A stretch of DNA of 50,307 bases, taken from Pleurocapsales cyanobacterium LEGE 10410 (lineage in GTDB: Bacteria; Cyanobacteriota; Cyanobacteriia; Cyanobacteriales; Xenococcaceae). The position numbers were made by a program, and so were the translations under genes. The stretch is taken from the NCBI GenBank assembly GCA_015207195.1, contig JADEXJ010000030.1, positions 1 through 50,307 on the forward strand, given 5' to 3'. Shown one piece after another: positions 1 through 50,307 of the stretch (position 1 is the stretch's first letter; the number at the start of each line of letters is the position of its first letter). The notes under the pieces are model-generated. The model worked only from the letters and a program-made list of their open reading frames with translations. It searched no databases and was not told the DNA's origin.

Positions 1-73
1 TAATTATACGTTCAGTCGGGCAAAACTCGACGTACAAGTTCACTTATATACACAGTTAAATCTCAAACAACTT

Positions 74-135
74 AAGTTAAATAATATTAATTATACGTCT
101 AGCGTTGTTTTCTGTTCCGTTACTATCCGATCGCC
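74..135 (+). repeat. Left copy of a ~62-bp inverted repeat
   Basis: This 62-bp stretch matches the reverse complement of 50117-50178 with only about five differences. The shared core includes TAATTATACGTC and GTTTTCTGTTCCGTTACTATC. A shorter copy, TAATTATACGTTCAG, sits at 1-15 as a direct repeat of 88-102. Repeated short sites beside a long inverted repeat suggest the end of a mobile element. The element body would lie outside the window, or between the window ends if the molecule is circular. The repeat runs straight into the truncated ATPase gene, so this side is a junction. Confidence 0.75.
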
Positions 136-572
136 AAATTGGTGGTCGCACTCATATTTTTGCCCTGGAAGGCATTCGAGGTCATCAGTCGGAATATATT
201 CAATGGATTCTAACTCAGGCTGCTAAGGATAAAGTCCAGCCTACGGATATTCTCGAATCATCTACTATTTCTTTTTTAGGAGAGCGATTATCTACACCAC
301 TACAGGTAGAACAGTATTTAACCTTAGCGATGAATGAGGCTTATCAAGTAGGGCTTAAACCAATTACTACTGAATTTATGGAGACTATCTTAGCTATTGG
401 TTTTGATGACCTTGAACCTAATTTAATTCGGCATGGATATAATACTAAATCTATTGCCAGATTGTTGAATGTTAGACCTGCTGAGGTGCGTTCATTTCTC
501 CACGGTCAATTACCTCCAGAGAAAACTCAGGACATGAGAGATCTGATTCTCAAAATTGGTATTCCATTGTGA
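136..572 (+). pseudogene. 3' fragment of a transposon AAA ATPase (ExeA/TnsC-like)
   Basis: The reading frame encodes about 145 residues resembling the C-terminal half of the AAA ATPase that accompanies DDE transposases in Mu/Tn7-like elements. Visible family features are the stretch RLSTPLQVEQYLTLAM, the run DDLEPNLIRHGY and the tail after NVRPAEVRSFLHG, ending GIPL. The Walker A and B half is missing: upstream the frame enters the 62-bp inverted repeat at about 135, and the open frame there starts from a TTG at 105 that belongs to the repeat. The fragment lies just before the repeated transposon end at 573-744, so it is the 3' gene of that element. It cannot be a working ATPase. Family assignment rests on recalled C-terminal similarity. 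Confidence 0.7.
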
Positions 573-744
573 AATGTTTATTGTCAATTATTGTGGGTCG
601 AGAGTTACTATTTTGGGCTGGTGTCAGAATAATCTGGGTCGATTGTCATTTAATCTGGGTTTGACCCCCTTATATTGTTATTTAATATGGTCTCAAAAAT
701 GACGTTATTGCGGGTCGGAGTGATTCTTATTTCGGGTCGCTACA
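573..744. mobile_element. Right end of a Mu/Tn7-like transposon with repeated transposase sites
   Basis: Read on the minus strand from 744, the end begins TGTAGCGACCCGAAATAAG and then repeats a degenerate site, roughly CGACCCANAATAAN(0-4)TGACA, about six times. On the plus strand these show as TTATTGTGGGTCGA, TTTTGGGCTGG, ATAATCTGGGTCGA, TTAATCTGGGTTTGA, TTATTGCGGGTCGG and TTATTTCGGGTCGC. Arrays of such sites next to a TGT/ACA terminus are typical of elements using TnsB/MuA-like transposases. The ATPase fragment directly upstream fits. No transposase gene remains in the window. The outer boundary lies within the cytochrome gene at about 744. Confidence 0.7.
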
Positions 745-1311
745 CTTAAATTTGTCTGACAGTTTGAAGTTGCGCCGCCAAAAATTTTTGATAAACTTCC
801 ATTGGTCAATGGCATGGAGAATAATCAAAGCAAGAAACCCATAAGCAAACCAAAAATGCATGCTTCTTCCTAATTCGACCATAGCGGAATTCTCCGGAAA
901 TATATCTGGTAAGGTAATGCCAAAGAAGCGCACATTGTTACTTTTAAAAGAGTTAGAGAAAAAGAAGCCACTAATAGGAACAGCTAGCATCAAAATATAC
1001 AAAGATGTATGTAAAGCAAAAGTACGAAACCAATTGAAAGAAAACCTGGGCGATTTCCGTTTGTACTTACTTATGTATACGCGCAGAAGTAAAAAAATTC
1101 TCCAAGTCAATAAAGCCATCGCTAGGGTCCCGATGGATTTGTGAAAGTCATAGAGGGGGTTACGAATAAACAGCTCACGAGGAATGCGAGCCATTGCTGC
1201 ACCACCTGTAAAAAGTATAAGGTAACCGGCTGACATAATCCAGTGCAAAGACCAGAGTCGCCGAAAAGCTGTTGTTTTTCTCGGTTTGGCTACTGTTTTT
1301 GAGGATTTCAT
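727..1311 (-). CDS. Cytochrome b561-family membrane protein, C-terminus altered by transposon
   Basis: The 194-residue protein has four hydrophobic segments and histidines placed as in cytochrome b561 di-haem proteins: His in SLHWIMSAGYL, DFHKSIG, ALHTSLYILML and SMHFWFAY...IILHAID. The family moves electrons across the membrane, often from quinols. The last native codons are followed at 744 by the transposon end, which supplies CSDPK and the stop codon, so the C-terminus is truncated and extended by foreign sequence. The four-helix core looks complete, so activity may survive. The start ATG at 1311 is followed by a basic N-terminus. It stands alone, and the IS630 relic lies upstream in the opposite direction. 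Confidence 0.85.
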   Translation of the reverse strand: MKSSKTVAKPRKTTAFRRLWSLHWIMSAGYLILFTGGAAMARIPRELFIRNPLYDFHKSIGTLAMALLTWRIFLLLRVYISKYKRKSPRFSFNWFRTFALHTSLYILMLAVPISGFFFSNSFKSNNVRFFGITLPDIFPENSAMVELGRSMHFWFAYGFLALIILHAIDQWKFIKNFWRRNFKLSDKFKCSDPK

Positions 1312-1460
1312 GGCTTGATTTTCCTATTGCAGAGGTTTCACTTGAACCGATTGAAGTTTTAGACTATGTCTGAGTCTTTTTGGCAAATGGAGTCGTCATT
1401 CCTCCAGGGCAAACACACACGTTTCTTTAGAGGATGTCTGAAAAGTCAAAATAATTGCGC

Positions 1461-1852
1461 TCGCGGACAAAAATCCTACGGAGAGCGAAGCGGAAAAAGA
1501 AGAACTCGAACTAGTTTAATTGCGGGCAAGAGAGGAAAGCAATTACTCGCACCATTCCTATTTGAAGGTAGTACCAATGCTTTATGGTTCAACCAATGGC
1601 TACAAAAGCATCTTCTTCCTCAGCTTAACCCTAATTCCACTTTGAGCCTGGATAATACGCCATTTCACCGCAAAGATGATGTATTTCGGATGCCAAACAG
1701 GCAGGTCACAAGGTTTTGTTTTTGCCACCCTATTCACCCGATTTTAATCTTATCGAACAAGACTTTGCGATTATAAAAAAAAGACGTATTTATTCTGCAT
1801 CCCATACTTCTTTAGATAACATTGTAAAATCATACGGAAATCATTTGGAATG
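1461..1852 (+). pseudogene. IS630-family transposase remnant, frameshifted
   Basis: The sequence from about 1461 encodes the IS630 DDE core: ARGQKSYGERSGKRRTRTS, then LIAGKRGKQLLAPFLFEGS and LDNTPFHRKDDVFR, containing the second catalytic Asp. At about 1690 the frame breaks. The continuation in another frame reads ..KQAGHKVLFLPPYSPDFN-like residues, then IEQDFAIIKK (catalytic Glu) and ends at about 1852. The N-terminal half is gone. Its stop lies immediately before the 3' end of the convergent CDGSH gene. It is inactive. Confidence 0.85.
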
Positions 1853-1853
1853 A

Positions 1854-2090
1854 TTATAATTGGCTGTGCGTGCCGTCGCAGAAAGGAGGATTCTTCGTAT
1901 ACTTACACTGACATAAGGCAACTTTTTGCTTTTCGGCTAACTCAAATTGCGTTGGCGCGAATTCTGTCCCTCGGTGAGAACCGTCGCAGAAAGCCGAGTT
2001 TTGAGACTTTCCGCATTTGCACCACCAGTAGATTCCTGCTTCTAGTTCCAAAATAACGGGTTGTTTAGCTACAATTTTAGGCAGACTCAT
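1854..2090 (-). CDS. CDGSH iron-sulfur domain protein
   Basis: This 78-residue protein carries two CDGSH-type motifs: C-x-C with SQNSAFCDGSH (about residues 24-39) and C-x-C with TKNPPFCDGTH (about 60-75). Each motif in this family binds one 2Fe-2S cluster through three Cys and one His. Tandem CDGSH proteins are small soluble redox or electron-transfer proteins. The start ATG at 2090 has a strong ribosome binding site (AGGAGAAG). It follows the EthD gene with about 30 bp between them, so both could be one minus-strand transcript. The exact partner is unknown. Confidence 0.92.
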   Translation of the reverse strand: MSLPKIVAKQPVILELEAGIYWWCKCGKSQNSAFCDGSHRGTEFAPTQFELAEKQKVALCQCKYTKNPPFCDGTHSQL

Positions 2091-2121
2091 TTTAACTTCT
2101 CCTAGTATTATAATTTGGTTG

Positions 2122-3048
2122 TCAGATCGCGATAACCGAGCCGCCCATTAGGGCGACTATGTCTTCTTGCAGTTGATTGACTGCTCCTACCCGTGTAATT
2201 AAATTTGCTACAGTAGAACTTCTTTGACCTGCTAGGGTCATATTACCCTCGTAGACAAAAGTGTAAGCAGCTCGCTCGGCAAATGTACTGATTTGTTTGA
2301 CATACTTGACTTGATTTTTCGCAGCAGCAGCGTACTCGTTCGAGGCAAAAAACTTCTCCATTTCTAAAGGATTGGAAAAAGCAATTTCCACTGCAGCTTG
2401 GTACTGCCTCTCTAAGGATTCAAAATGAGAGACTCCCGCAGCATCTGGACGTGAATTGTCTATCTCTTCAAACAAATGTAGCCGGAATTTGAGAACTGAA
2501 TCACTCTGGATAACAGAAGCAGCAAAGCTATCTGTCATATATTGGCGAAAGGCATCTACACTAACCCCATCAGCTTTCTTGACCATAAGGTGGAATTTCA
2601 GAACATTGAGTTTTCCGTTGGGGTCTCCTATTTCTATACGATCTACATAGGTTTTTGAATTACCTGGGCTAGTGTTGTAGCCAATTGCTTTGCTGAAGAT
2701 GTTGTGTTCGTCGTTCATCAAAATAGCTGCCGCACTGAACCAGGTTTGGCGGTCTGCCTCGCTGGCGAAGGTTAGTTCGGCAATGCCATCGAACTGGTCC
2801 TCTGGTGGCAAATTACACTCTATGCCTTCGAGACTTGGCCATAAACCCCCCTGATTATATTCCAGGTGGAACTGCCAGTATTGATACTGGCAGGGTAGCC
2901 GGGCACAAACTGGACCGTGGACATCTCTCCAGTAGTTATCGAAAGTTTCTAAACTTATTCCCTTCCGTTTCCATAAGAGAACGTAAAACGCTACTTTTCC
3001 CTTTCGATCTCTTGTTGCGTAGTCAAGTTTCGTTAATGTTAAAGTCAT
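2122..3048 (-). CDS. EthD-domain protein with two repeats
   Basis: The 308-residue product has two ferredoxin-like alpha/beta halves of the EthD type (dimeric alpha-beta barrel superfamily). Half one contains FYVLLWKRKGISLETFDNYW, RDVHGP and FDGIAELTFAS. Half two starts near LNVLKFHLMVKKADGVSVDAF and contains AVEIAFSN. EthD-like domains occur in oxidative degradation clusters and bind or cyclise aromatic or polyketide substrates. The substrate here is unknown. The CDGSH gene follows at close range. A TTCACTGG promoter-like motif lies about 200 bp upstream at 3227-3260. Together with the ABM, NTF2-like and CMD genes it belongs to a set of small-molecule oxidation proteins in this window. Confidence 0.85.
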   Translation of the reverse strand: MTLTLTKLDYATRDRKGKVAFYVLLWKRKGISLETFDNYWRDVHGPVCARLPCQYQYWQFHLEYNQGGLWPSLEGIECNLPPEDQFDGIAELTFASEADRQTWFSAAAILMNDEHNIFSKAIGYNTSPGNSKTYVDRIEIGDPNGKLNVLKFHLMVKKADGVSVDAFRQYMTDSFAASVIQSDSVLKFRLHLFEEIDNSRPDAAGVSHFESLERQYQAAVEIAFSNPLEMEKFFASNEYAAAAKNQVKYVKQISTFAERAAYTFVYEGNMTLAGQRSSTVANLITRVGAVNQLQEDIVALMGGSVIAI

Positions 3049-3226
3049 TTTTTTTCATCATTAGACTCAAATTTGCGGGTCTTTTTATTCTTCATCAAAA
3101 ATAATTAATTTCGTGATATTTTTTGGCTATTTCAATCTGGACGTTGAAATTTTTGGGGAATTTGAACGATATTTTGGGAATTTGCATACTTTCGTGGCTA
3201 GATAAGGGGTAATCTTTTCATCTTCT

Positions 3227-3260
3227 AGTTTTTCAAGACATTCAATCTTTTACCAGTGAA
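3227..3260 (-). promoter_or_regulatory. TTCACTGG bipartite motif, copy A (EthD gene)
   Basis: On the minus strand the site reads TTCACTGG, a 17-base spacer, then TGAAAAACT. It shares the first half and spacing with the copies at 25739 and 40870, and points toward the EthD gene start at 3048. The second half is the more diverged part here. The 77 bp on the gene-proximal side also contain a near-direct repeat (TTTTGGGGAATTTG and TTTTGGGAATTTG at about 3151-3185). Function is inferred only from recurrence and orientation. Confidence 0.55.
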
Positions 3261-3337
3261 GATTAGGAATTTAGAAGAAAAATTAACCATAAATGGGGGA
3301 GAGCCAAGATACGGATACTGTTGGCGAAAGCAATCAA

Positions 3338-6300
3338 TTAGTAATTAAACACAATACAAAGAGAAGAAAATGTAGAAGATGATCCTTCCTCGCCCCATGA
3401 AATACATGGATCGAGCGGTAGATTTTGTCTTTTATTTGGAGAAGTTACTCCGTTTATTAATCCTTGAAATACCGACCATCCCCCATTTACTATCTGGGCT
3501 AATAGCTCGACGGTCGGTTGAAACTTGTCTAATATTCCTGGGGACTGAGTTGGAGCCATATTCACCCCCTGCTGTTTATTAGTAAAATTACTATTTTGGT
3601 CGGGGGTGGATATAGAATCTGGACTCAATCCGTATTGCGTTTCTATCATCACCTGATACAGTCGGTTCTCCTCTTGTCGCTGCCGTTGGCGCTCTTCTCG
3701 TTTGACTCTTTCCGCTTGCCGATATTCCAATACCTGTAGAGCAAAAGTAACCTCCTCGACAGCCAAACTGTAATACTTCACCTGTTGACCGCTAGAACCT
3801 TTTTTCCGAGAAGCAGTCTTTAAACCCAGCTTACCCAGCAACATCCCCAGTAGCCAAGTAGGACTACAATTATCGGGAATCCAAAAACCGAGAATCGTTT
3901 TAATATTGTCTCGATAGCTTTTCGCTGTCTCAGCCAGCTTTATTAATTCGGGGTCACTAGCCGAATACTCCTCACCCGCCAACAAACGCTCTAAAATCTT
4001 CGGTAGTCCTAAAGTCTGCCACATCATCCACTGAGTACAATGATGCTGTCTATCGGGTAAGAAGGGTAAATTATCCAACTCCCATCGATCTCGCTCTTGT
4101 ACTATCTGTGGTGGAACGGGACGTTTGCTACCAGTGTTCGAGTCGATTACTTCACCCTGGGGGGGAGACAAAACCGCTTCGAGATTAATTAACTGACCTA
4201 AATAAGCTCCTCCTTTGTCCTTTTTAACTAGTTCTTCCGTAACTTCTTGCCCATAACCAGATTCAATTCTAAACCGCTCTAATTGATACTGCTCCGATGG
4301 AGCCAGATTAGCCTTGTTCTTCAACTGCAAATATTGCTGGCGATCGATCTTTTCGGCGGTAGTTACCTGTTTTATATGATGCTCGTCAATCTGTTTTTTC
4401 GCTTCAATTAAATCCGATTTAGCACCATCATCACCTTGAGTTTCGACGAGAATTACCTTGTAGCCCATCCTCGCCAACAGCCGATGCAGATGATCTCTTA
4501 AATTATTCAGGGAACGATTATGTTTGGCTTTGACCTGACAGAAAGCATCGAAAGCCCAACCATTAACGGGAGTTTTCTCCCCAGTTTCCATGTCAATGCC
4601 CATCAAAAAGCCATTAAACTCGTCAAGGGTTAACATCTCCTGCTTAATTACATTGGGGTTAGTGTTCTGGTAGCCAAAGCTAGGACGGGGAGCTACCCAG
4701 ATATGTAGGGGTACAGATTGGCGGTAGCGGTGTAACGCCTGAAGACAATCCGTAGCCGATAGCGAAACCGCGTTAAATACGCCATAAACCTCATCAAAGC
4801 GCTCGCCCTGGATATCTACACCAGTACAGAGGCTTGGGGAGGCTAACAGGATATCTACATCTTCTACAGCGGTCGATATATTGTTGATGAAGTGCTGGTT
4901 TTCTGGGCTGCCACTATTCTCGGCATGAATCGTCCAGATTATCTTGTTTGACGAACGAGAGTGCTTAGAATTAAATCCACCTTTAATGCCCAGCTTCTTC
5001 ATTAAAACCGCTTCTAACTTCAAAATAGTCTTCTTGGAGTCAGAAACCACCATTACTCTTTTACCCTGTTCGATAGCAGCAATGAGTTTGGCAACTATTG
5101 CACTGCTATCATTGCCCTGATAGTAATAAACATCACGAGGAGGACTTTTGTAGTCATTTTTAATAATCAAAGGAGTTTCTTCTTCAGGGCGCATCGCACG
5201 GAAGAAATCAATCGTATTATCATCTAAATGAGCATCGGCAATAATGACCCGTTTAGCACTTCTAATAAAATACATCAGACTCATCAAGATTTCTTGGCGA
5301 TGCTGTTTGCAGGTGTTAGCAGCTAAAGCATGGTTCATCACCTGACGGGCTTCATCGATAAAAATACACTCATACCGATTTCCTGCGGTTCTGAGCTTGT
5401 AGAGACTATCGATGGTAATAGATAGAGAATTAACTTTATCTAATTGTCCTTGAGGTAATTCTGAATATAGGTTGGTATTTAACTTCCCGATCTGGGAAAG
5501 TTCTCGAAGTAAGGAGATTCTGTGACCGATAACTAGAAATTTTTGGTGGGGATGATTTTGGCGGTAATTCTTAACCAGAGAAGTTTTTCCCGTCGCCATC
5601 TCTGATTTGATGCCTGTAAGTCCTCGGGCATCTAGGACGATCTCTGTTGTATCTGGCAGGTAGGGAACGCAGATAGCGGTGTCGGGAGCGTATTTAATTA
5701 GTTCATCGTCATCAGGATTGCCAATCCATCGATATTCTTCAATTGTATGGGCATTGTTAATGATTCTACTTAAATGTCCTGATGCCGAGTCTCCTCGTGA
5801 GGTGATGAAGTCATCGACTCCTTTTTCGGGTCCTGGTAGTAGAGCGACTTTACAGTTAACACCAGCAGCTTCGATGGCTTCTCCTGTTGCTAGAGTCGCC
5901 TTGTAAACCGCCTCGCGGGTGGACTGCTTTTGGTCGTAGTCAAAGAGAATGATGAAGGTACGTCCAGGCTGCGCCAGGGGTAGTAAATCGTGATGTAATT
6001 TTTGGTCTGGGTCTCGGTCTTTGGGTTGGCGACCGCCCCAGATACCAGGTAGGGAGATGGCAGCATAGCCCTGAGAAATTAGTGACCCTGCTTTTTTTTC
6101 TCCTTCAGCCAGGACAATGGGAATTTCAGGATGACTCTTGACCCACGACCAGAAGTTAACGGGTTGTTTCCTAGCACTCAAACGTAGGGCTAAAGGAGAA
6201 TGATAAAGTTTGATGCCGTAACGGGCTGCCACCTGACTCCAGAGGGGAAGGGGAACGCGGAAATAGGTAACTCGGTTGGGGGTCTTGGGTGGAGATTCGT

Positions 6301-6670
6301 ATTTGACTAGCTTGCCATTATTTCCTGTGCGGGGAGAATCTGGCTTGAAGCGACCCCACGCCATGACATCGATCCAGTTATTGTCGGGGTCGAGTCCTGC
6401 GATATACCAGCCCCCATGTTCGAGGTGCCGATAGCGTTTGAGTATCTTATCGCGGAGTCTGCCATCGTTACGACGGTCTTTATCGGGGAGGGAGTAGAGG
6501 AGGTAGTCGTGGGTGGTCAGTCCCGATAGGGAGGTTAGGTTAAGTTCTGTTAATTTATCGTCAACTGAGCTTTGGTTCCATTCAGCTTGGTGATGGTCGT
6601 CAACTCGCTCAAATGTATGACTGATTGAATTTTGAAAGCTGTTCGAGGTCGCTGTATGGTCTGTATCCAT
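3338..6670 (-). CDS. Plasmid replication protein, CyRepA1-like (Toprim-like plus helicase)
   Basis: The 1110-residue protein joins an N-terminal Toprim-like DUF3854 domain to a superfamily helicase/ATPase domain. The Toprim-like part has IVLAEGEKKAGSL near residue 187 and the acidic strand IILFDYDQ near 243. The ATPase part has Walker A GIKSEMATGKTSLVK near 353 and Walker B IFIDEARQ near 438, followed by helicase-like strands such as RVMVVSDSKKT and DILLASPSLCTGVDIQG. This layout matches the CyRepA1 family that replicates cyanobacterial plasmids. A long coiled, charged region with RVKREERQRQRQEE lies near the C-terminus. The gene faces away from the mob operon. An origin is most likely in the upstream region 6671-7026 or inside the gene. 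Confidence 0.82.
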   Translation of the reverse strand: MDTDHTATSNSFQNSISHTFERVDDHHQAEWNQSSVDDKLTELNLTSLSGLTTHDYLLYSLPDKDRRNDGRLRDKILKRYRHLEHGGWYIAGLDPDNNWIDVMAWGRFKPDSPRTGNNGKLVKYESPPKTPNRVTYFRVPLPLWSQVAARYGIKLYHSPLALRLSARKQPVNFWSWVKSHPEIPIVLAEGEKKAGSLISQGYAAISLPGIWGGRQPKDRDPDQKLHHDLLPLAQPGRTFIILFDYDQKQSTREAVYKATLATGEAIEAAGVNCKVALLPGPEKGVDDFITSRGDSASGHLSRIINNAHTIEEYRWIGNPDDDELIKYAPDTAICVPYLPDTTEIVLDARGLTGIKSEMATGKTSLVKNYRQNHPHQKFLVIGHRISLLRELSQIGKLNTNLYSELPQGQLDKVNSLSITIDSLYKLRTAGNRYECIFIDEARQVMNHALAANTCKQHRQEILMSLMYFIRSAKRVIIADAHLDDNTIDFFRAMRPEEETPLIIKNDYKSPPRDVYYYQGNDSSAIVAKLIAAIEQGKRVMVVSDSKKTILKLEAVLMKKLGIKGGFNSKHSRSSNKIIWTIHAENSGSPENQHFINNISTAVEDVDILLASPSLCTGVDIQGERFDEVYGVFNAVSLSATDCLQALHRYRQSVPLHIWVAPRPSFGYQNTNPNVIKQEMLTLDEFNGFLMGIDMETGEKTPVNGWAFDAFCQVKAKHNRSLNNLRDHLHRLLARMGYKVILVETQGDDGAKSDLIEAKKQIDEHHIKQVTTAEKIDRQQYLQLKNKANLAPSEQYQLERFRIESGYGQEVTEELVKKDKGGAYLGQLINLEAVLSPPQGEVIDSNTGSKRPVPPQIVQERDRWELDNLPFLPDRQHHCTQWMMWQTLGLPKILERLLAGEEYSASDPELIKLAETAKSYRDNIKTILGFWIPDNCSPTWLLGMLLGKLGLKTASRKKGSSGQQVKYYSLAVEEVTFALQVLEYRQAERVKREERQRQRQEENRLYQVMIETQYGLSPDSISTPDQNSNFTNKQQGVNMAPTQSPGILDKFQPTVELLAQIVNGGWSVFQGLINGVTSPNKRQNLPLDPCISWGEEGSSSTFSSLCIVFNY

Positions 6671-7026
6671 GATAAGAGTGCTTGAGGATTACAGACAAAC
6701 GCGGTACAATCATAACTGTAGGGCGGGTATCCATCCAACAGAAATTGACTCAACTCAGTGTTCTCGTCGCCAAACAAGTCGCACTGCTTTGAGATACGCG
6801 GATCGTACTTACGTCCGTCCTATAGTATTTATTTACACACCATATTTTAACCCTAGATAAGAGATCTATCTGACTGCTGAGGTTAAACGAGCAAATTTTC
6901 AGCTTCTCTAAGTTTCTCAAGCTGGAACGTTTGTTTGCGTCAATTATGGCTCAATCCTTTATCGGCTATTGAATGTAGAGATTTAGTTGTTACTTGTTTG
7001 CCAGAGGCGCGATCGCTAGCAGAAAG
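6671..7026. other. Intergenic region upstream of the replication gene
   Basis: This 356-bp AT-rich region holds no convincing gene. It must include the replication-gene promoter, and is a candidate for the origin. I see no clear iteron array. Small features are the palindromic-like CGTACTTACG near 6805 and a HIP1 octamer (GCGATCGC) at about 7010. A short minus-strand frame overlapping the start of the replication gene has no recognisable family and is not called. Confidence 0.4.
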
Positions 7027-7662
7027 CTAACGTTTTAATAATTCTTCATACTTTTCGGCGTGTAAAGGGTCATTTTGCCACGATTTTAAAATCTTTTTGG
7101 TTGTAGGTGCATCGGCTAATCTTTCACCAGTTAAACAGCATAAAAACCTTTCGCGAAAACTAACGGTAAATTTCCAGAATTGAGATGACCTGACTGATTT
7201 GGGACAGTTTTTGAGCTTCAGATAGTTAACGGATAAGGCAATCGTCTCTTCTTTGTATTCCTGCCAATAGTTGCGTTGCATCCTCAAGCTGACTACTTCA
7301 AGAGTTCGTTCTGCTATTATTCCTTGAAGGTAGAACCAATTATCACCCTTTATCCATTCGGGAAATTCATTATAAATTGAGCGTAGGTCGAGACGATAAT
7401 AAGGAGGTTCATCAGTACCAATAACCCAAGCTGTGTATTTCAATCGTGTTTGGTTTGAAGCTTCAGATATGGGATAACCTGTAAACTGAGGAAATTTTCT
7501 AATAATTCGCTTCGATACCTCAGCAGGAAAGACCCCATAATCGGTTAGAAGAGTTCCGTATTTTAGATCTTCTTGACTAGGTAAATAAATCCCTTCAACT
7601 CCACCAATACTTTGGAAGGCAATTTTTTCTACCATATCCGCGATCGCCTCTGTTGATTTCAA
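7027..7662 (-). CDS. Hypothetical protein, 211 residues
   Basis: I do not recognise this family. The protein is soluble, rich in aromatic and basic residues, with no signal peptide or membrane segment. Features seen are VEGIYLPSQEDLKYGTLLTDYGVFPAEV near the N-terminus, a Trp/Tyr-rich middle (WIKGDNWFYLQG) and a basic C-terminal third (SQFWKFTVSFRERFLCC). It lies between the replication gene and the mob operon on the same strand, a position typical of plasmid accessory or replication-control genes. The start ATG at 7662 is the first in frame. Confidence 0.7.
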   Translation of the reverse strand: MKSTEAIADMVEKIAFQSIGGVEGIYLPSQEDLKYGTLLTDYGVFPAEVSKRIIRKFPQFTGYPISEASNQTRLKYTAWVIGTDEPPYYRLDLRSIYNEFPEWIKGDNWFYLQGIIAERTLEVVSLRMQRNYWQEYKEETIALSVNYLKLKNCPKSVRSSQFWKFTVSFRERFLCCLTGERLADAPTTKKILKSWQNDPLHAEKYEELLKR

Positions 7663-7769
7663 TACTGACAGTATCTACTTATTTTGGAAAAAACAGTGTT
7701 TAGTTTATCGTAGGAGCGTTGATTCGGCTTTTCAATCCCAGTCAATAATTCAATTCGCTGCTCCTATCA

Positions 7770-7937
7770 TCAATAACCATTTTTTCGTAAAAAATTGGCT
7801 CGTAATAAATTGTATTCTATTTCGTGACTAACCCATCCTTCTGAGTCTAAATCAATCTCAATTTTTCCCAGCTTTAGAGCTTTTCTATATAATTTTTGGT
7901 ACAACGAGTCATTAATTTCAACCCGATCCATACACAT
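7770..7937 (-). CDS. Small hypothetical protein, 55 residues
   Basis: A short frame reads from MCMDRVEINDSLYQK to FLRKNGY and ends at TGA (7772-7770). A second ATG two codons in (7931) could be the true start. It is charged (many Lys, Glu, Asp), with no membrane segment. It sits in the 320-bp gap downstream of mobA on the same strand. Coding is supported by residue composition and an otherwise unexplained gap. There is no obvious ribosome binding site and I recognise no family. Confidence 0.45.
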   Translation of the reverse strand: MCMDRVEINDSLYQKLYRKALKLGKIEIDLDSEGWVSHEIEYNLLRANFLRKNGY

Positions 7938-7982
7938 AGAAGTTAACCAGTTTCTTAGATTTTAATAAACAATTAATTATGA

Positions 7983-9962
7983 TTAAAGCTCTAGTTGGCT
8001 TCGTTTCTTCTGTTTCGGTTTTAGTTTAGGTGGCTGGGGTGAAAGCTGGTTGAGATGTTTCAGTCTCGCCAAACATTCATCGATCGCGTTTCTACCCGTG
8101 GGTTCGGGTTTGGCAATATTATATTTACCCTGGTGATTGGCTTTGCCACTGCGCGGAGCGCAATCGCCACTACTCAACCAAGGACGTAACTCTTTTCTGA
8201 CCTGTCCCAAGTTTAAATTAAGTCGATTCTGTACAAAATCAACAATTGTACCGCGATCGCGTTCGTTATTGAGGGAAAAATAAATACCGTGTCCCTGAGT
8301 ATTAGTAACAACTACTATCTTGTCTCCCAAATCATGACGCAGCACTGCGCTATTGGGGCTAGATTCTCTTGTCAGATATTCATATCCCTGGCTAGTCGCA
8401 TAATCAACTAGATTAATCTCAGTTTTAAACCGCTCTAATTGCTTGACTCTCTTTTTCTTCAAAGATCTTCTGATTCTTGGAAGATGGAAATCAGTTTGTT
8501 GTTGGATTCTGAGAGCTTCTCGATTTGCTCGTTCAAGCCCTGCACTTGTGAGTTCAAACTCACTACTTGAGTAGCTAGCTGCTTGTTCTGCTTCTCTAAC
8601 CGATTCATGTCCGTACTGTATTTGTGGGACAAATTCGTTATGTCCTGCTTGTATTGCTCTGCTAACTTTTCTAAAGCGGTCATTAGCTTGTTTTCCAGTT
8701 CGCTCATTGTCTAATCTAGCTTCATACAGGGTTTTCCCTGGCATTTCCAGCCAGGAGTTAGAGTCGAGTAACTCGGCAGAGTCAGAAATGTTCCGTTGTC
8801 CGTCTGCGTAATCGTTATTCCTGCCGTCAAATTCTGGATTGACTCTAAAGTCTGTTGCTGCTGTTTTATCTCTACTAGCTGAGAATCGATCCTTTCTTCT
8901 AGATAATCTAATGTCTCCTGTTTCTGGGAGATCCGACTCGACAGATATTGCATCATTCCCCAACTGCCGATGAAGATACCCAGACAAAGGCTCAATCCTA
9001 CCCCAGCAGGCATCAGCCAAAACTTGCCGATGATCGAGCTCAGTATTGACTGTTGACGCTCCATATCTTTCTTGATGGTAACTAGAGCGGTTCTGGTAAT
9101 TGTTTCTAACTCTCGCTCTAGCTTGCCGTAACTCCTCTGAGTTAAATCTCGAACTAGCAGACGTTCTCGGTCTAATTTCTGCTGTAATCTCTGGTTGAGG
9201 TCTAAATTCTCGTTCATAAAGTTTTCCCTTTAAGCGGTATCTTTTATCTGTGTCAGGGTCTAACACGGTGATGTAATCCTTGCCTTTTCTGGTAATTTCT
9301 AAACCTAATTCATCTTTAAACAGAGCGATTGTGTCGTCACGATTGCTAATCAATCCTGCTGTTACTCTCTCTAGTACATATTCCGTAAGGAGTTGTCTGG
9401 TATCGGCAATCGCTTCGAGTCCCTTAGCTACTCGCTCGGCATTAATCAAAGCAGTAAAACCAGGCTCGTAGTCTCTTTGACGGACGGGGTCGTCGGGTCT
9501 TGCCCATCCCTGTTCAATATTCCAATTGGTTTGCCAAGGTTTAAAATAACCATGCCAGCCTGGAGGAGCAATATTAAGGCTTTTACCCGTATACAGTTCT
9601 ACTCTGGGAGTAACAAAGTGTAGCTCTACTCGGTTATCTCCTGTATGGGTATGCTTGACCCAAAGGATGTTGTAAGCGTCTTTATCTAGTCCCGCAAAAG
9701 CGTACTTCTCGAAAGAATCAATTAAAGCCTCAATCTGCTCATCTGTCGGAACATCTTCAGGTGCAAAACTGAGTACGCCACTGCGATACTTGTGTTTGAA
9801 CTCAAGTGAGTCAATCAAGCGACGGGTAATAACTGGATTACCTCTGAGTACTTCTGGAGCAGGATTTCGAGGTTTCTTAGTTTTGGGGTCATCCAATCGA
9901 GTAATATACTCGACTGGTTCTCTGCCTCCACCCTTACCTCTGGCAAAAAACTTAACCAGCAC
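7983..9962 (-). CDS. mobA: MobA-type relaxase with C-terminal extension
   Basis: The 659-residue protein begins with a relaxase domain. FARGKGGGREPVEYI lies at the N-terminus, and the metal-binding region reads ILWVKHTHTGDNRVELHFV near residues 97-115. The relaxase nicks oriT and stays covalently bound to the strand it leads out during mobilization. Residues about 250-500 are a low-complexity, Arg/Ser/Asp-rich linker, exactly where two other genes are encoded in a second frame. The C-terminal region (from INLVDYATSQGYEYL to GTIVDFVQNRL) resembles a primase-associated (DUF3991-like) fold. The start is GTG at 9962, overlapping the mobC stop by 11 bases, which suggests translational coupling. 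The gene order and nesting resemble ColE1 mbe genes. Confidence 0.85.
   Translation of the reverse strand: MLVKFFARGKGGGREPVEYITRLDDPKTKKPRNPAPEVLRGNPVITRRLIDSLEFKHKYRSGVLSFAPEDVPTDEQIEALIDSFEKYAFAGLDKDAYNILWVKHTHTGDNRVELHFVTPRVELYTGKSLNIAPPGWHGYFKPWQTNWNIEQGWARPDDPVRQRDYEPGFTALINAERVAKGLEAIADTRQLLTEYVLERVTAGLISNRDDTIALFKDELGLEITRKGKDYITVLDPDTDKRYRLKGKLYEREFRPQPEITAEIRPRTSASSRFNSEELRQARARVRNNYQNRSSYHQERYGASTVNTELDHRQVLADACWGRIEPLSGYLHRQLGNDAISVESDLPETGDIRLSRRKDRFSASRDKTAATDFRVNPEFDGRNNDYADGQRNISDSAELLDSNSWLEMPGKTLYEARLDNERTGKQANDRFRKVSRAIQAGHNEFVPQIQYGHESVREAEQAASYSSSEFELTSAGLERANREALRIQQQTDFHLPRIRRSLKKKRVKQLERFKTEINLVDYATSQGYEYLTRESSPNSAVLRHDLGDKIVVVTNTQGHGIYFSLNNERDRGTIVDFVQNRLNLNLGQVRKELRPWLSSGDCAPRSGKANHQGKYNIAKPEPTGRNAIDECLARLKHLNQLSPQPPKLKPKQKKRSQLEL
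8459..8707 (-). CDS. MobD/MbeD-like coiled-coil protein nested inside mobA
   Basis: An 82-residue protein, starting MSELENKLMTALEKL, is encoded wholly inside mobA in another frame. It is almost entirely heptad-like coiled coil (MNRLEKQNKQLATQVVSL, then VQGLNEQIEKLSES). Its ATG lies 3 bases after the stop of the nested gene upstream, in the same frame, so re-initiation is likely. ColE1 has a small mbeD gene nested in mbeA downstream of nested mbeB, which is the same layout. Biased sequence in the mobA frame over this stretch supports coding in the second frame. Homology to MbeD itself is inferred from position and coiled-coil nature. Confidence 0.7.
   Translation of the reverse strand: MSELENKLMTALEKLAEQYKQDITNLSHKYSTDMNRLEKQNKQLATQVVSLNSQVQGLNEQIEKLSESNNKLISIFQESEDL
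8711..9217 (-). CDS. MobB-like membrane protein nested inside mobA
   Basis: A 168-residue protein lies wholly inside mobA in another frame. Order of parts: an N-terminal charged coiled coil (MNENLDLNQRLQQKLDRE), one strong membrane helix (WLMPAGVGLSLCLGIFIGSW, about residues 66-86), a second coiled coil (LDYLEERIDSQLVEIKQQQQ), and a conserved-looking tail with GTFLTLPSYSTL and GWKCQGKPCMKL. Both RSF1010 mobB and ColE1 mbeB overlap their relaxase genes out of frame, and RSF1010 MobB is membrane-associated. The product may anchor or stabilise the relaxosome. A chance frame would not be expected to give this domain order. A weak AAAGGGAAAA site precedes the ATG. Confidence 0.75.
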   Translation of the reverse strand: MNENLDLNQRLQQKLDRERLLVRDLTQRSYGKLERELETITRTALVTIKKDMERQQSILSSIIGKFWLMPAGVGLSLCLGIFIGSWGMMQYLSSRISQKQETLDYLEERIDSQLVEIKQQQQTLESIQNLTAGITITQTDNGTFLTLPSYSTLTPGWKCQGKPCMKLD

Positions 9963-10311
9963 CTGAGCTTAACTCCAACAATGCTGATTCAATTCTGGCT
10001 AAAGAAGCAATTACCTGCGTCGCTTCTGCTGCACCTTTGTAAGTATTAGCCCAACGAGCTATCTGGTTGAGATTATTACCGATCCGAGCTACCTGCAAAA
10101 TAAATTCCTGTTGCGATCGCACTTTGCCAACTTTATTTGAAGCCGACCGACTTTTAGAACCACGACTATTTGAATAATTATTCAATAAGCGACGAGCCAG
10201 TTGAGAAGTTTTTAAACCCTCGGCATGGGCTTTTAGTTCCCAATCGAGCTTTTCCGCATCAGTTGCTCTGATACCGATATGATTGGTTTTATTAACTTTA
10301 GTAGACATCAT
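9952..10311 (-). CDS. mobC: MobC-like relaxosome accessory protein
   Basis: From the ATG pair at 10311/10308 the protein starts MMSTKVNKTNHIGIRATDAE and has about 118 residues. It contains a ribbon-helix-helix-like N-terminus and the MobC-type segment ILQVARIGNNLNQIARWANTY. MobC proteins bind oriT and help melt the nick region for the relaxase. The frame stays open 49 codons further upstream without an ATG-supported start that fits the family, so I chose the internal start. The stop overlaps the mobA GTG start (GGTGCTGGTTAA), a typical coupled arrangement. Confidence 0.8.
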   Translation of the reverse strand: MMSTKVNKTNHIGIRATDAEKLDWELKAHAEGLKTSQLARRLLNNYSNSRGSKSRSASNKVGKVRSQQEFILQVARIGNNLNQIARWANTYKGAAEATQVIASLARIESALLELSSGAG

Positions 10312-10465
10312 AAATAAGTTTTTAATAGATTTATTTACCGCGTTAGCCGTGTTTTGACTGATTTGATCCAAGCTCCTGCCAGAAGGGGTCGAGGGGAATC
10401 CTTTCCCCCGCCAGCCCGACCTAATTTGCAACGTCAAAGTAATATATTTGTTGTACAAAAGGGTC

Positions 10466-10478
10466 GGCTGGCTTTAGC
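10466..10478 (+). promoter_or_regulatory. Candidate oriT nick region
   Basis: The sequence GGCTGGCTTTAGC lies about 155 bp upstream of mobC. It resembles the ColE1/pMB1 nic core CTGGCTTA, with one extra T. The position, just upstream of a ColE1-like mobC-mobA operon, is where oriT is expected. GC-rich stretches and short inverted repeats near 10375-10425 (GGTCGAGGGGAATCC, CGGGCTGGCGGGGG on the other strand) could be the accessory-protein site. This is a motif match only; the exact nick is not established. Confidence 0.4.
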
Positions 10479-10699
10479 AGTCAATTATGGGTATTTGGTA
10501 TTAGTTAGAACGAGGATAACATCAACAGCAACTGACTGTGTAAAGCTATAAAAAAGATTGAATTATAGCGAGTAAAGTTTTGCTTTTTAATTAGTTTTAT
10601 ATAGAATGTTATTTGATTCGATATGATCGACAATTTGACTTACTATTTTGGTTATTTAGTCAGTCATAAAACTAACTATATTTCAGTTTTTCTGTTCAA

Positions 10700-10845
10700 A
10701 TAAAGCTAAGAAAAACCTAAGTTTTGCCTAGAAAATGACTAAGCTTAGGCAACGACAATGAGTCAAACAATTCTTTAACTAAAATTTACGGACTATTTAT
10801 CTTATCTTGACTATATTTTGCCTAATTTCAGCCTAACATTTACTT
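10700..10845. repeat. TTTGCCTAA repeats upstream of parM: candidate centromere/operator
   Basis: Direct and inverted copies of a short unit cluster here: CCTAAGTTTTGCCTAG (10716-10731), AAGCTTAGGCAAC on the opposite strand sense (10742-10754), and ATTTTGCCTAATTTCAGCCTAAC (two units, 10813-10836). Type II (actin-like) partition loci usually carry such repeats directly upstream of parM, where ParR binds as centromere and autoregulator. Beyond this block, 10560-10700 is AT-rich with no gene visible. Confidence 0.5.
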
Positions 10846-10883
10846 ATGATTCTGCTAAATATTTATGGTTAAAAATTCAATTA

Positions 10884-12110
10884 ATGTCTGACTACGATCC
10901 TTATAATTCTGACCCTCTAGCTCTAGTAATATGTATTGACTTGGGTAAGTCCACCAATAAAGTTACTTATTCAGTTAAACCCAAGTGGTCGAAAAAACTA
11001 TTATTGGTAGAGCCTGAAGTAGCAACTTTAGCTCCAGAACGAATCTCAAGCTTGAGTGGGGCTAACTGTCGTCCCATAGATGATGCTTGGTGTGAATTTG
11101 AAGATGGTAGTGGTATGGCTTTTGGTCTTTTAGCTACCAAAAAAAGCCATCAACTTCAGTCAGTAAATGCCAAAAAGGAACTAAAGTTTGAAAAAGGCGC
11201 ATTGAGAGTCTTTGCTATCATTAGCGCGATCGCTCAGGAAGAAAAACTAGGACGAAGGTTTTTCGAGCATCAAACTGGCAACGAATTTATTGGCGTTAAG
11301 GTGGCTCTTTCGGTATTACTTCCTCTGTCCGAGTATTATTCTCATCGAGATGCTTTGAGAGCAGAATTGGAAAAACTAAAAGAAGGAACTTTAAAGTTTA
11401 GAGGGACTAAATACGGAATCAGATTTGATACTTTAGATATTAAACCCGAAGCAGCAGGATTGCTAATGATTCGCCAAGCCGAATCGAGTAAGGCTCCTTT
11501 TAGACAAAAGAATCTTCTTTGTCTGCTGATGGGACATTATAATATCACGGGGATTTTGTACCAGAGAGGACAGATAGTACGTAAAGATTGTCCTTCTTTA
11601 GGCTTTCATCAAGTTGTAGATTCGGTCGTTAATAGCACCTGTTTAGACTCTACTAATGTTTCCGAGGCGCGGTTATCAGAAGCTATTTATTTGGGAGCTG
11701 CAAAACCCAAATTGATTCGGGGTTTTTTGATTAAGATGTTCACAGATGAAGCCAGTCTAGACCTCGAACAGTCAAAGATCCTGAAGGCGATCGAGCAGGC
11801 TAAGAAAGAATATTGGTCGAAAATCAGACATTGGCTTATTGGTTTGGTTGAAGAAGATTTAGGTATTTTAGAAGAAGTATTGATTAGTGGTGGTGCTAGT
11901 GAGTTATTTTCTACCGAGTTAAAAGAGTTTTTTACGGGGAACAGTGAAGCAACTGTAGTTTTTAATGGCGGTCGTCGCACTAAATCGGCGATTCAAAAAA
12001 GCTTCGCTCTCAAAGGTAATACTGGACAAATCGCACGTTTAGTCGATTGCTTTGGAATTCATCAAGCTCTTCTAGAGAAAGTAGTTAAATCAGAAGAAGT
12101 AGCGAATTAA
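10884..12110 (+). CDS. parM: Actin-like partition ATPase (ParM/StbA type)
   Basis: The protein of about 408 residues has the actin-fold phosphate-1 motif ICIDLGKSTNKVTYS near its N-terminus and the adenosine-side motif EEVLISGGASEL near the C-terminus. Actin-like ParM proteins polymerise with ATP to push plasmid copies apart. The frame is open from 10818, but MSDYDPYNS at 10884 fits the family better and leaves the upstream TTTGCCTAA repeats outside the gene. A small gene follows after 28 bp, as expected of a parMR operon. Confidence 0.8.
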   Translation: MSDYDPYNSDPLALVICIDLGKSTNKVTYSVKPKWSKKLLLVEPEVATLAPERISSLSGANCRPIDDAWCEFEDGSGMAFGLLATKKSHQLQSVNAKKELKFEKGALRVFAIISAIAQEEKLGRRFFEHQTGNEFIGVKVALSVLLPLSEYYSHRDALRAELEKLKEGTLKFRGTKYGIRFDTLDIKPEAAGLLMIRQAESSKAPFRQKNLLCLLMGHYNITGILYQRGQIVRKDCPSLGFHQVVDSVVNSTCLDSTNVSEARLSEAIYLGAAKPKLIRGFLIKMFTDEASLDLEQSKILKAIEQAKKEYWSKIRHWLIGLVEEDLGILEEVLISGGASELFSTELKEFFTGNSEATVVFNGGRRTKSAIQKSFALKGNTGQIARLVDCFGIHQALLEKVVKSEEVAN

Positions 12111-12138
12111 ACATTGAGGATCTGAGCTAGAAAAAATT

Positions 12139-12606
12139 ATGGTTGAATCAAAAAACCAGGTAAAACCAAAAAAGATGTTGGAATTTAGAATTCAAAAGGT
12201 AGAGCCTGATAGTTCTTCGGGAAGACTAATTGCTTTTATTAAAGAGGGCTATCTCGATGGAGTAGCAGTTGCTCCATCTTCAATTGCGCTTCAAATACTC
12301 AGTATGTGTTTGCAGCCTTATGCCGATAAATCCGTTTCAACTAAGAGCGAACTAAAATCCCGCACGGCAATGTGCGTACAGCTAATGCTGATTCACTGTC
12401 AGCATCTGTGTAACTGGGCTGGGCTGGATTTCTCGGCTTTTTTGTCTAATAGAACGGGATTAGTAATTGAATCAGAATCTAATAATTCATCTCAAAAGTA
12501 TGAGAATAGTCCAGATGATATCAAAGAAGAAGAGTTGATGGAATCCGACGAGATATCACCTTTTTCTTTATCGAATTCGGATTTTGATGAACTTGGTTTT
12601 AGCTAG
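12139..12606 (+). CDS. Small protein downstream of parM, possible ParR-like adaptor
   Basis: The 155-residue product has a basic N-terminal part (MVESKNQVKPKKMLEFRI) that could bind DNA, a Cys-rich helical middle (MCVQLMLIHCQHLCNW) and a strongly acidic C-terminal tail (from PDDIKEEELMESDE). ParR adaptors are small DNA-binding proteins whose C-terminal tail contacts the ParM filament. The position 28 bp after parM supports that role, but I see no direct family match, so the function is inference. Confidence 0.6.
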   Translation: MVESKNQVKPKKMLEFRIQKVEPDSSSGRLIAFIKEGYLDGVAVAPSSIALQILSMCLQPYADKSVSTKSELKSRTAMCVQLMLIHCQHLCNWAGLDFSAFLSNRTGLVIESESNNSSQKYENSPDDIKEEELMESDEISPFSLSNSDFDELGFS

Positions 12607-12611
12607 ATGAA

Positions 12612-12625
12612 AATATAATTATATT
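12612..12625. terminator. AT palindrome between convergent genes
   Basis: AATATAATTATATT is a perfect 14-bp palindrome in the 33-bp gap between the parM operon and the convergent SNF2-partner gene. It is AT-only, so it would form a weak hairpin. It is listed for position, not for strength. Confidence 0.25.
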
Positions 12626-12639
12626 CTACGGCTGATAAT

Positions 12640-13704
12640 TTAAGCTGACCAAACTGTGGGACAAACAATACTAGCTGATTCATCAATCAAATAAAAGCTC
12701 TTTACTGGATTATTAGATTTAGAGCAGCGCAGAGGCTCGACTTGTTTGTGATAAGGATTCCAAACCGCCACTACTTCACGCTTCTGCTTTTTGCGAATTA
12801 GTTGGCAGTTAATATGAACCGTTTGCAACCAGACAATCAAAGCACTGTGTAAGGAGGCCGTGACTTCAATTGAAGAACGCTCATGTAAATCTTTGATTTT
12901 GCGCTTTAATTCCAGTTTGGTTGCATTAATACGGTTCTTTTCTCCTTCTTTTTCTTCTCCCTCTAGCTTTCTTTTTTTGATTTTTGCTTTAATTTCCCCG
13001 ATAATGTCTTGGTAATACTCGGTGATTCGCTTCTCATCTCGTTGCAGTTGGCGAGTATTTTTTTGTCGCCAGGGAATTAATTCTCTCTCAATTAATTGCT
13101 CGGAGTGCTGCAAGCCTATTTGGAGTAATTGTTCATAATTAAGAGCCGTAGCCGTCTGTTCTTCAATTGAGGGTGAGGCGATGCGGTCAACTGTCCACAA
13201 TAAAGCATCACCAAGGTCAACTCCCGCAACTCCTGTAATCCCGTTGAGCCAAAAAGAAACCATTCCCAAGCGTTTTGACGATGCTTCGGCGGTATAGTCA
13301 ACATTAAACAAGACATAGGGAGTAATGGCAGGCACAGCATTCTGCACCCTAATCAAGCCATTTTGAGGACGTAAGGTCTCAGTTACCAGTTTCTCAAAAC
13401 CGCTTGTTTTCAAGTAGCCGTCATATTTGATCCCATAACTTGCTACATAACCACTCTCGGACAATAACCCCTCAAATCGTTCTAGAATATCCGAATTGTA
13501 GGTCACAAAATAACTGCTGCTACCTTTGGTGTCAGCACTAGTAGTAAAAGTGACTAATTCACCTATCTTCAAGGTAGAGGCAATTTTTTTAGGTAACAAA
13601 ACCTCCAGACTTCGATCCGAAGCCCACTCAGCTACTCCACCCTGAACTGCAACTATCTGGTTGATTGTATCGAGTACTTTATTATCCATTTGTTGACTAG
13701 TCAC
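12640..13704 (-). CDS. Hypothetical coiled-coil protein in operon with SNF2 helicase
   Basis: The 354-residue protein is not one I recognise. Residues 1-200 look like alpha/beta structure (GVAEWASDRSLEVLLPKK; SSYFVTYNSDILERFEGLL). Residues about 200-270 are a long charged helix (IIGEIKAKIKKRKLEGEEK). The C-terminus contains a degenerate zinc-ribbon-like stretch with Cys in PLRCSKS and ASIVCPTVW, though too few Cys for a full site. The gene follows the SNF2 gene by 26 bp on the same strand, so the two are probably co-transcribed and act together. The helical part could contact the helicase or RNA polymerase. Confidence 0.65.
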   Translation of the reverse strand: MTSQQMDNKVLDTINQIVAVQGGVAEWASDRSLEVLLPKKIASTLKIGELVTFTTSADTKGSSSYFVTYNSDILERFEGLLSESGYVASYGIKYDGYLKTSGFEKLVTETLRPQNGLIRVQNAVPAITPYVLFNVDYTAEASSKRLGMVSFWLNGITGVAGVDLGDALLWTVDRIASPSIEEQTATALNYEQLLQIGLQHSEQLIERELIPWRQKNTRQLQRDEKRITEYYQDIIGEIKAKIKKRKLEGEEKEGEKNRINATKLELKRKIKDLHERSSIEVTASLHSALIVWLQTVHINCQLIRKKQKREVVAVWNPYHKQVEPLRCSKSNNPVKSFYLIDESASIVCPTVWSA

Positions 13705-13730
13705 TGATTACCGAACGCTGAAAAACTGAA

Positions 13731-15482
13731 TTAGGCTTCAAATTCATCGCCAAACAGCTTTTCGTCAAATTCCTGTATTTCTTGGTAGCTGTGCTTGGCA
13801 TCTAGCAATTGCTGACCTAAATTACCAAAAGCTGTGTTGAGTTGTTTGGGCTTTTCATTAGCTAACCAGAGGTCAATAACAGTTTCGCTAAAGTCAAATT
13901 CATCTCCCATATTGCCGAGAATGGTTTCAATTTCTCCTACCACCAACTCAAACATATTGATTTTATCATGAAGTATTTTGAGGATATAGGCTTCAATACT
14001 GTTAGCCAGACAAAAGTTAAAGATAAATACATCCTGGGTTTGTCCAATGCGATGGAGACGACCAATGCGCTGCTCGATTTTCATGGGATTCCAGGGCAGG
14101 TCGTAATTGACAATGGTGTTGGCAAACTGTAGGTTGCGTCCTTCTCCTCCAGTTTCCGAAGCCAACATTACGGGAACTGATTCTCTAAAGCTATCAATAG
14201 CTGCATCTTTCGCCTTTAAGGACATCGAACCGCGAAAACAAGTATGGGCAATACCCTGCTTTTCTAAATATTTAGATAAATAGGACATGGTTGCCTTGTA
14301 GTTAATAAATACCAAAGTCTTTTGAGCGGAGGAAATGCGCGGGTTCCCCGCGCTTATTCCACTCCGCTGTTGGGTCGATTTTTGGAGTAAATCCACCAAT
14401 TGCTTGGCTTTCTCAAAGTTTCTCATGCCCGATGCTCGCGCTCGTAGAAATCCGAGTTCATCGTGGTCAAATCTTTTTTGGAGTCCTTTAAGAGTTTCCG
14501 TTAAAGCAATGGGGCTACTCCCCGAACGCATCAGCAAATTATTACGAGTTAATTTATCAATGCCCCCACTCTGTTGACGCAGATATTGATTAATCGCTTC
14601 ATATAACTCCAGTTCTTTGGCTTGGGGCTGGACGGTAATGGTGGAAGCAAACCGCTTGGGGAGTTTAACATCTACTACCGAGCGGGTATTCCTGACCATT
14701 ACTTCCCGCATCAGTTGGCGCAGTTTGGCGGGGTTTTTTGGCACTCGTCCGTTCTTTGAACCGACATATTCTTTTTTAAACTGAGCTTCGGTATGGAGCA
14801 GTCCTGGTTTGAGGAGGGTCAGGAGATTAAACAGTTCTACTAGATTGTTTTGGACTGGGGTGGCGGTCAACATCAGGATAAATCGCTTTTTGATGGCATT
14901 GACCAACTTCCAGTTGAGGGTGCGTCGATTTTTCAGGTGGTGGGCTTCATCAACGATTACCAAATCCCAATCGCGGGCGGTGACGTGCTGGAAATGACTT
15001 TTGTGCTTGGCGGTATTAATCGATGCGACGATACGGTCATTGAGCTGCCAGAATTCTTCGGGGCTAGAGTCCCTTTCATCAGTAGTAATAGTAGAAATGG
15101 CGAATTTTGACTCCAGTTCCATCTGCCATTGGGATACCAGGGTAGCTGGAGTTAGCACCAACAAGGATTTGATTTGACCTCTGGCTAAATATTCTTTACA
15201 AATTATTGCAGCTTCAATGGTTTTGCCCAATCCCACCTCGTCTGACAACATAGCTCGACCGCCAAACTGTTTGATGACTTTTTTGGCAGTTTCAATTTGA
15301 TACCAATGTTTGTCGATGTGGTGTAGAGCAGGCAGACAAACTAATTGGTCATAATCGGCGAGAATTTTGAATTGAAACAGATTAAGGCGAGCTTCGTAGC
15401 AATCAAGCTCGTCTTGTTGCTGGTTTTTGAAGGCATTTGCTGCTGCACTTTCGACAAATCGGAAGGAGTAGAGGTCTGACAT
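13731..15482 (-). CDS. SNF2/RapA-like DEAD/DEAH-box helicase
   Basis: The 583-residue protein has all the main SNF2 motifs: motif I MLSDEVGLGKTIEAA near residue 78, motif Ia SLLVLTPATLV, motif II VIVDEAHHLKN (DEAH), motif III MLTATPVQNN, and in lobe two TLVFINYKATM, LASETGGEGRNLQ and motif VI IGRLHRIGQTQD. Such proteins translocate on double-stranded DNA and remodel protein-DNA complexes; RapA relatives recycle RNA polymerase and others act in phage defence. An in-frame 42-bp palindromic insert between lobes (14326-14367) adds about 14 residues in a linker. The partner gene follows after 26 bp. Defence or plasmid maintenance are both possible. Confidence 0.85.
   Translation of the reverse strand: MSDLYSFRFVESAAANAFKNQQQDELDCYEARLNLFQFKILADYDQLVCLPALHHIDKHWYQIETAKKVIKQFGGRAMLSDEVGLGKTIEAAIICKEYLARGQIKSLLVLTPATLVSQWQMELESKFAISTITTDERDSSPEEFWQLNDRIVASINTAKHKSHFQHVTARDWDLVIVDEAHHLKNRRTLNWKLVNAIKKRFILMLTATPVQNNLVELFNLLTLLKPGLLHTEAQFKKEYVGSKNGRVPKNPAKLRQLMREVMVRNTRSVVDVKLPKRFASTITVQPQAKELELYEAINQYLRQQSGGIDKLTRNNLLMRSGSSPIALTETLKGLQKRFDHDELGFLRARASGMRNFEKAKQLVDLLQKSTQQRSGISAGNPRISSAQKTLVFINYKATMSYLSKYLEKQGIAHTCFRGSMSLKAKDAAIDSFRESVPVMLASETGGEGRNLQFANTIVNYDLPWNPMKIEQRIGRLHRIGQTQDVFIFNFCLANSIEAYILKILHDKINMFELVVGEIETILGNMGDEFDFSETVIDLWLANEKPKQLNTAFGNLGQQLLDAKHSYQEIQEFDEKLFGDEFEA
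14326..14367. repeat. 42-bp palindromic insert inside the SNF2 gene
   Basis: Arms GCGGAG and CTCCGC flank a GC-rich core, GCGCGGGTTCCCCGCGC (14337-14353). The insert is 14 codons and keeps the helicase frame, coding SAGNPR-type residues between the two helicase lobes. The same core appears at 16470-16490 inside another gene. It is GC-rich against an AT-rich background, as in the small mobile palindromes of cyanobacteria. Confidence 0.7.
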
Positions 15483-15590
15483 TAAGGATGAAGTTCATCA
15501 ATTACAGTCATTGGTTATTAGTTATCACCATAGCGAGTATGTTCTGGCTCGGTTCAATATTTAAACAAATCTCAAGCGATGGCTACGGCG

Positions 15591-15986
15591 TTAATAACTT
15601 GCCAAATCTATTGTAATTTCTGGAAACGAACGCCTCACTTTGCGATCGTTAGTAACTAATTTAATTTCTAGCCTTTGAGCTAAGAGAACGTACTCACAGT
15701 CATAGGCTGACAAACCAGAATGCATAGCCAAATCTAGAATCGAATCCGACTCAAGTTCAAACTCCTTCCCTGCTAAAATGCGTTCGGCCATCTGCATCTT
15801 TAATTTCGCTTCGGCAATAGATAGATATTCTTTTCTAAGGTATGAAGCCAAAATATTGCGAAATTCGCTACGCCAAAGATAAGGAGCAGCCCAACTGTTG
15901 TCGTCTTGATAAACTCGTTCAGCCCGATCCGTAAATTCCCCTTCGATTAAAAGATAGGCGATTAGATTAGTATCGGCAACAATCAA
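15591..15986 (-). CDS. vapC: VapC-like PIN-domain toxin
   Basis: The 131-residue protein is a PIN-domain RNase. It starts MIVADTNLIAYLL, giving the first acidic residue, has WRSEFRNIL with a conserved Glu, and SAYDCEYVLLAQRL followed by LVTNDRKV with two further Asp. PIN toxins cleave RNA and stop growth when the antitoxin is lost, which stabilises plasmids. The start is a TTG that overlaps the antitoxin stop (TTGA), giving translational coupling. Confidence 0.9.
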   Translation of the reverse strand: MIVADTNLIAYLLIEGEFTDRAERVYQDDNSWAAPYLWRSEFRNILASYLRKEYLSIAEAKLKMQMAERILAGKEFELESDSILDLAMHSGLSAYDCEYVLLAQRLEIKLVTNDRKVRRSFPEITIDLASY

Positions 15987-16219
15987 GATCTGCCCTCTGC
16001 TTTTAGTTTCTCAATTTCTGCTTCTGTAAGATAGTTTCTAGCTGTGGCAGTCCTTAAGGAGCGAATTTCAGTAAGACTTGGTAATTCTATCTTTTCCTCT
16101 AGATTCTCTGACAAAATATGGATAATCTCAGCATTGATACTGCGGTGATTGGCAGCAGAGATCTTCTTGAGTTTTTGATGTAACTCGTCAGGGACATTTT
16201 TGATCGTAATACTGGGCAT
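15983..16219 (-). CDS. vapB: VapB/FitA-like antitoxin (Arc-type)
   Basis: From the ATG at 16219 the protein has 78 residues, MPSITIKNVPDELHQKLKK, the Arc/FitA ribbon-helix-helix signature, then SINAEIIHILSENLEE and a C-terminal helix that would wrap the toxin. The frame is open further to 16261, but this start gives the standard family N-terminus. It lies directly before the PIN toxin with a 3-base overlap. RHH antitoxins also repress their own promoter. Confidence 0.88.
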   Translation of the reverse strand: MPSITIKNVPDELHQKLKKISAANHRSINAEIIHILSENLEEKIELPSLTEIRSLRTATARNYLTEAEIEKLKAEGRS

Positions 16220-16279
16220 GGTTGCATTTTGATTGCTAAATGGTTGCCCGAATTTTAACACGTAAACCTAAAGTTTCAA

Positions 16280-17081
16280 TTACTTTGATGTTCGGGGACG
16301 ATAAACTCCAGGTTTAATTCGTGACCAATATTTACCCAAATAGCCTTTGCGACTTAGAACATTAGAAATAGAGGTACGAACTTTATTTCTCTGAACTTTA
16401 TTCCAGTCCGACCGAACTGATTGAGGATAGAGATAATCAATCACATCGTCAATAGAAAAGCGAAGCAGCGCGTTGCGCGGGTTCCCCGCGTTGTAGCGAC
16501 TGCTTCAAGAAGCGTTTGGGACGATTTTCCTCTATGTATCCCTCGATTGTTGACAACAGCGTCGGCTTTAATTTATCCGAGGGTGGCAGGTCACAAGGCT
16601 TATTACTTTTTCTCCCTGAAAACCGATTTATGGTCACTGAGTCGATAGCTAGATCTTCATCTTCGTTCTGTTCGAGAAATGCTTCATCTTTTGATTTAGC
16701 TATATAGCAGTTGTTGTTAAACTCATCAGGTTCCAAATAACCTCGTCTTATCGCCTCCTCTAGATATAACTCAACTAATTCTGAGCTTAGTTCGATATCC
16801 AACTCGCGATTAATTAGATGGTGTAAGTAATTTTGGTGTAATGCCTTACCCGAATCTGAATTGGACACGGATTCAATTACTGACATTGCTTTAAACAGAT
16901 CGAGCGTCCATCTTCTCATTTGTTCGACCGAACTTGGAGCTAAATTCTCTTCATCTACCACAGAGGGAGCAGGGGACGAGCGATCGAACTCAGGCTCGGC
17001 TTGGGGTAATTTAAGATTAACCCTTTGATTGTCTAAGCTTTGGTGTGAAGTAGACCCGTTATTGTGTCGTCCATCGCTCAA
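16280..17081 (-). pseudogene. Hypothetical DNA-binding-like gene split by a palindromic insert
   Basis: The readable first part (residues 1 to about 195) contains a helical stretch, VEQMRRWTLDLFKAM to LELYLEEAIRRGYLEPDEF, and ends in repeat-derived residues LQRGEPAQRAASLFY. Directly past the insert, a second frame continues SIDDVIDYLYPQSVRSDW, then SNVLSRKGYLGKYW and GVYRPRTSK, a winged-helix-like tail, with stop at 16280. Removing 52 bp (16463-16514) rejoins KRF to SIDDVID in frame. So the gene was broken by the insert. The start is a TTG at 17081; the frame is open to about 17183. It may still make a truncated protein. Confidence 0.7.
16463..16514. repeat. 52-bp palindromic insert that frameshifts its host gene
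   Basis: Arms GAAGCAG (16462-16468) and CTGCTTC (16500-16506) flank a core, CGCGGGTTCCCCGCG, shared with the insert at 14326. The host sequence shows an imperfect duplication of CGCTT at both edges (16512-16514 and 16460-16462 region). A length of 52 is not a multiple of three, which explains the frame break. This is a small mobile palindrome caught at the base level. Confidence 0.75.
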
Positions 17082-17194
17082 ACTCGATCCGATTGAGTTA
17101 TCTTCAAGGGTTAGAACATCTCTGCTTATGAGTGAAATAAGACGTGTGTTAATGTCGATAACTCTATTGTGACTGAGTTTTTAGCCTCAAACAG

Positions 17195-17224
17195 CCTGAT
17201 TGCTCATAAGGAGGAGCAGTCAGG
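17195..17224. terminator. Inverted repeat, possible terminator of the parA operon
   Basis: CCTGATTGCTC and GAGCAGTCAGG form an 11-bp stem with one mismatch around a short purine-rich loop. It is located 110-140 bp after the small partition gene and before the hypothetical gene at 17081, on the minus strand. No clear U-run follows, so it may instead be a regulator site. The rest of 17082-17333 shows no gene. Confidence 0.35.
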
Positions 17225-17333
17225 GGTCATGCCGAGATCTGAGTCACATCATGCCATATCTTTCTCAAACTCTTACTTGATATTGGTTCTGGTTCAAAAT
17301 TGTTGGGAAAATTTATGATACAGCTTTACGGTT

Positions 17334-17636
17334 TTACGGCAAGCCGTATTTTTCAGTCAACATTTCTGCAACTACTTCTTTTAAAGTTTTCCCTTCTCTC
17401 TTGCACTCAGCTACCCAGTGCTGTCTCCACGATCTAGGTACTTTAATAGTTAAGCTTACCTCTTTCTCTTTGACTGTTTCCGCCTCAGTCATATTTTCTG
17501 TATTTGCGTCTAACTGTAAAGCTGGTTTTACAGCTTCCTGTTTTGTTGTATCTAAGGGAGCAGACTTATTATCTTTATCTGCTTCACTGTTTTCTCCCCT
17601 AGCTTTTTTCAACAAATTGCCGTATTTACCTGTCAT
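17334..17636 (-). CDS. ParG/RHH-like partner of ParA
   Basis: From the ATG at 17636, which overlaps the parA stop as ATGA, the protein has 100 residues. The N-terminal half is basic and unstructured, then acidic. The C-terminal part, SLTIKVPRSWRQHWVAECKR and LKEVVAEMLTEKYGLP, is a ribbon-helix-helix fold. This layout (flexible tail plus C-terminal RHH) is that of ParG-type centromere-binding proteins which stimulate ParA. The frame is open to 17684 but the overlap start is preferred. Confidence 0.72.
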   Translation of the reverse strand: MTGKYGNLLKKARGENSEADKDNKSAPLDTTKQEAVKPALQLDANTENMTEAETVKEKEVSLTIKVPRSWRQHWVAECKREGKTLKEVVAEMLTEKYGLP

Positions 17637-18232
17637 TTTAGGATCTCCAAAATTTCTTTTCCTACTTCTTTGTAATCTCGCCATGCTTTACGCAGATCTG
17701 CATTCTTCAAGTCTCTAATCGGAACACCAGCTAAAGCTGCTTTTTGATAGCCAGCAGTTCGACGAATTAAGGTTTCAAATATAGGGACATCAGACTGCTT
17801 GAGTTCTTGTTTCATTACCTCTCCTTCCTTACTTGGATAAGGAGGAACGATTGTAATCAAAAATCGAAAAGTAGCCGTTTCTCCCAGGTCTGATGCTGTC
17901 TGTAACATCGGTTCTAAACTCACTACATCAGGGGTAGTAGGCAGAATTAACAAATCGCAGCCTGTAGCTAATTCTTGTAAATCGCTAGTGTCTGGACGGG
18001 CTGGAGTATCGATAACAACATAATCGTTACCGCCGATACTCTTCATGGCTTGTTTTTCTGAGACTACAGAAAAAGGAAACGAACCGCGTTCTGCCCACGA
18101 TAAAGATGTTCGATTGGGGTCGCCATCAACTAATATAGTCTTTCCTAATTCGCTGAAGAAGGTAGCAACATGAATAGCAGTAGTGCTTTTAGCTACTCCT
18201 CCTTTATATCCAGTGACAGTAACGATTTTCAT
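17633..18232 (-). CDS. parA: ParA-family partition ATPase
   Basis: The 199-residue protein has the deviant Walker A motif TGYKGGVAKSTTA at its very N-terminus, Walker A' LVDGDPNR, and Walker B YVVIDTPARPD. Small ParA proteins without an N-terminal DNA-binding domain (type Ib) move plasmids over the nucleoid and need a separate centromere-binding protein, here the next gene. The region upstream (18233-18360) has several GTTTTACAG-like repeats and a long inverted repeat, which may be the centromere and operator. The plasmid thus has a second partition system besides parM. Confidence 0.92.
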   Translation of the reverse strand: MKIVTVTGYKGGVAKSTTAIHVATFFSELGKTILVDGDPNRTSLSWAERGSFPFSVVSEKQAMKSIGGNDYVVIDTPARPDTSDLQELATGCDLLILPTTPDVVSLEPMLQTASDLGETATFRFLITIVPPYPSKEGEVMKQELKQSDVPIFETLIRRTAGYQKAALAGVPIRDLKNADLRKAWRDYKEVGKEILEILK

Positions 18233-18309
18233 GTTCTGATACTGTTTTACATATTTATGTCAACACAGTTTTACAGCTCTCCTACTAGATGTCAATACGG
18301 CTTTGTGTA

Positions 18310-18359
18310 AAGTAGGTTAGCTGGTTAACTGTAAAACCATAAATACAGCTAACCTACTT
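18310..18359. repeat. Inverted repeat with GTTTTACAG motifs upstream of parA
   Basis: AAGTAGGTTAGCTG and CAGCTAACCTACTT are perfect 14-bp arms around 22 bp that include TAACTGTAAAACC. Related words, CTGTTTTACAT (18242) and CAGTTTTACAG (18260), lie between it and the parA start, plus GTTTTACGG near 17328. Such repeats upstream of a parA operon are candidates for its centromere or operator. Confidence 0.5.
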
Positions 18360-18485
18360 AATTTTTAAATTTAAACCCTGTTCTTTCTATCATCAAGCTC
18401 ATTGGGCATTGAGCCGAGATGGATGTAAAATCCTGCAAAATGGTCTGGAAACTATTGACATATCTAGGTTTAGTAATTTTCACTA

Positions 18486-18527
18486 TTAATCCATCCAGAA
18501 CTCTTGAAACCGATTTGGCGAGAATAG
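18486..18527 (-). pseudogene. Relic of a tyrosine recombinase C-terminus
   Basis: The minus strand encodes LFSPNRFQEFWMD followed by a stop. The integrase at 20634 ends MSPQRFENFWMD and a stop, so this is the C-terminal stub of a closely related recombinase. It marks an old integrase copy that was deleted when the Tn3-like transposase arrived or was rearranged. The remaining 18530-18775 shows no gene. Confidence 0.6.
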
Positions 18528-18775
18528 AAGGTTCATGTCACCAGACGCAACCTAACCTTGAAACCATTGAAATGTCTAGCTCATAGCCTTTGATAATCTT
18601 CTACCTATTCCACCTCAAAACCCTCTTGATTCATAAGTTTTATAAATACTTGCTTTGGTTCGTATTTGACAATCACTAATAAATCTGCACTTTTAATAAA
18701 CTTTTTTCAAACTATTCCTCGTTCAAGAGATACTTTTCTTCAGCAGATAATATTTCGTTCAGGAAAAGTAGATGA

Positions 18776-20524
18776 ATGGTCAAAGCCAATTGGGATACAG
18801 AAGAGTTAATTGAAAATTGGACACTTTTACCAGCCGAATTGAATCTAGTTGGTAACAAAGTTGGCGCGAATAAGATTGGTTTTGCTGTTTTGCTGAAATA
18901 TTTCCAACATTTTGCTCGTTTTCCTGACTCTCCCAAAGAAATACCAGACGTTATTGTCTCTTACATTGCCCAACAAATTCAAATTCCCTCTAATTCTTAT
19001 TCTGATTATGATTGGCAGGGACGCTCTATCACAAATCATCGTGCTGCCATTCGTAAATTATTCGGATTTCGAGTCGCCAAGGTTACTGATGGAGAAGAGA
19101 CGGTTGATTGGTTGAAAGCAGAAATTATCGAATCCGAACAACGAATCGAACCAATTACAGAGCTTGTCTATAAAAGGTTCAGAGAATTACAGATTGAACC
19201 TCCAACACGAGGTAGAGTCGAGCGTTTAATCAAAAGTGCAGTTGCTAAATATGAAGCTGATTTTGCAGAACAGACTCTCAATAAACTCACTCGAGAGATA
19301 ACAGAACAAGTGGAAACCTTTATTTCTGGTTTACAGCAGCAGATGGAGGAGGGGCTAGAAAAATTAGATAAGGGAATGCCTAAAAACAAGGGTGTGGGTA
19401 TTTTGAGCAAAGGTAATAAAGGCTTAATCAGACTCAGCCCTTTCGATGCTCTACCAGACCCGATTAATCTCAGACAATTGAAGGGAGAAATTAACCGTCT
19501 CTGGCATAAAACCAGTTTGTTAGACATTCTCAAAGAGACTGACTTAAGAATAGATTTTACCCGTAAATTTAAGAGTATGGGTACGAGGGAAATACTAGAC
19601 AGAGAAACATTGCAGAAGCGTTTATTACTCTGTCTATTTGGCATGGGGACGAATACGGGATTAAAACGGATTAATACGGGAATAGATGGCGAAAACTACC
19701 AAGATTTAATTTATGTCCGTCGTCGCTATATCCACAAAGACCAATTACGTAGTGCCATAGCCGAGATAGTCAATGCCACCTTTGAGATTCGCTTGCCTCA
19801 TATCTGGGGGGAAGGAACTACTACCTGCGCCAGTGACAGTAAGCATTTTGGGGCTTGGGAACAGAATCTTATTACTCAGTATCATCTCCGCTACGGTGGT
19901 AGAGGAGTAATGATTTACTGGCACGTTGAGAAGAATTCTACCTGCATCTATTCTCAGCTAAAAACCTGCTCTAGTAGTGAAGTCTCCGCTATGATTAATG
20001 GGGTTTTGAAGCACTGCACCAGTATGGAAGTGAAGAAGAATTATGTAGACAGTCACGGTCAAAGCGAGGTGGCTTTTGCCTTTACCCACTTGCTGGGCTT
20101 TCAGTTAATGCCCAGGCTTAAAAGAATTAAGGTACAGAAGCTCTATCGCCCTCATGCAGGAGTTCCCGATGCTTATCCCAATCTAGAACCTGTCATGACT
20201 CGTCCCATAAACTGGGACTTAATTCGCCAGCAGTACGACCAGATGGTGAAGTATGCCACTGCTTTGAGGTTGGGGACGGCAGAAACCGAAGCCATACTCA
20301 AACGGTTTAGTAAGAATCCTTTTAAACATCCTACCTATCTGGCTTTGATGGAATTAGGGAGGGTAATTAAAACTATTTTCCTCTGTCAGTATCTCGACTC
20401 GGAAGCTGTGCGCCGAGAGATTAATGAGGGTTTGAATGTAGTAGAGAGATGGAATGGAGTTAATAATTTTATCTTCTACGGTAAGGGTGGGGAGTTTGCC
20501 TCCAATCGCTTGGACATACTCTAA
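18776..20524 (+). pseudogene. tnpA: Tn3-family transposase, internally deleted and C-truncated
   Basis: The 582 residues start with a DUF4158-type N-terminal domain (about 1-170) and contain the Tn3 catalytic core: [15 protein letters not shown] (first Asp), [15 protein letters not shown] (second Asp) and [12 protein letters not shown] (Glu region), ending [11 protein letters not shown]. Intact family members have nearly 1000 residues, so about 300 residues between the N-terminal domain and the core are missing, and the last 40 or so are lost at the junction near 20510. No Tn3 terminal repeats or resolvase are seen. It is probably inactive. Confidence 0.8.
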
Positions 20525-20623
20525 TAGGCGTTTAGCTTCTCTAAGATGACTATCTCCTTTAAGATCATAAGAAGTTCTACCATCAAAAAAATCGATGACT
20601 TTTTGTTTATAGTTTTCCTGCAT
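20495..20623 (-). pseudogene. N-terminal stub of a SAM-dependent methyltransferase
   Basis: From the ATG at 20623 the minus strand reads MQENYKQKVIDFFDGRTSYD, then [13 protein letters not shown], which resembles the N-terminal helices of class I methyltransferases just before the VLDVATGTG motif. The frame then runs into the reverse strand of the truncated Tn3 transposase near 20515, so the SAM-binding core is absent. It marks a deletion or rearrangement junction. The assignment is from memory of the family's N-terminus. Confidence 0.5.
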
Positions 20624-20633
20624 TTTTCGAGCT

Positions 20634-21242
20634 TTAATCCATCCAGAAATTTTCAAACCTTTGGGGTGACATCTGAGTATAGCAAACCGTGTGATGAATA
20701 TTTTTATGCCCCAAATAATCCTGAATCGCCCTCGTGTCGTGTCCTTGGGCAGCTAGATAATAACCACAGGCATGACGCAGTTGATGGGGATGAACCTGGA
20801 AAGGAAGACCAGCTAATTCTCCCGCCCTAGCTATGATGTGGCGAATTGAGCGAGTTGAAAGAGGGGCTTTTCGTTCGGAAACAAAAACATAGCTCATATC
20901 GGCATAGTCTCTCTGGAGAGCGCGTAAAGCTCTTAGTTCGGGCGAGCGTAAAGGATGAATGCTGTCGCGACCATGTTTGACCCGATGCACCTCAATGTAA
21001 CCACCTGCTAAATCTATCTGCGTCCATTTGAGAGCTACTAATTCAGCCGTTCTCAGTCCGTGACGGAACATCAGTAAAATAATTGCTCCATCTCTGATAC
21101 CATGACGACCTACTTTTTTGGCTGCGCGGATCATGGCATTAATTTCTGACGACCGCAGGTATTCTCTTTCTCTAGTTGATGGTTTTTTCGGTGGAGGAAA
21201 AAACTTTGCCGAAAACGGAAGTTGGACAGTTGTTTGTAGCAT
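20634..21242 (-). CDS. Tyrosine recombinase/integrase (XerC/FimB type)
   Basis: The 202-residue protein keeps all catalytic residues: Arg in MFRHGLRTAELVAL, His-x-x-Arg in HPHQLRHACGY, His in IQDYLGHKN and the nucleophile Tyr in VCYTQMS. It lacks a full N-terminal arm-binding domain, like the short FimB-type recombinases. Such enzymes invert or integrate DNA or resolve multimers. Its start may be a non-ATG codon. The C-terminal relic at 18486 is a second copy. Plasmid dimer resolution is a plausible job. Confidence 0.85.
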   Translation of the reverse strand: MLQTTVQLPFSAKFFPPPKKPSTREREYLRSSEINAMIRAAKKVGRHGIRDGAIILLMFRHGLRTAELVALKWTQIDLAGGYIEVHRVKHGRDSIHPLRSPELRALRALQRDYADMSYVFVSERKAPLSTRSIRHIIARAGELAGLPFQVHPHQLRHACGYYLAAQGHDTRAIQDYLGHKNIHHTVCYTQMSPQRFENFWMD

Positions 21243-21406
21243 GGGTCAAGTCCTCATGCTGGCGCTTATATCTTCATGATACTTTGCCTAAAAGGAGACG
21301 AACTAGGCAAAGATATGATTTGTATTTCTTATCATTCAACCCCAAAAATGGTATCAAAAATCACAAATTATTTAAGGTTGCACTTCGTCGCACGAACCTT
21401 CTATTT

Positions 21407-21424
21407 CCGCCGATTTAGCGGCGG
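21407..21424. terminator. GC-rich hairpin between integrase and ABM gene
   Basis: CCGCCG and CGGCGG pair around ATTTAG. The stem is short and GC-rich, placed 17 bp downstream of the monooxygenase gene stop. A minus-strand terminator would end the ABM transcript elsewhere, so this site may act on the plus strand or be a small palindromic repeat. 21243-21400 contains nothing else I can identify. Confidence 0.35.
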
Positions 21425-21440
21425 GAGGGTGAGCGTCAAT

Positions 21441-22019
21441 CTAGCCATCTAATGCTGATGGATGAAGCCATTGGTAGAATAGGCGGGTTAGTTGTGGCAT
21501 CACCATATAGGTAAGTAAGATTACTACTAATCCAGTCACGATCGCCTGATGAATTAAGTGAGGCAAATCTACCAATAAGGGCGCTAAAATATGACCCAAC
21601 AAAACAACACAAAAATAAACTCCAATCCAGGTGACAAAAGCAGTCTTGTACCTCGGTGGCGGAGAGGAAGCAGTAATTTTTCCTGGTAAAGTTACCAGTG
21701 CTTCTAAACCAGTAATAACCTGTACATCTTCAGGTTTTTCCGTCAAAGGTTTCGCTCGTTCAATCCATTTTTTTCTAACGGGCGATCGCATCCACTGGCA
21801 AAGATTTTTGTAGCTATCAAAGCGCAAGATAATTACGTATTCTAATTGAAAATCACTTCTCGGTCTAAGAATAGTCACTCCGCCATGACCTGGAAACTGT
21901 CGCGCTGCTTGAGAAATTCCTTGAAGCCACTCTTCGTAACCTCGTTCGCGACCAGGACGAACATAATGGGAAATTATTGCAGTCACTTGCTGGTTCTGGG
22001 AATTTTCAGCTATGTTCAT
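21441..22019 (-). CDS. Antibiotic biosynthesis monooxygenase (ABM) domain protein with membrane anchor
   Basis: The 192-residue protein has an ABM ferredoxin-like domain (residues 10-110: VTAIISHYVRPGRERGYEEW, then GGVTILRP, and YVIILRFDSYKNLCQW) followed by two membrane helices (VTWIGVYFCVVLLGHIL and GLVVILLTYMVM). The ABM part often oxidises quinol-like substrates without cofactor; here the anchor would place it on a membrane. It follows the amidohydrolase gene by about 40 bp on the same strand, so they likely form one operon with the quinol monooxygenase-like gene at 24476. Confidence 0.85.
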   Translation of the reverse strand: MNIAENSQNQQVTAIISHYVRPGRERGYEEWLQGISQAARQFPGHGGVTILRPRSDFQLEYVIILRFDSYKNLCQWMRSPVRKKWIERAKPLTEKPEDVQVITGLEALVTLPGKITASSPPPRYKTAFVTWIGVYFCVVLLGHILAPLLVDLPHLIHQAIVTGLVVILLTYMVMPQLTRLFYQWLHPSALDG

Positions 22020-22061
22020 TTTCTTACGTAATTTAGCTCAATCAATGTTGCAGCTCTAAAA

Positions 22062-24035
22062 TTAAATACAACAACCACAAACAATACCATTCCAAAAGTG
22101 GGCAAGACTTCTGACACTACTTAGAGAAGATAAGCCTCGATCTCGGTCGGTGTTGAGGGAATTGGTAGCAGAAAATAAATAACTTTGGTTTTTTGTAGAA
22201 GTAGAAACAACTCTTCGATTGTGTTCGCCACCAAAATATTTTACTGGAGACCAATCAGGACTAATAGGTAAAGGTGGAGGTGCTAAGTCTTGAAACTCTG
22301 CCGTAGCATAAACAGGCTTGCCGTCCACAATGGTTAATACTGATTCAATCTGTTTGATTTGTGCTTCGGGAACGGAAAAATAATCTTCTGACAATACAGC
22401 TAAGTCTGCTAACTGACCGGGAGCGATCGCGCCTTTGTTGCCGTCTTGATTAGAAAACCAAGCTGAAGCAGCGGTATAGAGACGTAAAGCTTCCATGCGC
22501 TCGAAGCAATTAGCTTCGGGATAAAGGGGAGTTCCGCCAATAGTTTTACCACTGACCAGCCAGTAAAGACCAACCCAAGGATTATAACCAGCAACGCGGG
22601 TTGCATCTGTCCCTGCGGACACGGGAACATCCATTGCTAACATTTGCTTAATCGGCGGGGTATGAGTAGCAGCCTCAAAACCATATCGGTTAATAAAATA
22701 TTCTCCCTGGTAAGCCATGCGATGCTGAATGGCAATGCCTCCCCCTAAAGCTTTAACCCGCTCGATATTTGGCTCGGAGATAGTTTCTGCATGGTCTAAA
22801 ATCCAGTGCATTCCGTCGAAGGGAATTTCCCGATTGACGTTCTCGAATACATCCAAAAATCGAGATATCGAGCGATCGTAGGTAGCATGAAGTCGGAAAG
22901 GCCAACCATTGGAAGCCAATAGTTTAATCACATCTGTGAGTTCGGCTTCCATGTCCATTGCTAAATCTGGTCGCGGTTCGGTAAAATCTTCAAAATCGGC
23001 AGCCGAAAAGACGAGCATTTCTCCTGCACCATTGAGACGATAAAAATCATCTCCCTGACCTGGATTGGCAATTTCAATCCAGCGCTCGAAGTCTTGGTAT
23101 TCATCCCCAGGATTTTGGGTAAATAGGTTGTAAGCAACCCTAACAGTCATTAGTCCTTCTTGATGAAGCTGGTTGATAATCTGATAATCATCGGGATAAT
23201 TCTGTCCTCCACCCCCAGCATCAATAACGCTGGTAATTCCCAGACGATTCATTTCTCGCATATACTGACGGGTAGAGTTAATCTGGTCTTCAGGACTAAG
23301 TTGTGGTCCAGAGGCAATCGCGGCATATAAAATAGTGGCGTTGGGCTTGGCAATTAACATTCCTGTAGGTTCGCCATTGCGATCGCGTTCGATGACCGAA
23401 CCAGGAGGGGCTTCCGTGTTGCGATCGATCCCTAAAGCTCTCAAGGCAGCACGATTAAGTAAAGCGCGATTATAAAGATTGAGGATAAAGACAGGAACAT
23501 CTTGAGAAACTGCGTTAATCTCCTTGAGAGTGGGCATTCGTTGTTCGGCAAATTGAAACTCACTCCAACCGCCAATCACTCTGACCCATTGTGGTGCTGG
23601 TGTTCTTCTCGCTTGTTCTCTAAGCATTCGCAGAGCATCTGCTAAAGATGGTACTCCATCCCAGCGTAATTCCATATTGTAGTTAAGACCACCTCGAATA
23701 AGATGAGTATGGGTATCGTTAATTCCTGGTATGACTGTTCGACCTCTGACATCGATAACTTGGGTATTATCTCCCCGATAAGCCATGATTTCTTTGTCAC
23801 TGCCAACTGCTAAAAACCGATTCTCTTTAATAGCAACGGCTTCTGCAAAGGAGCGTTTTTCATCTTGAGTGGCAATGCGACCATTAAACAAGATTAAGTC
23901 GGCTTTGGTATGGGAAGGGGGAGGATTTTGCGCGCTCCCATGACCTTTCCCCAGAATGTAGCTAGAAAATCCGGCGGCTAAAGCCAACTTGAAAAAATTT
24001 CTTCTTTTTATTCTTGTTCTTGATAAATTATTCAC
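22062..24035 (-). CDS. Exported amidohydrolase (YtcJ-like)
   Basis: The 657-residue protein starts with a twin-arginine-type signal (RIKRRNFFKLALAAGFSS), then an amidohydrolase fold. VRGRTVIPGINDTHTHLIRG carries the metal-binding HxH, with further His in MHWILDHAETI and Asp in VSAGTDATRV, and the return beta domain has KGAIAPGQLADLAVL. YtcJ-type enzymes hydrolyse C-N bonds in small molecules. The Tat signal suggests folding with metal before export. The C-terminal extension of about 60 residues is atypical. It lies in a minus-strand group with two ABM-domain genes. Confidence 0.88.
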   Translation of the reverse strand: MNNLSRTRIKRRNFFKLALAAGFSSYILGKGHGSAQNPPPSHTKADLILFNGRIATQDEKRSFAEAVAIKENRFLAVGSDKEIMAYRGDNTQVIDVRGRTVIPGINDTHTHLIRGGLNYNMELRWDGVPSLADALRMLREQARRTPAPQWVRVIGGWSEFQFAEQRMPTLKEINAVSQDVPVFILNLYNRALLNRAALRALGIDRNTEAPPGSVIERDRNGEPTGMLIAKPNATILYAAIASGPQLSPEDQINSTRQYMREMNRLGITSVIDAGGGGQNYPDDYQIINQLHQEGLMTVRVAYNLFTQNPGDEYQDFERWIEIANPGQGDDFYRLNGAGEMLVFSAADFEDFTEPRPDLAMDMEAELTDVIKLLASNGWPFRLHATYDRSISRFLDVFENVNREIPFDGMHWILDHAETISEPNIERVKALGGGIAIQHRMAYQGEYFINRYGFEAATHTPPIKQMLAMDVPVSAGTDATRVAGYNPWVGLYWLVSGKTIGGTPLYPEANCFERMEALRLYTAASAWFSNQDGNKGAIAPGQLADLAVLSEDYFSVPEAQIKQIESVLTIVDGKPVYATAEFQDLAPPPLPISPDWSPVKYFGGEHNRRVVSTSTKNQSYLFSATNSLNTDRDRGLSSLSSVRSLAHFWNGIVCGCCI

Positions 24036-24104
24036 AATCTAACTCCGATTAGAGAAGAGATTCAGCTTTCAAGAGGCTTGACAATTTTTGTTCTATACTT
24101 AGGG

Positions 24105-24476
24105 CTATAGTAGTCCATAGGTTAAATTTTTAATATCATAAACTTTTACATTAGTTTCTCCGTCAACTAGTTCAGGAAATTCTGCTAACAAAGGAGTGAT
24201 GTAGGGTTGTTGGAGATGTTCTGCTAGAGCAGCTCGACTCTGCCATTCCTCAAAATAGATAAAGGAATTAAAAATACCAACTTGTTCATAGACAATATAG
24301 CTAATGTTTTCTGGTTCCGATCTAGTTGGTTCTAAAGCAGCTTGAGTAAGCTCTAAAAAACGGGAACGTTTTTCTGGCTTGATTTTGTATCTTCCTACCA
24401 GGACTACTGGTATATCGACTGAATTATTTTGCCGATTAAACTCTTGAAGATTTCTTTGAGCATGATGATTAACCAT
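24105..24476 (-). CDS. Putative quinol monooxygenase (ABM, YgiN-like)
   Basis: The 123-residue protein is a single ABM domain: VVLVGRYKIKPEKRSRFLEL, then SEPENISYIVYEQV, FIYFEEWQSRAALAEHLQQP and a closing strand near VKVYDIKN. YgiN-type dimers oxidise quinols. It is the first gene of the minus-strand group with the amidohydrolase and the anchored ABM protein (69 bp between this gene and the next). A ribosome binding site (GGAAG) precedes the ATG. The 450 bp upstream (24477-24930) hold no gene I can support. Confidence 0.88.
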   Translation of the reverse strand: MVNHHAQRNLQEFNRQNNSVDIPVVLVGRYKIKPEKRSRFLELTQAALEPTRSEPENISYIVYEQVGIFNSFIYFEEWQSRAALAEHLQQPYITPLLAEFPELVDGETNVKVYDIKNLTYGLL

Positions 24477-24933
24477 TTTTTTCTTCCTTTCGACATATGC
24501 TTAAAATTCGCGGTTTAACTCCTTGTCCGAAGAAGTCCCCCAACTTATTAGTGGGATGATCTGACAACGCAAGATCTCTGTACACAAAATAGATACATTA
24601 AAGCATTAGTATTTTTACGAAAACATTACAAAAGCAAGGTCCAAATTGCTGTAACCGTATTTGTAAGATAAAGCAGTATTAATGAGTGTGATTGCCTTAG
24701 CCTTAAGTGTGATAAAAAGAAGAGCTTTGTAACCAAAACCAAAATATGCTCCACACGAAGCAGGAAGCGAAGCCTCGGTACAGCCATTTGCTGTACGCCA
24801 GTCATTGCATCCTTTTTGAAGTCTGAGGTGTAAGTCTCTTGAGGATAGGCTAATCGCTGAAAGTAAAATAAGTAAGAAGAGTGAAAGAGGAATCCCCTGA
24901 TAAATCGGAGGAAGCGTCAATAATGTATTACTA

Positions 24934-25090
24934 ACGAGTGTTGTCAGGTTCACAAAAGTAGCGAATGTTTCCTTTATGCTTGCCAACTACGATCCGATAA
25001 GCAAGATCCAGACCGATTCTCCTACCTTTACCGACTTCTTTAGTCGAAAAAAACGGCTTGAAGATTCGAGATTTAATCTCCTCCCGGCTT
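24934..25090 (-). pseudogene. Relic of a histidine kinase ATPase domain
   Basis: The minus strand encodes SREEIKSRIFKPFFSTKEVG, then KGRRIGLDLAYRIVVGKHKG, matching the F-box and G2 region of HATPase_c kinases (normally PFFTTK, GKGTGLGL, SYQIV, KHGG). The G2 glycines are partly lost and everything upstream is missing. It is a degraded C-terminal piece lying just after the RHH gene. Confidence 0.65.
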
Positions 25091-25415
25091 ATCGCTCGGT
25101 TTCTGCCTTTACCCATTCATTAATGAGGTTGTATAAAACAGAACACATCGTAACTCGTTTTCGCGTACAGAAGACTTTGAACTGAGTCTTAAGAGATTTG
25201 GGAATATATCCCTTTACGTTTTCATAGTCTTCTTCAGATGGCACAAAGATAAAATTAGAAATAGGTTTATTAGCTTGTATCCATTTTTTAATTAATTCCT
25301 TTATCACTTCACTCATTGTTAACTCTTTCTGAGTACAGAGAACTTTAAACTTCAGCTTAAGATCCCTTGGTATATCTGCTTTAATAACTAGATATTTTTC
25401 ATCTTCTTTATTCAC
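25089..25415 (-). CDS. Tandem ribbon-helix-helix protein
   Basis: The 108-residue protein is two copies of one unit. Unit one: VIKADIPRDLKLKFKVLCTQ, then LTMSEVIKELIKKWI. Unit two: NVKGYIPKSLKTQFKVFCTR, then VTMCSVLYNLINEWV. Each unit looks like one RHH protomer, so a single chain could form the usual DNA-binding dimer by itself. RHH proteins are commonly repressors, antitoxins or partition factors. A TTCACTGG motif and a perfect palindrome lie just upstream (25454-25530). A degraded second copy of gene and promoter is at 40195-40425. Confidence 0.7.
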   Translation of the reverse strand: MNKEDEKYLVIKADIPRDLKLKFKVLCTQKELTMSEVIKELIKKWIQANKPISNFIFVPSEEDYENVKGYIPKSLKTQFKVFCTRKRVTMCSVLYNLINEWVKAETER

Positions 25416-25453
25416 TTAGGTAGCGTTAATCACAAATCACAAACGTTACTAAT

Positions 25454-25487
25454 TATCTTAGGAATATTGAAAATCTTTTCCAGTGAA
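25454..25487 (-). promoter_or_regulatory. TTCACTGG bipartite motif, copy B (RHH gene)
   Basis: On the minus strand: TTCACTGG, 17 bases, then CCTAAGATAA, about 40 bp before the RHH start at 25415. The first half is identical to the copies at 3253, 25739, 40870 and 48875; the second half keeps AAGATAA shifted by one base relative to copy E. The site and its flanks are repeated at 40392-40425. Confidence 0.55.
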
Positions 25488-25507
25488 TTTTATGAAGTTA
25501 AGAAATA

Positions 25508-25530
25508 AAATATAATGTCACATTATATTT
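25508..25530. repeat. Perfect 11-bp-arm palindrome
   Basis: AAATATAATGT and ACATTATATTT flank one base and are followed by TTT. It lies between the divergent RHH and PP2C promoter motifs. It may be an operator for the tandem RHH protein or a weak terminator. Part of it (GTCACATTAT) recurs at 40452. Confidence 0.5.
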
Positions 25531-25557
25531 TTTCTGTCTAATGATGTTTCAATTATT

Positions 25558-25700
25558 GGTGGTTGTATGGCTTAGTTGAACCACCGTACAGTCCTCAAGT
25601 TAATCCGATAAGGACTGTGGGTCGAATAAGGGTCGCCCCTTTAAAAGTCCGTAGATTGTGGAAAGAAATTACGTTATTGTACCCAATCTAAATCCACGGC
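25558..25700. ncRNA. Cluster of stem-loops, possible structured RNA or element end
   Basis: Four stems follow each other: GGTGGTT with AACCACC (25558-25585), ACAGTCCT with AGGACTGT (25588-25618), AAGGG with CCCTT (about 25628-25643), and TAGATTG with CAATCTA (about 25653-25690), the last bounded by GTGG and CCAC. No reading frame covers the block. Consecutive stems suggest a structured RNA, or the folded end of an IS200/IS605-like element. Strand is not determined. It does not match a family I can name. Confidence 0.35.
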
Positions 25701-25738
25701 AGCTTATAACAGCTAAAGTTATCTCTAACTTCCTTTTT

Positions 25739-25772
25739 TTCACTGGATAAAACTCAACAAAGGTGGAAAGAT
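25739..25772 (+). promoter_or_regulatory. TTCACTGG bipartite motif, copy E (PP2C gene)
   Basis: TTCACTGG, 17 bases, TGGAAAGAT: both halves and the spacing are identical to copy F at 40870. It lies about 185 bp upstream of the PP2C phosphatase gene, in the same direction. The 17-base spacing recalls a -35/-10 promoter, with AAAGAT as a possible -10-like box. Confidence 0.6.
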
Positions 25773-25955
25773 AAATAACTGAAAGGAATAGTAAAAAAAA
25801 ATATTTTTTTCAATTACCTCACAACTCCTAAATCGGTAAAAGCAAACAACCGTTTGTTTCTACGATGAGTAATATAATCGAGCAAAATTTAGGATAAATT
25901 GTTTTATTATCAAGCAATAACAAAAAACCTTTAGATTTTTTTCGAGCGAAAAACA

Positions 25956-27560
25956 ATGTTATCTCAACTTAAAAGAGGTTTAACTTTTTTTAAAATAAAC
26001 TTAAAATATCGTCTCTCAAAAAAAATAGTGTTATGTATATTTGGAGCAATTTTAGTTATCGAAGGGTTGTTTTTTTTACCTTCCGTTCAATGGCGAGAAC
26101 GAGAGCTTTTATCTCATCTTAAAGAGGTTTCGGCTGGTAATATTATGGGGATTTTAACTAGTTATCCCACCATCTCTGAAAAAGAATTTCTAGATTGTTT
26201 GAATTTTATCAAATTGAACGGTTCTCAGATCCGAGGAGGATTGGTTTATCTATCTTCTGGACAATTGGTTGGAACTTTTGGAGAGCGTCCACAACTATCT
26301 ATTTCTCAAGTAGATGATTATCGACCCAAGCTTAATGGTTCTTTCTACGATGATGTAGTTTGGTCTGGTACTCGAATGATGACGAAATACACCATTATTG
26401 TGCGTCACGATGCTTCTAATGTTAGAGCAGAATTGATTAAATATATTATCAGAATAGTGGGTTTAGTGGTTTTGATGTCTTTGTTTCTAACTCTAACCGT
26501 TTGGATCGCTCTCGAACCACTTGTGATCATGCCCATAGTTCGTCTGCGACGCGATTTACTGGTTGCAGGAGAAGCTATATTGGTCGATCGACAACCTCCA
26601 GATTTTTATTCCGCTTCTAGCCAACGTCAAGATGAATTGGGAGATGTAATTGCTGCTTTTAATAGGATGTTCTATCAAATCACCAAAGCCATTAGCGATC
26701 GCAAACAAGCAGAAGCGTCATTAAAACTTAGTTTAGAGAGGGAAGAACTCTATTCTGGGGCATTGAACAACGAGCTCAAAAAAGGTCACTCGATGCAGCG
26801 GAATTTTTTGCCTACTGAATTATTACAAAAACCAGGTTGGGAAATTGCTGCTTTTATGTCGCCTGCTTGTCATGTCGCCGGTGATTTTTATGATGTTTTT
26901 GAACTTCCTGATAATAATGTAGCTTTAGTCATTGCTGATGTTTGTGACAAAGGAGTTGCGGCGGCATTATATATGGGACTATTCCGTAGTTTGATCCGTA
27001 TTTTTTCAGGACAAAAATGTTTAAAAAAATCCTACCATTTAGATGGCAAAAAACACTATTTAAACTTTAAAGAAGTAGATGATTTAGATAATAATCCTCT
27101 TAAAGCTGTTAGCTTAGCTAATGATTATATGACTGAAAATCACGGCGAACAGTTTATTTTTGCCACTCTTTTTTTTGGAGTTTTAAATATGGAAATAGGT
27201 TTACTTAACTATATCAATGGAGGCCATGAACCTCTACTAATTATCGATTCTGCAGGTAACGTCAAAGAGTCGCTTGAATCGACTGGAACTGTTGTAGGAA
27301 TATTGACCGATGCCAACTTTAAAATTGAGCATACTTATCTTAATTCAGGAGATATTTTATTCGGTTATACCGATGGTGTTACTGAAGCTCGTGCCAGCAA
27401 CGGTAAGTTTTTTAATAGAGAACGTTTGTTAGAAGTTGTTAATAATTCCTTCACTTCTGCTGAGGAAATACTTGAGACAGTCAAAGCCAAAGTTTTAGCT
27501 CATATTGGAGAGGCAAGACAATTTGATGATATTACTCTATTGGCAGTTAAAAGAAAGTAG
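25956..27560 (+). CDS. icfG: Membrane PP2C (SpoIIE-type) phosphatase, IcfG/RsbU-like
   Basis: The 534-residue protein has a membrane helix (about 24-42), an extracytoplasmic sensor region, a second helix (about 166-187), a HAMP domain (about 190-250), a short coiled coil and a PP2C_SpoIIE domain. Phosphatase motifs are HVAGDFYDVFELPDN (metal-binding GDxxD), LVIADVCDKGVAAALYMG, NGGHEPLLII, LFGYTDGVTEA and FDDITLLAVK. Such phosphatases dephosphorylate STAS antagonists in partner-switching circuits. The gene heads a plus-strand cluster with two STAS proteins, an HATPase anti-sigma factor and glgX, the same content as the Synechocystis icfG locus, which links carbon and glucose metabolism. Confidence 0.88.
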   Translation: MLSQLKRGLTFFKINLKYRLSKKIVLCIFGAILVIEGLFFLPSVQWRERELLSHLKEVSAGNIMGILTSYPTISEKEFLDCLNFIKLNGSQIRGGLVYLSSGQLVGTFGERPQLSISQVDDYRPKLNGSFYDDVVWSGTRMMTKYTIIVRHDASNVRAELIKYIIRIVGLVVLMSLFLTLTVWIALEPLVIMPIVRLRRDLLVAGEAILVDRQPPDFYSASSQRQDELGDVIAAFNRMFYQITKAISDRKQAEASLKLSLEREELYSGALNNELKKGHSMQRNFLPTELLQKPGWEIAAFMSPACHVAGDFYDVFELPDNNVALVIADVCDKGVAAALYMGLFRSLIRIFSGQKCLKKSYHLDGKKHYLNFKEVDDLDNNPLKAVSLANDYMTENHGEQFIFATLFFGVLNMEIGLLNYINGGHEPLLIIDSAGNVKESLESTGTVVGILTDANFKIEHTYLNSGDILFGYTDGVTEARASNGKFFNRERLLEVVNNSFTSAEEILETVKAKVLAHIGEARQFDDITLLAVKRK

Positions 27561-27671
27561 AAGCGAACGGCTGGATAACCCTTACAAGATATTTGTTGTA
27601 ACCCAAAAATACAATCCTACTTAGTTTTTCTCATTCTGACATATATTTAACCAGATAAAACGGAGCCACCT

Positions 27672-29507
27672 ATGTACTCGCTCGACTTTCCCTTTTCCGA
27701 CTTAATTGCTGGATATGTCACCCACTTTGATCGGGAAAATGATGTTTTCGGCCTAAAAACTTCAGATGGTCGGGAGTTTATGTGTATTTTGACTCCCATG
27801 ACCTATGCCAAACTGATTCAAAACTTAGACGAACCTTATCCTGACGCAACAGGGACAATAAGATCGTTGCTTTCTCCTGGGTGCTATCTGTTTACTTATG
27901 GCGTTTTTTACCCCGATAGTCCTAAATTTGAAGCTAAACAGCTTATTTTTCTAGGTCGTAACCCCGAAGATTATTTGTTTGAAAAACCTAATTGGTGGGT
28001 CAATCAAGTCTCTGCCCTAGCTGACTTTTACTTCAAATCTCAGTTTGATGACGGCGAGATTAATTATCGCAACTATCGCACAAATTTAGCTCTATCAGGA
28101 GAGCGATCGCTCGATAATTTTCAGCAAGAAACCGATACTATTTCTCGTCTTGTCTACGGATTTGCCACCGCTTATCTAATGACAGGGGAAGATAGATTTT
28201 TAGAAGCCGCAGAAACAGGAACAGAATACCTGCGGGAACATATGCGTTTTCTCGACTTAGATGAAGGAATTGTTTACTGGTATCACGGTATAGATGTTCA
28301 GGGGATTAGAGAACACAAAATCTTCGCCTCTGAATTTGGAGATGATTATAATGCTATTCCCGCATACGAACAAATATACGCCCTTGCTGGACCTATTCAA
28401 ACCTATAGGGCAACAGGCGATCCACGCATCATGCAAGATACTGAGTTAACTATTAAACTCTTTAAAGAATTTTTCTGCGATCGCAGCGAATACGGTGGAT
28501 ATTTTTCTCATATTGACCCCGTTACTTTAGACCCTCGCAGCGATGCCCTCGGTCATAACAAAGCCAAGAAAAATTGGAACTCCATCGGCGATCATGCTCC
28601 AGCTTATCTGATTAATTTGTGGTTGGCAACAGGCAAACCCGAATACCGCGAGATGCTAGAAGATACCTTCGACAGTATTGTCAAATACTTTCCTGACACC
28701 GAACACAGTCCCTTCGTTCAAGAAAGATTTTACGAAGATTGGTCTAACGATACCACCTGGGGATGGCAGCAAAATCGGGCGGTTGTCGGTCACAACCTCA
28801 AAATTGCTTGGAACTTAATGCGGATGTACAGCCTCGAACCCAAACAACAGTACGTTCAACTAGCGACAAAAATTGCCGACACTATGCCTGCGGTGGGGAG
28901 CGATCGCCAGCGAGGCGGTTGGTATGATGTAGTCGAGCGCATCTTGGGTGCAGGAGAAGAGATTCACCGCTTTATTTGGCACGATCGCAAGGCTTGGTGG
29001 CAACAAGAACAGGCAATCCTAGCCTATCTCATTCTAGCAGGTTGTCTCGATCGCGATGAATATCGTCGTTTCGCCCGCGAATCAGCTGCCTTTTACAATG
29101 CTTGGTTTTTGGATATAGAAGACGGCGGGGTTTATTTTAATGTTCTTGCCAACGGCATTCCCTATCTCAGCAGTGGCAACGAACGAGGTAAAGGGAGTCA
29201 TTCCATGAGTGGCTATCATTCCTTTGAATTGTGTTATCTAGCGGCAGTTTACACCAATTTACTGATAACCAAACAGCCAATGGACTTTTATTTCAAACCT
29301 TTCCCAGGTGGTTTCCCCAATAATATTTTACGAGTGTCTCCCGATATTTTACCTTCAGGCAGGGTCAAAATTGGCTCAGTAGAAATAGACGGAAAACCAT
29401 ATGCTAACTTTGATGCAGATAAACTGACGGTAAAGTTACCAGATAGAAAAGAACGAGTAAAGGTCAAAGTACAAATAGTACCTGCTAGTGCCTTCTCCGC
29501 ATATTAA
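27672..29507 (+). CDS. AGE-family (N-acylglucosamine 2-epimerase-like) protein
   Basis: The 611-residue protein has an N-terminal beta region (about 1-105), then an (alpha/alpha)6 barrel of the AGE/cellobiose epimerase type, with landmarks YWYHGIDVQGIREHKIF, NSIGDHAPAYLINLW, WGWQQNRAVVGHNLKIAW and HDRKAWWQQEQAILAYL, and a short C-terminal beta domain. The family isomerises or epimerises sugars. An AGE homolog also sits in the Synechocystis icfG cluster, which supports a link to glycogen or sugar use under the partner switch. A GGAG ribosome binding site precedes the ATG. The substrate is unknown. Confidence 0.85.
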   Translation: MYSLDFPFSDLIAGYVTHFDRENDVFGLKTSDGREFMCILTPMTYAKLIQNLDEPYPDATGTIRSLLSPGCYLFTYGVFYPDSPKFEAKQLIFLGRNPEDYLFEKPNWWVNQVSALADFYFKSQFDDGEINYRNYRTNLALSGERSLDNFQQETDTISRLVYGFATAYLMTGEDRFLEAAETGTEYLREHMRFLDLDEGIVYWYHGIDVQGIREHKIFASEFGDDYNAIPAYEQIYALAGPIQTYRATGDPRIMQDTELTIKLFKEFFCDRSEYGGYFSHIDPVTLDPRSDALGHNKAKKNWNSIGDHAPAYLINLWLATGKPEYREMLEDTFDSIVKYFPDTEHSPFVQERFYEDWSNDTTWGWQQNRAVVGHNLKIAWNLMRMYSLEPKQQYVQLATKIADTMPAVGSDRQRGGWYDVVERILGAGEEIHRFIWHDRKAWWQQEQAILAYLILAGCLDRDEYRRFARESAAFYNAWFLDIEDGGVYFNVLANGIPYLSSGNERGKGSHSMSGYHSFELCYLAAVYTNLLITKQPMDFYFKPFPGGFPNNILRVSPDILPSGRVKIGSVEIDGKPYANFDADKLTVKLPDRKERVKVKVQIVPASAFSAY

Positions 29508-29577
29508 CGCACGATGTGGAAAGCGTGTACGCTTCTCAACTCACGCAAAAATTTAAGTACTCGAATCATCTCAAAAA

Positions 29578-29886
29578 ATGTCAAAAAATTTCTTGAAATC
29601 AAACAAAATCGAGAACAATGAGCCTCAAAAAATGGGTTGGTGGATAGAAATTCGTACTGCTAATCCTTCATGCACATATTACTTTGGAGACTTTTACAGT
29701 TTTACAGCAGCAGCTTTAGCACAATATGGCTATATTCAAGACCTCAGCGAGGAAAGGGCCGAACTAGTTGCTGTTGAAATTAAGCAGTGTCAACCCAAGC
29801 AATTGACTATCTACGAAAATGAATCGAAACATTTTTTAGACGACCGTATTTATACAACACCAGATCCCCGCGCTCTTTTCCTTTAA
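29578..29886 (+). CDS. DUF1816 domain protein
   Basis: The 102-residue protein has a core starting MGWWIEIRTANPSCTYYFGD and continuing FYSFTAAALAQYGYIQDL and AELVAVEIKQCQPKQLT, the layout of the cyanobacterial DUF1816 family. The function of the family is not known; members are small and often stress-linked. It lies 70 bp after the AGE gene and 57 bp before a STAS gene, inside the icfG-type cluster, so is probably co-regulated. A palindrome AAGCGTGTACGCTT sits in the gap before it (about 29520). Confidence 0.8.
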   Translation: MSKNFLKSNKIENNEPQKMGWWIEIRTANPSCTYYFGDFYSFTAAALAQYGYIQDLSEERAELVAVEIKQCQPKQLTIYENESKHFLDDRIYTTPDPRALFL

Positions 29887-29943
29887 CCTTTCTCTTATTT
29901 GCTTAAAACCTGATACCTATTGCCTCCAAACTGATAAACAATC

Positions 29944-30279
29944 ATGATAGAACTCAAGATCGAGACAGTCGAAGTAGCGACAGTAGTTGAGCTTACAGGT
30001 GATGTAGATGCTAGTACCGCATCAGAAGTAAAAGATAAAATTTTGCCCCTCTTTGAAGCAGAAAGCAAGATGCTCTTGGATATGACTAACGTACCTTATA
30101 TGTCCAGTGCAGGATTGCGAATGCTGCTAATGCTATATCGGCAAGCATCGATTCAGCAGGTCAAGCTGGTGCTAGTAGGACTTTCCGAAGAAATTGCTGA
30201 CATTATGGAGGTAACTGGATTCCTCAATCTTTTTACTACCAGCGCAACCATCGAAACTGGACTAACGGCACTATATTAG
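29944..30279 (+). CDS. STAS anti-sigma factor antagonist (1)
   Basis: The 111-residue protein is a single STAS domain: VVELTGDVDASTASEVKDKI, then LLDMTNVPYMSSAGLRMLLM with the serine that is the phosphorylation switch, and VLVGLSEEIADIMEVTGF. In partner switching the unphosphorylated form binds the anti-sigma kinase and frees its target. It would be the substrate of the PP2C phosphatase at 25956 and of the HATPase protein at 33215. Confidence 0.92.
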   Translation: MIELKIETVEVATVVELTGDVDASTASEVKDKILPLFEAESKMLLDMTNVPYMSSAGLRMLLMLYRQASIQQVKLVLVGLSEEIADIMEVTGFLNLFTTSATIETGLTALY

Positions 30280-30621
30280 GATTAGAGAACTCGCTTTGAT
30301 GAGGCAAAATTATCGAAGTAGATCCAGGAAGCAATAAAGCTCGAAACGCTTATCCTGTAATGCTTTTTTATTTCTTTTGGCACTTGTGCTGTGGTATTGA
30401 CTTTTGCAGACTTTGGATGTTCCTGAGAAGTTAGATGTTTCTACTAGATTACGAAAAAGACTAAAAACAATACGAGACCAAACTTATGCCGCTCGTCAGT
30501 TAATAGTAATCTAGAGCGTTTCAACCACTAAAAGCTACAAATTTTTCGCTTGTTGCCCTTACTGTTACTCTCGCCCTTATTCGACCCTATTTATCCACCA
30601 AAAGAAAATAACAAAGTAAAA
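30280..30621. other. Intergenic region with a gene fragment
   Basis: This 342-bp gap before glgX contains a short plus-strand coding-like frame at 30401-30514 (LDVPEKLDVSTRLRKRLK, then RDQTYAARQLIVI and stop) without an ATG, probably the C-terminal relic of an unrecognised gene. The stretch at 30520-30570 (TCAACCACTAAAAGCTAC) resembles 49077-49096, so both may derive from one lost element. No promoter motif is evident. Confidence 0.4.
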
Positions 30622-32748
30622 ATGCTAATAGAACGCATCGATACTCATCCCACCCATAGCTATCAAGTCTTCAAACTACGTAGAGGAAAACCATTTCCTT
30701 TCGGTGCAACTTTGGTATCAGGGGGAGTTAACTTCTCCATTTATTCCAGTCATGCTACCTCCTGTACTCTGGTGCTATTTAACAAACACGAACCAGAACC
30801 AATGGTAGAAATTGCTTTTCCCGACGAGTTTCGCATTGGTAATGTTTACAGCATGGTCGTCTTCAATCTAGATTATGAAAATCTCGAATACGGCTATCGT
30901 TTTGACGGAATGTTTAATCCTCAGTCAGGTCACTGGTTTGATCGCAGTAAAATTTTGATGGATCCTTATGCCAAAATTATTGGGGGACGAGATGTCTGGG
31001 GCGTAAAGCCAGACTGGGATAATATTTATCAACATCGAGCGCGAATTGCTTTTGATGATTTTGATTGGGAAGAGGATCGCCTTTTGGAAATTCCGCCAGA
31101 GGATCAGATTATCTACGAGATGCACGTTCGCAGCTTTACCCGTCATCCTTCTTCTAGAGTAAAAGAAAAACACAAGGGGACTTTTGCCGGTATTCGAGAC
31201 AAAGTTCCTTATCTCAAAGAGCTTGGTGTTAATGCGATCGAACTAATGCCGATCTTTGAGTTTGATGAGTTTGAAAACAGCCGCCCCAACCCAGAAATAG
31301 GGGAAATGCTGTTGAATTACTGGGGTTATAGTACAGTAGGCTTTTTTGCTCCAAAAGCTGGTTACGCCGCTACGGGAAGATTTGGGATGCAGGTAGATGA
31401 GTTAAAAGCCTTAGTCAAAGAATTACACAAAAACGGCATCGAAGTAATTCTGGACGTTGTGTTTAATCATACAGCCGAAGGAAATGAGAATGGTCCGACT
31501 ATTTCCTATCGGGGAATTGACAACAAGACCTACTACATGCTGACTCCAGAAGGCTACTATTTTAACTTTAGTGGCTGTGGTAACACCCTCAACTGCAATA
31601 ACCCTATTGTCCGTAACATTGTGCTTGACTGTTTGCGCTATTGGGCGGAAGAATATCACATCGACGGTTTTCGTTTTGACCTGGCTTCAATTTTGGGACG
31701 GGATCCCTGGGGCTATCCCTTAGCTAACCCACCACTGCTAGAAACTCTGGCTTTTGACCCAATCTTAGCTAAGTGCAAGCTGATTGCTGAAGCCTGGGAT
31801 GCAGGTGGCTTGTATCAGGTGGGTTCTTTTCCAGCCTATGGACGTTGGGCAGAGTGGAACGGTAAATACAGAGATACAATCCGCAAATTTCTCAAAGGAG
31901 ATACGATTGTTGGGGAAATGGCTCAACGATTGCAAGGTTCTCCTGACCTCTATGCCTGGGAAGGTCGTGGTCCTGCTACTTCGATTAATTTTATCACCGC
32001 TCACGATGGTTTTACCCTGATGGATTTGGTTTCCTATAACGGAAAACATAACCTTGCCAACGGCGAGGGCAACAACGACGGTAGTAATGATAATGAAAGC
32101 TGGAACTGTGGTTGGGAAGACTCGACAGACGATCCTGGTATTAATGCTTTGCGACGGCGACAAATAAAAAACGCGATCGCCATGTTGATGGTTAGCCAGG
32201 GAGTGCCGATGATTCTGATGGGAGATGAAGTCGGACGTACCAAGCAGGGTAATAATAACACTTACTGCCATGATAACGAACTTAACTGGCTAGACTGGAC
32301 GTTGCTAGAAACCAATGCCGATCTATTTAAGTTCTTTAAAGACTGCATTGCTTTTCGTAAAGCTCATCCAGTGCTAAGAAATCGCTGGCATTTCCAAAAT
32401 AAAGACTACGTAGGCAGTGGCTATGCTGATATCACTTGGCATGGGGTCGAAGCCTGGAACGCAGACTGGTCAGATAGTAGTCGTACCCTAGCTTTTATGC
32501 TTTGTGGCAAACACGCTAAACAGGGGACATTTGAAGACAACTATATTTATGTTGCCATGAATATGCACTGGGAAGTCCACTGGTTTGAACTACCAGGCTT
32601 ACCCGATTGCCGACAATGGCATATCTTTGCTAACACGGGATGTCCTGCCCCTAATGACTGTTATCAGCCAGGAACAGAACCTTTATTAGCAGACCAATCA
32701 AAAATCTTACTCGGAGATCGCTCTTTAGTTATTCTCGTTGGCAAATAA
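30622..32748 (+). CDS. glgX: Glycogen debranching enzyme (isoamylase-type GlgX)
   Basis: From the ATG at 30622 the protein has 708 residues: a CBM48 domain (GKPFPFGATLVSGGVNFSIY), a GH13 barrel (IYEMHVRSFTRHPSS; VILDVVFNHTAEGN) and a C-terminal beta domain. The catalytic residues lie in DGFRFDLASI (nucleophile Asp), LIAEAWDAGG (Glu) and NFITAHDGFTL (transition-state Asp). It cleaves alpha-1,6 branches in glycogen. The upstream in-frame residues from 30550 are not family-like. It lies between two STAS genes, as in the Synechocystis icfG cluster, tying glycogen breakdown to the switch. Confidence 0.93.
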   Translation: MLIERIDTHPTHSYQVFKLRRGKPFPFGATLVSGGVNFSIYSSHATSCTLVLFNKHEPEPMVEIAFPDEFRIGNVYSMVVFNLDYENLEYGYRFDGMFNPQSGHWFDRSKILMDPYAKIIGGRDVWGVKPDWDNIYQHRARIAFDDFDWEEDRLLEIPPEDQIIYEMHVRSFTRHPSSRVKEKHKGTFAGIRDKVPYLKELGVNAIELMPIFEFDEFENSRPNPEIGEMLLNYWGYSTVGFFAPKAGYAATGRFGMQVDELKALVKELHKNGIEVILDVVFNHTAEGNENGPTISYRGIDNKTYYMLTPEGYYFNFSGCGNTLNCNNPIVRNIVLDCLRYWAEEYHIDGFRFDLASILGRDPWGYPLANPPLLETLAFDPILAKCKLIAEAWDAGGLYQVGSFPAYGRWAEWNGKYRDTIRKFLKGDTIVGEMAQRLQGSPDLYAWEGRGPATSINFITAHDGFTLMDLVSYNGKHNLANGEGNNDGSNDNESWNCGWEDSTDDPGINALRRRQIKNAIAMLMVSQGVPMILMGDEVGRTKQGNNNTYCHDNELNWLDWTLLETNADLFKFFKDCIAFRKAHPVLRNRWHFQNKDYVGSGYADITWHGVEAWNADWSDSSRTLAFMLCGKHAKQGTFEDNYIYVAMNMHWEVHWFELPGLPDCRQWHIFANTGCPAPNDCYQPGTEPLLADQSKILLGDRSLVILVGK

Positions 32749-32781
32749 TACCAAAAATCAACAACCTATAAAATTAGAACT

Positions 32782-33102
32782 ATGAGCTTGAACACAACTC
32801 TAGAAACCACTAACGACACGGCAAAAATCTTTCTATCAGGAGAACTTGATGGAAGTACCGCTAATTCCTTTCAAGAAAAAATTGAAGAGGTAACTAATTT
32901 GGCTCTAAATCGTCTCGTATTGATAATGGAAGACTTGGAATATATGGCGAGTGCGGGGTTGCGAGTTCTGATCTTCGCCAAACAAAAGATGGGTCCTAAT
33001 GTAGATATATATATTGTTGGGGCGCAAGAGATGGTACTAGACACCATTGAGAAAACTGGCTTTCATCATAGCGTCATTTTACTCGATGAATACAACCCAT
33101 AA
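32782..33102 (+). CDS. STAS anti-sigma factor antagonist (2)
   Basis: The 106-residue STAS protein contains KIFLSGELDGSTANSFQEKI and MEDLEYMASAGLRVLIFAKQ with the switch serine. It is diverged from the STAS protein at 29944, so the two probably respond to different partners or bind the same kinase with different strength. It follows glgX by 33 bp and precedes the HATPase gene. Confidence 0.92.
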   Translation: MSLNTTLETTNDTAKIFLSGELDGSTANSFQEKIEEVTNLALNRLVLIMEDLEYMASAGLRVLIFAKQKMGPNVDIYIVGAQEMVLDTIEKTGFHHSVILLDEYNP

Positions 33103-33121
33103 TAATAGACTTATGCACGAA

Positions 33122-33178
33122 AGTCGCGACGAGAGAGAGAGCCCAATTGCAAAGCAATCGCTCTTTGAGTCGCGAGCT
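33122..33178. repeat. Palindromic repeat between STAS and HATPase genes
   Basis: The block has GTCGCGACGAGAGAGAGAGC, a core ATTGCAAAGCAAT, and CTCTTTGAGTCGCGAGC, giving nested complementary arms (CGCGACxxGAG with CTCxxxGTCGCG-like pairs). It resembles the small dispersed palindromes of cyanobacterial genomes. It separates the HATPase start from the STAS stop. Confidence 0.5.
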
Positions 33179-33214
33179 GAAATAACGCCATTTTTGAGAC
33201 CACATACATTATCA

Positions 33215-33670
33215 ATGAAGCCTCTAATTGTCGCTGGTGAGCTAGAGTCGTTGACAGAAATCGCTCAGTTTGTGATTAAAGCAACGCAAAAAGCTAGCTT
33301 AGATAAAAAAGCCGCTTATCTGTTGCGTTTAGCGGTGGATGAAATTGCTACTAATATAATTACTCACGGTTATAAACAAGCAGGATTGGCAGGGAAAATA
33401 TATTGTCAGGCAAAAATCAATGAAAATGCTTTGATTATAATTCTTGAAGATACAGGAGTAATCTATAATCCTCTGCAACAAGAAAAACCCAATAGTTTAC
33501 ACAAGCCATTGGAACAAAGAGTTGTTGGTGGGTTAGGTGTTTATTTAGCAATTCAGAGTGTTGATAAGTTTAGATACGAACGACTAGGCGAACGCAATCG
33601 TAATATCTTTATTGTTTACAGCCAAGCATCGCAGAAAAGTCTCTTCTACGACCAAAACTCTAGGGCTTGA
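33215..33670 (+). CDS. HATPase anti-sigma factor / STAS kinase (RsbW-like)
   Basis: From the ATG at 33215 (MKPLIVAGELESL) the protein has 151 residues with the GHKL kinase motifs: N-box LRLAVDEIATNIITHGY, G1 IILEDTGVIYNP and G2 VVGGLGVYLAI. In partner switching it phosphorylates STAS proteins and binds a sigma factor or other target. The frame is open upstream to 33047, but that part overlaps the previous gene and a palindromic repeat, so I chose the family-like start. It closes the icfG-type cluster. Its target is not visible in the window. Confidence 0.88.
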   Translation: MKPLIVAGELESLTEIAQFVIKATQKASLDKKAAYLLRLAVDEIATNIITHGYKQAGLAGKIYCQAKINENALIIILEDTGVIYNPLQQEKPNSLHKPLEQRVVGGLGVYLAIQSVDKFRYERLGERNRNIFIVYSQASQKSLFYDQNSRA

Positions 33671-33930
33671 CATACTCCCGCACGGGACGGTCTATCATCT
33701 TCACGCTCGCGCAGATAACACCACCTTTGATGTAAGCTATTGATTTTGATTAGATATATAAATAAAATTCATCGATCGAGCTGTGAAATATATCTCAAAA
33801 TAAACTATATTAAGCTCAACTAAGTTAAACGGACTTTAGTACCTAACATAGTTAGCTATTTTACAAAAATTGACTAGGTAAAACTGACTTTTCTCTTTTT
33901 CTTACAGAAATTATGGCAGTTGAAAGGCTT

Positions 33931-33963
33931 CTATTTTTAAAGTAAGGATAAAAATAGTTTTTT
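33931..33963 (+). terminator. Candidate terminator of the icfG-type cluster
   Basis: CTATTTTT and AAAAATAG form an 8-bp stem around an 11-base loop, followed by TTTTTT. The stem is AU-only, so it is weak, but the placement after the plus-strand cluster and the U-run fit an intrinsic terminator. Confidence 0.4.
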
Positions 33964-33982
33964 GAGTTTATCCACTATTTAT

Positions 33983-34008
33983 GCAGAACTCTATGCTTAG
34001 AGTTCTGC
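33983..34008. repeat. Perfect hairpin GCAGAACTCTA-TGCT-TAGAGTTCTGC
   Basis: Arms of 11 bp are perfect with a 4-base loop. No U-run follows on either strand. It may be part of an RNA, a small palindromic repeat, or a regulator site. It lies about 330 bp upstream of the NB-ARC/WD40 gene. Confidence 0.5.
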
Positions 34009-34340
34009 TCAAAATGTATGTGGCTAATCTATCTTTAATTGCTTTAAGGGAAAATTATTTGATTAATTTTGCTATTTCTCTGTCGATTGTTAAATAGACT
34101 GACTAATTGTCAATTGTAATTTATATGACAACCTAGTTTTAAAAAACAATCATCTAAGTATAGCAGATTCAAACCCAAAAACAAAGATAAAAATTATGTT
34201 TTTTATCTTTAGTTTTTATTCATAAGCGAAGCAATCAGTAATTAGAAGCATCTCATTGTGCAATAAACATGCTGTATTTAATGACGTAACTTGGATTCGA
34301 CATTTATCTGTAAACCCAAAATTGGAGGTTATATTTTTCA

Positions 34341-37300
34341 ATGAGTAAGCTAAGCCAAAAAAGGAAACGCGGGATTGTTCTTACCTCCGAAGGACTAGAA
34401 AAACTTAAAAAAGCCAGATTTGAATCTGAATACCAAGAAAATTTTGGCGAAAGGTACACTTACGAAAAAATAAGCGAGCTTACTAATTTAGATCTAAACA
34501 CGATTAAGAGAGTACTGGCTTGCAAAGAAGGGGTTGATAAGCGTACACTTGAGCGTTTTTTCATTGCTTTTAATTTAGAACTAACCACTAGTTGCTACAT
34601 AAAACCAAATCCCAATAAGCGTCAAGATTGGGGAGAAGCAATGTGCGTCTCAAATTTTTACGGACGCACTTTTGAACTTACAAGGTTAGAACAGTGGCTC
34701 TTAAGAGATCGCTGTCGATTAATTACACTACTGGGAATGGGAGGGAACGGTAAAACTTGTCTGTCGGTTAAGTTGGCTCAACAGGTTCAAGATAAATTCG
34801 ATCTGATCGTCTGGCGATCGCTCCGAGATGCTCCCCCGCTAAAAAAGCTTCTGGCGAACATAATTCAATTTTTCTCCTCTGAAGCAGAAACCGAGGCTGA
34901 CTTACCAGAAAGCATAGGCGGAAGAATTTCGCGTTTAATTGAATATCTGCGCTCGGATCGCTGTCTTCTGGTGCTGGACAACTGGGAATCGGTGCTATCT
35001 ACTAATAATCGAGCTGGAGTTTGTCGGGAGCAATATGAAGGTTATGGCGAACTCCTCAGACGAGTAGGACAAACAGAGCATCAAAGCTGCTTGCTGCTGA
35101 CAACACGGGAAAAACCGAAACGAGTAGCAGCTTTAGAGGGAGAAACGCTTCCGGTTCGCACTTTCCGACTAAGTGGTCTTAAAAAGTCAGAAGGATGGGA
35201 AATTCTCAAAGAAAAGGGACTCGATGGCTCGGAATCAGAATTTAATGCGCTGGTCAAACACTACGGGGGTAATGCTCTAGCTTTAAAAATAGTAGCAACA
35301 ACAATTCGAGATTTGTTTGGGGGGAATGTAAAAGAATTTTTGCACTCAGAAACAGTGGTTTTTGGCGATATTCGCGACCTTTTAGACCAGCAGTTTAAGC
35401 GTTTGACATCTTTAGAAAAAGATATTATTTACTGGCTAGCGATTAATCGAGAACCGACTACCCTGTCTGAGTTGAGAAACGATTTGGTAGCGTCAGTTCC
35501 GCGAGCAAATTTGATGGAAGGGTTGGAGTCTTTGTCTCGGCGAGCATTGCTCGAACAGAATGCAAGCAGCTTTGTGCTTCAGTCGGTGGTTATGGAATAT
35601 ATTAACATTAGGTTAATTGAGCAAGTTTGTCAAGAGATCGAGACTCAAAAACTCAATTTTTTTAGCTGCTATGCCCTAATGAAAGCGACGGCAAAGGACT
35701 ATGTAAGGGAAAGGCAAATTCGTCTCATTCTCCAGCCTGTTGTAGACGGGTTGTTTAGTGTTTTTAAATGTAAACGAAGCATTGAAGAGCGGTTAACTAA
35801 AATTCTGGCGACGCAGCAAGAGACTTCGCCCAGAGAACGGGGGTATACGGCGGGAAATATTATCAATCTGTTTTGTCAGATGGAGACAGACTTAACTGGT
35901 TATGATTTCTCAAATTTGTGCGTATGGCAAGCAGATTTGCGGAATGCTACTTTGCATAATGTTAATTTTCAGAATGCGGATTTAGCTAAGTCAGTTTTTG
36001 TCGAAACCTTTGGTGGGGTTATGTCGGTAGTATTTAGCCCAGACGGAAAACTTTTGGCTGCGGGAGATACTAATGGTGAGATTCGCTTACGGCGGGTTGT
36101 AGATGGACAACAAATTTTTACCTTTGAGGGGCATACAAACTGGATTACATCGCTTGCCTTTAGCCCCGATAGTAGTATTCTTGCCAGCGGTAGTAGTGAC
36201 CATACGGTGAGGCTGTGGGATATTGAGACAGGTCAATGCTTTCACACCCTGCAAGAACATGATAATGAGGTTTGGTCAGTTGACTTTAGCCCTGATGGTA
36301 GTACTCTTGCTAGTGGCTGTGACGACCACAAGATAAGACTATGGAGTATTCGCACTGGTAAATGCCTCAAAATTTTTAATGGACATATAAATTGGGTACT
36401 GTCGGTAGCCTTTAGTCCCGATGGTAAAACTTTGGCTAGTGGCTGTGATGACAACACGATTAGGTTGTGGAACATCAGCACTAGTGAATGCCTCAAAATT
36501 TTTAATGGACATAGTGATGGTATAAGATCTATTACTATCAGACCAGATGGTCAAATGCTAGCGAGTGGCAGCGATGACAACACGATTAGGTTGTGGAATG
36601 TCAACACTGGTGAATGCCTCAAAACTTTTAATGGACACACCAACGAGGTATGGTCAGTTACCTTCAGACCAGATGGTCAAATGCTAGCGAGTGGCAGTAA
36701 TGACAACACGATTAGATTATGGGATGTCAGTACTGGTAAATGCCTCAAAATTTTTAATGGACATACTAATTTAGTCTTCTCAATCGCTTTCAGTCCACAA
36801 GGTAGTATCTTGGTTAGTGGCGGTCGCGACCAAACGGTAAGGTTATGGGATGTCAGTACTGGTCAATGCCTCAAAATTTTTAATGGATATACTAATCAGG
36901 TATTTTCAGTCTCCTTTAGTCCCGATGGTCAAACGTTGGCAAGTGGTGGTCGCGACCAAACGGTAAAGTTATGGAACGTCAGCACTAGTCAATGCCTCAA
37001 AACCTTTAATGAACATAATAGTGCTGTTAGATCGGTAGCCTTTAGTCCCGATGGTCAGACGTTGGCAAGTAGCAGCGATGATAAAACAGTAAGGTTGTGG
37101 GATCTCAGTACTGGTCAATGCCTCAAAACTTTTAATGGACATAACGCTCCAGTTTGGTCGGTAGCCTTTAGTCCAGATGGTCAGACGTTGGCAAGTAGCA
37201 GCGATGATAAAACAATAAGATTACGAAATATTTCTACCGCTCAGGCAAGAATTTGTAAGGGACATGAAGCCGCAATCTGGTCAGTAGCTTTTAGTCCTCA

Positions 37301-37865
37301 AGGAAAGATATTAGCTAGTGGCTCTTTAGATCAGAAAGTTAAGCTGTGGGATGTTGGCACTGGTGAATGTAAAAAATCGTTAGAGGGGCATACGAGTTGG
37401 ATTTACGCAGTAGCCTTCAGTCCAGATGGACAGATACTGGCGAGTACTAGCTCAGATCGAACATTGAGATTGTGGAGTGTTAGTACTGGTGAATGCCTCA
37501 GAATTATTAAAGAAGATACTATGATGTTACAGACAGTAAATTTTAGTTCGGACGGACAAACGCTGGCTGGCGGCTGTTGTCATAAACACACAGTTAAATT
37601 GTGGAATACAAATACTGGTGAATATAAAAATACTTTGCAAGGACATGAGGGTTGGCTTTGGTCAGTTGCCTTTAGTCCCGATGGTCGGACACTGGCAAGT
37701 AGTAGTGATGATGAGACAATTAGACTATGGAATGTAGCAACAGGTGAATGCCTCAAAATTATGAGAGCTAAAAGACCTTACGAGCACATGAATCTTACCG
37801 ATGTTACAGGGTCAACGAAGGCAACTATTGCTACGCTGAAAGTGCTGGGGGCTACTGATAGCTAA
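34341..37865 (+). CDS. STAND NTPase: HTH + NB-ARC + 14 WD40 repeats
   Basis: The 1174-residue protein has an N-terminal HTH-like domain (about 10-90: GIVLTSEGLEKLKKARF to KRTLERFFIAFNLEL), an NB-ARC ATPase (Walker A ITLLGMGGNGKTCLSV near 128-142; Walker B-like RCLLVLDNWESVL), a helical linker, a short pentapeptide-like stretch (about 520-552) and 14 WD40 repeats from about 557 to 1140, enough for two seven-blade propellers. Repeats 3-10 are very alike at DNA level (CTCAAAATTTTTAATGGACA recurs), so they expanded recently. STAND proteins act as ligand-triggered switches in signalling or phage defence. The start has GGAGG upstream. A second gene follows closely. Confidence 0.9.
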   Translation: MSKLSQKRKRGIVLTSEGLEKLKKARFESEYQENFGERYTYEKISELTNLDLNTIKRVLACKEGVDKRTLERFFIAFNLELTTSCYIKPNPNKRQDWGEAMCVSNFYGRTFELTRLEQWLLRDRCRLITLLGMGGNGKTCLSVKLAQQVQDKFDLIVWRSLRDAPPLKKLLANIIQFFSSEAETEADLPESIGGRISRLIEYLRSDRCLLVLDNWESVLSTNNRAGVCREQYEGYGELLRRVGQTEHQSCLLLTTREKPKRVAALEGETLPVRTFRLSGLKKSEGWEILKEKGLDGSESEFNALVKHYGGNALALKIVATTIRDLFGGNVKEFLHSETVVFGDIRDLLDQQFKRLTSLEKDIIYWLAINREPTTLSELRNDLVASVPRANLMEGLESLSRRALLEQNASSFVLQSVVMEYINIRLIEQVCQEIETQKLNFFSCYALMKATAKDYVRERQIRLILQPVVDGLFSVFKCKRSIEERLTKILATQQETSPRERGYTAGNIINLFCQMETDLTGYDFSNLCVWQADLRNATLHNVNFQNADLAKSVFVETFGGVMSVVFSPDGKLLAAGDTNGEIRLRRVVDGQQIFTFEGHTNWITSLAFSPDSSILASGSSDHTVRLWDIETGQCFHTLQEHDNEVWSVDFSPDGSTLASGCDDHKIRLWSIRTGKCLKIFNGHINWVLSVAFSPDGKTLASGCDDNTIRLWNISTSECLKIFNGHSDGIRSITIRPDGQMLASGSDDNTIRLWNVNTGECLKTFNGHTNEVWSVTFRPDGQMLASGSNDNTIRLWDVSTGKCLKIFNGHTNLVFSIAFSPQGSILVSGGRDQTVRLWDVSTGQCLKIFNGYTNQVFSVSFSPDGQTLASGGRDQTVKLWNVSTSQCLKTFNEHNSAVRSVAFSPDGQTLASSSDDKTVRLWDLSTGQCLKTFNGHNAPVWSVAFSPDGQTLASSSDDKTIRLRNISTAQARICKGHEAAIWSVAFSPQGKILASGSLDQKVKLWDVGTGECKKSLEGHTSWIYAVAFSPDGQILASTSSDRTLRLWSVSTGECLRIIKEDTMMLQTVNFSSDGQTLAGGCCHKHTVKLWNTNTGEYKNTLQGHEGWLWSVAFSPDGRTLASSSDDETIRLWNVATGECLKIMRAKRPYEHMNLTDVTGSTKATIATLKVLGATDS

Positions 37866-37989
37866 TCCCTATGATTCTCTATACCAGGACTATGAAGTAG
37901 AAATAAGCGATCACTCTGATATCGTTACGCTTCATAACCTGGCTATTGAACTGGAGGAAAAGATTGAAGGTGATTTTGATTTAGATGAG

Positions 37990-38583
37990 GTGACTCATCA
38001 AATTCGACTAAACTCTCTAGCTTTTGTAGAGACAGGATTAATCGCCTTTAAAATCAGGGCAATGAGATTGTATAAAGAAAAATACGATAATTTTACAGAT
38101 TACTGCCACATAGAGTTGGGCAGGAGTCGTAGCTATATAGATCGCCTTATCAACGCTTCTAGAGTAATTCTTGAACTAATTGAAAACGGCTTTTCAGTAC
38201 TTCCCAGAAATGAATCCCAAGCGAGATTATTATCTTGCTTTACTGGTTCGGAATTAATCTGGCGGTGGAGAGCGATCGTAGAAACGATTGTTCCTCACAA
38301 AATTACTGCCCAAAATATTTCTGCATTTTTAAACGGAACAGAAGAAACAATTGAACCAGAATCAGAATTTTTTTGGTTGCCCCGATACCTAAGCGACCAT
38401 ATTTTTCGGTATGCTTTAGCTATCGGTATGACAACTCAAAACTTTATAGTGATGCTGCTTGAGCAAATATTTAAACCAGCCAAACCTAAGACCAATTGGC
38501 GTGACTTTGAAAAGGAAGATGAATGGCAATCGGACTTAGAAAAGCTTATTGAAGAAGGGAAAAATATCATAGATTCTACCTGA
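37990..38583 (+). CDS. Hypothetical protein downstream of the WD40 STAND gene
   Basis: The protein has 197 residues from a GTG at 37990. The central part (YDNFTDYCHIELGRSRSYID, then LINASRVILELIENGFSVLP) looks like a helix-turn-helix DNA-binding region of the kind seen in ParB-like or phage-related cyanobacterial proteins. The frame is open upstream to 37840 and reads ANPYDSLYQDYEVEISDHSD with good coding character, but without an ATG, GTG or TTG; CTG at 37855 or a mutated ATA at 37858 are the only options. So the true start is unclear and may overlap the WD40 stop. It is probably co-transcribed with the STAND gene. Confidence 0.65.
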   Translation: MTHQIRLNSLAFVETGLIAFKIRAMRLYKEKYDNFTDYCHIELGRSRSYIDRLINASRVILELIENGFSVLPRNESQARLLSCFTGSELIWRWRAIVETIVPHKITAQNISAFLNGTEETIEPESEFFWLPRYLSDHIFRYALAIGMTTQNFIVMLLEQIFKPAKPKTNWRDFEKEDEWQSDLEKLIEEGKNIIDST

Positions 38584-38708
38584 ATTTATCAAAACTGAAT
38601 AAAAAACCACCTAAAAATGGAATTTAGGCTACCTTGGGCTGTCTATATATATTTTTTTTCCAACTGCTGTAAATATAGCATTAGTGAATGTTTTGAACAT
38701 ATGCTTGT

Positions 38709-38743
38709 AAAGACGTTGCTTCTACAACGCCCCTACAAAGGTG
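38709..38743. repeat. Degenerate dispersed palindrome
   Basis: TGTAAAGACGTTGCTTCTAC and AACGCCCCTACA resemble the common cyanobacterial repeat family built on GTAGAGACGTTGC palindromes. Around it, 38584-38844 has a weak CCTAAA...TTTAGG hairpin (about 38610-38630) that could end the STAND operon, and nothing else. Confidence 0.45.
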
Positions 38744-38844
38744 AACCGTCAGTTTTGAACTTTGTTAGATAGAGGCTAAATGATTAGAAATATTGATTTT
38801 TAGATCTAGCCCAATTCATTAAAGGTAGGGATAACCGAAATCTA

Positions 38845-38991
38845 TTAATGACCCGCAAAGATGTCGCCTGTCAATCCTCGCTCGTATTCCTCAACTAAAA
38901 TACTATCTAAATCAATCTCAATTACAAACTCATTTAAAACTTCGAGGCTATTTTCAACGTACTTGATTTCAGTAATAGTTGCGTTTTTCAT
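38845..38991 (-). CDS. Small conserved-looking protein, 48 residues
   Basis: The frame reads MKNATITEIKYVENSLEVLN, then FVIEIDLDSILVEEYERG, ending GDIFAGH and TAA. A good GGAGAA ribosome binding site precedes the ATG by about 6 bases. The protein is acidic and soluble, too short for a known fold. It lies 94 bp downstream of the HO-like gene on the same strand, so it may be its partner. I do not recognise a family. Confidence 0.65.
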   Translation of the reverse strand: MKNATITEIKYVENSLEVLNEFVIEIDLDSILVEEYERGLTGDIFAGH

Positions 38992-39085
38992 TTTAATTCT
39001 CCTTAATTTTCTTGTTTGGAACAGTAATTTACAAATGCTGGAAATAGGTTCTTTTTGATTCTTTGTTTAATGCGAAATACCCGAA

Positions 39086-39979
39086 TCAGCTTTTCCCCGC
39101 AGACATATCGGTGATTTTGAGCGGTTCTAAAATCTGCTGAATTTCTTTATCTGATATATAGCCCTCGCTAGGTGGGCTAAAGCACATCAGTGCAGTTTCA
39201 TAACAGGCTCTCGCTATGCGGGTACGTTCTTTTGCAGTAAGCCCTGCTACCATTTCTACTGTCTCTTCTGTATGTTCTATGTCTGCACCTACGCTACTGT
39301 GTACGCGCAGGCAACGAGTGGCATTTATACCTGGTACTAGTAAATCCTCTACCTTCTGGATATACTTTTTATCAACACCCAAGGCTAAACGCTCCATCGT
39401 ATAGGAGTAGCCTACACAATCGATAGGATCTAAATCTTCTACGCTGCGGGTAAAGTAATCTATCAAGGCTACGGCGGCAGGGGGGATGAGTGCCTTTACT
39501 ACAGCTTCGGGATCGTATCCCATTGACTGAATATCGCGCAGAGCAAGTCGATCGTGACCCTGCTCTTCATTGGCTTTCTGTGCTGCCCACTCTGCCAAAC
39601 TCCAGCAACCAGTCATATAAAAACCTACGCTGGCTTCTTCCATCAGTTCTAGGGTTGGGTGACATAGATGGTAAGCACCAGCTAGTCGCCATATCCAGCG
39701 CGTGGAAGTCAACGCAGGCGGTCGGAAATTTGAATTTATAGTGTATTTGGCAGCAGCGATCGCACCGTCTAATAACTTGCGAGTGGTAGGGATACTACCT
39801 GCGCCTTTCATCGGTTTGGTAAAGCGATCGTCCGCAGAACGGGGTTGATACAACCAAGTACGGCTTTCAGTGGCTACTATTACTTTGTCTGGTGAAATCT
39901 GCGCCCATTCAGCATTAGTAAGATCGGCGAAGGAAATCTCGTGGACTTGTTTTTTTGTCACACCTATGTTATTATTCAT
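39086..39979 (-). CDS. HO-like (haem-oxygenase fold) protein, possible diiron oxidase
   Basis: The 297-residue protein is all-helical and contains EEQGHDRLALRDI (about 138-150) and GADIEHTEETVEMV (about 229-242), acidic/His motifs like those of the haem-oxygenase-like diiron oxidase (HDO) or PqqC/iron-containing redox families. Helices such as HLCHPTLELMEEASVGFYM supply further ligands. HDOs use a transient diiron site to oxidise amino acids or fatty acids. The substrate here is unknown. A small gene follows at 38991. GTGG...CCAC inverted sequence lies upstream (about 40008-40054). Confidence 0.75.
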   Translation of the reverse strand: MNNNIGVTKKQVHEISFADLTNAEWAQISPDKVIVATESRTWLYQPRSADDRFTKPMKGAGSIPTTRKLLDGAIAAAKYTINSNFRPPALTSTRWIWRLAGAYHLCHPTLELMEEASVGFYMTGCWSLAEWAAQKANEEQGHDRLALRDIQSMGYDPEAVVKALIPPAAVALIDYFTRSVEDLDPIDCVGYSYTMERLALGVDKKYIQKVEDLLVPGINATRCLRVHSSVGADIEHTEETVEMVAGLTAKERTRIARACYETALMCFSPPSEGYISDKEIQQILEPLKITDMSAGKS

Positions 39980-40194
39980 GGATAATTATAAAACAGTTAA
40001 TTCAATTGTGGCGGTTTTAGATCCCGTGTCGGCAAACTTAGGGTTTAAAACCACGTTTACATTTTTTGGTCGCAAAACGAATTAGAGCCAAGGTAATTTA
40101 GATATTGTTTTAGAACAGAATTCTAAAAAGCCTTTAGGTTTGTGTCGTCTTCTAGACAAGATCAACAAGAGGAAAAAAGCTTTTGCTATCCCAG

Positions 40195-40400
40195 CTTATT
40201 AGTCAGCTTCTGCCTTTACCCATCAATTGATGAGGTTGTACAAAACAGAACACATCGTAACTCATGTCTGCGTACAGAAGACTTTGAACTTAGTGTAAAG
40301 AGAACTTGGCAAATTTGCCTCAACAAATACGGAGTTTTCGTATCCTTCATTTATTTAGGTACCTTGGTTACAAATTACAAACGTTACTAATTATCTTAAG
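40195..40400 (-). pseudogene. Degraded copy of the RHH gene
   Basis: The DNA from about 40195 to 40300 matches 25090-25195 closely (for example AAAACAGAACACATCGTAAC in both), and 40340-40440 matches the promoter side 25405-25510 (ACAAACGTTACTAATTATCT in both). Between them the middle of the gene is deleted and the frame has stops. It shows a duplication of the RHH gene together with its promoter motif. Confidence 0.75.
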
Positions 40401-40425
40401 TACCTAAAAAAACTTTTCCAGGGAT
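40392..40425 (-). promoter_or_regulatory. TTCACTGG bipartite motif, copy C (RHH relic)
   Basis: On the minus strand: ATCCCTGG, 17 bases, CTTAAGATA. It is the paralog of copy B with one change in the core (TCACTGG to TCCCTGG). As it stands before a dead gene, drift is expected, and this makes it a natural control for the other copies. Confidence 0.5.
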
Positions 40426-40869
40426 TTTTAAGAAGTTAAAAAAGAAACTAGGTCACATTATCAACTTTAAACCAAATGATAATAACAGCTAAATAGACTG
40501 GTAATATCATATAGCGTTTTATCAATAAAGCCAAACAACAGATCCAGCAAGATAAGTGAAACCTAAAAAAATGACTGTGGTTCGATCTTAACAGGTTGCA
40601 ATTGCCCGATTACTATAGTTTGGCGAAGAAACTTTTTCTGAAGCGACGCGCTTTGTAGAGATGTTTGTCTTAGTCTCGTTTTTTATTGATGACACGCCCT
40701 AATATATTAGACTTCTTGCATGAATCATGCGTTCGTCACACACAGAAGTGCATAACCAAACTTTTACCACTCACCTTTTCGTTTGTCCCACCTGCTGATT
40801 AGTCGTTAACCGAACAGTATTGGTTAGTGGATTATAAAAGATGACCTAATTTTTTTTAAATTCTCAATC
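40426..40869. other. Non-coding region with possible IS remnant
   Basis: I see no gene. At 40711-40735 the words AGACTTCTTGCATGAATC and GCATGA/TCATGC resemble terminal sequences of common cyanobacterial insertion sequences, but no second end or transposase is present. 40620-40690 has a short open frame without family likeness. Confidence 0.3.
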
Positions 40870-40903
40870 TTCACTGGCTAAAACTTAATTACTCTGGAAA
40901 GAT
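40870..40903 (+). promoter_or_regulatory. TTCACTGG bipartite motif, copy F (PfpI gene)
   Basis: TTCACTGG, 17 bases, TGGAAAGAT: both halves and the spacing are identical to copy E before the PP2C gene, and CTAAAACTTAA in the spacer resembles ATAAAACTCAA there. It points to the DJ-1/PfpI gene 114 bp downstream. Confidence 0.6.
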
Positions 40904-41016
40904 TATTAAACAAAGGCAAAGAAATATGACCACAATACAGAGTTGGTCTGCCTGCTAAAGTCTTACTTTTTGGGTAAAGATTTTAGATCTATCTAGTTTT
41001 TAGGAGGAAAATAGAT

Positions 41017-41646
41017 ATGACAAATATAAATTCCCAGACTAAAGGGAAAATTGGTGTACTTATTGAAGAGCATTTCGATGACACTGAGTTCCGAAGATTC
41101 AATGAGTTTTTTCCAGCGAATGGCTATGAAGTAGAGTACATATCTCATCTTTGGAATCAAGAAGAACTAACCTTCAAAGGAAACGAACTGACAGAAGAAG
41201 TTACGGTTAAAGTAGAAGTAAACGATGTTGACCCTACAGATTATCAAGGCATCATTTTAATCGGTGCCTATGCAACGGATCGCCTTCGGTATGAAGCGCA
41301 TCCTCAACTTGGTCAACCCAATCAAGCTCCTGCTATTAAGTTTCTCCGCAAGGCTGTCAAGGCTATGGATGCCAATCGTTTAAAGATTGGCACTATCTGC
41401 CATAGCCTTTGGTTGTTTTGTGCGGCACCAGAACTTCTTAAAAATCGCCAGGTTACCTGTGCTCATAATCTAATTTGCGATGTCCAAAATGCTGGAGGCA
41501 TCGTTATGTTTGATGGTAATGGAACCAAAACAATGTGTATCGATGGCGGCTTAATTACAGGCAAACATCCCGATTCAGTAGATGAATTTATGAACATATT
41601 TTTAGAGGAAATTCAAAAGCAAGAGAGGCAAACAGTTGGCGTATAG
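41017..41646 (+). CDS. DJ-1/PfpI family protein
   Basis: The 209-residue protein has the DJ-1 fold: GKIGVLIEEHFDDTEF with the acidic residue near the active site, GIILIGAYATDRL, the nucleophile elbow IGTICHSLWLFCAA with Cys at about 129, and CIDGGLITGKHPDSVDEF. Members are stress-linked glyoxalases, proteases or chaperones. A strong ribosome binding site (AGGAGG) precedes the ATG. The TTCACTGG motif upstream links it to the PP2C switch cluster; I recall PfpI- and CMD-like neighbours in the Synechocystis icfG region, which should be verified. Confidence 0.9.
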   Translation: MTNINSQTKGKIGVLIEEHFDDTEFRRFNEFFPANGYEVEYISHLWNQEELTFKGNELTEEVTVKVEVNDVDPTDYQGIILIGAYATDRLRYEAHPQLGQPNQAPAIKFLRKAVKAMDANRLKIGTICHSLWLFCAAPELLKNRQVTCAHNLICDVQNAGGIVMFDGNGTKTMCIDGGLITGKHPDSVDEFMNIFLEEIQKQERQTVGV

Positions 41647-41744
41647 GTGCAACATGAAGACGCTAGCACTGACAATTGCTTGGAGATAAATTTTGAACGA
41701 GAAGTTTGAGATTTGTCAAAAGTTAGTTACTAAAAAGCTGAAAT

Positions 41745-41912
41745 ATGAGTAAGAAAATATTGCTGGTTGTGATTCTCCTTATCTCCATTATATGGCAACC
41801 AAGCCATAATTATTTAATGTCTTCTGGTATGTCGATGACACCTGAGGTGCATAGTTTAACAACAATGATTCCTTTTTTAACAATCTTGCTGCTGCTTATT
41901 GGAAGAAGCTAG
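41745..41912 (+). CDS. Small membrane or exported protein, 55 residues
   Basis: The frame reads MSKKILLVVILLISIIW, a clear signal/anchor helix, then a Met/Ser-rich middle (YLMSSGMSMTPEVHSL) and a second hydrophobic run (MIPFLTILLLLIGRS) and stop. Two short membrane helices or a signal plus anchor are possible. It lies 98 bp downstream of the PfpI gene on the same strand. No family is recognised. Confidence 0.5.
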   Translation: MSKKILLVVILLISIIWQPSHNYLMSSGMSMTPEVHSLTTMIPFLTILLLLIGRS

Positions 41913-42522
41913 CTAACCATCTGTGTGTTCTTACTTCGGGGTTTGATTAGGTGCGATTCGTTGATGTCAGAAACTTTAGAAAATAGAAAAAGAAGCCTAT
42001 CTAATTGCGATCGCGGGCAAGTCAAACTCCAGCAGGAAATAGTAATTGTTGGACAAATTGGAGTTTCATTACAGTCCAAAGCATAGCAGTTGGTTAAATA
42101 TGGCAGAGGTGGAATAAAACGACTACTGAAGTGATGTTCTACCTTAGCTTTTTACCTCCTGATGCTCAAACATTGGTAAGCGCGAAAATTAACTTCATTG
42201 GGTATTGGATGTGACTTTGCGGTGCGACCCTGCGAAGGTTCCCTCCGTTGTCCTCATTCGAGGATAAATAGGAACTGGCGCGGTTTACCCGCCTCTAGCG
42301 ACGCTTGGAAGCTTCGCTAGAGGCGACTTCGAGCCTTGCTCGTGCAGCAACTGCATCAAGACGGCGAAACGAGCCAGCATGGATACCAGGTATTTGCTCA
42401 AAGTTCTGGAATCGAAGCTTCTTTTATACTCTAACTCATTTGACTCTTAATTTTTCTTGCGTTTGCCCTGCGAGTTCAAGGCTAAATTAACCAAAATTAT
42501 TAATTAAATAGGAGAAAGTCAG
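41913..42522. other. 610-bp region with a palindromic repeat
   Basis: No gene is supported. At 42291-42324, GCCTCTAGCGA and TCGCTAGAGGC form perfect 11-bp arms around 12 bases, the signature of a small palindromic repeat. CTCATTCGAGGA near 42252 is a second short hairpin. The last 40 bp include the ribosome binding site (GGAGAAAG) of the next gene. Confidence 0.5.
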
Positions 42523-42873
42523 ATGAAACGTTTTGCGATTGCTATTATTTCTACTTTGTTCGTGGCAGCTTTACCAACCGTTCGGGCATCAGAAACAGCC
42601 ATAAACTATAAGACTTTAGACAGCACAATACTAATTAAGGGCGCGGAAACTTCGCCCGTCAATCTCGTCTATCTAGCACATCGCGGTTATTTTACTGAGC
42701 AAGGTATTCCTAGTTTCCAAGCACTTATCTCTGCTTACTCTTTTAGAAATATTAATGCAGAAAAATTGGTACAGGTTGGAGTGGAAACAGGGCGAGTCTC
42801 CCCTAATGCTCTCAACGATCGAGGATACATTAGTGCTGTCGAGTCTGTGTTGAATACTCTTAAAACTAAATAG
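42523..42873 (+). CDS. Secreted hypothetical protein, 116 residues
   Basis: The protein begins with a typical Sec signal peptide (MKRFAIAIISTLFVAALPTV, cleavage probably after RAS). The mature part of about 93 residues, with VNLVYLAHRGYFTEQGIPSF and LVQVGVETGRVSPNALND, is small, soluble and not a family I recognise. GGAGAAAG precedes the ATG. It stands alone between non-coding stretches. Confidence 0.8.
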   Translation: MKRFAIAIISTLFVAALPTVRASETAINYKTLDSTILIKGAETSPVNLVYLAHRGYFTEQGIPSFQALISAYSFRNINAEKLVQVGVETGRVSPNALNDRGYISAVESVLNTLKTK

Positions 42874-43182
42874 ATAAATAAGTTGAACTTGCTTAATATA
42901 ACAATTTCTGGCAAAAACGTGCTGGGTTTTTCTGACCAACTTGATAATAAATTCTGGCGGGTTGATAGGATTCCCCAGTCATGGTGGTTAGCAGAGATGC
43001 GGTAGGTTTTTGAACTGTCCTTGATTTGTGAATACTCTGTTCATGATGCTTTGCATACATAAGCAGTTTCCCTATCCCACAGCTGCCCATAGGCAAGCAC
43101 CTGAATTGAATTCGCCAACAGTATCCGAATCGTTGCCTTACGCCTGATGTGCTTGAAGTGATGGTGCATTATGATAGTTCGA
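42874..43182. other. Region between the secreted protein and the oxidase gene
   Basis: The 309 bp contain a minus-strand frame (42893-43096) without recognisable features, which I do not call. The word TTCGCCAACAGTATCCG at 43109-43125 recurs as its reverse complement at 3311-3327, next to the replication gene's stop. Both copies lie just downstream of a gene 3' end, so this may be a small dispersed repeat. Confidence 0.4.
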
Positions 43183-46100
43183 TTAACCGAAAGAGAAGGT
43201 AGCTGTAGCTAGTTCGTCTTGAGTAATTCCCAAGAACGTTGCAACTAATTGACCATCTAAAGTAAGGGTAGCGTTACTTTCATTATCTTCACCAAAGCTG
43301 AGGTTGGGCGAATTACCAAAATCTGCAATACCGATCGCATCAACATTGAGTTCAAAGTCAGCGATCGTGTTAGCAGAATCTGGTAACTCGGCATTAACAA
43401 CCCAGAATCGATCTGCACCTTCGCCACCAGTAAGGGTATTACCACCATTAGAACCGACGGAGAAAGTATCATTCCCCGCACCGCCAACCAGTCGCTCGCC
43501 TCGTCCGAGAAAAAATATATCATCTCCCTCATCGCCATAAATACGGTTGTTATCCTCACCCAGAGAAGCATCGAGTATGTCATTCCCCGCACCGCCAACC
43601 AAGCGATCGCTGTTTCCAGCTATCAACTCATCATTATCACCACCACCATAAATACGGTTTTGTCCGATAGAAGCACTAGTATCGACGAGATCGTTACCGC
43701 TACCAGCAAAGACAATATTGCCGCTGTCATTAAAGTCGTCCGTTAAAACGTTTGCATCTAAAACATCATTACCTGTAGTACCGAAAACCTCTTGAGATGA
43801 CTGAGTAGGAGAAGAAAGGCTAATAGATGTGGGGGCATTCTCTTCCTGAAGATGGATTAATTGAGACTCGCTGTTTTTGGTGCGACTAAACAGAACTGGT
43901 TCGCCCCGCGGTAAGTCTGGAATATCGGCAAAGGTTCCTGAAAACTCTTCAATTTCACTATCAGGAGTAAATTCTGTTTCTAGACGAATTTCAGAGGAGT
44001 GTTCGGAGCTTTCTTCATGAGACTCTCCTCCGTGAGGCTCTTCTCCATAAGACCCTTCTCCATGTCCATGATCTGCAAGATAAGTAGACACCTTGAGCTG
44101 CTCGTGACCGTCAGGTGCACCATCCACTGCCATTGTGGTTATGTTGGCATAATGGGTTTGAACGGGTCGATCATTTGGCTCATCCGGTCTCTGGAGTATG
44201 TGGCCAGATGTAACCTCAATTTCCCCTTGGTAAGAGTCGCCGTAGGGTTGAAAAGGCTCAGACAGCAATGCGGTTTGCCGTGCTGTTTCAGTGCCATCTA
44301 AAGTCCCTTGACCGTCAATTAAGATGCCGCTGTAAACTTCCACTAGTCCTTGTCCACCGCTGCCCTGACCTACGATGATATCGCCAAAGTTGTCTCCTGT
44401 CGCATCTCCTACCGCCAGGTTTATCTTGCCGTCAAACGCTTCTTCTGAGGTAAAAGGAGCAATACGACTGAGCAGCTCGGAATTTTTACCACTGTAAATC
44501 TCAATCAGTGGCGAAACTCCTCCGCCGATCCCCACTACTATGTCTGAGTGACCATCGCCGTTAATATCGCCTGCTGCTACTGAGGCGACTTGTTCTGGCG
44601 ATACATCGATCTCCTGAAAAGGAGCGAACTCTGTAATCAGTAGCTCTTCGTCCTGACCGTCAAATTCCTTGCGTTCTTTTTCCTGCTTGTCAATGAGTGT
44701 TTTGCCATCGAATACTTTAACGGAAAACTCATTCTGTGAGTTTTCCAAAGAAGTTTGCACCGTGACAACATCAGTGACGTTATCGGTTACGTTGTAATGA
44801 TCGAAGTCCCGCTTGTAATTGATATCTGCAATAGCGAGGTCTATTCCTCCAGTGAATTCTTCTCCATAGGGGGTTAGGCTAATGCGTTCTTGAAGCTGAT
44901 TAGCCCGATTTAATTCTACCTTTGTTCCATCAGGATCGCCTTCTTTATTTCCCACTCCTAACCAAGTATCTCTTGTATTCAGGATAACCTTGACGGGTGC
45001 CATCATCCCCGCATCTTCGTGGAACAGAATGTGGCAATGATTTACGTAAGTACCAGGAAAGTCCTTAAAGTTCATGGCGATTTTGACTTCCGAGGGAACG
45101 CCGTCCTGTTGTGGTGTACCATAAGGGTTTTCTGGCGTAGGCGTGCCAGGTTCGTGGGTTGGTGGTAATGCAATAGTATCCCCCAAGACCCCAGCTAAGT
45201 AAGTCTGAGCCATATCTTCAACTGGGATACCGTTGATTTCTGAAACAATAAATTCATTCTGGTGAATATGGAACGGATGAAATTCGACTAGAGGAAGATC
45301 TTGCGGTAAGCTGGGATCGCTCAGCCCAGATTCGTTGACAATCGTCCACATTTCTGTAGTGTCCAGCATCGGCATTGCTACTGGGGTCATGCTGCTACCG
45401 TCAGTAGAAAAATATTCTCCATTAATGCGGTAGGTTCCCTCGAACGATAATACTTCCGTATCGTCTGGAGCGTTACCTTCTGCAAGCGCGCCGCCGATGT
45501 TTGCCGACCAGATATATTTACGCTCTTTATCGACATCGCCGTTCTTTACTGCTTCGACAAGTTCGTCAGTTTCCTGGCTTTGTTCTTCTAAAGTTTCATA
45601 GGCTTCGGGCAACGGACCAGTCGCAACCTCATCGCCAGTCACTTCAATGGTTGACAAAACTTGAGGTCCCCAAGTAAAGCGACCATCGTCAAATCCCGCA
45701 TCTTCAGTTAACACTGGAGCATCATCGCCCAGAATCTCTTCTGTTCCATTGGAGAGAAGGTAATAGGTGCCTGGTTCTTCAAACCACTTTAAGATAGATT
45801 TCCTCCCCCCAGGATTGAGGATTGGAAACTCCGTTATCTGCTTGCTTTTATCTCCTGCTAAACCGCCGAAGGTATTTGCATCGATACCTACAAAAGAAAC
45901 TTCTTGGGGAATAAGTTTGTCACCCTCCTTTTTTACCAATTGCACGACATGATGGGCATTAATGTCCATATTAGCCAATGTGAACATATTCCATTCGCCC
46001 GTCTTGAGTTCGAGGGTGGGATTGTATTGACCATTGACAGTATGAATGGCATTTTCTACAGGTTCTGCTAAGACTCCTCCCCCATATTCAAAGAGAAATT

Positions 46101-47010
46101 GTTCTGGAACGCCTGTGGGATTTTCGGGGTCGTAGGACTCAGGGAGAGCGTTAAAACCGATCCCAACTGCATCCGACAGTTCGTAAACCTTCTCACCATT
46201 TTCAGTCTTGTCTAAAACTTCTAGCGGCGTACCGGCAGGAATTTCCAGATTGGGGTCTTGATTGAGGGGATCGTCTGGATTTCCCTTTCTATTGGTTTGC
46301 TGAATACCAAAGCTATTGATAGCCATGAAATGCATGGGCATTTCTTCCGGATTCCATTTGTCAAGATCTTGGAGATCGTGTTGGGGGTTAACCACTAACA
46401 GACCTGCTAATCCTGATGCTAATTGTTCGTTGGTTAGTCCGTGATAGTGGGGGTGATACCAGCTAGATCCTAGAGGCTGGTTATCTGGAATTTCAATATC
46501 TACATCCCAGGTTTTTCCCGACTCCAATCCAAAAAGAACATTGTCTCCATGACCTAGAGGTGATACGTGTCCTCCGTGAAAGTGAAAGTTAGAGTTCTGC
46601 GCTGGATTCGTTGAGTTATTTTCGAGTTCTATGTTTAACGTATCTCCTGGCTCTGCAATCAGCAGTGGTCCGGGTACTGTGCCGTTATATCCCCTGAGAA
46701 ATTCAAAGGGAGTTTGGTGACCGAGCCAGGGTATTTCGCCATCTCCTGCTTTTAAAATTCCAAAACCATCAATCTCGATTTGTTCGAGATCTTCTATTGC
46801 CAGAGATATATCGAGTTCTTTGTCTGGTCCCCAACTTGAGAAGTAATTACCCGGACGACCTTCTTGCCAATCCTTAAAAGGATCTTTAAAGGGGATCTTC
46901 TCCTCTGGATGAGGTAAGACCTTTAAATAGCCTTCTTTATCAAACCCTTGACTCCATTCGTTGAAGTTATCTTGCCCAATAATATATGCATTCTCCAGTT
47001 GTGAAGCCAT
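43183..47010 (-). CDS. Multicopper oxidase fused to FG-GAP and RTX repeats
   Basis: The 1275-residue protein starts with cupredoxin domains. Copper motifs are NFHFHGGHVSP (about 140), WYHPHYHGLT (about 185), HPFHIHQNEF (about 573) and HCHILFHEDAGMM (about 657), the full type 1/2/3 set. Next come FG-GAP-like repeats (GDINGDGHSDIVVGIGGG; GDATGDNFGDIIVGQGSG, about 790-920), a His-rich acidic stretch, and RTX calcium-binding nonapeptides (GGAGNDILDAS, GDEGDDIFFLG; about 1080-1200). No N-terminal signal is present, and RTX proteins leave by type I secretion through a C-terminal signal. It is likely a secreted oxidase of phenols or metals. GGAGAAG precedes the ATG. Confidence 0.92.
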   Translation of the reverse strand: MASQLENAYIIGQDNFNEWSQGFDKEGYLKVLPHPEEKIPFKDPFKDWQEGRPGNYFSSWGPDKELDISLAIEDLEQIEIDGFGILKAGDGEIPWLGHQTPFEFLRGYNGTVPGPLLIAEPGDTLNIELENNSTNPAQNSNFHFHGGHVSPLGHGDNVLFGLESGKTWDVDIEIPDNQPLGSSWYHPHYHGLTNEQLASGLAGLLVVNPQHDLQDLDKWNPEEMPMHFMAINSFGIQQTNRKGNPDDPLNQDPNLEIPAGTPLEVLDKTENGEKVYELSDAVGIGFNALPESYDPENPTGVPEQFLFEYGGGVLAEPVENAIHTVNGQYNPTLELKTGEWNMFTLANMDINAHHVVQLVKKEGDKLIPQEVSFVGIDANTFGGLAGDKSKQITEFPILNPGGRKSILKWFEEPGTYYLLSNGTEEILGDDAPVLTEDAGFDDGRFTWGPQVLSTIEVTGDEVATGPLPEAYETLEEQSQETDELVEAVKNGDVDKERKYIWSANIGGALAEGNAPDDTEVLSFEGTYRINGEYFSTDGSSMTPVAMPMLDTTEMWTIVNESGLSDPSLPQDLPLVEFHPFHIHQNEFIVSEINGIPVEDMAQTYLAGVLGDTIALPPTHEPGTPTPENPYGTPQQDGVPSEVKIAMNFKDFPGTYVNHCHILFHEDAGMMAPVKVILNTRDTWLGVGNKEGDPDGTKVELNRANQLQERISLTPYGEEFTGGIDLAIADINYKRDFDHYNVTDNVTDVVTVQTSLENSQNEFSVKVFDGKTLIDKQEKERKEFDGQDEELLITEFAPFQEIDVSPEQVASVAAGDINGDGHSDIVVGIGGGVSPLIEIYSGKNSELLSRIAPFTSEEAFDGKINLAVGDATGDNFGDIIVGQGSGGQGLVEVYSGILIDGQGTLDGTETARQTALLSEPFQPYGDSYQGEIEVTSGHILQRPDEPNDRPVQTHYANITTMAVDGAPDGHEQLKVSTYLADHGHGEGSYGEEPHGGESHEESSEHSSEIRLETEFTPDSEIEEFSGTFADIPDLPRGEPVLFSRTKNSESQLIHLQEENAPTSISLSSPTQSSQEVFGTTGNDVLDANVLTDDFNDSGNIVFAGSGNDLVDTSASIGQNRIYGGGDNDELIAGNSDRLVGGAGNDILDASLGEDNNRIYGDEGDDIFFLGRGERLVGGAGNDTFSVGSNGGNTLTGGEGADRFWVVNAELPDSANTIADFELNVDAIGIADFGNSPNLSFGEDNESNATLTLDGQLVATFLGITQDELATATFSFG

Positions 47011-47028
47011 AATTCAATCTTCTCCTAG

Positions 47029-47229
47029 TCAAATTTTTTTCGCTCTTTTAGCTTCAGCCAAAGCCAATCTCGGATCGGCATCATCGAGAATTGCTACCGT
47101 CATCCCTGGAGTTACGCGATCGCCTTCTCTGACTAAAATTCTCTGCACCGTACCATCTATTTGAGGATTTAAAGTCACCCTTTTCCCTGCTTCTACTTGT
47201 CCTAACAACCTAACCTGTCTATTACCCAC
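47029..47229 (-). pseudogene. Fragment of an HlyD/RND membrane-fusion protein
   Basis: The 66 residues, VRLLGQVEAGKRVTLNPQID, then GTVQRILVREGDRVTPGMTV and AILDDADPRLALAEAK, are the lipoyl-like start of a periplasmic adaptor. Intact proteins have 350 residues or more, with membrane helix and coiled hairpin; here both the N-terminal anchor and the rest are missing. It lies directly upstream of the RTX oxidase gene, so it may be the stub of that protein's former secretion locus. Confidence 0.7.
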
Positions 47230-47483
47230 TTATATTAAGTTTTATTGCAAGCATCGCAATAATTGATAATAGCTTTACCAATCATTGCACCACTATCTTG
47301 GGTAGTCCCTACAAATCTGATGAACAGGTTCAAAAATTAACTCAAGCTCTTCAAGCAAAACAAAGTGATGGAAAATCTGAACCGAAGTAAAGGTAGCTCG
47401 CTGGATAGAACAAGAAACAGGCAGAAAAAGAGTCTGGAATCAGCAAGGATGGGATTACTAAAAAAAGTCCAACCTTTCCTACA
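47230..47483. other. Gap with a start-less short frame
   Basis: A plus-strand frame ends at TAA 47390 and reads LILSFIASIAIIDNSFTNHC, then SDEQVQKLTQALQAKQSDG, with no ATG/GTG/TTG in front. It has a membrane-like start and a polar tail and may be a gene relic. I see no other feature. Confidence 0.3.
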
Positions 47484-48125
47484 TCAAACTGTGGTCATCA
47501 ATCTCAGTAACTCGCCAGGAGCAAAAACATCGCGATAGAAAGTCAGTTGCTCGGTTTTAAGATAGCAGGCTCCTCGGTGGCCGCGTCGAACCCAGGTTAC
47601 ATTTCCTTTAGCAATTGTTTCATTAGTCTCGTCGTCTACACACTTCCATTCAAAGTAAGTAAATTCTCCATGGAACATAACAATAGGCCAACACATAGTG
47701 ACTCCAGGTTGTGCAATTAATGCCCACCAATGCTTCTCACGCTCTTTTTGTTGTTCTAAGCCTTGATACGGACCGTCCTGACATAAATAGACCAGATCGT
47801 CGCGATATTCGCCCGTTAAAATATCGCCTCTTCCCTGTCTTAAGGCTTCGCAATGAGTTGGCCACCATTCTCGATTTTCTTGTTCGATTTGTTTGAGCGT
47901 ATAATCAGGACTTATTTGTGGCAAAGTTTCTTCTTTCATTGCCACAATTTCTTCTGCTTTCTTGATAAGTTTTTTCGCTAGCTCGTTTCCAACAAGTCCA
48001 GATCGAGAATAATCTGCTACTAAATCTTTATAATAATTAATTCGCGGCGTGAGCAAGCTTTGGGATCTTTGGCCTTCTTGAGAGGAACCATTCGATTGGG
48101 ATAAAATTAGTTTTTGTTCCAGCAT
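47484..48125 (-). CDS. NTF2/SnoaL-like protein
   Basis: The 213-residue protein has a helical N-terminal part (INYYKDLVADYSRSGLVGNE to LAKKLIKKAEEIVAM) and a C-terminal NTF2-like cone (CEALRQGRGDILTGEYRDDL, then QKEREKHWWALIAQPGVTMC, MFHGEFTYFEWKCVDDET and IAKGNVTWVRRG). SnoaL-like folds bind and convert small hydrophobic molecules such as polyketides. It belongs with the EthD, ABM and CMD genes by theme. The gene stands alone, 640 bp after (relative to its transcription) the CMD gene's start. The substrate is unknown. Confidence 0.82.
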   Translation of the reverse strand: MLEQKLILSQSNGSSQEGQRSQSLLTPRINYYKDLVADYSRSGLVGNELAKKLIKKAEEIVAMKEETLPQISPDYTLKQIEQENREWWPTHCEALRQGRGDILTGEYRDDLVYLCQDGPYQGLEQQKEREKHWWALIAQPGVTMCWPIVMFHGEFTYFEWKCVDDETNETIAKGNVTWVRRGHRGACYLKTEQLTFYRDVFAPGELLRLMTTV

Positions 48126-48425
48126 GGTAATTGGTTATGGTTATTCAAAAATTTGCTTTTTTTTGGTGGCTATTTCTTGGGATTTATAATCCTCTACAAG
48201 CAGTTTCTAGTTCTTCAGTCAACAGAAATTGTTTGCAAAAAAAGTAGACAAAGGTTCTGAAATACAGTTAACAGAGAAAATTTTAGTGTAGGCGCAAGAG
48301 TTTATGGTTTTCGTTTACTACAAAATTCAAAGAATCAATGTTTTGGATAACCATAAGAAAAATTAGCTTTTTATTCAGTTTGTTAAAAGCATACTTGAGA
48401 CAACTGAAATTGCACCTTACAAAAG
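48126..48425. other. Intergenic region, nothing identified
   Basis: These 300 bp are AT-rich. I see no gene and no copy of the TTCACTGG motif. They include the promoter of the NTF2-like gene on the minus strand. Confidence 0.4.
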
Positions 48426-48773
48426 CTATAATGAGGAGTTGAACATTTCATTGAGTGTGCCAAAGCAACCGACAGCTTTGTTAAATCCCCCGTAAACGCA
48501 CATAAACAAAAGTAACTCCTCGATTTCCTCCAGCGTGGCTCCCTGCTTGAGAGCCATGTGTACGTGTGCGGCAAAAGGACTCCCGGGCCCTGTTTGATCC
48601 TGATTGACAACATCAACGGCGATCGTGATTAAAGCTTTCGTCTTTTGGTCAATTAACGGCAGACTCCAAACTTCACCTGCTACGCGGGTACAAAGATCGC
48701 CAAACTTGGGATTGATACTTTTTAAATTTTTTTGAAGTTCTTTGTCATCTAAAACTGCATTTTGGTACTCCAT
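48426..48773 (-). CDS. Carboxymuconolactone decarboxylase (CMD/AhpD-like) protein
   Basis: From the ATG at 48773, which has GGAGAG four bases before it (the ATG at 48785 does not), the protein has about 115 residues with the CMD core: LCTRVAGEVWSLPLIDQKTK, ALITIAVDVVNQ, then PFAAHVHMALKQGATLEEIE and LLLFMCVYGGFNKAVGCF. The helix pair normally carries CxxC or His/Glu; here the His pair is kept and CxxC absent, as in gamma-CMD rather than AhpD. A CMD gene also belongs, as I recall, to the Synechocystis icfG neighbourhood. A TTCACTGG motif lies about 80 bp upstream. Confidence 0.88.
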   Translation of the reverse strand: MEYQNAVLDDKELQKNLKSINPKFGDLCTRVAGEVWSLPLIDQKTKALITIAVDVVNQDQTGPGSPFAAHVHMALKQGATLEEIEELLLFMCVYGGFNKAVGCFGTLNEMFNSSL

Positions 48774-48848
48774 TTTACTCTCCATTCAGAAATTAATGAA
48801 TAATCGATAAAGATTTTGCAAAGTATAGGCTTGAGGAGTTCATCATTT

Positions 48849-48882
48849 AGTTTCCAGTGTGGGTTAGATTTTTACCAGTGAA
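48849..48882 (-). promoter_or_regulatory. TTCACTGG bipartite motif, copy D (CMD gene)
   Basis: On the minus strand: TTCACTGG, 18 bases, TGGAAACT. It points to the CMD gene about 75 bp downstream. Upstream, TTAATTTCTCAAAT resembles TTAACTTCATAAAA at copy B, so the conserved block reaches about 15 bases further upstream. Confidence 0.58.
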
Positions 48883-48892
48883 ATTTGAGAAA

Positions 48893-48976
48893 TTAAGAAC
48901 CAACTTTTGTAGTAAATGGAGAGTAAGGGGTTGAAATACCAGACTTAGAATCGGGACCGATAGGAGGAGAAGCCAT
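48893..48976 (-). CDS. Possible 27-residue peptide
   Basis: MASPPIGPDSKSGISTPYSP follows a GGGGG site by four bases and ends at TAA. The frame is open upstream for about 17 codons (DELGEDVFEQVKGG) but has no start there. The leader-like DELGEDVFEQVKGG before a Ser/Pro/Gly-rich stretch recalls double-glycine peptide precursors, yet the lack of a start makes a relic or chance more likely. Confidence 0.25.
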   Translation of the reverse strand: MASPPIGPDSKSGISTPYSPFTTKVGS

Positions 48977-49094
48977 AGTTCCCCCTTTTACCTGCTCGAA
49001 TACATCTTCACCTAATTCATCAACAAGAGTTTATGGAAATAATCTCTAGGACGCTTGAAAAAAATTATCGATCATCTCAACCACTGAAAACTGC

Positions 49095-49136
49095 AAAACT
49101 AGCCAGATTGCCCCTAGTATTACTCTGGCTAGTTTT
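49095..49136. terminator. Strong inverted repeat, probable bidirectional terminator
   Basis: AAAACTAGCCAGA and TCTGGCTAGTTTT form a perfect 13-bp stem around 16 bases, flanked by A-run and T-run. It stands downstream of the integrase stop (49204, minus strand), so it fits termination of the integrase transcript. Confidence 0.6.
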
Positions 49137-49203
49137 GACCCGTTTTGCAGACGAGTCGAATGGGTGACTGTCCGACTTAGTTTAACGTCAAAGTAGAGAA
49201 TGA

Positions 49204-49761
49204 CTACCAACCAATTACAGATACTGCCTGTTTTTTCTGCTCTGGCGACACCTCCAAATACCGCTGCAAAGTTCCCAAATCATTGTGTCCTGAAATCTCT
49301 TGAATATGCCGTAGAGGAATACCTGCATTGTGCATCTGAGTCAGGGCGGTTCGACGAAAACTATGAGTGCTAACCCCTTCGACACCTATACGAAGACAAG
49401 CAGCTCGCAGAATCTTATCCGCCATCGAACGACTCAAGCCTTTACCTTGGCGACTGGGAAATAGGTAAGGGTTATAAGGATTCGATGCTGGCTGATATTC
49501 GGATAAATACTGCTTTAAAGGGGCAGGAATGTCAATGTTACGGGTTTTTAACTTCCCTTTCGTGGTAGATTTGCGAAAGGTAATGGTTTTATTCCTAATG
49601 TCCGTTACCTGTAGAGCCAGGGCTTCGGAGATGCGACAGCCAGTAAAAAGACAAATGGCAAATAGAGTGCGATCGCGTGATCTAATAAACCCATCACTAA
49701 ATAACCGCTTCAACTCGTTGGCGGTTAACACTTTCCCCTGCCCATTTCCTGCTACTTTCAT
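49204..49761 (-). CDS. Tyrosine recombinase/integrase
   Basis: The 185-residue recombinase has catalytic Arg in FTGCRISEALAL, Lys in STTKGKLKTRN, His-x-x-Arg in VSTHSFRRTAL, His in ISGHNDLGTL and Tyr in QRYLEVSPE. Like the protein at 20634 it has only the catalytic domain, but the two are not close relatives. It probably resolves or integrates the replicon. ATG at 49761. Confidence 0.9.
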   Translation of the reverse strand: MKVAGNGQGKVLTANELKRLFSDGFIRSRDRTLFAICLFTGCRISEALALQVTDIRNKTITFRKSTTKGKLKTRNIDIPAPLKQYLSEYQPASNPYNPYLFPSRQGKGLSRSMADKILRAACLRIGVEGVSTHSFRRTALTQMHNAGIPLRHIQEISGHNDLGTLQRYLEVSPEQKKQAVSVIGW

Positions 49762-50116
49762 GTCTGTAATTCTACCAAATTTTGGGCAATTACACGTAAT
49801 ACCGATTTCGGGGAATAATGGCTGGGGGTACTGGCAATTGGTAGTCGCGATCTTGGTATATTTGTACGCTTAAGTTTTGCTTATGTACTTATAGAGGCTG
49901 AAATACCTATGGTTTCGTCAATTAATAAGTTTGAATTATATTAGTTTAGAAATACTAGTTTTGATGGGGTTGGCGACCTCCTAAAATAACATAGATAGAT
50001 TATGTCTTGATTGCTAAGTGCTGGGGCAGCGCGTAGCGCAGATCGTCGTCTAACGACGACTGGTGAGGCATTCGCCTCACGCGCAGCCGAAATCGAGAGA
50101 GAATTGATTTCAATGA
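49762..50116. other. Region with small palindromes before the right inverted repeat
   Basis: No gene is visible. At 50027-50086 three GC-rich hairpins follow each other: GCGCGTAGCGC, GTCGTCTAACGACGAC and GTGAGGCATTCGCCTCAC. This is the same type of palindromic insert as at 14326 and 16463, though the sequence differs. Confidence 0.5.
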
Positions 50117-50178
50117 GGCGATCCGATAGTAACGGAACAGAAAACAACGCTGGACGTATAATTAGGATTATTTAACTT
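50117..50178 (-). repeat. Right copy of the ~62-bp inverted repeat
   Basis: The reverse complement begins AAGTTAAATAATCCTAATTA and continues through GTTTTCTGTTCCGTTACTATC to GGATCGCC, matching 74-135. The copies face inward from both ends of the window. Beyond it, 50179-50307 has no gene. If the molecule is circular, the two copies would flank a spacer of about 200 bp. Confidence 0.75.
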
Positions 50179-50307
50179 GGGTTTTTGATGGTTTACGCAG
50201 AGGTCGCAATTTTGTTCTCTTTGATTCCGTCTCAATATCAAACTGATATTTTCCGTAGGGATTTATATGTCTGTAGCGAGTGGGTGAGAGACGACTAATA
50301 TCCTCAT

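Follow-up and report, generated by a model that had tools for sequence, protein, structure and literature searches.

Among the closest described relatives of the locus analyzed here is the icfG operon, which in Synechocystis comprises slr1852-1862 (PMC8670252, PMC12329169). As described in the available text of these sources, its gene content resembles that of a 50,307-nucleotide stretch of DNA from Pleurocapsales cyanobacterium LEGE 10410 (the window), which likewise encodes a PP2C phosphatase, two STAS proteins, a HATPase kinase, an isoamylase and an epimerase. Compact icfG relatives that we read also carry genes for carboxymuconolactone decarboxylase-like (CMD), EthD-type and PfpI proteins. 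Unlike in these compact operons, the CMD, EthD and PfpI genes of the window are scattered over a likely plasmid (and scattered in genome G015), and each is preceded by a sequence element that the compact operons lack.

The -10-like box of this element has conserved G, A, A and T positions and no clear -35, as described for the SigJ J-Box promoters of Nostoc punctiforme in the available text of PMC6495340, but the element differs from them in its long conserved upstream part, in having T rather than G first, and in its gene set. TrcR, an autoregulated ribbon-helix-helix (RHH) repressor of Anabaena, is comparable as a cyanobacterial RHH protein with a site before its own gene; the accessible portion of that report (PMC10272220) describes 8-bp consensus sites overlapping or near the -10, whereas here an element of about 40 bp lies upstream and the protein is a tandem of two RHH units. 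TraY of the F plasmid likewise combines a pair of RHH units in a single polypeptide, but it acts in the relaxosome according to the text available from PMC12117103. Judging by titles and abstract beginnings, a literature search for TTCACTGG with cyanobacterial promoters returned nothing related, no paper combining three of the subjects CMD, EthD, cyanobacteria and multicopper oxidase was found, and the element was named in no title- or abstract-level listing on icfG, slr1852/slr1853/slr1860 or RHH proteins.

A shared element in the window

The original prediction described a bipartite motif of TTCACTGG and, 17 or once 18 bases later, TGGAAAGAT or a variant, at six intergenic places in sense orientation. 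All six sites are present; each is intergenic and points in the direction of the gene, or the remnant of one, that follows it. An external matrix built from 27 sites in other genomes returned exactly these six in the window at a threshold of 8 bits (mean of 0.15 in shuffles), which is a matter of consistency rather than independence, as the 27 sites were found via patterns or a matrix derived from the window and G015. The copies at 25739 and 40870 agree in halves and spacing as claimed, both being exact matches to TTCACTGG-N17-TGGAAAGAT. The CMD site reads TTCACTGG-N18-TGGAAA, the EthD site has three mismatches to the bipartite pattern, the RHH site at 25454 retains the first half and lacks the second, and at the RHH-relic site (40392) the first half departs from the motif at two positions. 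With up to three mismatches the bipartite pattern has 3 matches in the window against 0.23 expected from dinucleotide shuffles; TTCACTGG alone occurs 6 times where 1.23 are expected, and one of these occurrences, at 44849, is in coding sequence.

The upstream elements lie before the genes for PP2C (25713..25752, +; 29.1 bits with the external matrix; TTCACTGG at 25739), tandem RHH (25474..25513, -; 38.0 bits), PfpI (40844..40883, +; 35.5 bits), CMD (48869..48908, -; 41.5 bits) and EthD (3247..3286, -; 43.7 bits). The PP2C and PfpI sites are kept in G015, which also has an orthologous RHH site, and the EthD leader can be aligned to that of the CMD operon in this genome. Similarity between window and G015 upstream regions sets in abruptly at a point 14 to about 35 bp before TTCACTGG. 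The sixth element (40412..40451, -; 27.6 bits) belongs to a duplicate of the RHH block (85% over 115 bp), and thus the 40392 site is not independent.

Architecture of the element

The element proved larger than first described, at about 60 bases overall. Its upstream part of about 40 bp has the consensus TTAAnTT...CTTAAnTTCYYAATYTTCACTGGnnAAAA, with repeated TTAAnTT and TTC units, and is followed at a near-fixed distance by an extended -10-like TGnnAnAnT. The latter corresponds to the TGGAAAGAT of the bipartite motif, whose second half is general solely in this form, and the 18-base spacing at CMD vanishes because the A, A and T of TGnnAnAnT keep register. Boxes reading TGGAAAGAT lie at 25764..25772 (+; PP2C; columns 38, 41, 43 and 45 conserved) and 40895..40903 (+; PfpI); those of CMD (CTGGAAACT, 48849..48857, -; in register) and EthD (TGAAAAACT, 3227..3235, -) are variants. 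In a set of 29 non-redundant sites, a few of them (G001_b, G353_x, G271_STAS, G260_TPP) without an adjoining gene of the module, the box columns hold A in 25/29, T in 21/29, A in 22/29 and G in 14/29, and these columns lie outside the patterns and matrix used to find sites. At most sites the box keeps register, but at several RHH promoters it does not.

Promoter function, activation and the identity of a regulator are our inferences. A DNA-binding activator would occupy the asymmetric upstream part, around -66 to -27 given a normal position of the -10-like box, taking the place of a -35 and recruiting RNA polymerase to TGnnAnAnT. This would resemble class II activated promoters; on the sequence side, the extended -10-like box and its spacing are conserved across sites. 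The original prediction of a shared, promoter-like element in sense orientation is supported, a co-regulated set of redox genes is probable, and the arrangement fits an activator plus an extended -10. The repeated units would suit binding by an oligomer or by one chain with a double RHH fold.

An alternative that we consider unlikely is that a sigma factor, released through the PP2C/STAS/HATPase switch, recognizes the two halves directly as -35 and -10. The box, which may or may not be a J-Box, shares its G, A, A and T positions with the J-Box GGGaAtacT, in which GGG and A/T are nearly invariant (A 25/29, T 21/29 here), yet G is found at the first position in 2/29 sites, at the second in 14/29 and at the third in 11/29. 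The best-conserved part spans about 40 bp upstream and far exceeds a -35; rather than the weak AT-rich upstream conservation alone of J-Box promoters, the upstream 40 columns carry 38.8 bits, over 29 sites themselves picked by likeness there. An icfG-operon kinase of Synechocystis, Slr1861, is reported to control SigC, whereas the available text of a Nostoc punctiforme study (PMC6495340) gives no consensus for SigC-dependent promoters.

Occurrence in the host genome and in other cyanobacteria

In the host genome (6.64 Mb), TTCACTGG-N15-20-TGGAAA has 4 matches, 3 of them inside the window. A genome-wide excess over the control holds for the strict pattern AAnTTC-N6-TTCACTGG-N2-AAAA with at most one mismatch (5 matches against 0 for the reversed pattern, the window alone having 5). 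It does not extend usefully to three mismatches, where 63 matches against 30 in the control render the weak matches uninformative.

A window-only matrix, built from the five window sites, was scanned against nine stretches of seven genomes that had been retrieved with the RHH protein, which is a cleaner test than the external matrix. It gave 23 matches of at least 10 bits, whereas shuffles averaged 1.75 and never exceeded 5, including sites at PfpI (39.3 bits), CMD (33.5), RHH (38.8, 38.2, 26.4 and 19.9), NRPS-like (26.4), WD40 (16.6) and multicopper oxidase (14.1) genes. Thirteen other genomes, one of them Gloeothece verrucosa PCC 7822 (plasmid Cy782201), have the element ahead of or close to genes for CMD/EthD, PfpI, multicopper oxidase, WD40, haem-oxygenase-like or tandem RHH proteins. 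Cy782201 carries five sites in a 13-kb interval, at PfpI, WD40, RHH, multicopper oxidase and CMD genes, two of these sites being weak. The element is thus conserved and associated with this gene set, and six copies in the window together with the same element by such genes elsewhere suggest one jointly switched set. That the element serves as a common promoter for a conserved regulon of cyanobacteria is in our view the best, and a probable, explanation. It would provide a specific, testable signature for a poorly studied gene set, and would tie genes of glycogen debranching and redox enzymes to a single switch.

That the similarity is mere duplicated or mobile DNA carried before genes might be suggested by the duplicated RHH block and the alike EthD and CMD leaders. 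This appears highly improbable: the -10-like columns keep register as described, and the element recurs before the same gene kinds in other families of the order. We set a mobile-repeat origin aside because the five non-relic window sites resemble one another most within the element (core bin, 14-18 of 20).

An order-wide pattern scan had matches in 129/388 genomes; such bare matches were set aside as evidence, many being recurrent coding sequences. Twenty places among the matches listed were selected by visual inspection, chiefly for the apparent fit of their six free bases, and fetched: 7 lie before module genes, 12 have no module gene, and 1 (L160, G353) runs off the contig end. The 81 "background" loci (297 kb) are a poor control, having originally been fetched for pattern matches; the window-only matrix gave 39 matches of at least 10 bits there. 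Three of these loci (L137, L143, L144) are module loci, and L100 and L108 adjoin WD40 and haem-oxygenase-like genes. With the all-site matrix they gave 7 matches of at least 15 bits, two of which (L147, L171) are chance-like and in coding sequence. Counting against the shared promoter, no site was found in stretch L090 of genome G016, which has WD40, haem-oxygenase-like, multicopper oxidase-like and PfpI genes.

The icfG-type block

The complete switch claimed for the window is present, in an icfG-type setting with adjoining isoamylase and epimerase genes. The block, all on the + strand, encodes a SpoIIE-type PP2C phosphatase (25956..27560; PF07228), a GlcNAc 2-epimerase-like protein (27672..29507), a DUF1816 protein (29578..29886), a STAS protein (29944..30279), an isoamylase (30550..32748), a second STAS protein (32782..33102) and an RsbW-like HATPase_c_2 kinase (33047..33670 from its first possible start, overlapping the STAS frame).

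The completeness of this switch and the element before its PP2C gene would favor the sigma-factor explanation and the earlier proposal that the switch regulates its own regulon. Against both, the window isoamylase and epimerase group by tree with element-free icfG-type operons (100/100 support). Among icfG-type clusters of related cyanobacteria, a comparison the original prediction had pointed to, five compact regions with partner-switch genes (L079, the second copy in the same genome, C251; L083; L084; L085; L087) gave no matrix match. In the element-bearing stretches read (about 4-40 kb, not whole genomes) no relatives of the window's PP2C or HATPase were seen, G015 excepted; STAS domains there occur in G271 and fused to epimerases. 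Since the icfG lineage is element-free in the compact operons read and, G015 excepted, no PP2C or HATPase relative was seen beside the element in those stretches, the block looks like a recruited client, brought under the same promoter on this plasmid. An icfG-type carbon-signalling block under a different promoter would represent visible regulon rewiring on a likely plasmid.

The tandem RHH protein

RHH proteins are mostly repressors, which speaks against activation by one. The tandem RHH protein of the window (25089..25415, -) has two RHH units in one polypeptide (56B_RHH, two stretches, and alignment), the first matching 2kel and the second 1p94 (ParG) by profile. A degenerate remnant of such a gene lies at 40202..40348 (-; 70% identity, 2 stops). 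The element is found in sense orientation before the RHH gene in 8 of the 11 genomes that have one, consistent, as far as its presence goes, with autoregulation. Counted earlier as one client among others, this protein is thus a better-placed candidate regulator than the PP2C/STAS/HATPase switch. Against this candidate, four element-bearing genomes (G019, G023, G041, G327) have no RHH protein at E<=1e-12, and in G271, G291 and G341 no clear site precedes the RHH gene (in G341 just 16 bits, 444 bases away).

The protein could instead be an autorepressor whose operator recurs before the regulon, the genes being induced on its release, an arrangement for which this 8/11 association and the precedent of TrcR (PMC10272220) might speak. 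We regard this as quite unlikely: TrcR sites, as described in the available text, overlap or adjoin the -10, but conservation here is found upstream of the -10-like box, and the four element-bearing genomes just named have no RHH protein at the threshold used. Within the preferred reading of an activated shared promoter, the tandem RHH protein would be the most specific candidate activator, with feedback through its own element. The regulator could well be another host factor; it may, more tentatively, be the tandem RHH protein, as activator or repressor, and is doubtfully a partner-switch-controlled sigma factor. A fuller and rather unlikely proposal is that a redox-responsive single-chain double RHH activator, with an invariant cysteine per half, drives a mobile regulon of quinone-/aromatics-type redox enzymes via the roughly 40-bp operator, the whole icfG partner-switching system being its client on this plasmid.

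Plasmid setting and remaining genes of the set

The sequence is likely a plasmid, as the original prediction supposed: the contig encodes MobC, ParA-like and DUF3854 proteins, with a relaxase-like match just below the Pfam cut-off. Its ends show no exact terminal overlap, and no plasmid record had a single match covering 80% of PP2C at E<=1e-40. Besides those for PP2C and tandem RHH, the genes with sites of their own encode the EthD-domain (2122..3048, -), DJ-1/PfpI (41017..41646, +) and CMD (48426..48785, -) proteins; a module protein without a Pfam family (47484..48125, -) has relatives (76-81%) in motif-linked CMD operons. Also counting against the shared promoter, the matrix scan gave no clear site in the window for the genes encoding the WD40 protein (34341..37865, +; a very weak candidate alone, at 33858, 7.6 bits), the haem-oxygenase-like protein (39086..39979, -) and the multicopper oxidase (43183..47010, -). 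Relatives of all three are associated with the element elsewhere: upstream of WD40 genes in G139 and G260 (about 360-390 bases) and, weakly, in Gloeothece; ahead of a regulator gene and then the haem-oxygenase-like gene in G041, G003 and G001; and at multicopper oxidase genes in Gloeothece and G327.

Structure of the element

As the original prediction had stated, the bipartite pattern lies before the CMD, EthD, PfpI, PP2C and tandem ribbon-helix-helix (RHH) genes of the window and before the RHH relic, and it is commoner there than chance. The window is the entire contig C199 of a 6.64 Mb draft in 392 contigs; of the four copies of TTCACTGG-N15-20-TGGAAA in this genome, three lie inside the window. 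The nearest version of the module is found in G015, the Xenococcaceae MAG MO_167.B27 (same family, different genus). The element is longer than reported, as alignment of the window sites with their G015 orthologs revealed a conserved AAnTTC 6 bases 5' of TTCACTGG and AAAA 3' of it. Across 29 non-redundant sites, the consensus of the upstream 40 columns is TTAAnTT, five bases, CTTAAnTTC, YYAATY, TTCACTGG, two bases and AAAA, with an information content of 38.8 bits, an upper figure because resemblance across most of these columns was the basis for picking the sites. The four prominent positions of the downstream box (G in 14/29, A in 25/29, A in 22/29 and T in 21/29) had no role in site selection (individual p values 6e-5 to 1e-7, uncorrected for the 232 tests) and fit an extended -10; A, A and T are shared with the SigJ J-Box (GGGaAtacT) as given in PMC6495340. 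TGGAAAGAT is this extended -10-like box, and the 18-base spacing at CMD is only apparent, being gone once A, A and T are aligned.

A matrix built from 27 external sites (outside G000, the genome of the window, and G015) matched the window at 3272 (-), 48894 (-), 25499 (-), 40858 (+), 25727 (+) and 40437 (-), with 27.6 to 43.7 bits and no other match of at least 8 bits; 40 shuffles gave a mean of 0.15 matches and a maximum never above 20.0 bits. This test is not independent, because the 27 sites were found by likeness to those of the window and G015. In the reverse test, a matrix from five window sites alone was run on nine stretches of seven genomes fetched via the RHH protein instead of the motif, yielding 23 matches of at least 10 bits against a mean of 1.75 in 20 shuffles (largest 5). 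The strong matches stand before PfpI, CMD and RHH genes, before an NRPS-like gene and before a STAS/glycosyltransferase row of G271. WD40 and multicopper oxidase (MCO) genes follow two weaker matches, and eight more weak matches, in G341 (stretch L200) and G001 (L202), lack an evident module gene.

Genes downstream of the element

The element lies upstream of CMD operons and of PfpI in G327, G139, G260 and Gloeothece verrucosa PCC 7822 (G312, NC_014533; hereafter Gloeothece) (one small gene intervening before CMD in G139), of MCO in G327 and Gloeothece, and of WD40 in G139, G260 and, weakly, Gloeothece. In G041 it stands ahead of an AraC gene, and in G003 and G001 ahead of RHH genes; haem-oxygenase-like genes come next in all three. 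G019 has it before cytochrome b561, before a SnoaL-type operon and, at 577 bases, before DUF1816. Two sites in G023 flank WD40 and haem-oxygenase-like genes, one facing a 78-residue frame and the other facing off the contig. No clear site was seen at the WD40, haem-oxygenase-like and MCO genes of the window, and none in G016 stretch L090 (WD40, haem-oxygenase-like, MCO-like and PfpI genes), both of which count against a strict rule. A very weak candidate (7.6 bits) lies at window 33858, 483 bases 5' of the WD40 gene, whose relatives in G139 and G260 have a clear one.

NRPS-like genes (AMP-binding, carrier, thioesterase) stand under the element in G015 and G291 (L080:2283-6218, L195:5446-9354), hinting that the regulon has a natural-product branch. 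In motif-linked clusters (L208:8210-11305, L205:7394-10472), a receiver-pyridine-nucleotide-reductase fusion and a cNMP-binding histidine kinase, possibly a redox sensor pair, come after the PfpI/epimerase operons; no such pair was found among the window proteins scanned.

The partner switch as a probable client

Relatives of CMD, EthD, PfpI and PP2C are united in a compact icfG-type cluster in G000 C251, G014 C81 and G016 C29, with partial versions in G010, G015 C222, G019 and G023. They are scattered in the window and partly so in G015, and in both the element precedes the scattered pieces. In trees, the isoamylase and epimerase of the window and G015 group with the compact icfG-type operons (support 100/100). 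The motif-linked isoamylases and epimerases fall on the opposite side, joined by the G041 and G016 C12 copies, which showed no site upstream. The PfpI proteins linked to the motif make up a single clade (97/97); the CMD tree divides less cleanly, with element-free CMDs of G015 C222 and G023 C250 among the motif-linked ones. The window-only matrix found no match of at least 10 bits in compact regions L079, L083, L084, L085 and L087, nor in L090, and one weak match each in L088, L089 and L091. These trees and the element-free compact regions suggest that the icfG-type block was brought under the element in the window-G015 lineage; it would therefore be a client rather than, as first proposed, the regulon's own regulator. 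Near the remaining sites, no partner switch was seen in the stretches read, which are parts of genomes. Regulatory feedback through the client block may occur; in Synechocystis, the icfG-operon protein Slr1861 is reported in PMC12329169 as controlling SigC.

The tandem RHH protein as candidate regulator

The tandem RHH protein carries two RHH units, each with one cysteine invariant across 12 aligned sequences. Of 388 genomes of the order searched in full (E<=1e-12), 11 encode it, and in eight of these (G000, G001, G003, G015, G139, G260, G312 and G329), two of which belonged to the training set of the matrix used, the element lies upstream in sense. Counted from the first A of AAnTTC, the protein match begins 76-128 bases away in seven genomes and 259 in G329; no site lies upstream of the second RHH copy of G001. 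G000 and G015 aside, six genomes were reached by routes other than the RHH protein (G019, G023, G041, G139, G260 and G327), and because only G139 and G260 have the protein, a host-encoded activator is at least as likely a regulator as RHH.

Neighboring features of the window

A second conserved block before PP2C (25844-25878), AAACAACCGTTTGTTT then TATAAT, is nearly identical in G015 and resembles an additional, proximal promoter that has its own palindromic operator. A remnant of a second RHH block lies at 40100-40520; across 115 bp its promoter is ~85% similar to that of the intact block, and its gene has stops. The EthD leader (3048-3272) aligns with the G015 CMD-operon leader as far as the region of the CMD start, which points to a loss of CMD and the 47484 gene from between promoter and EthD. 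The two ends of the contig share an 86-base stretch in inverted orientation, 87% identical (57-141 and about 50111-50195).
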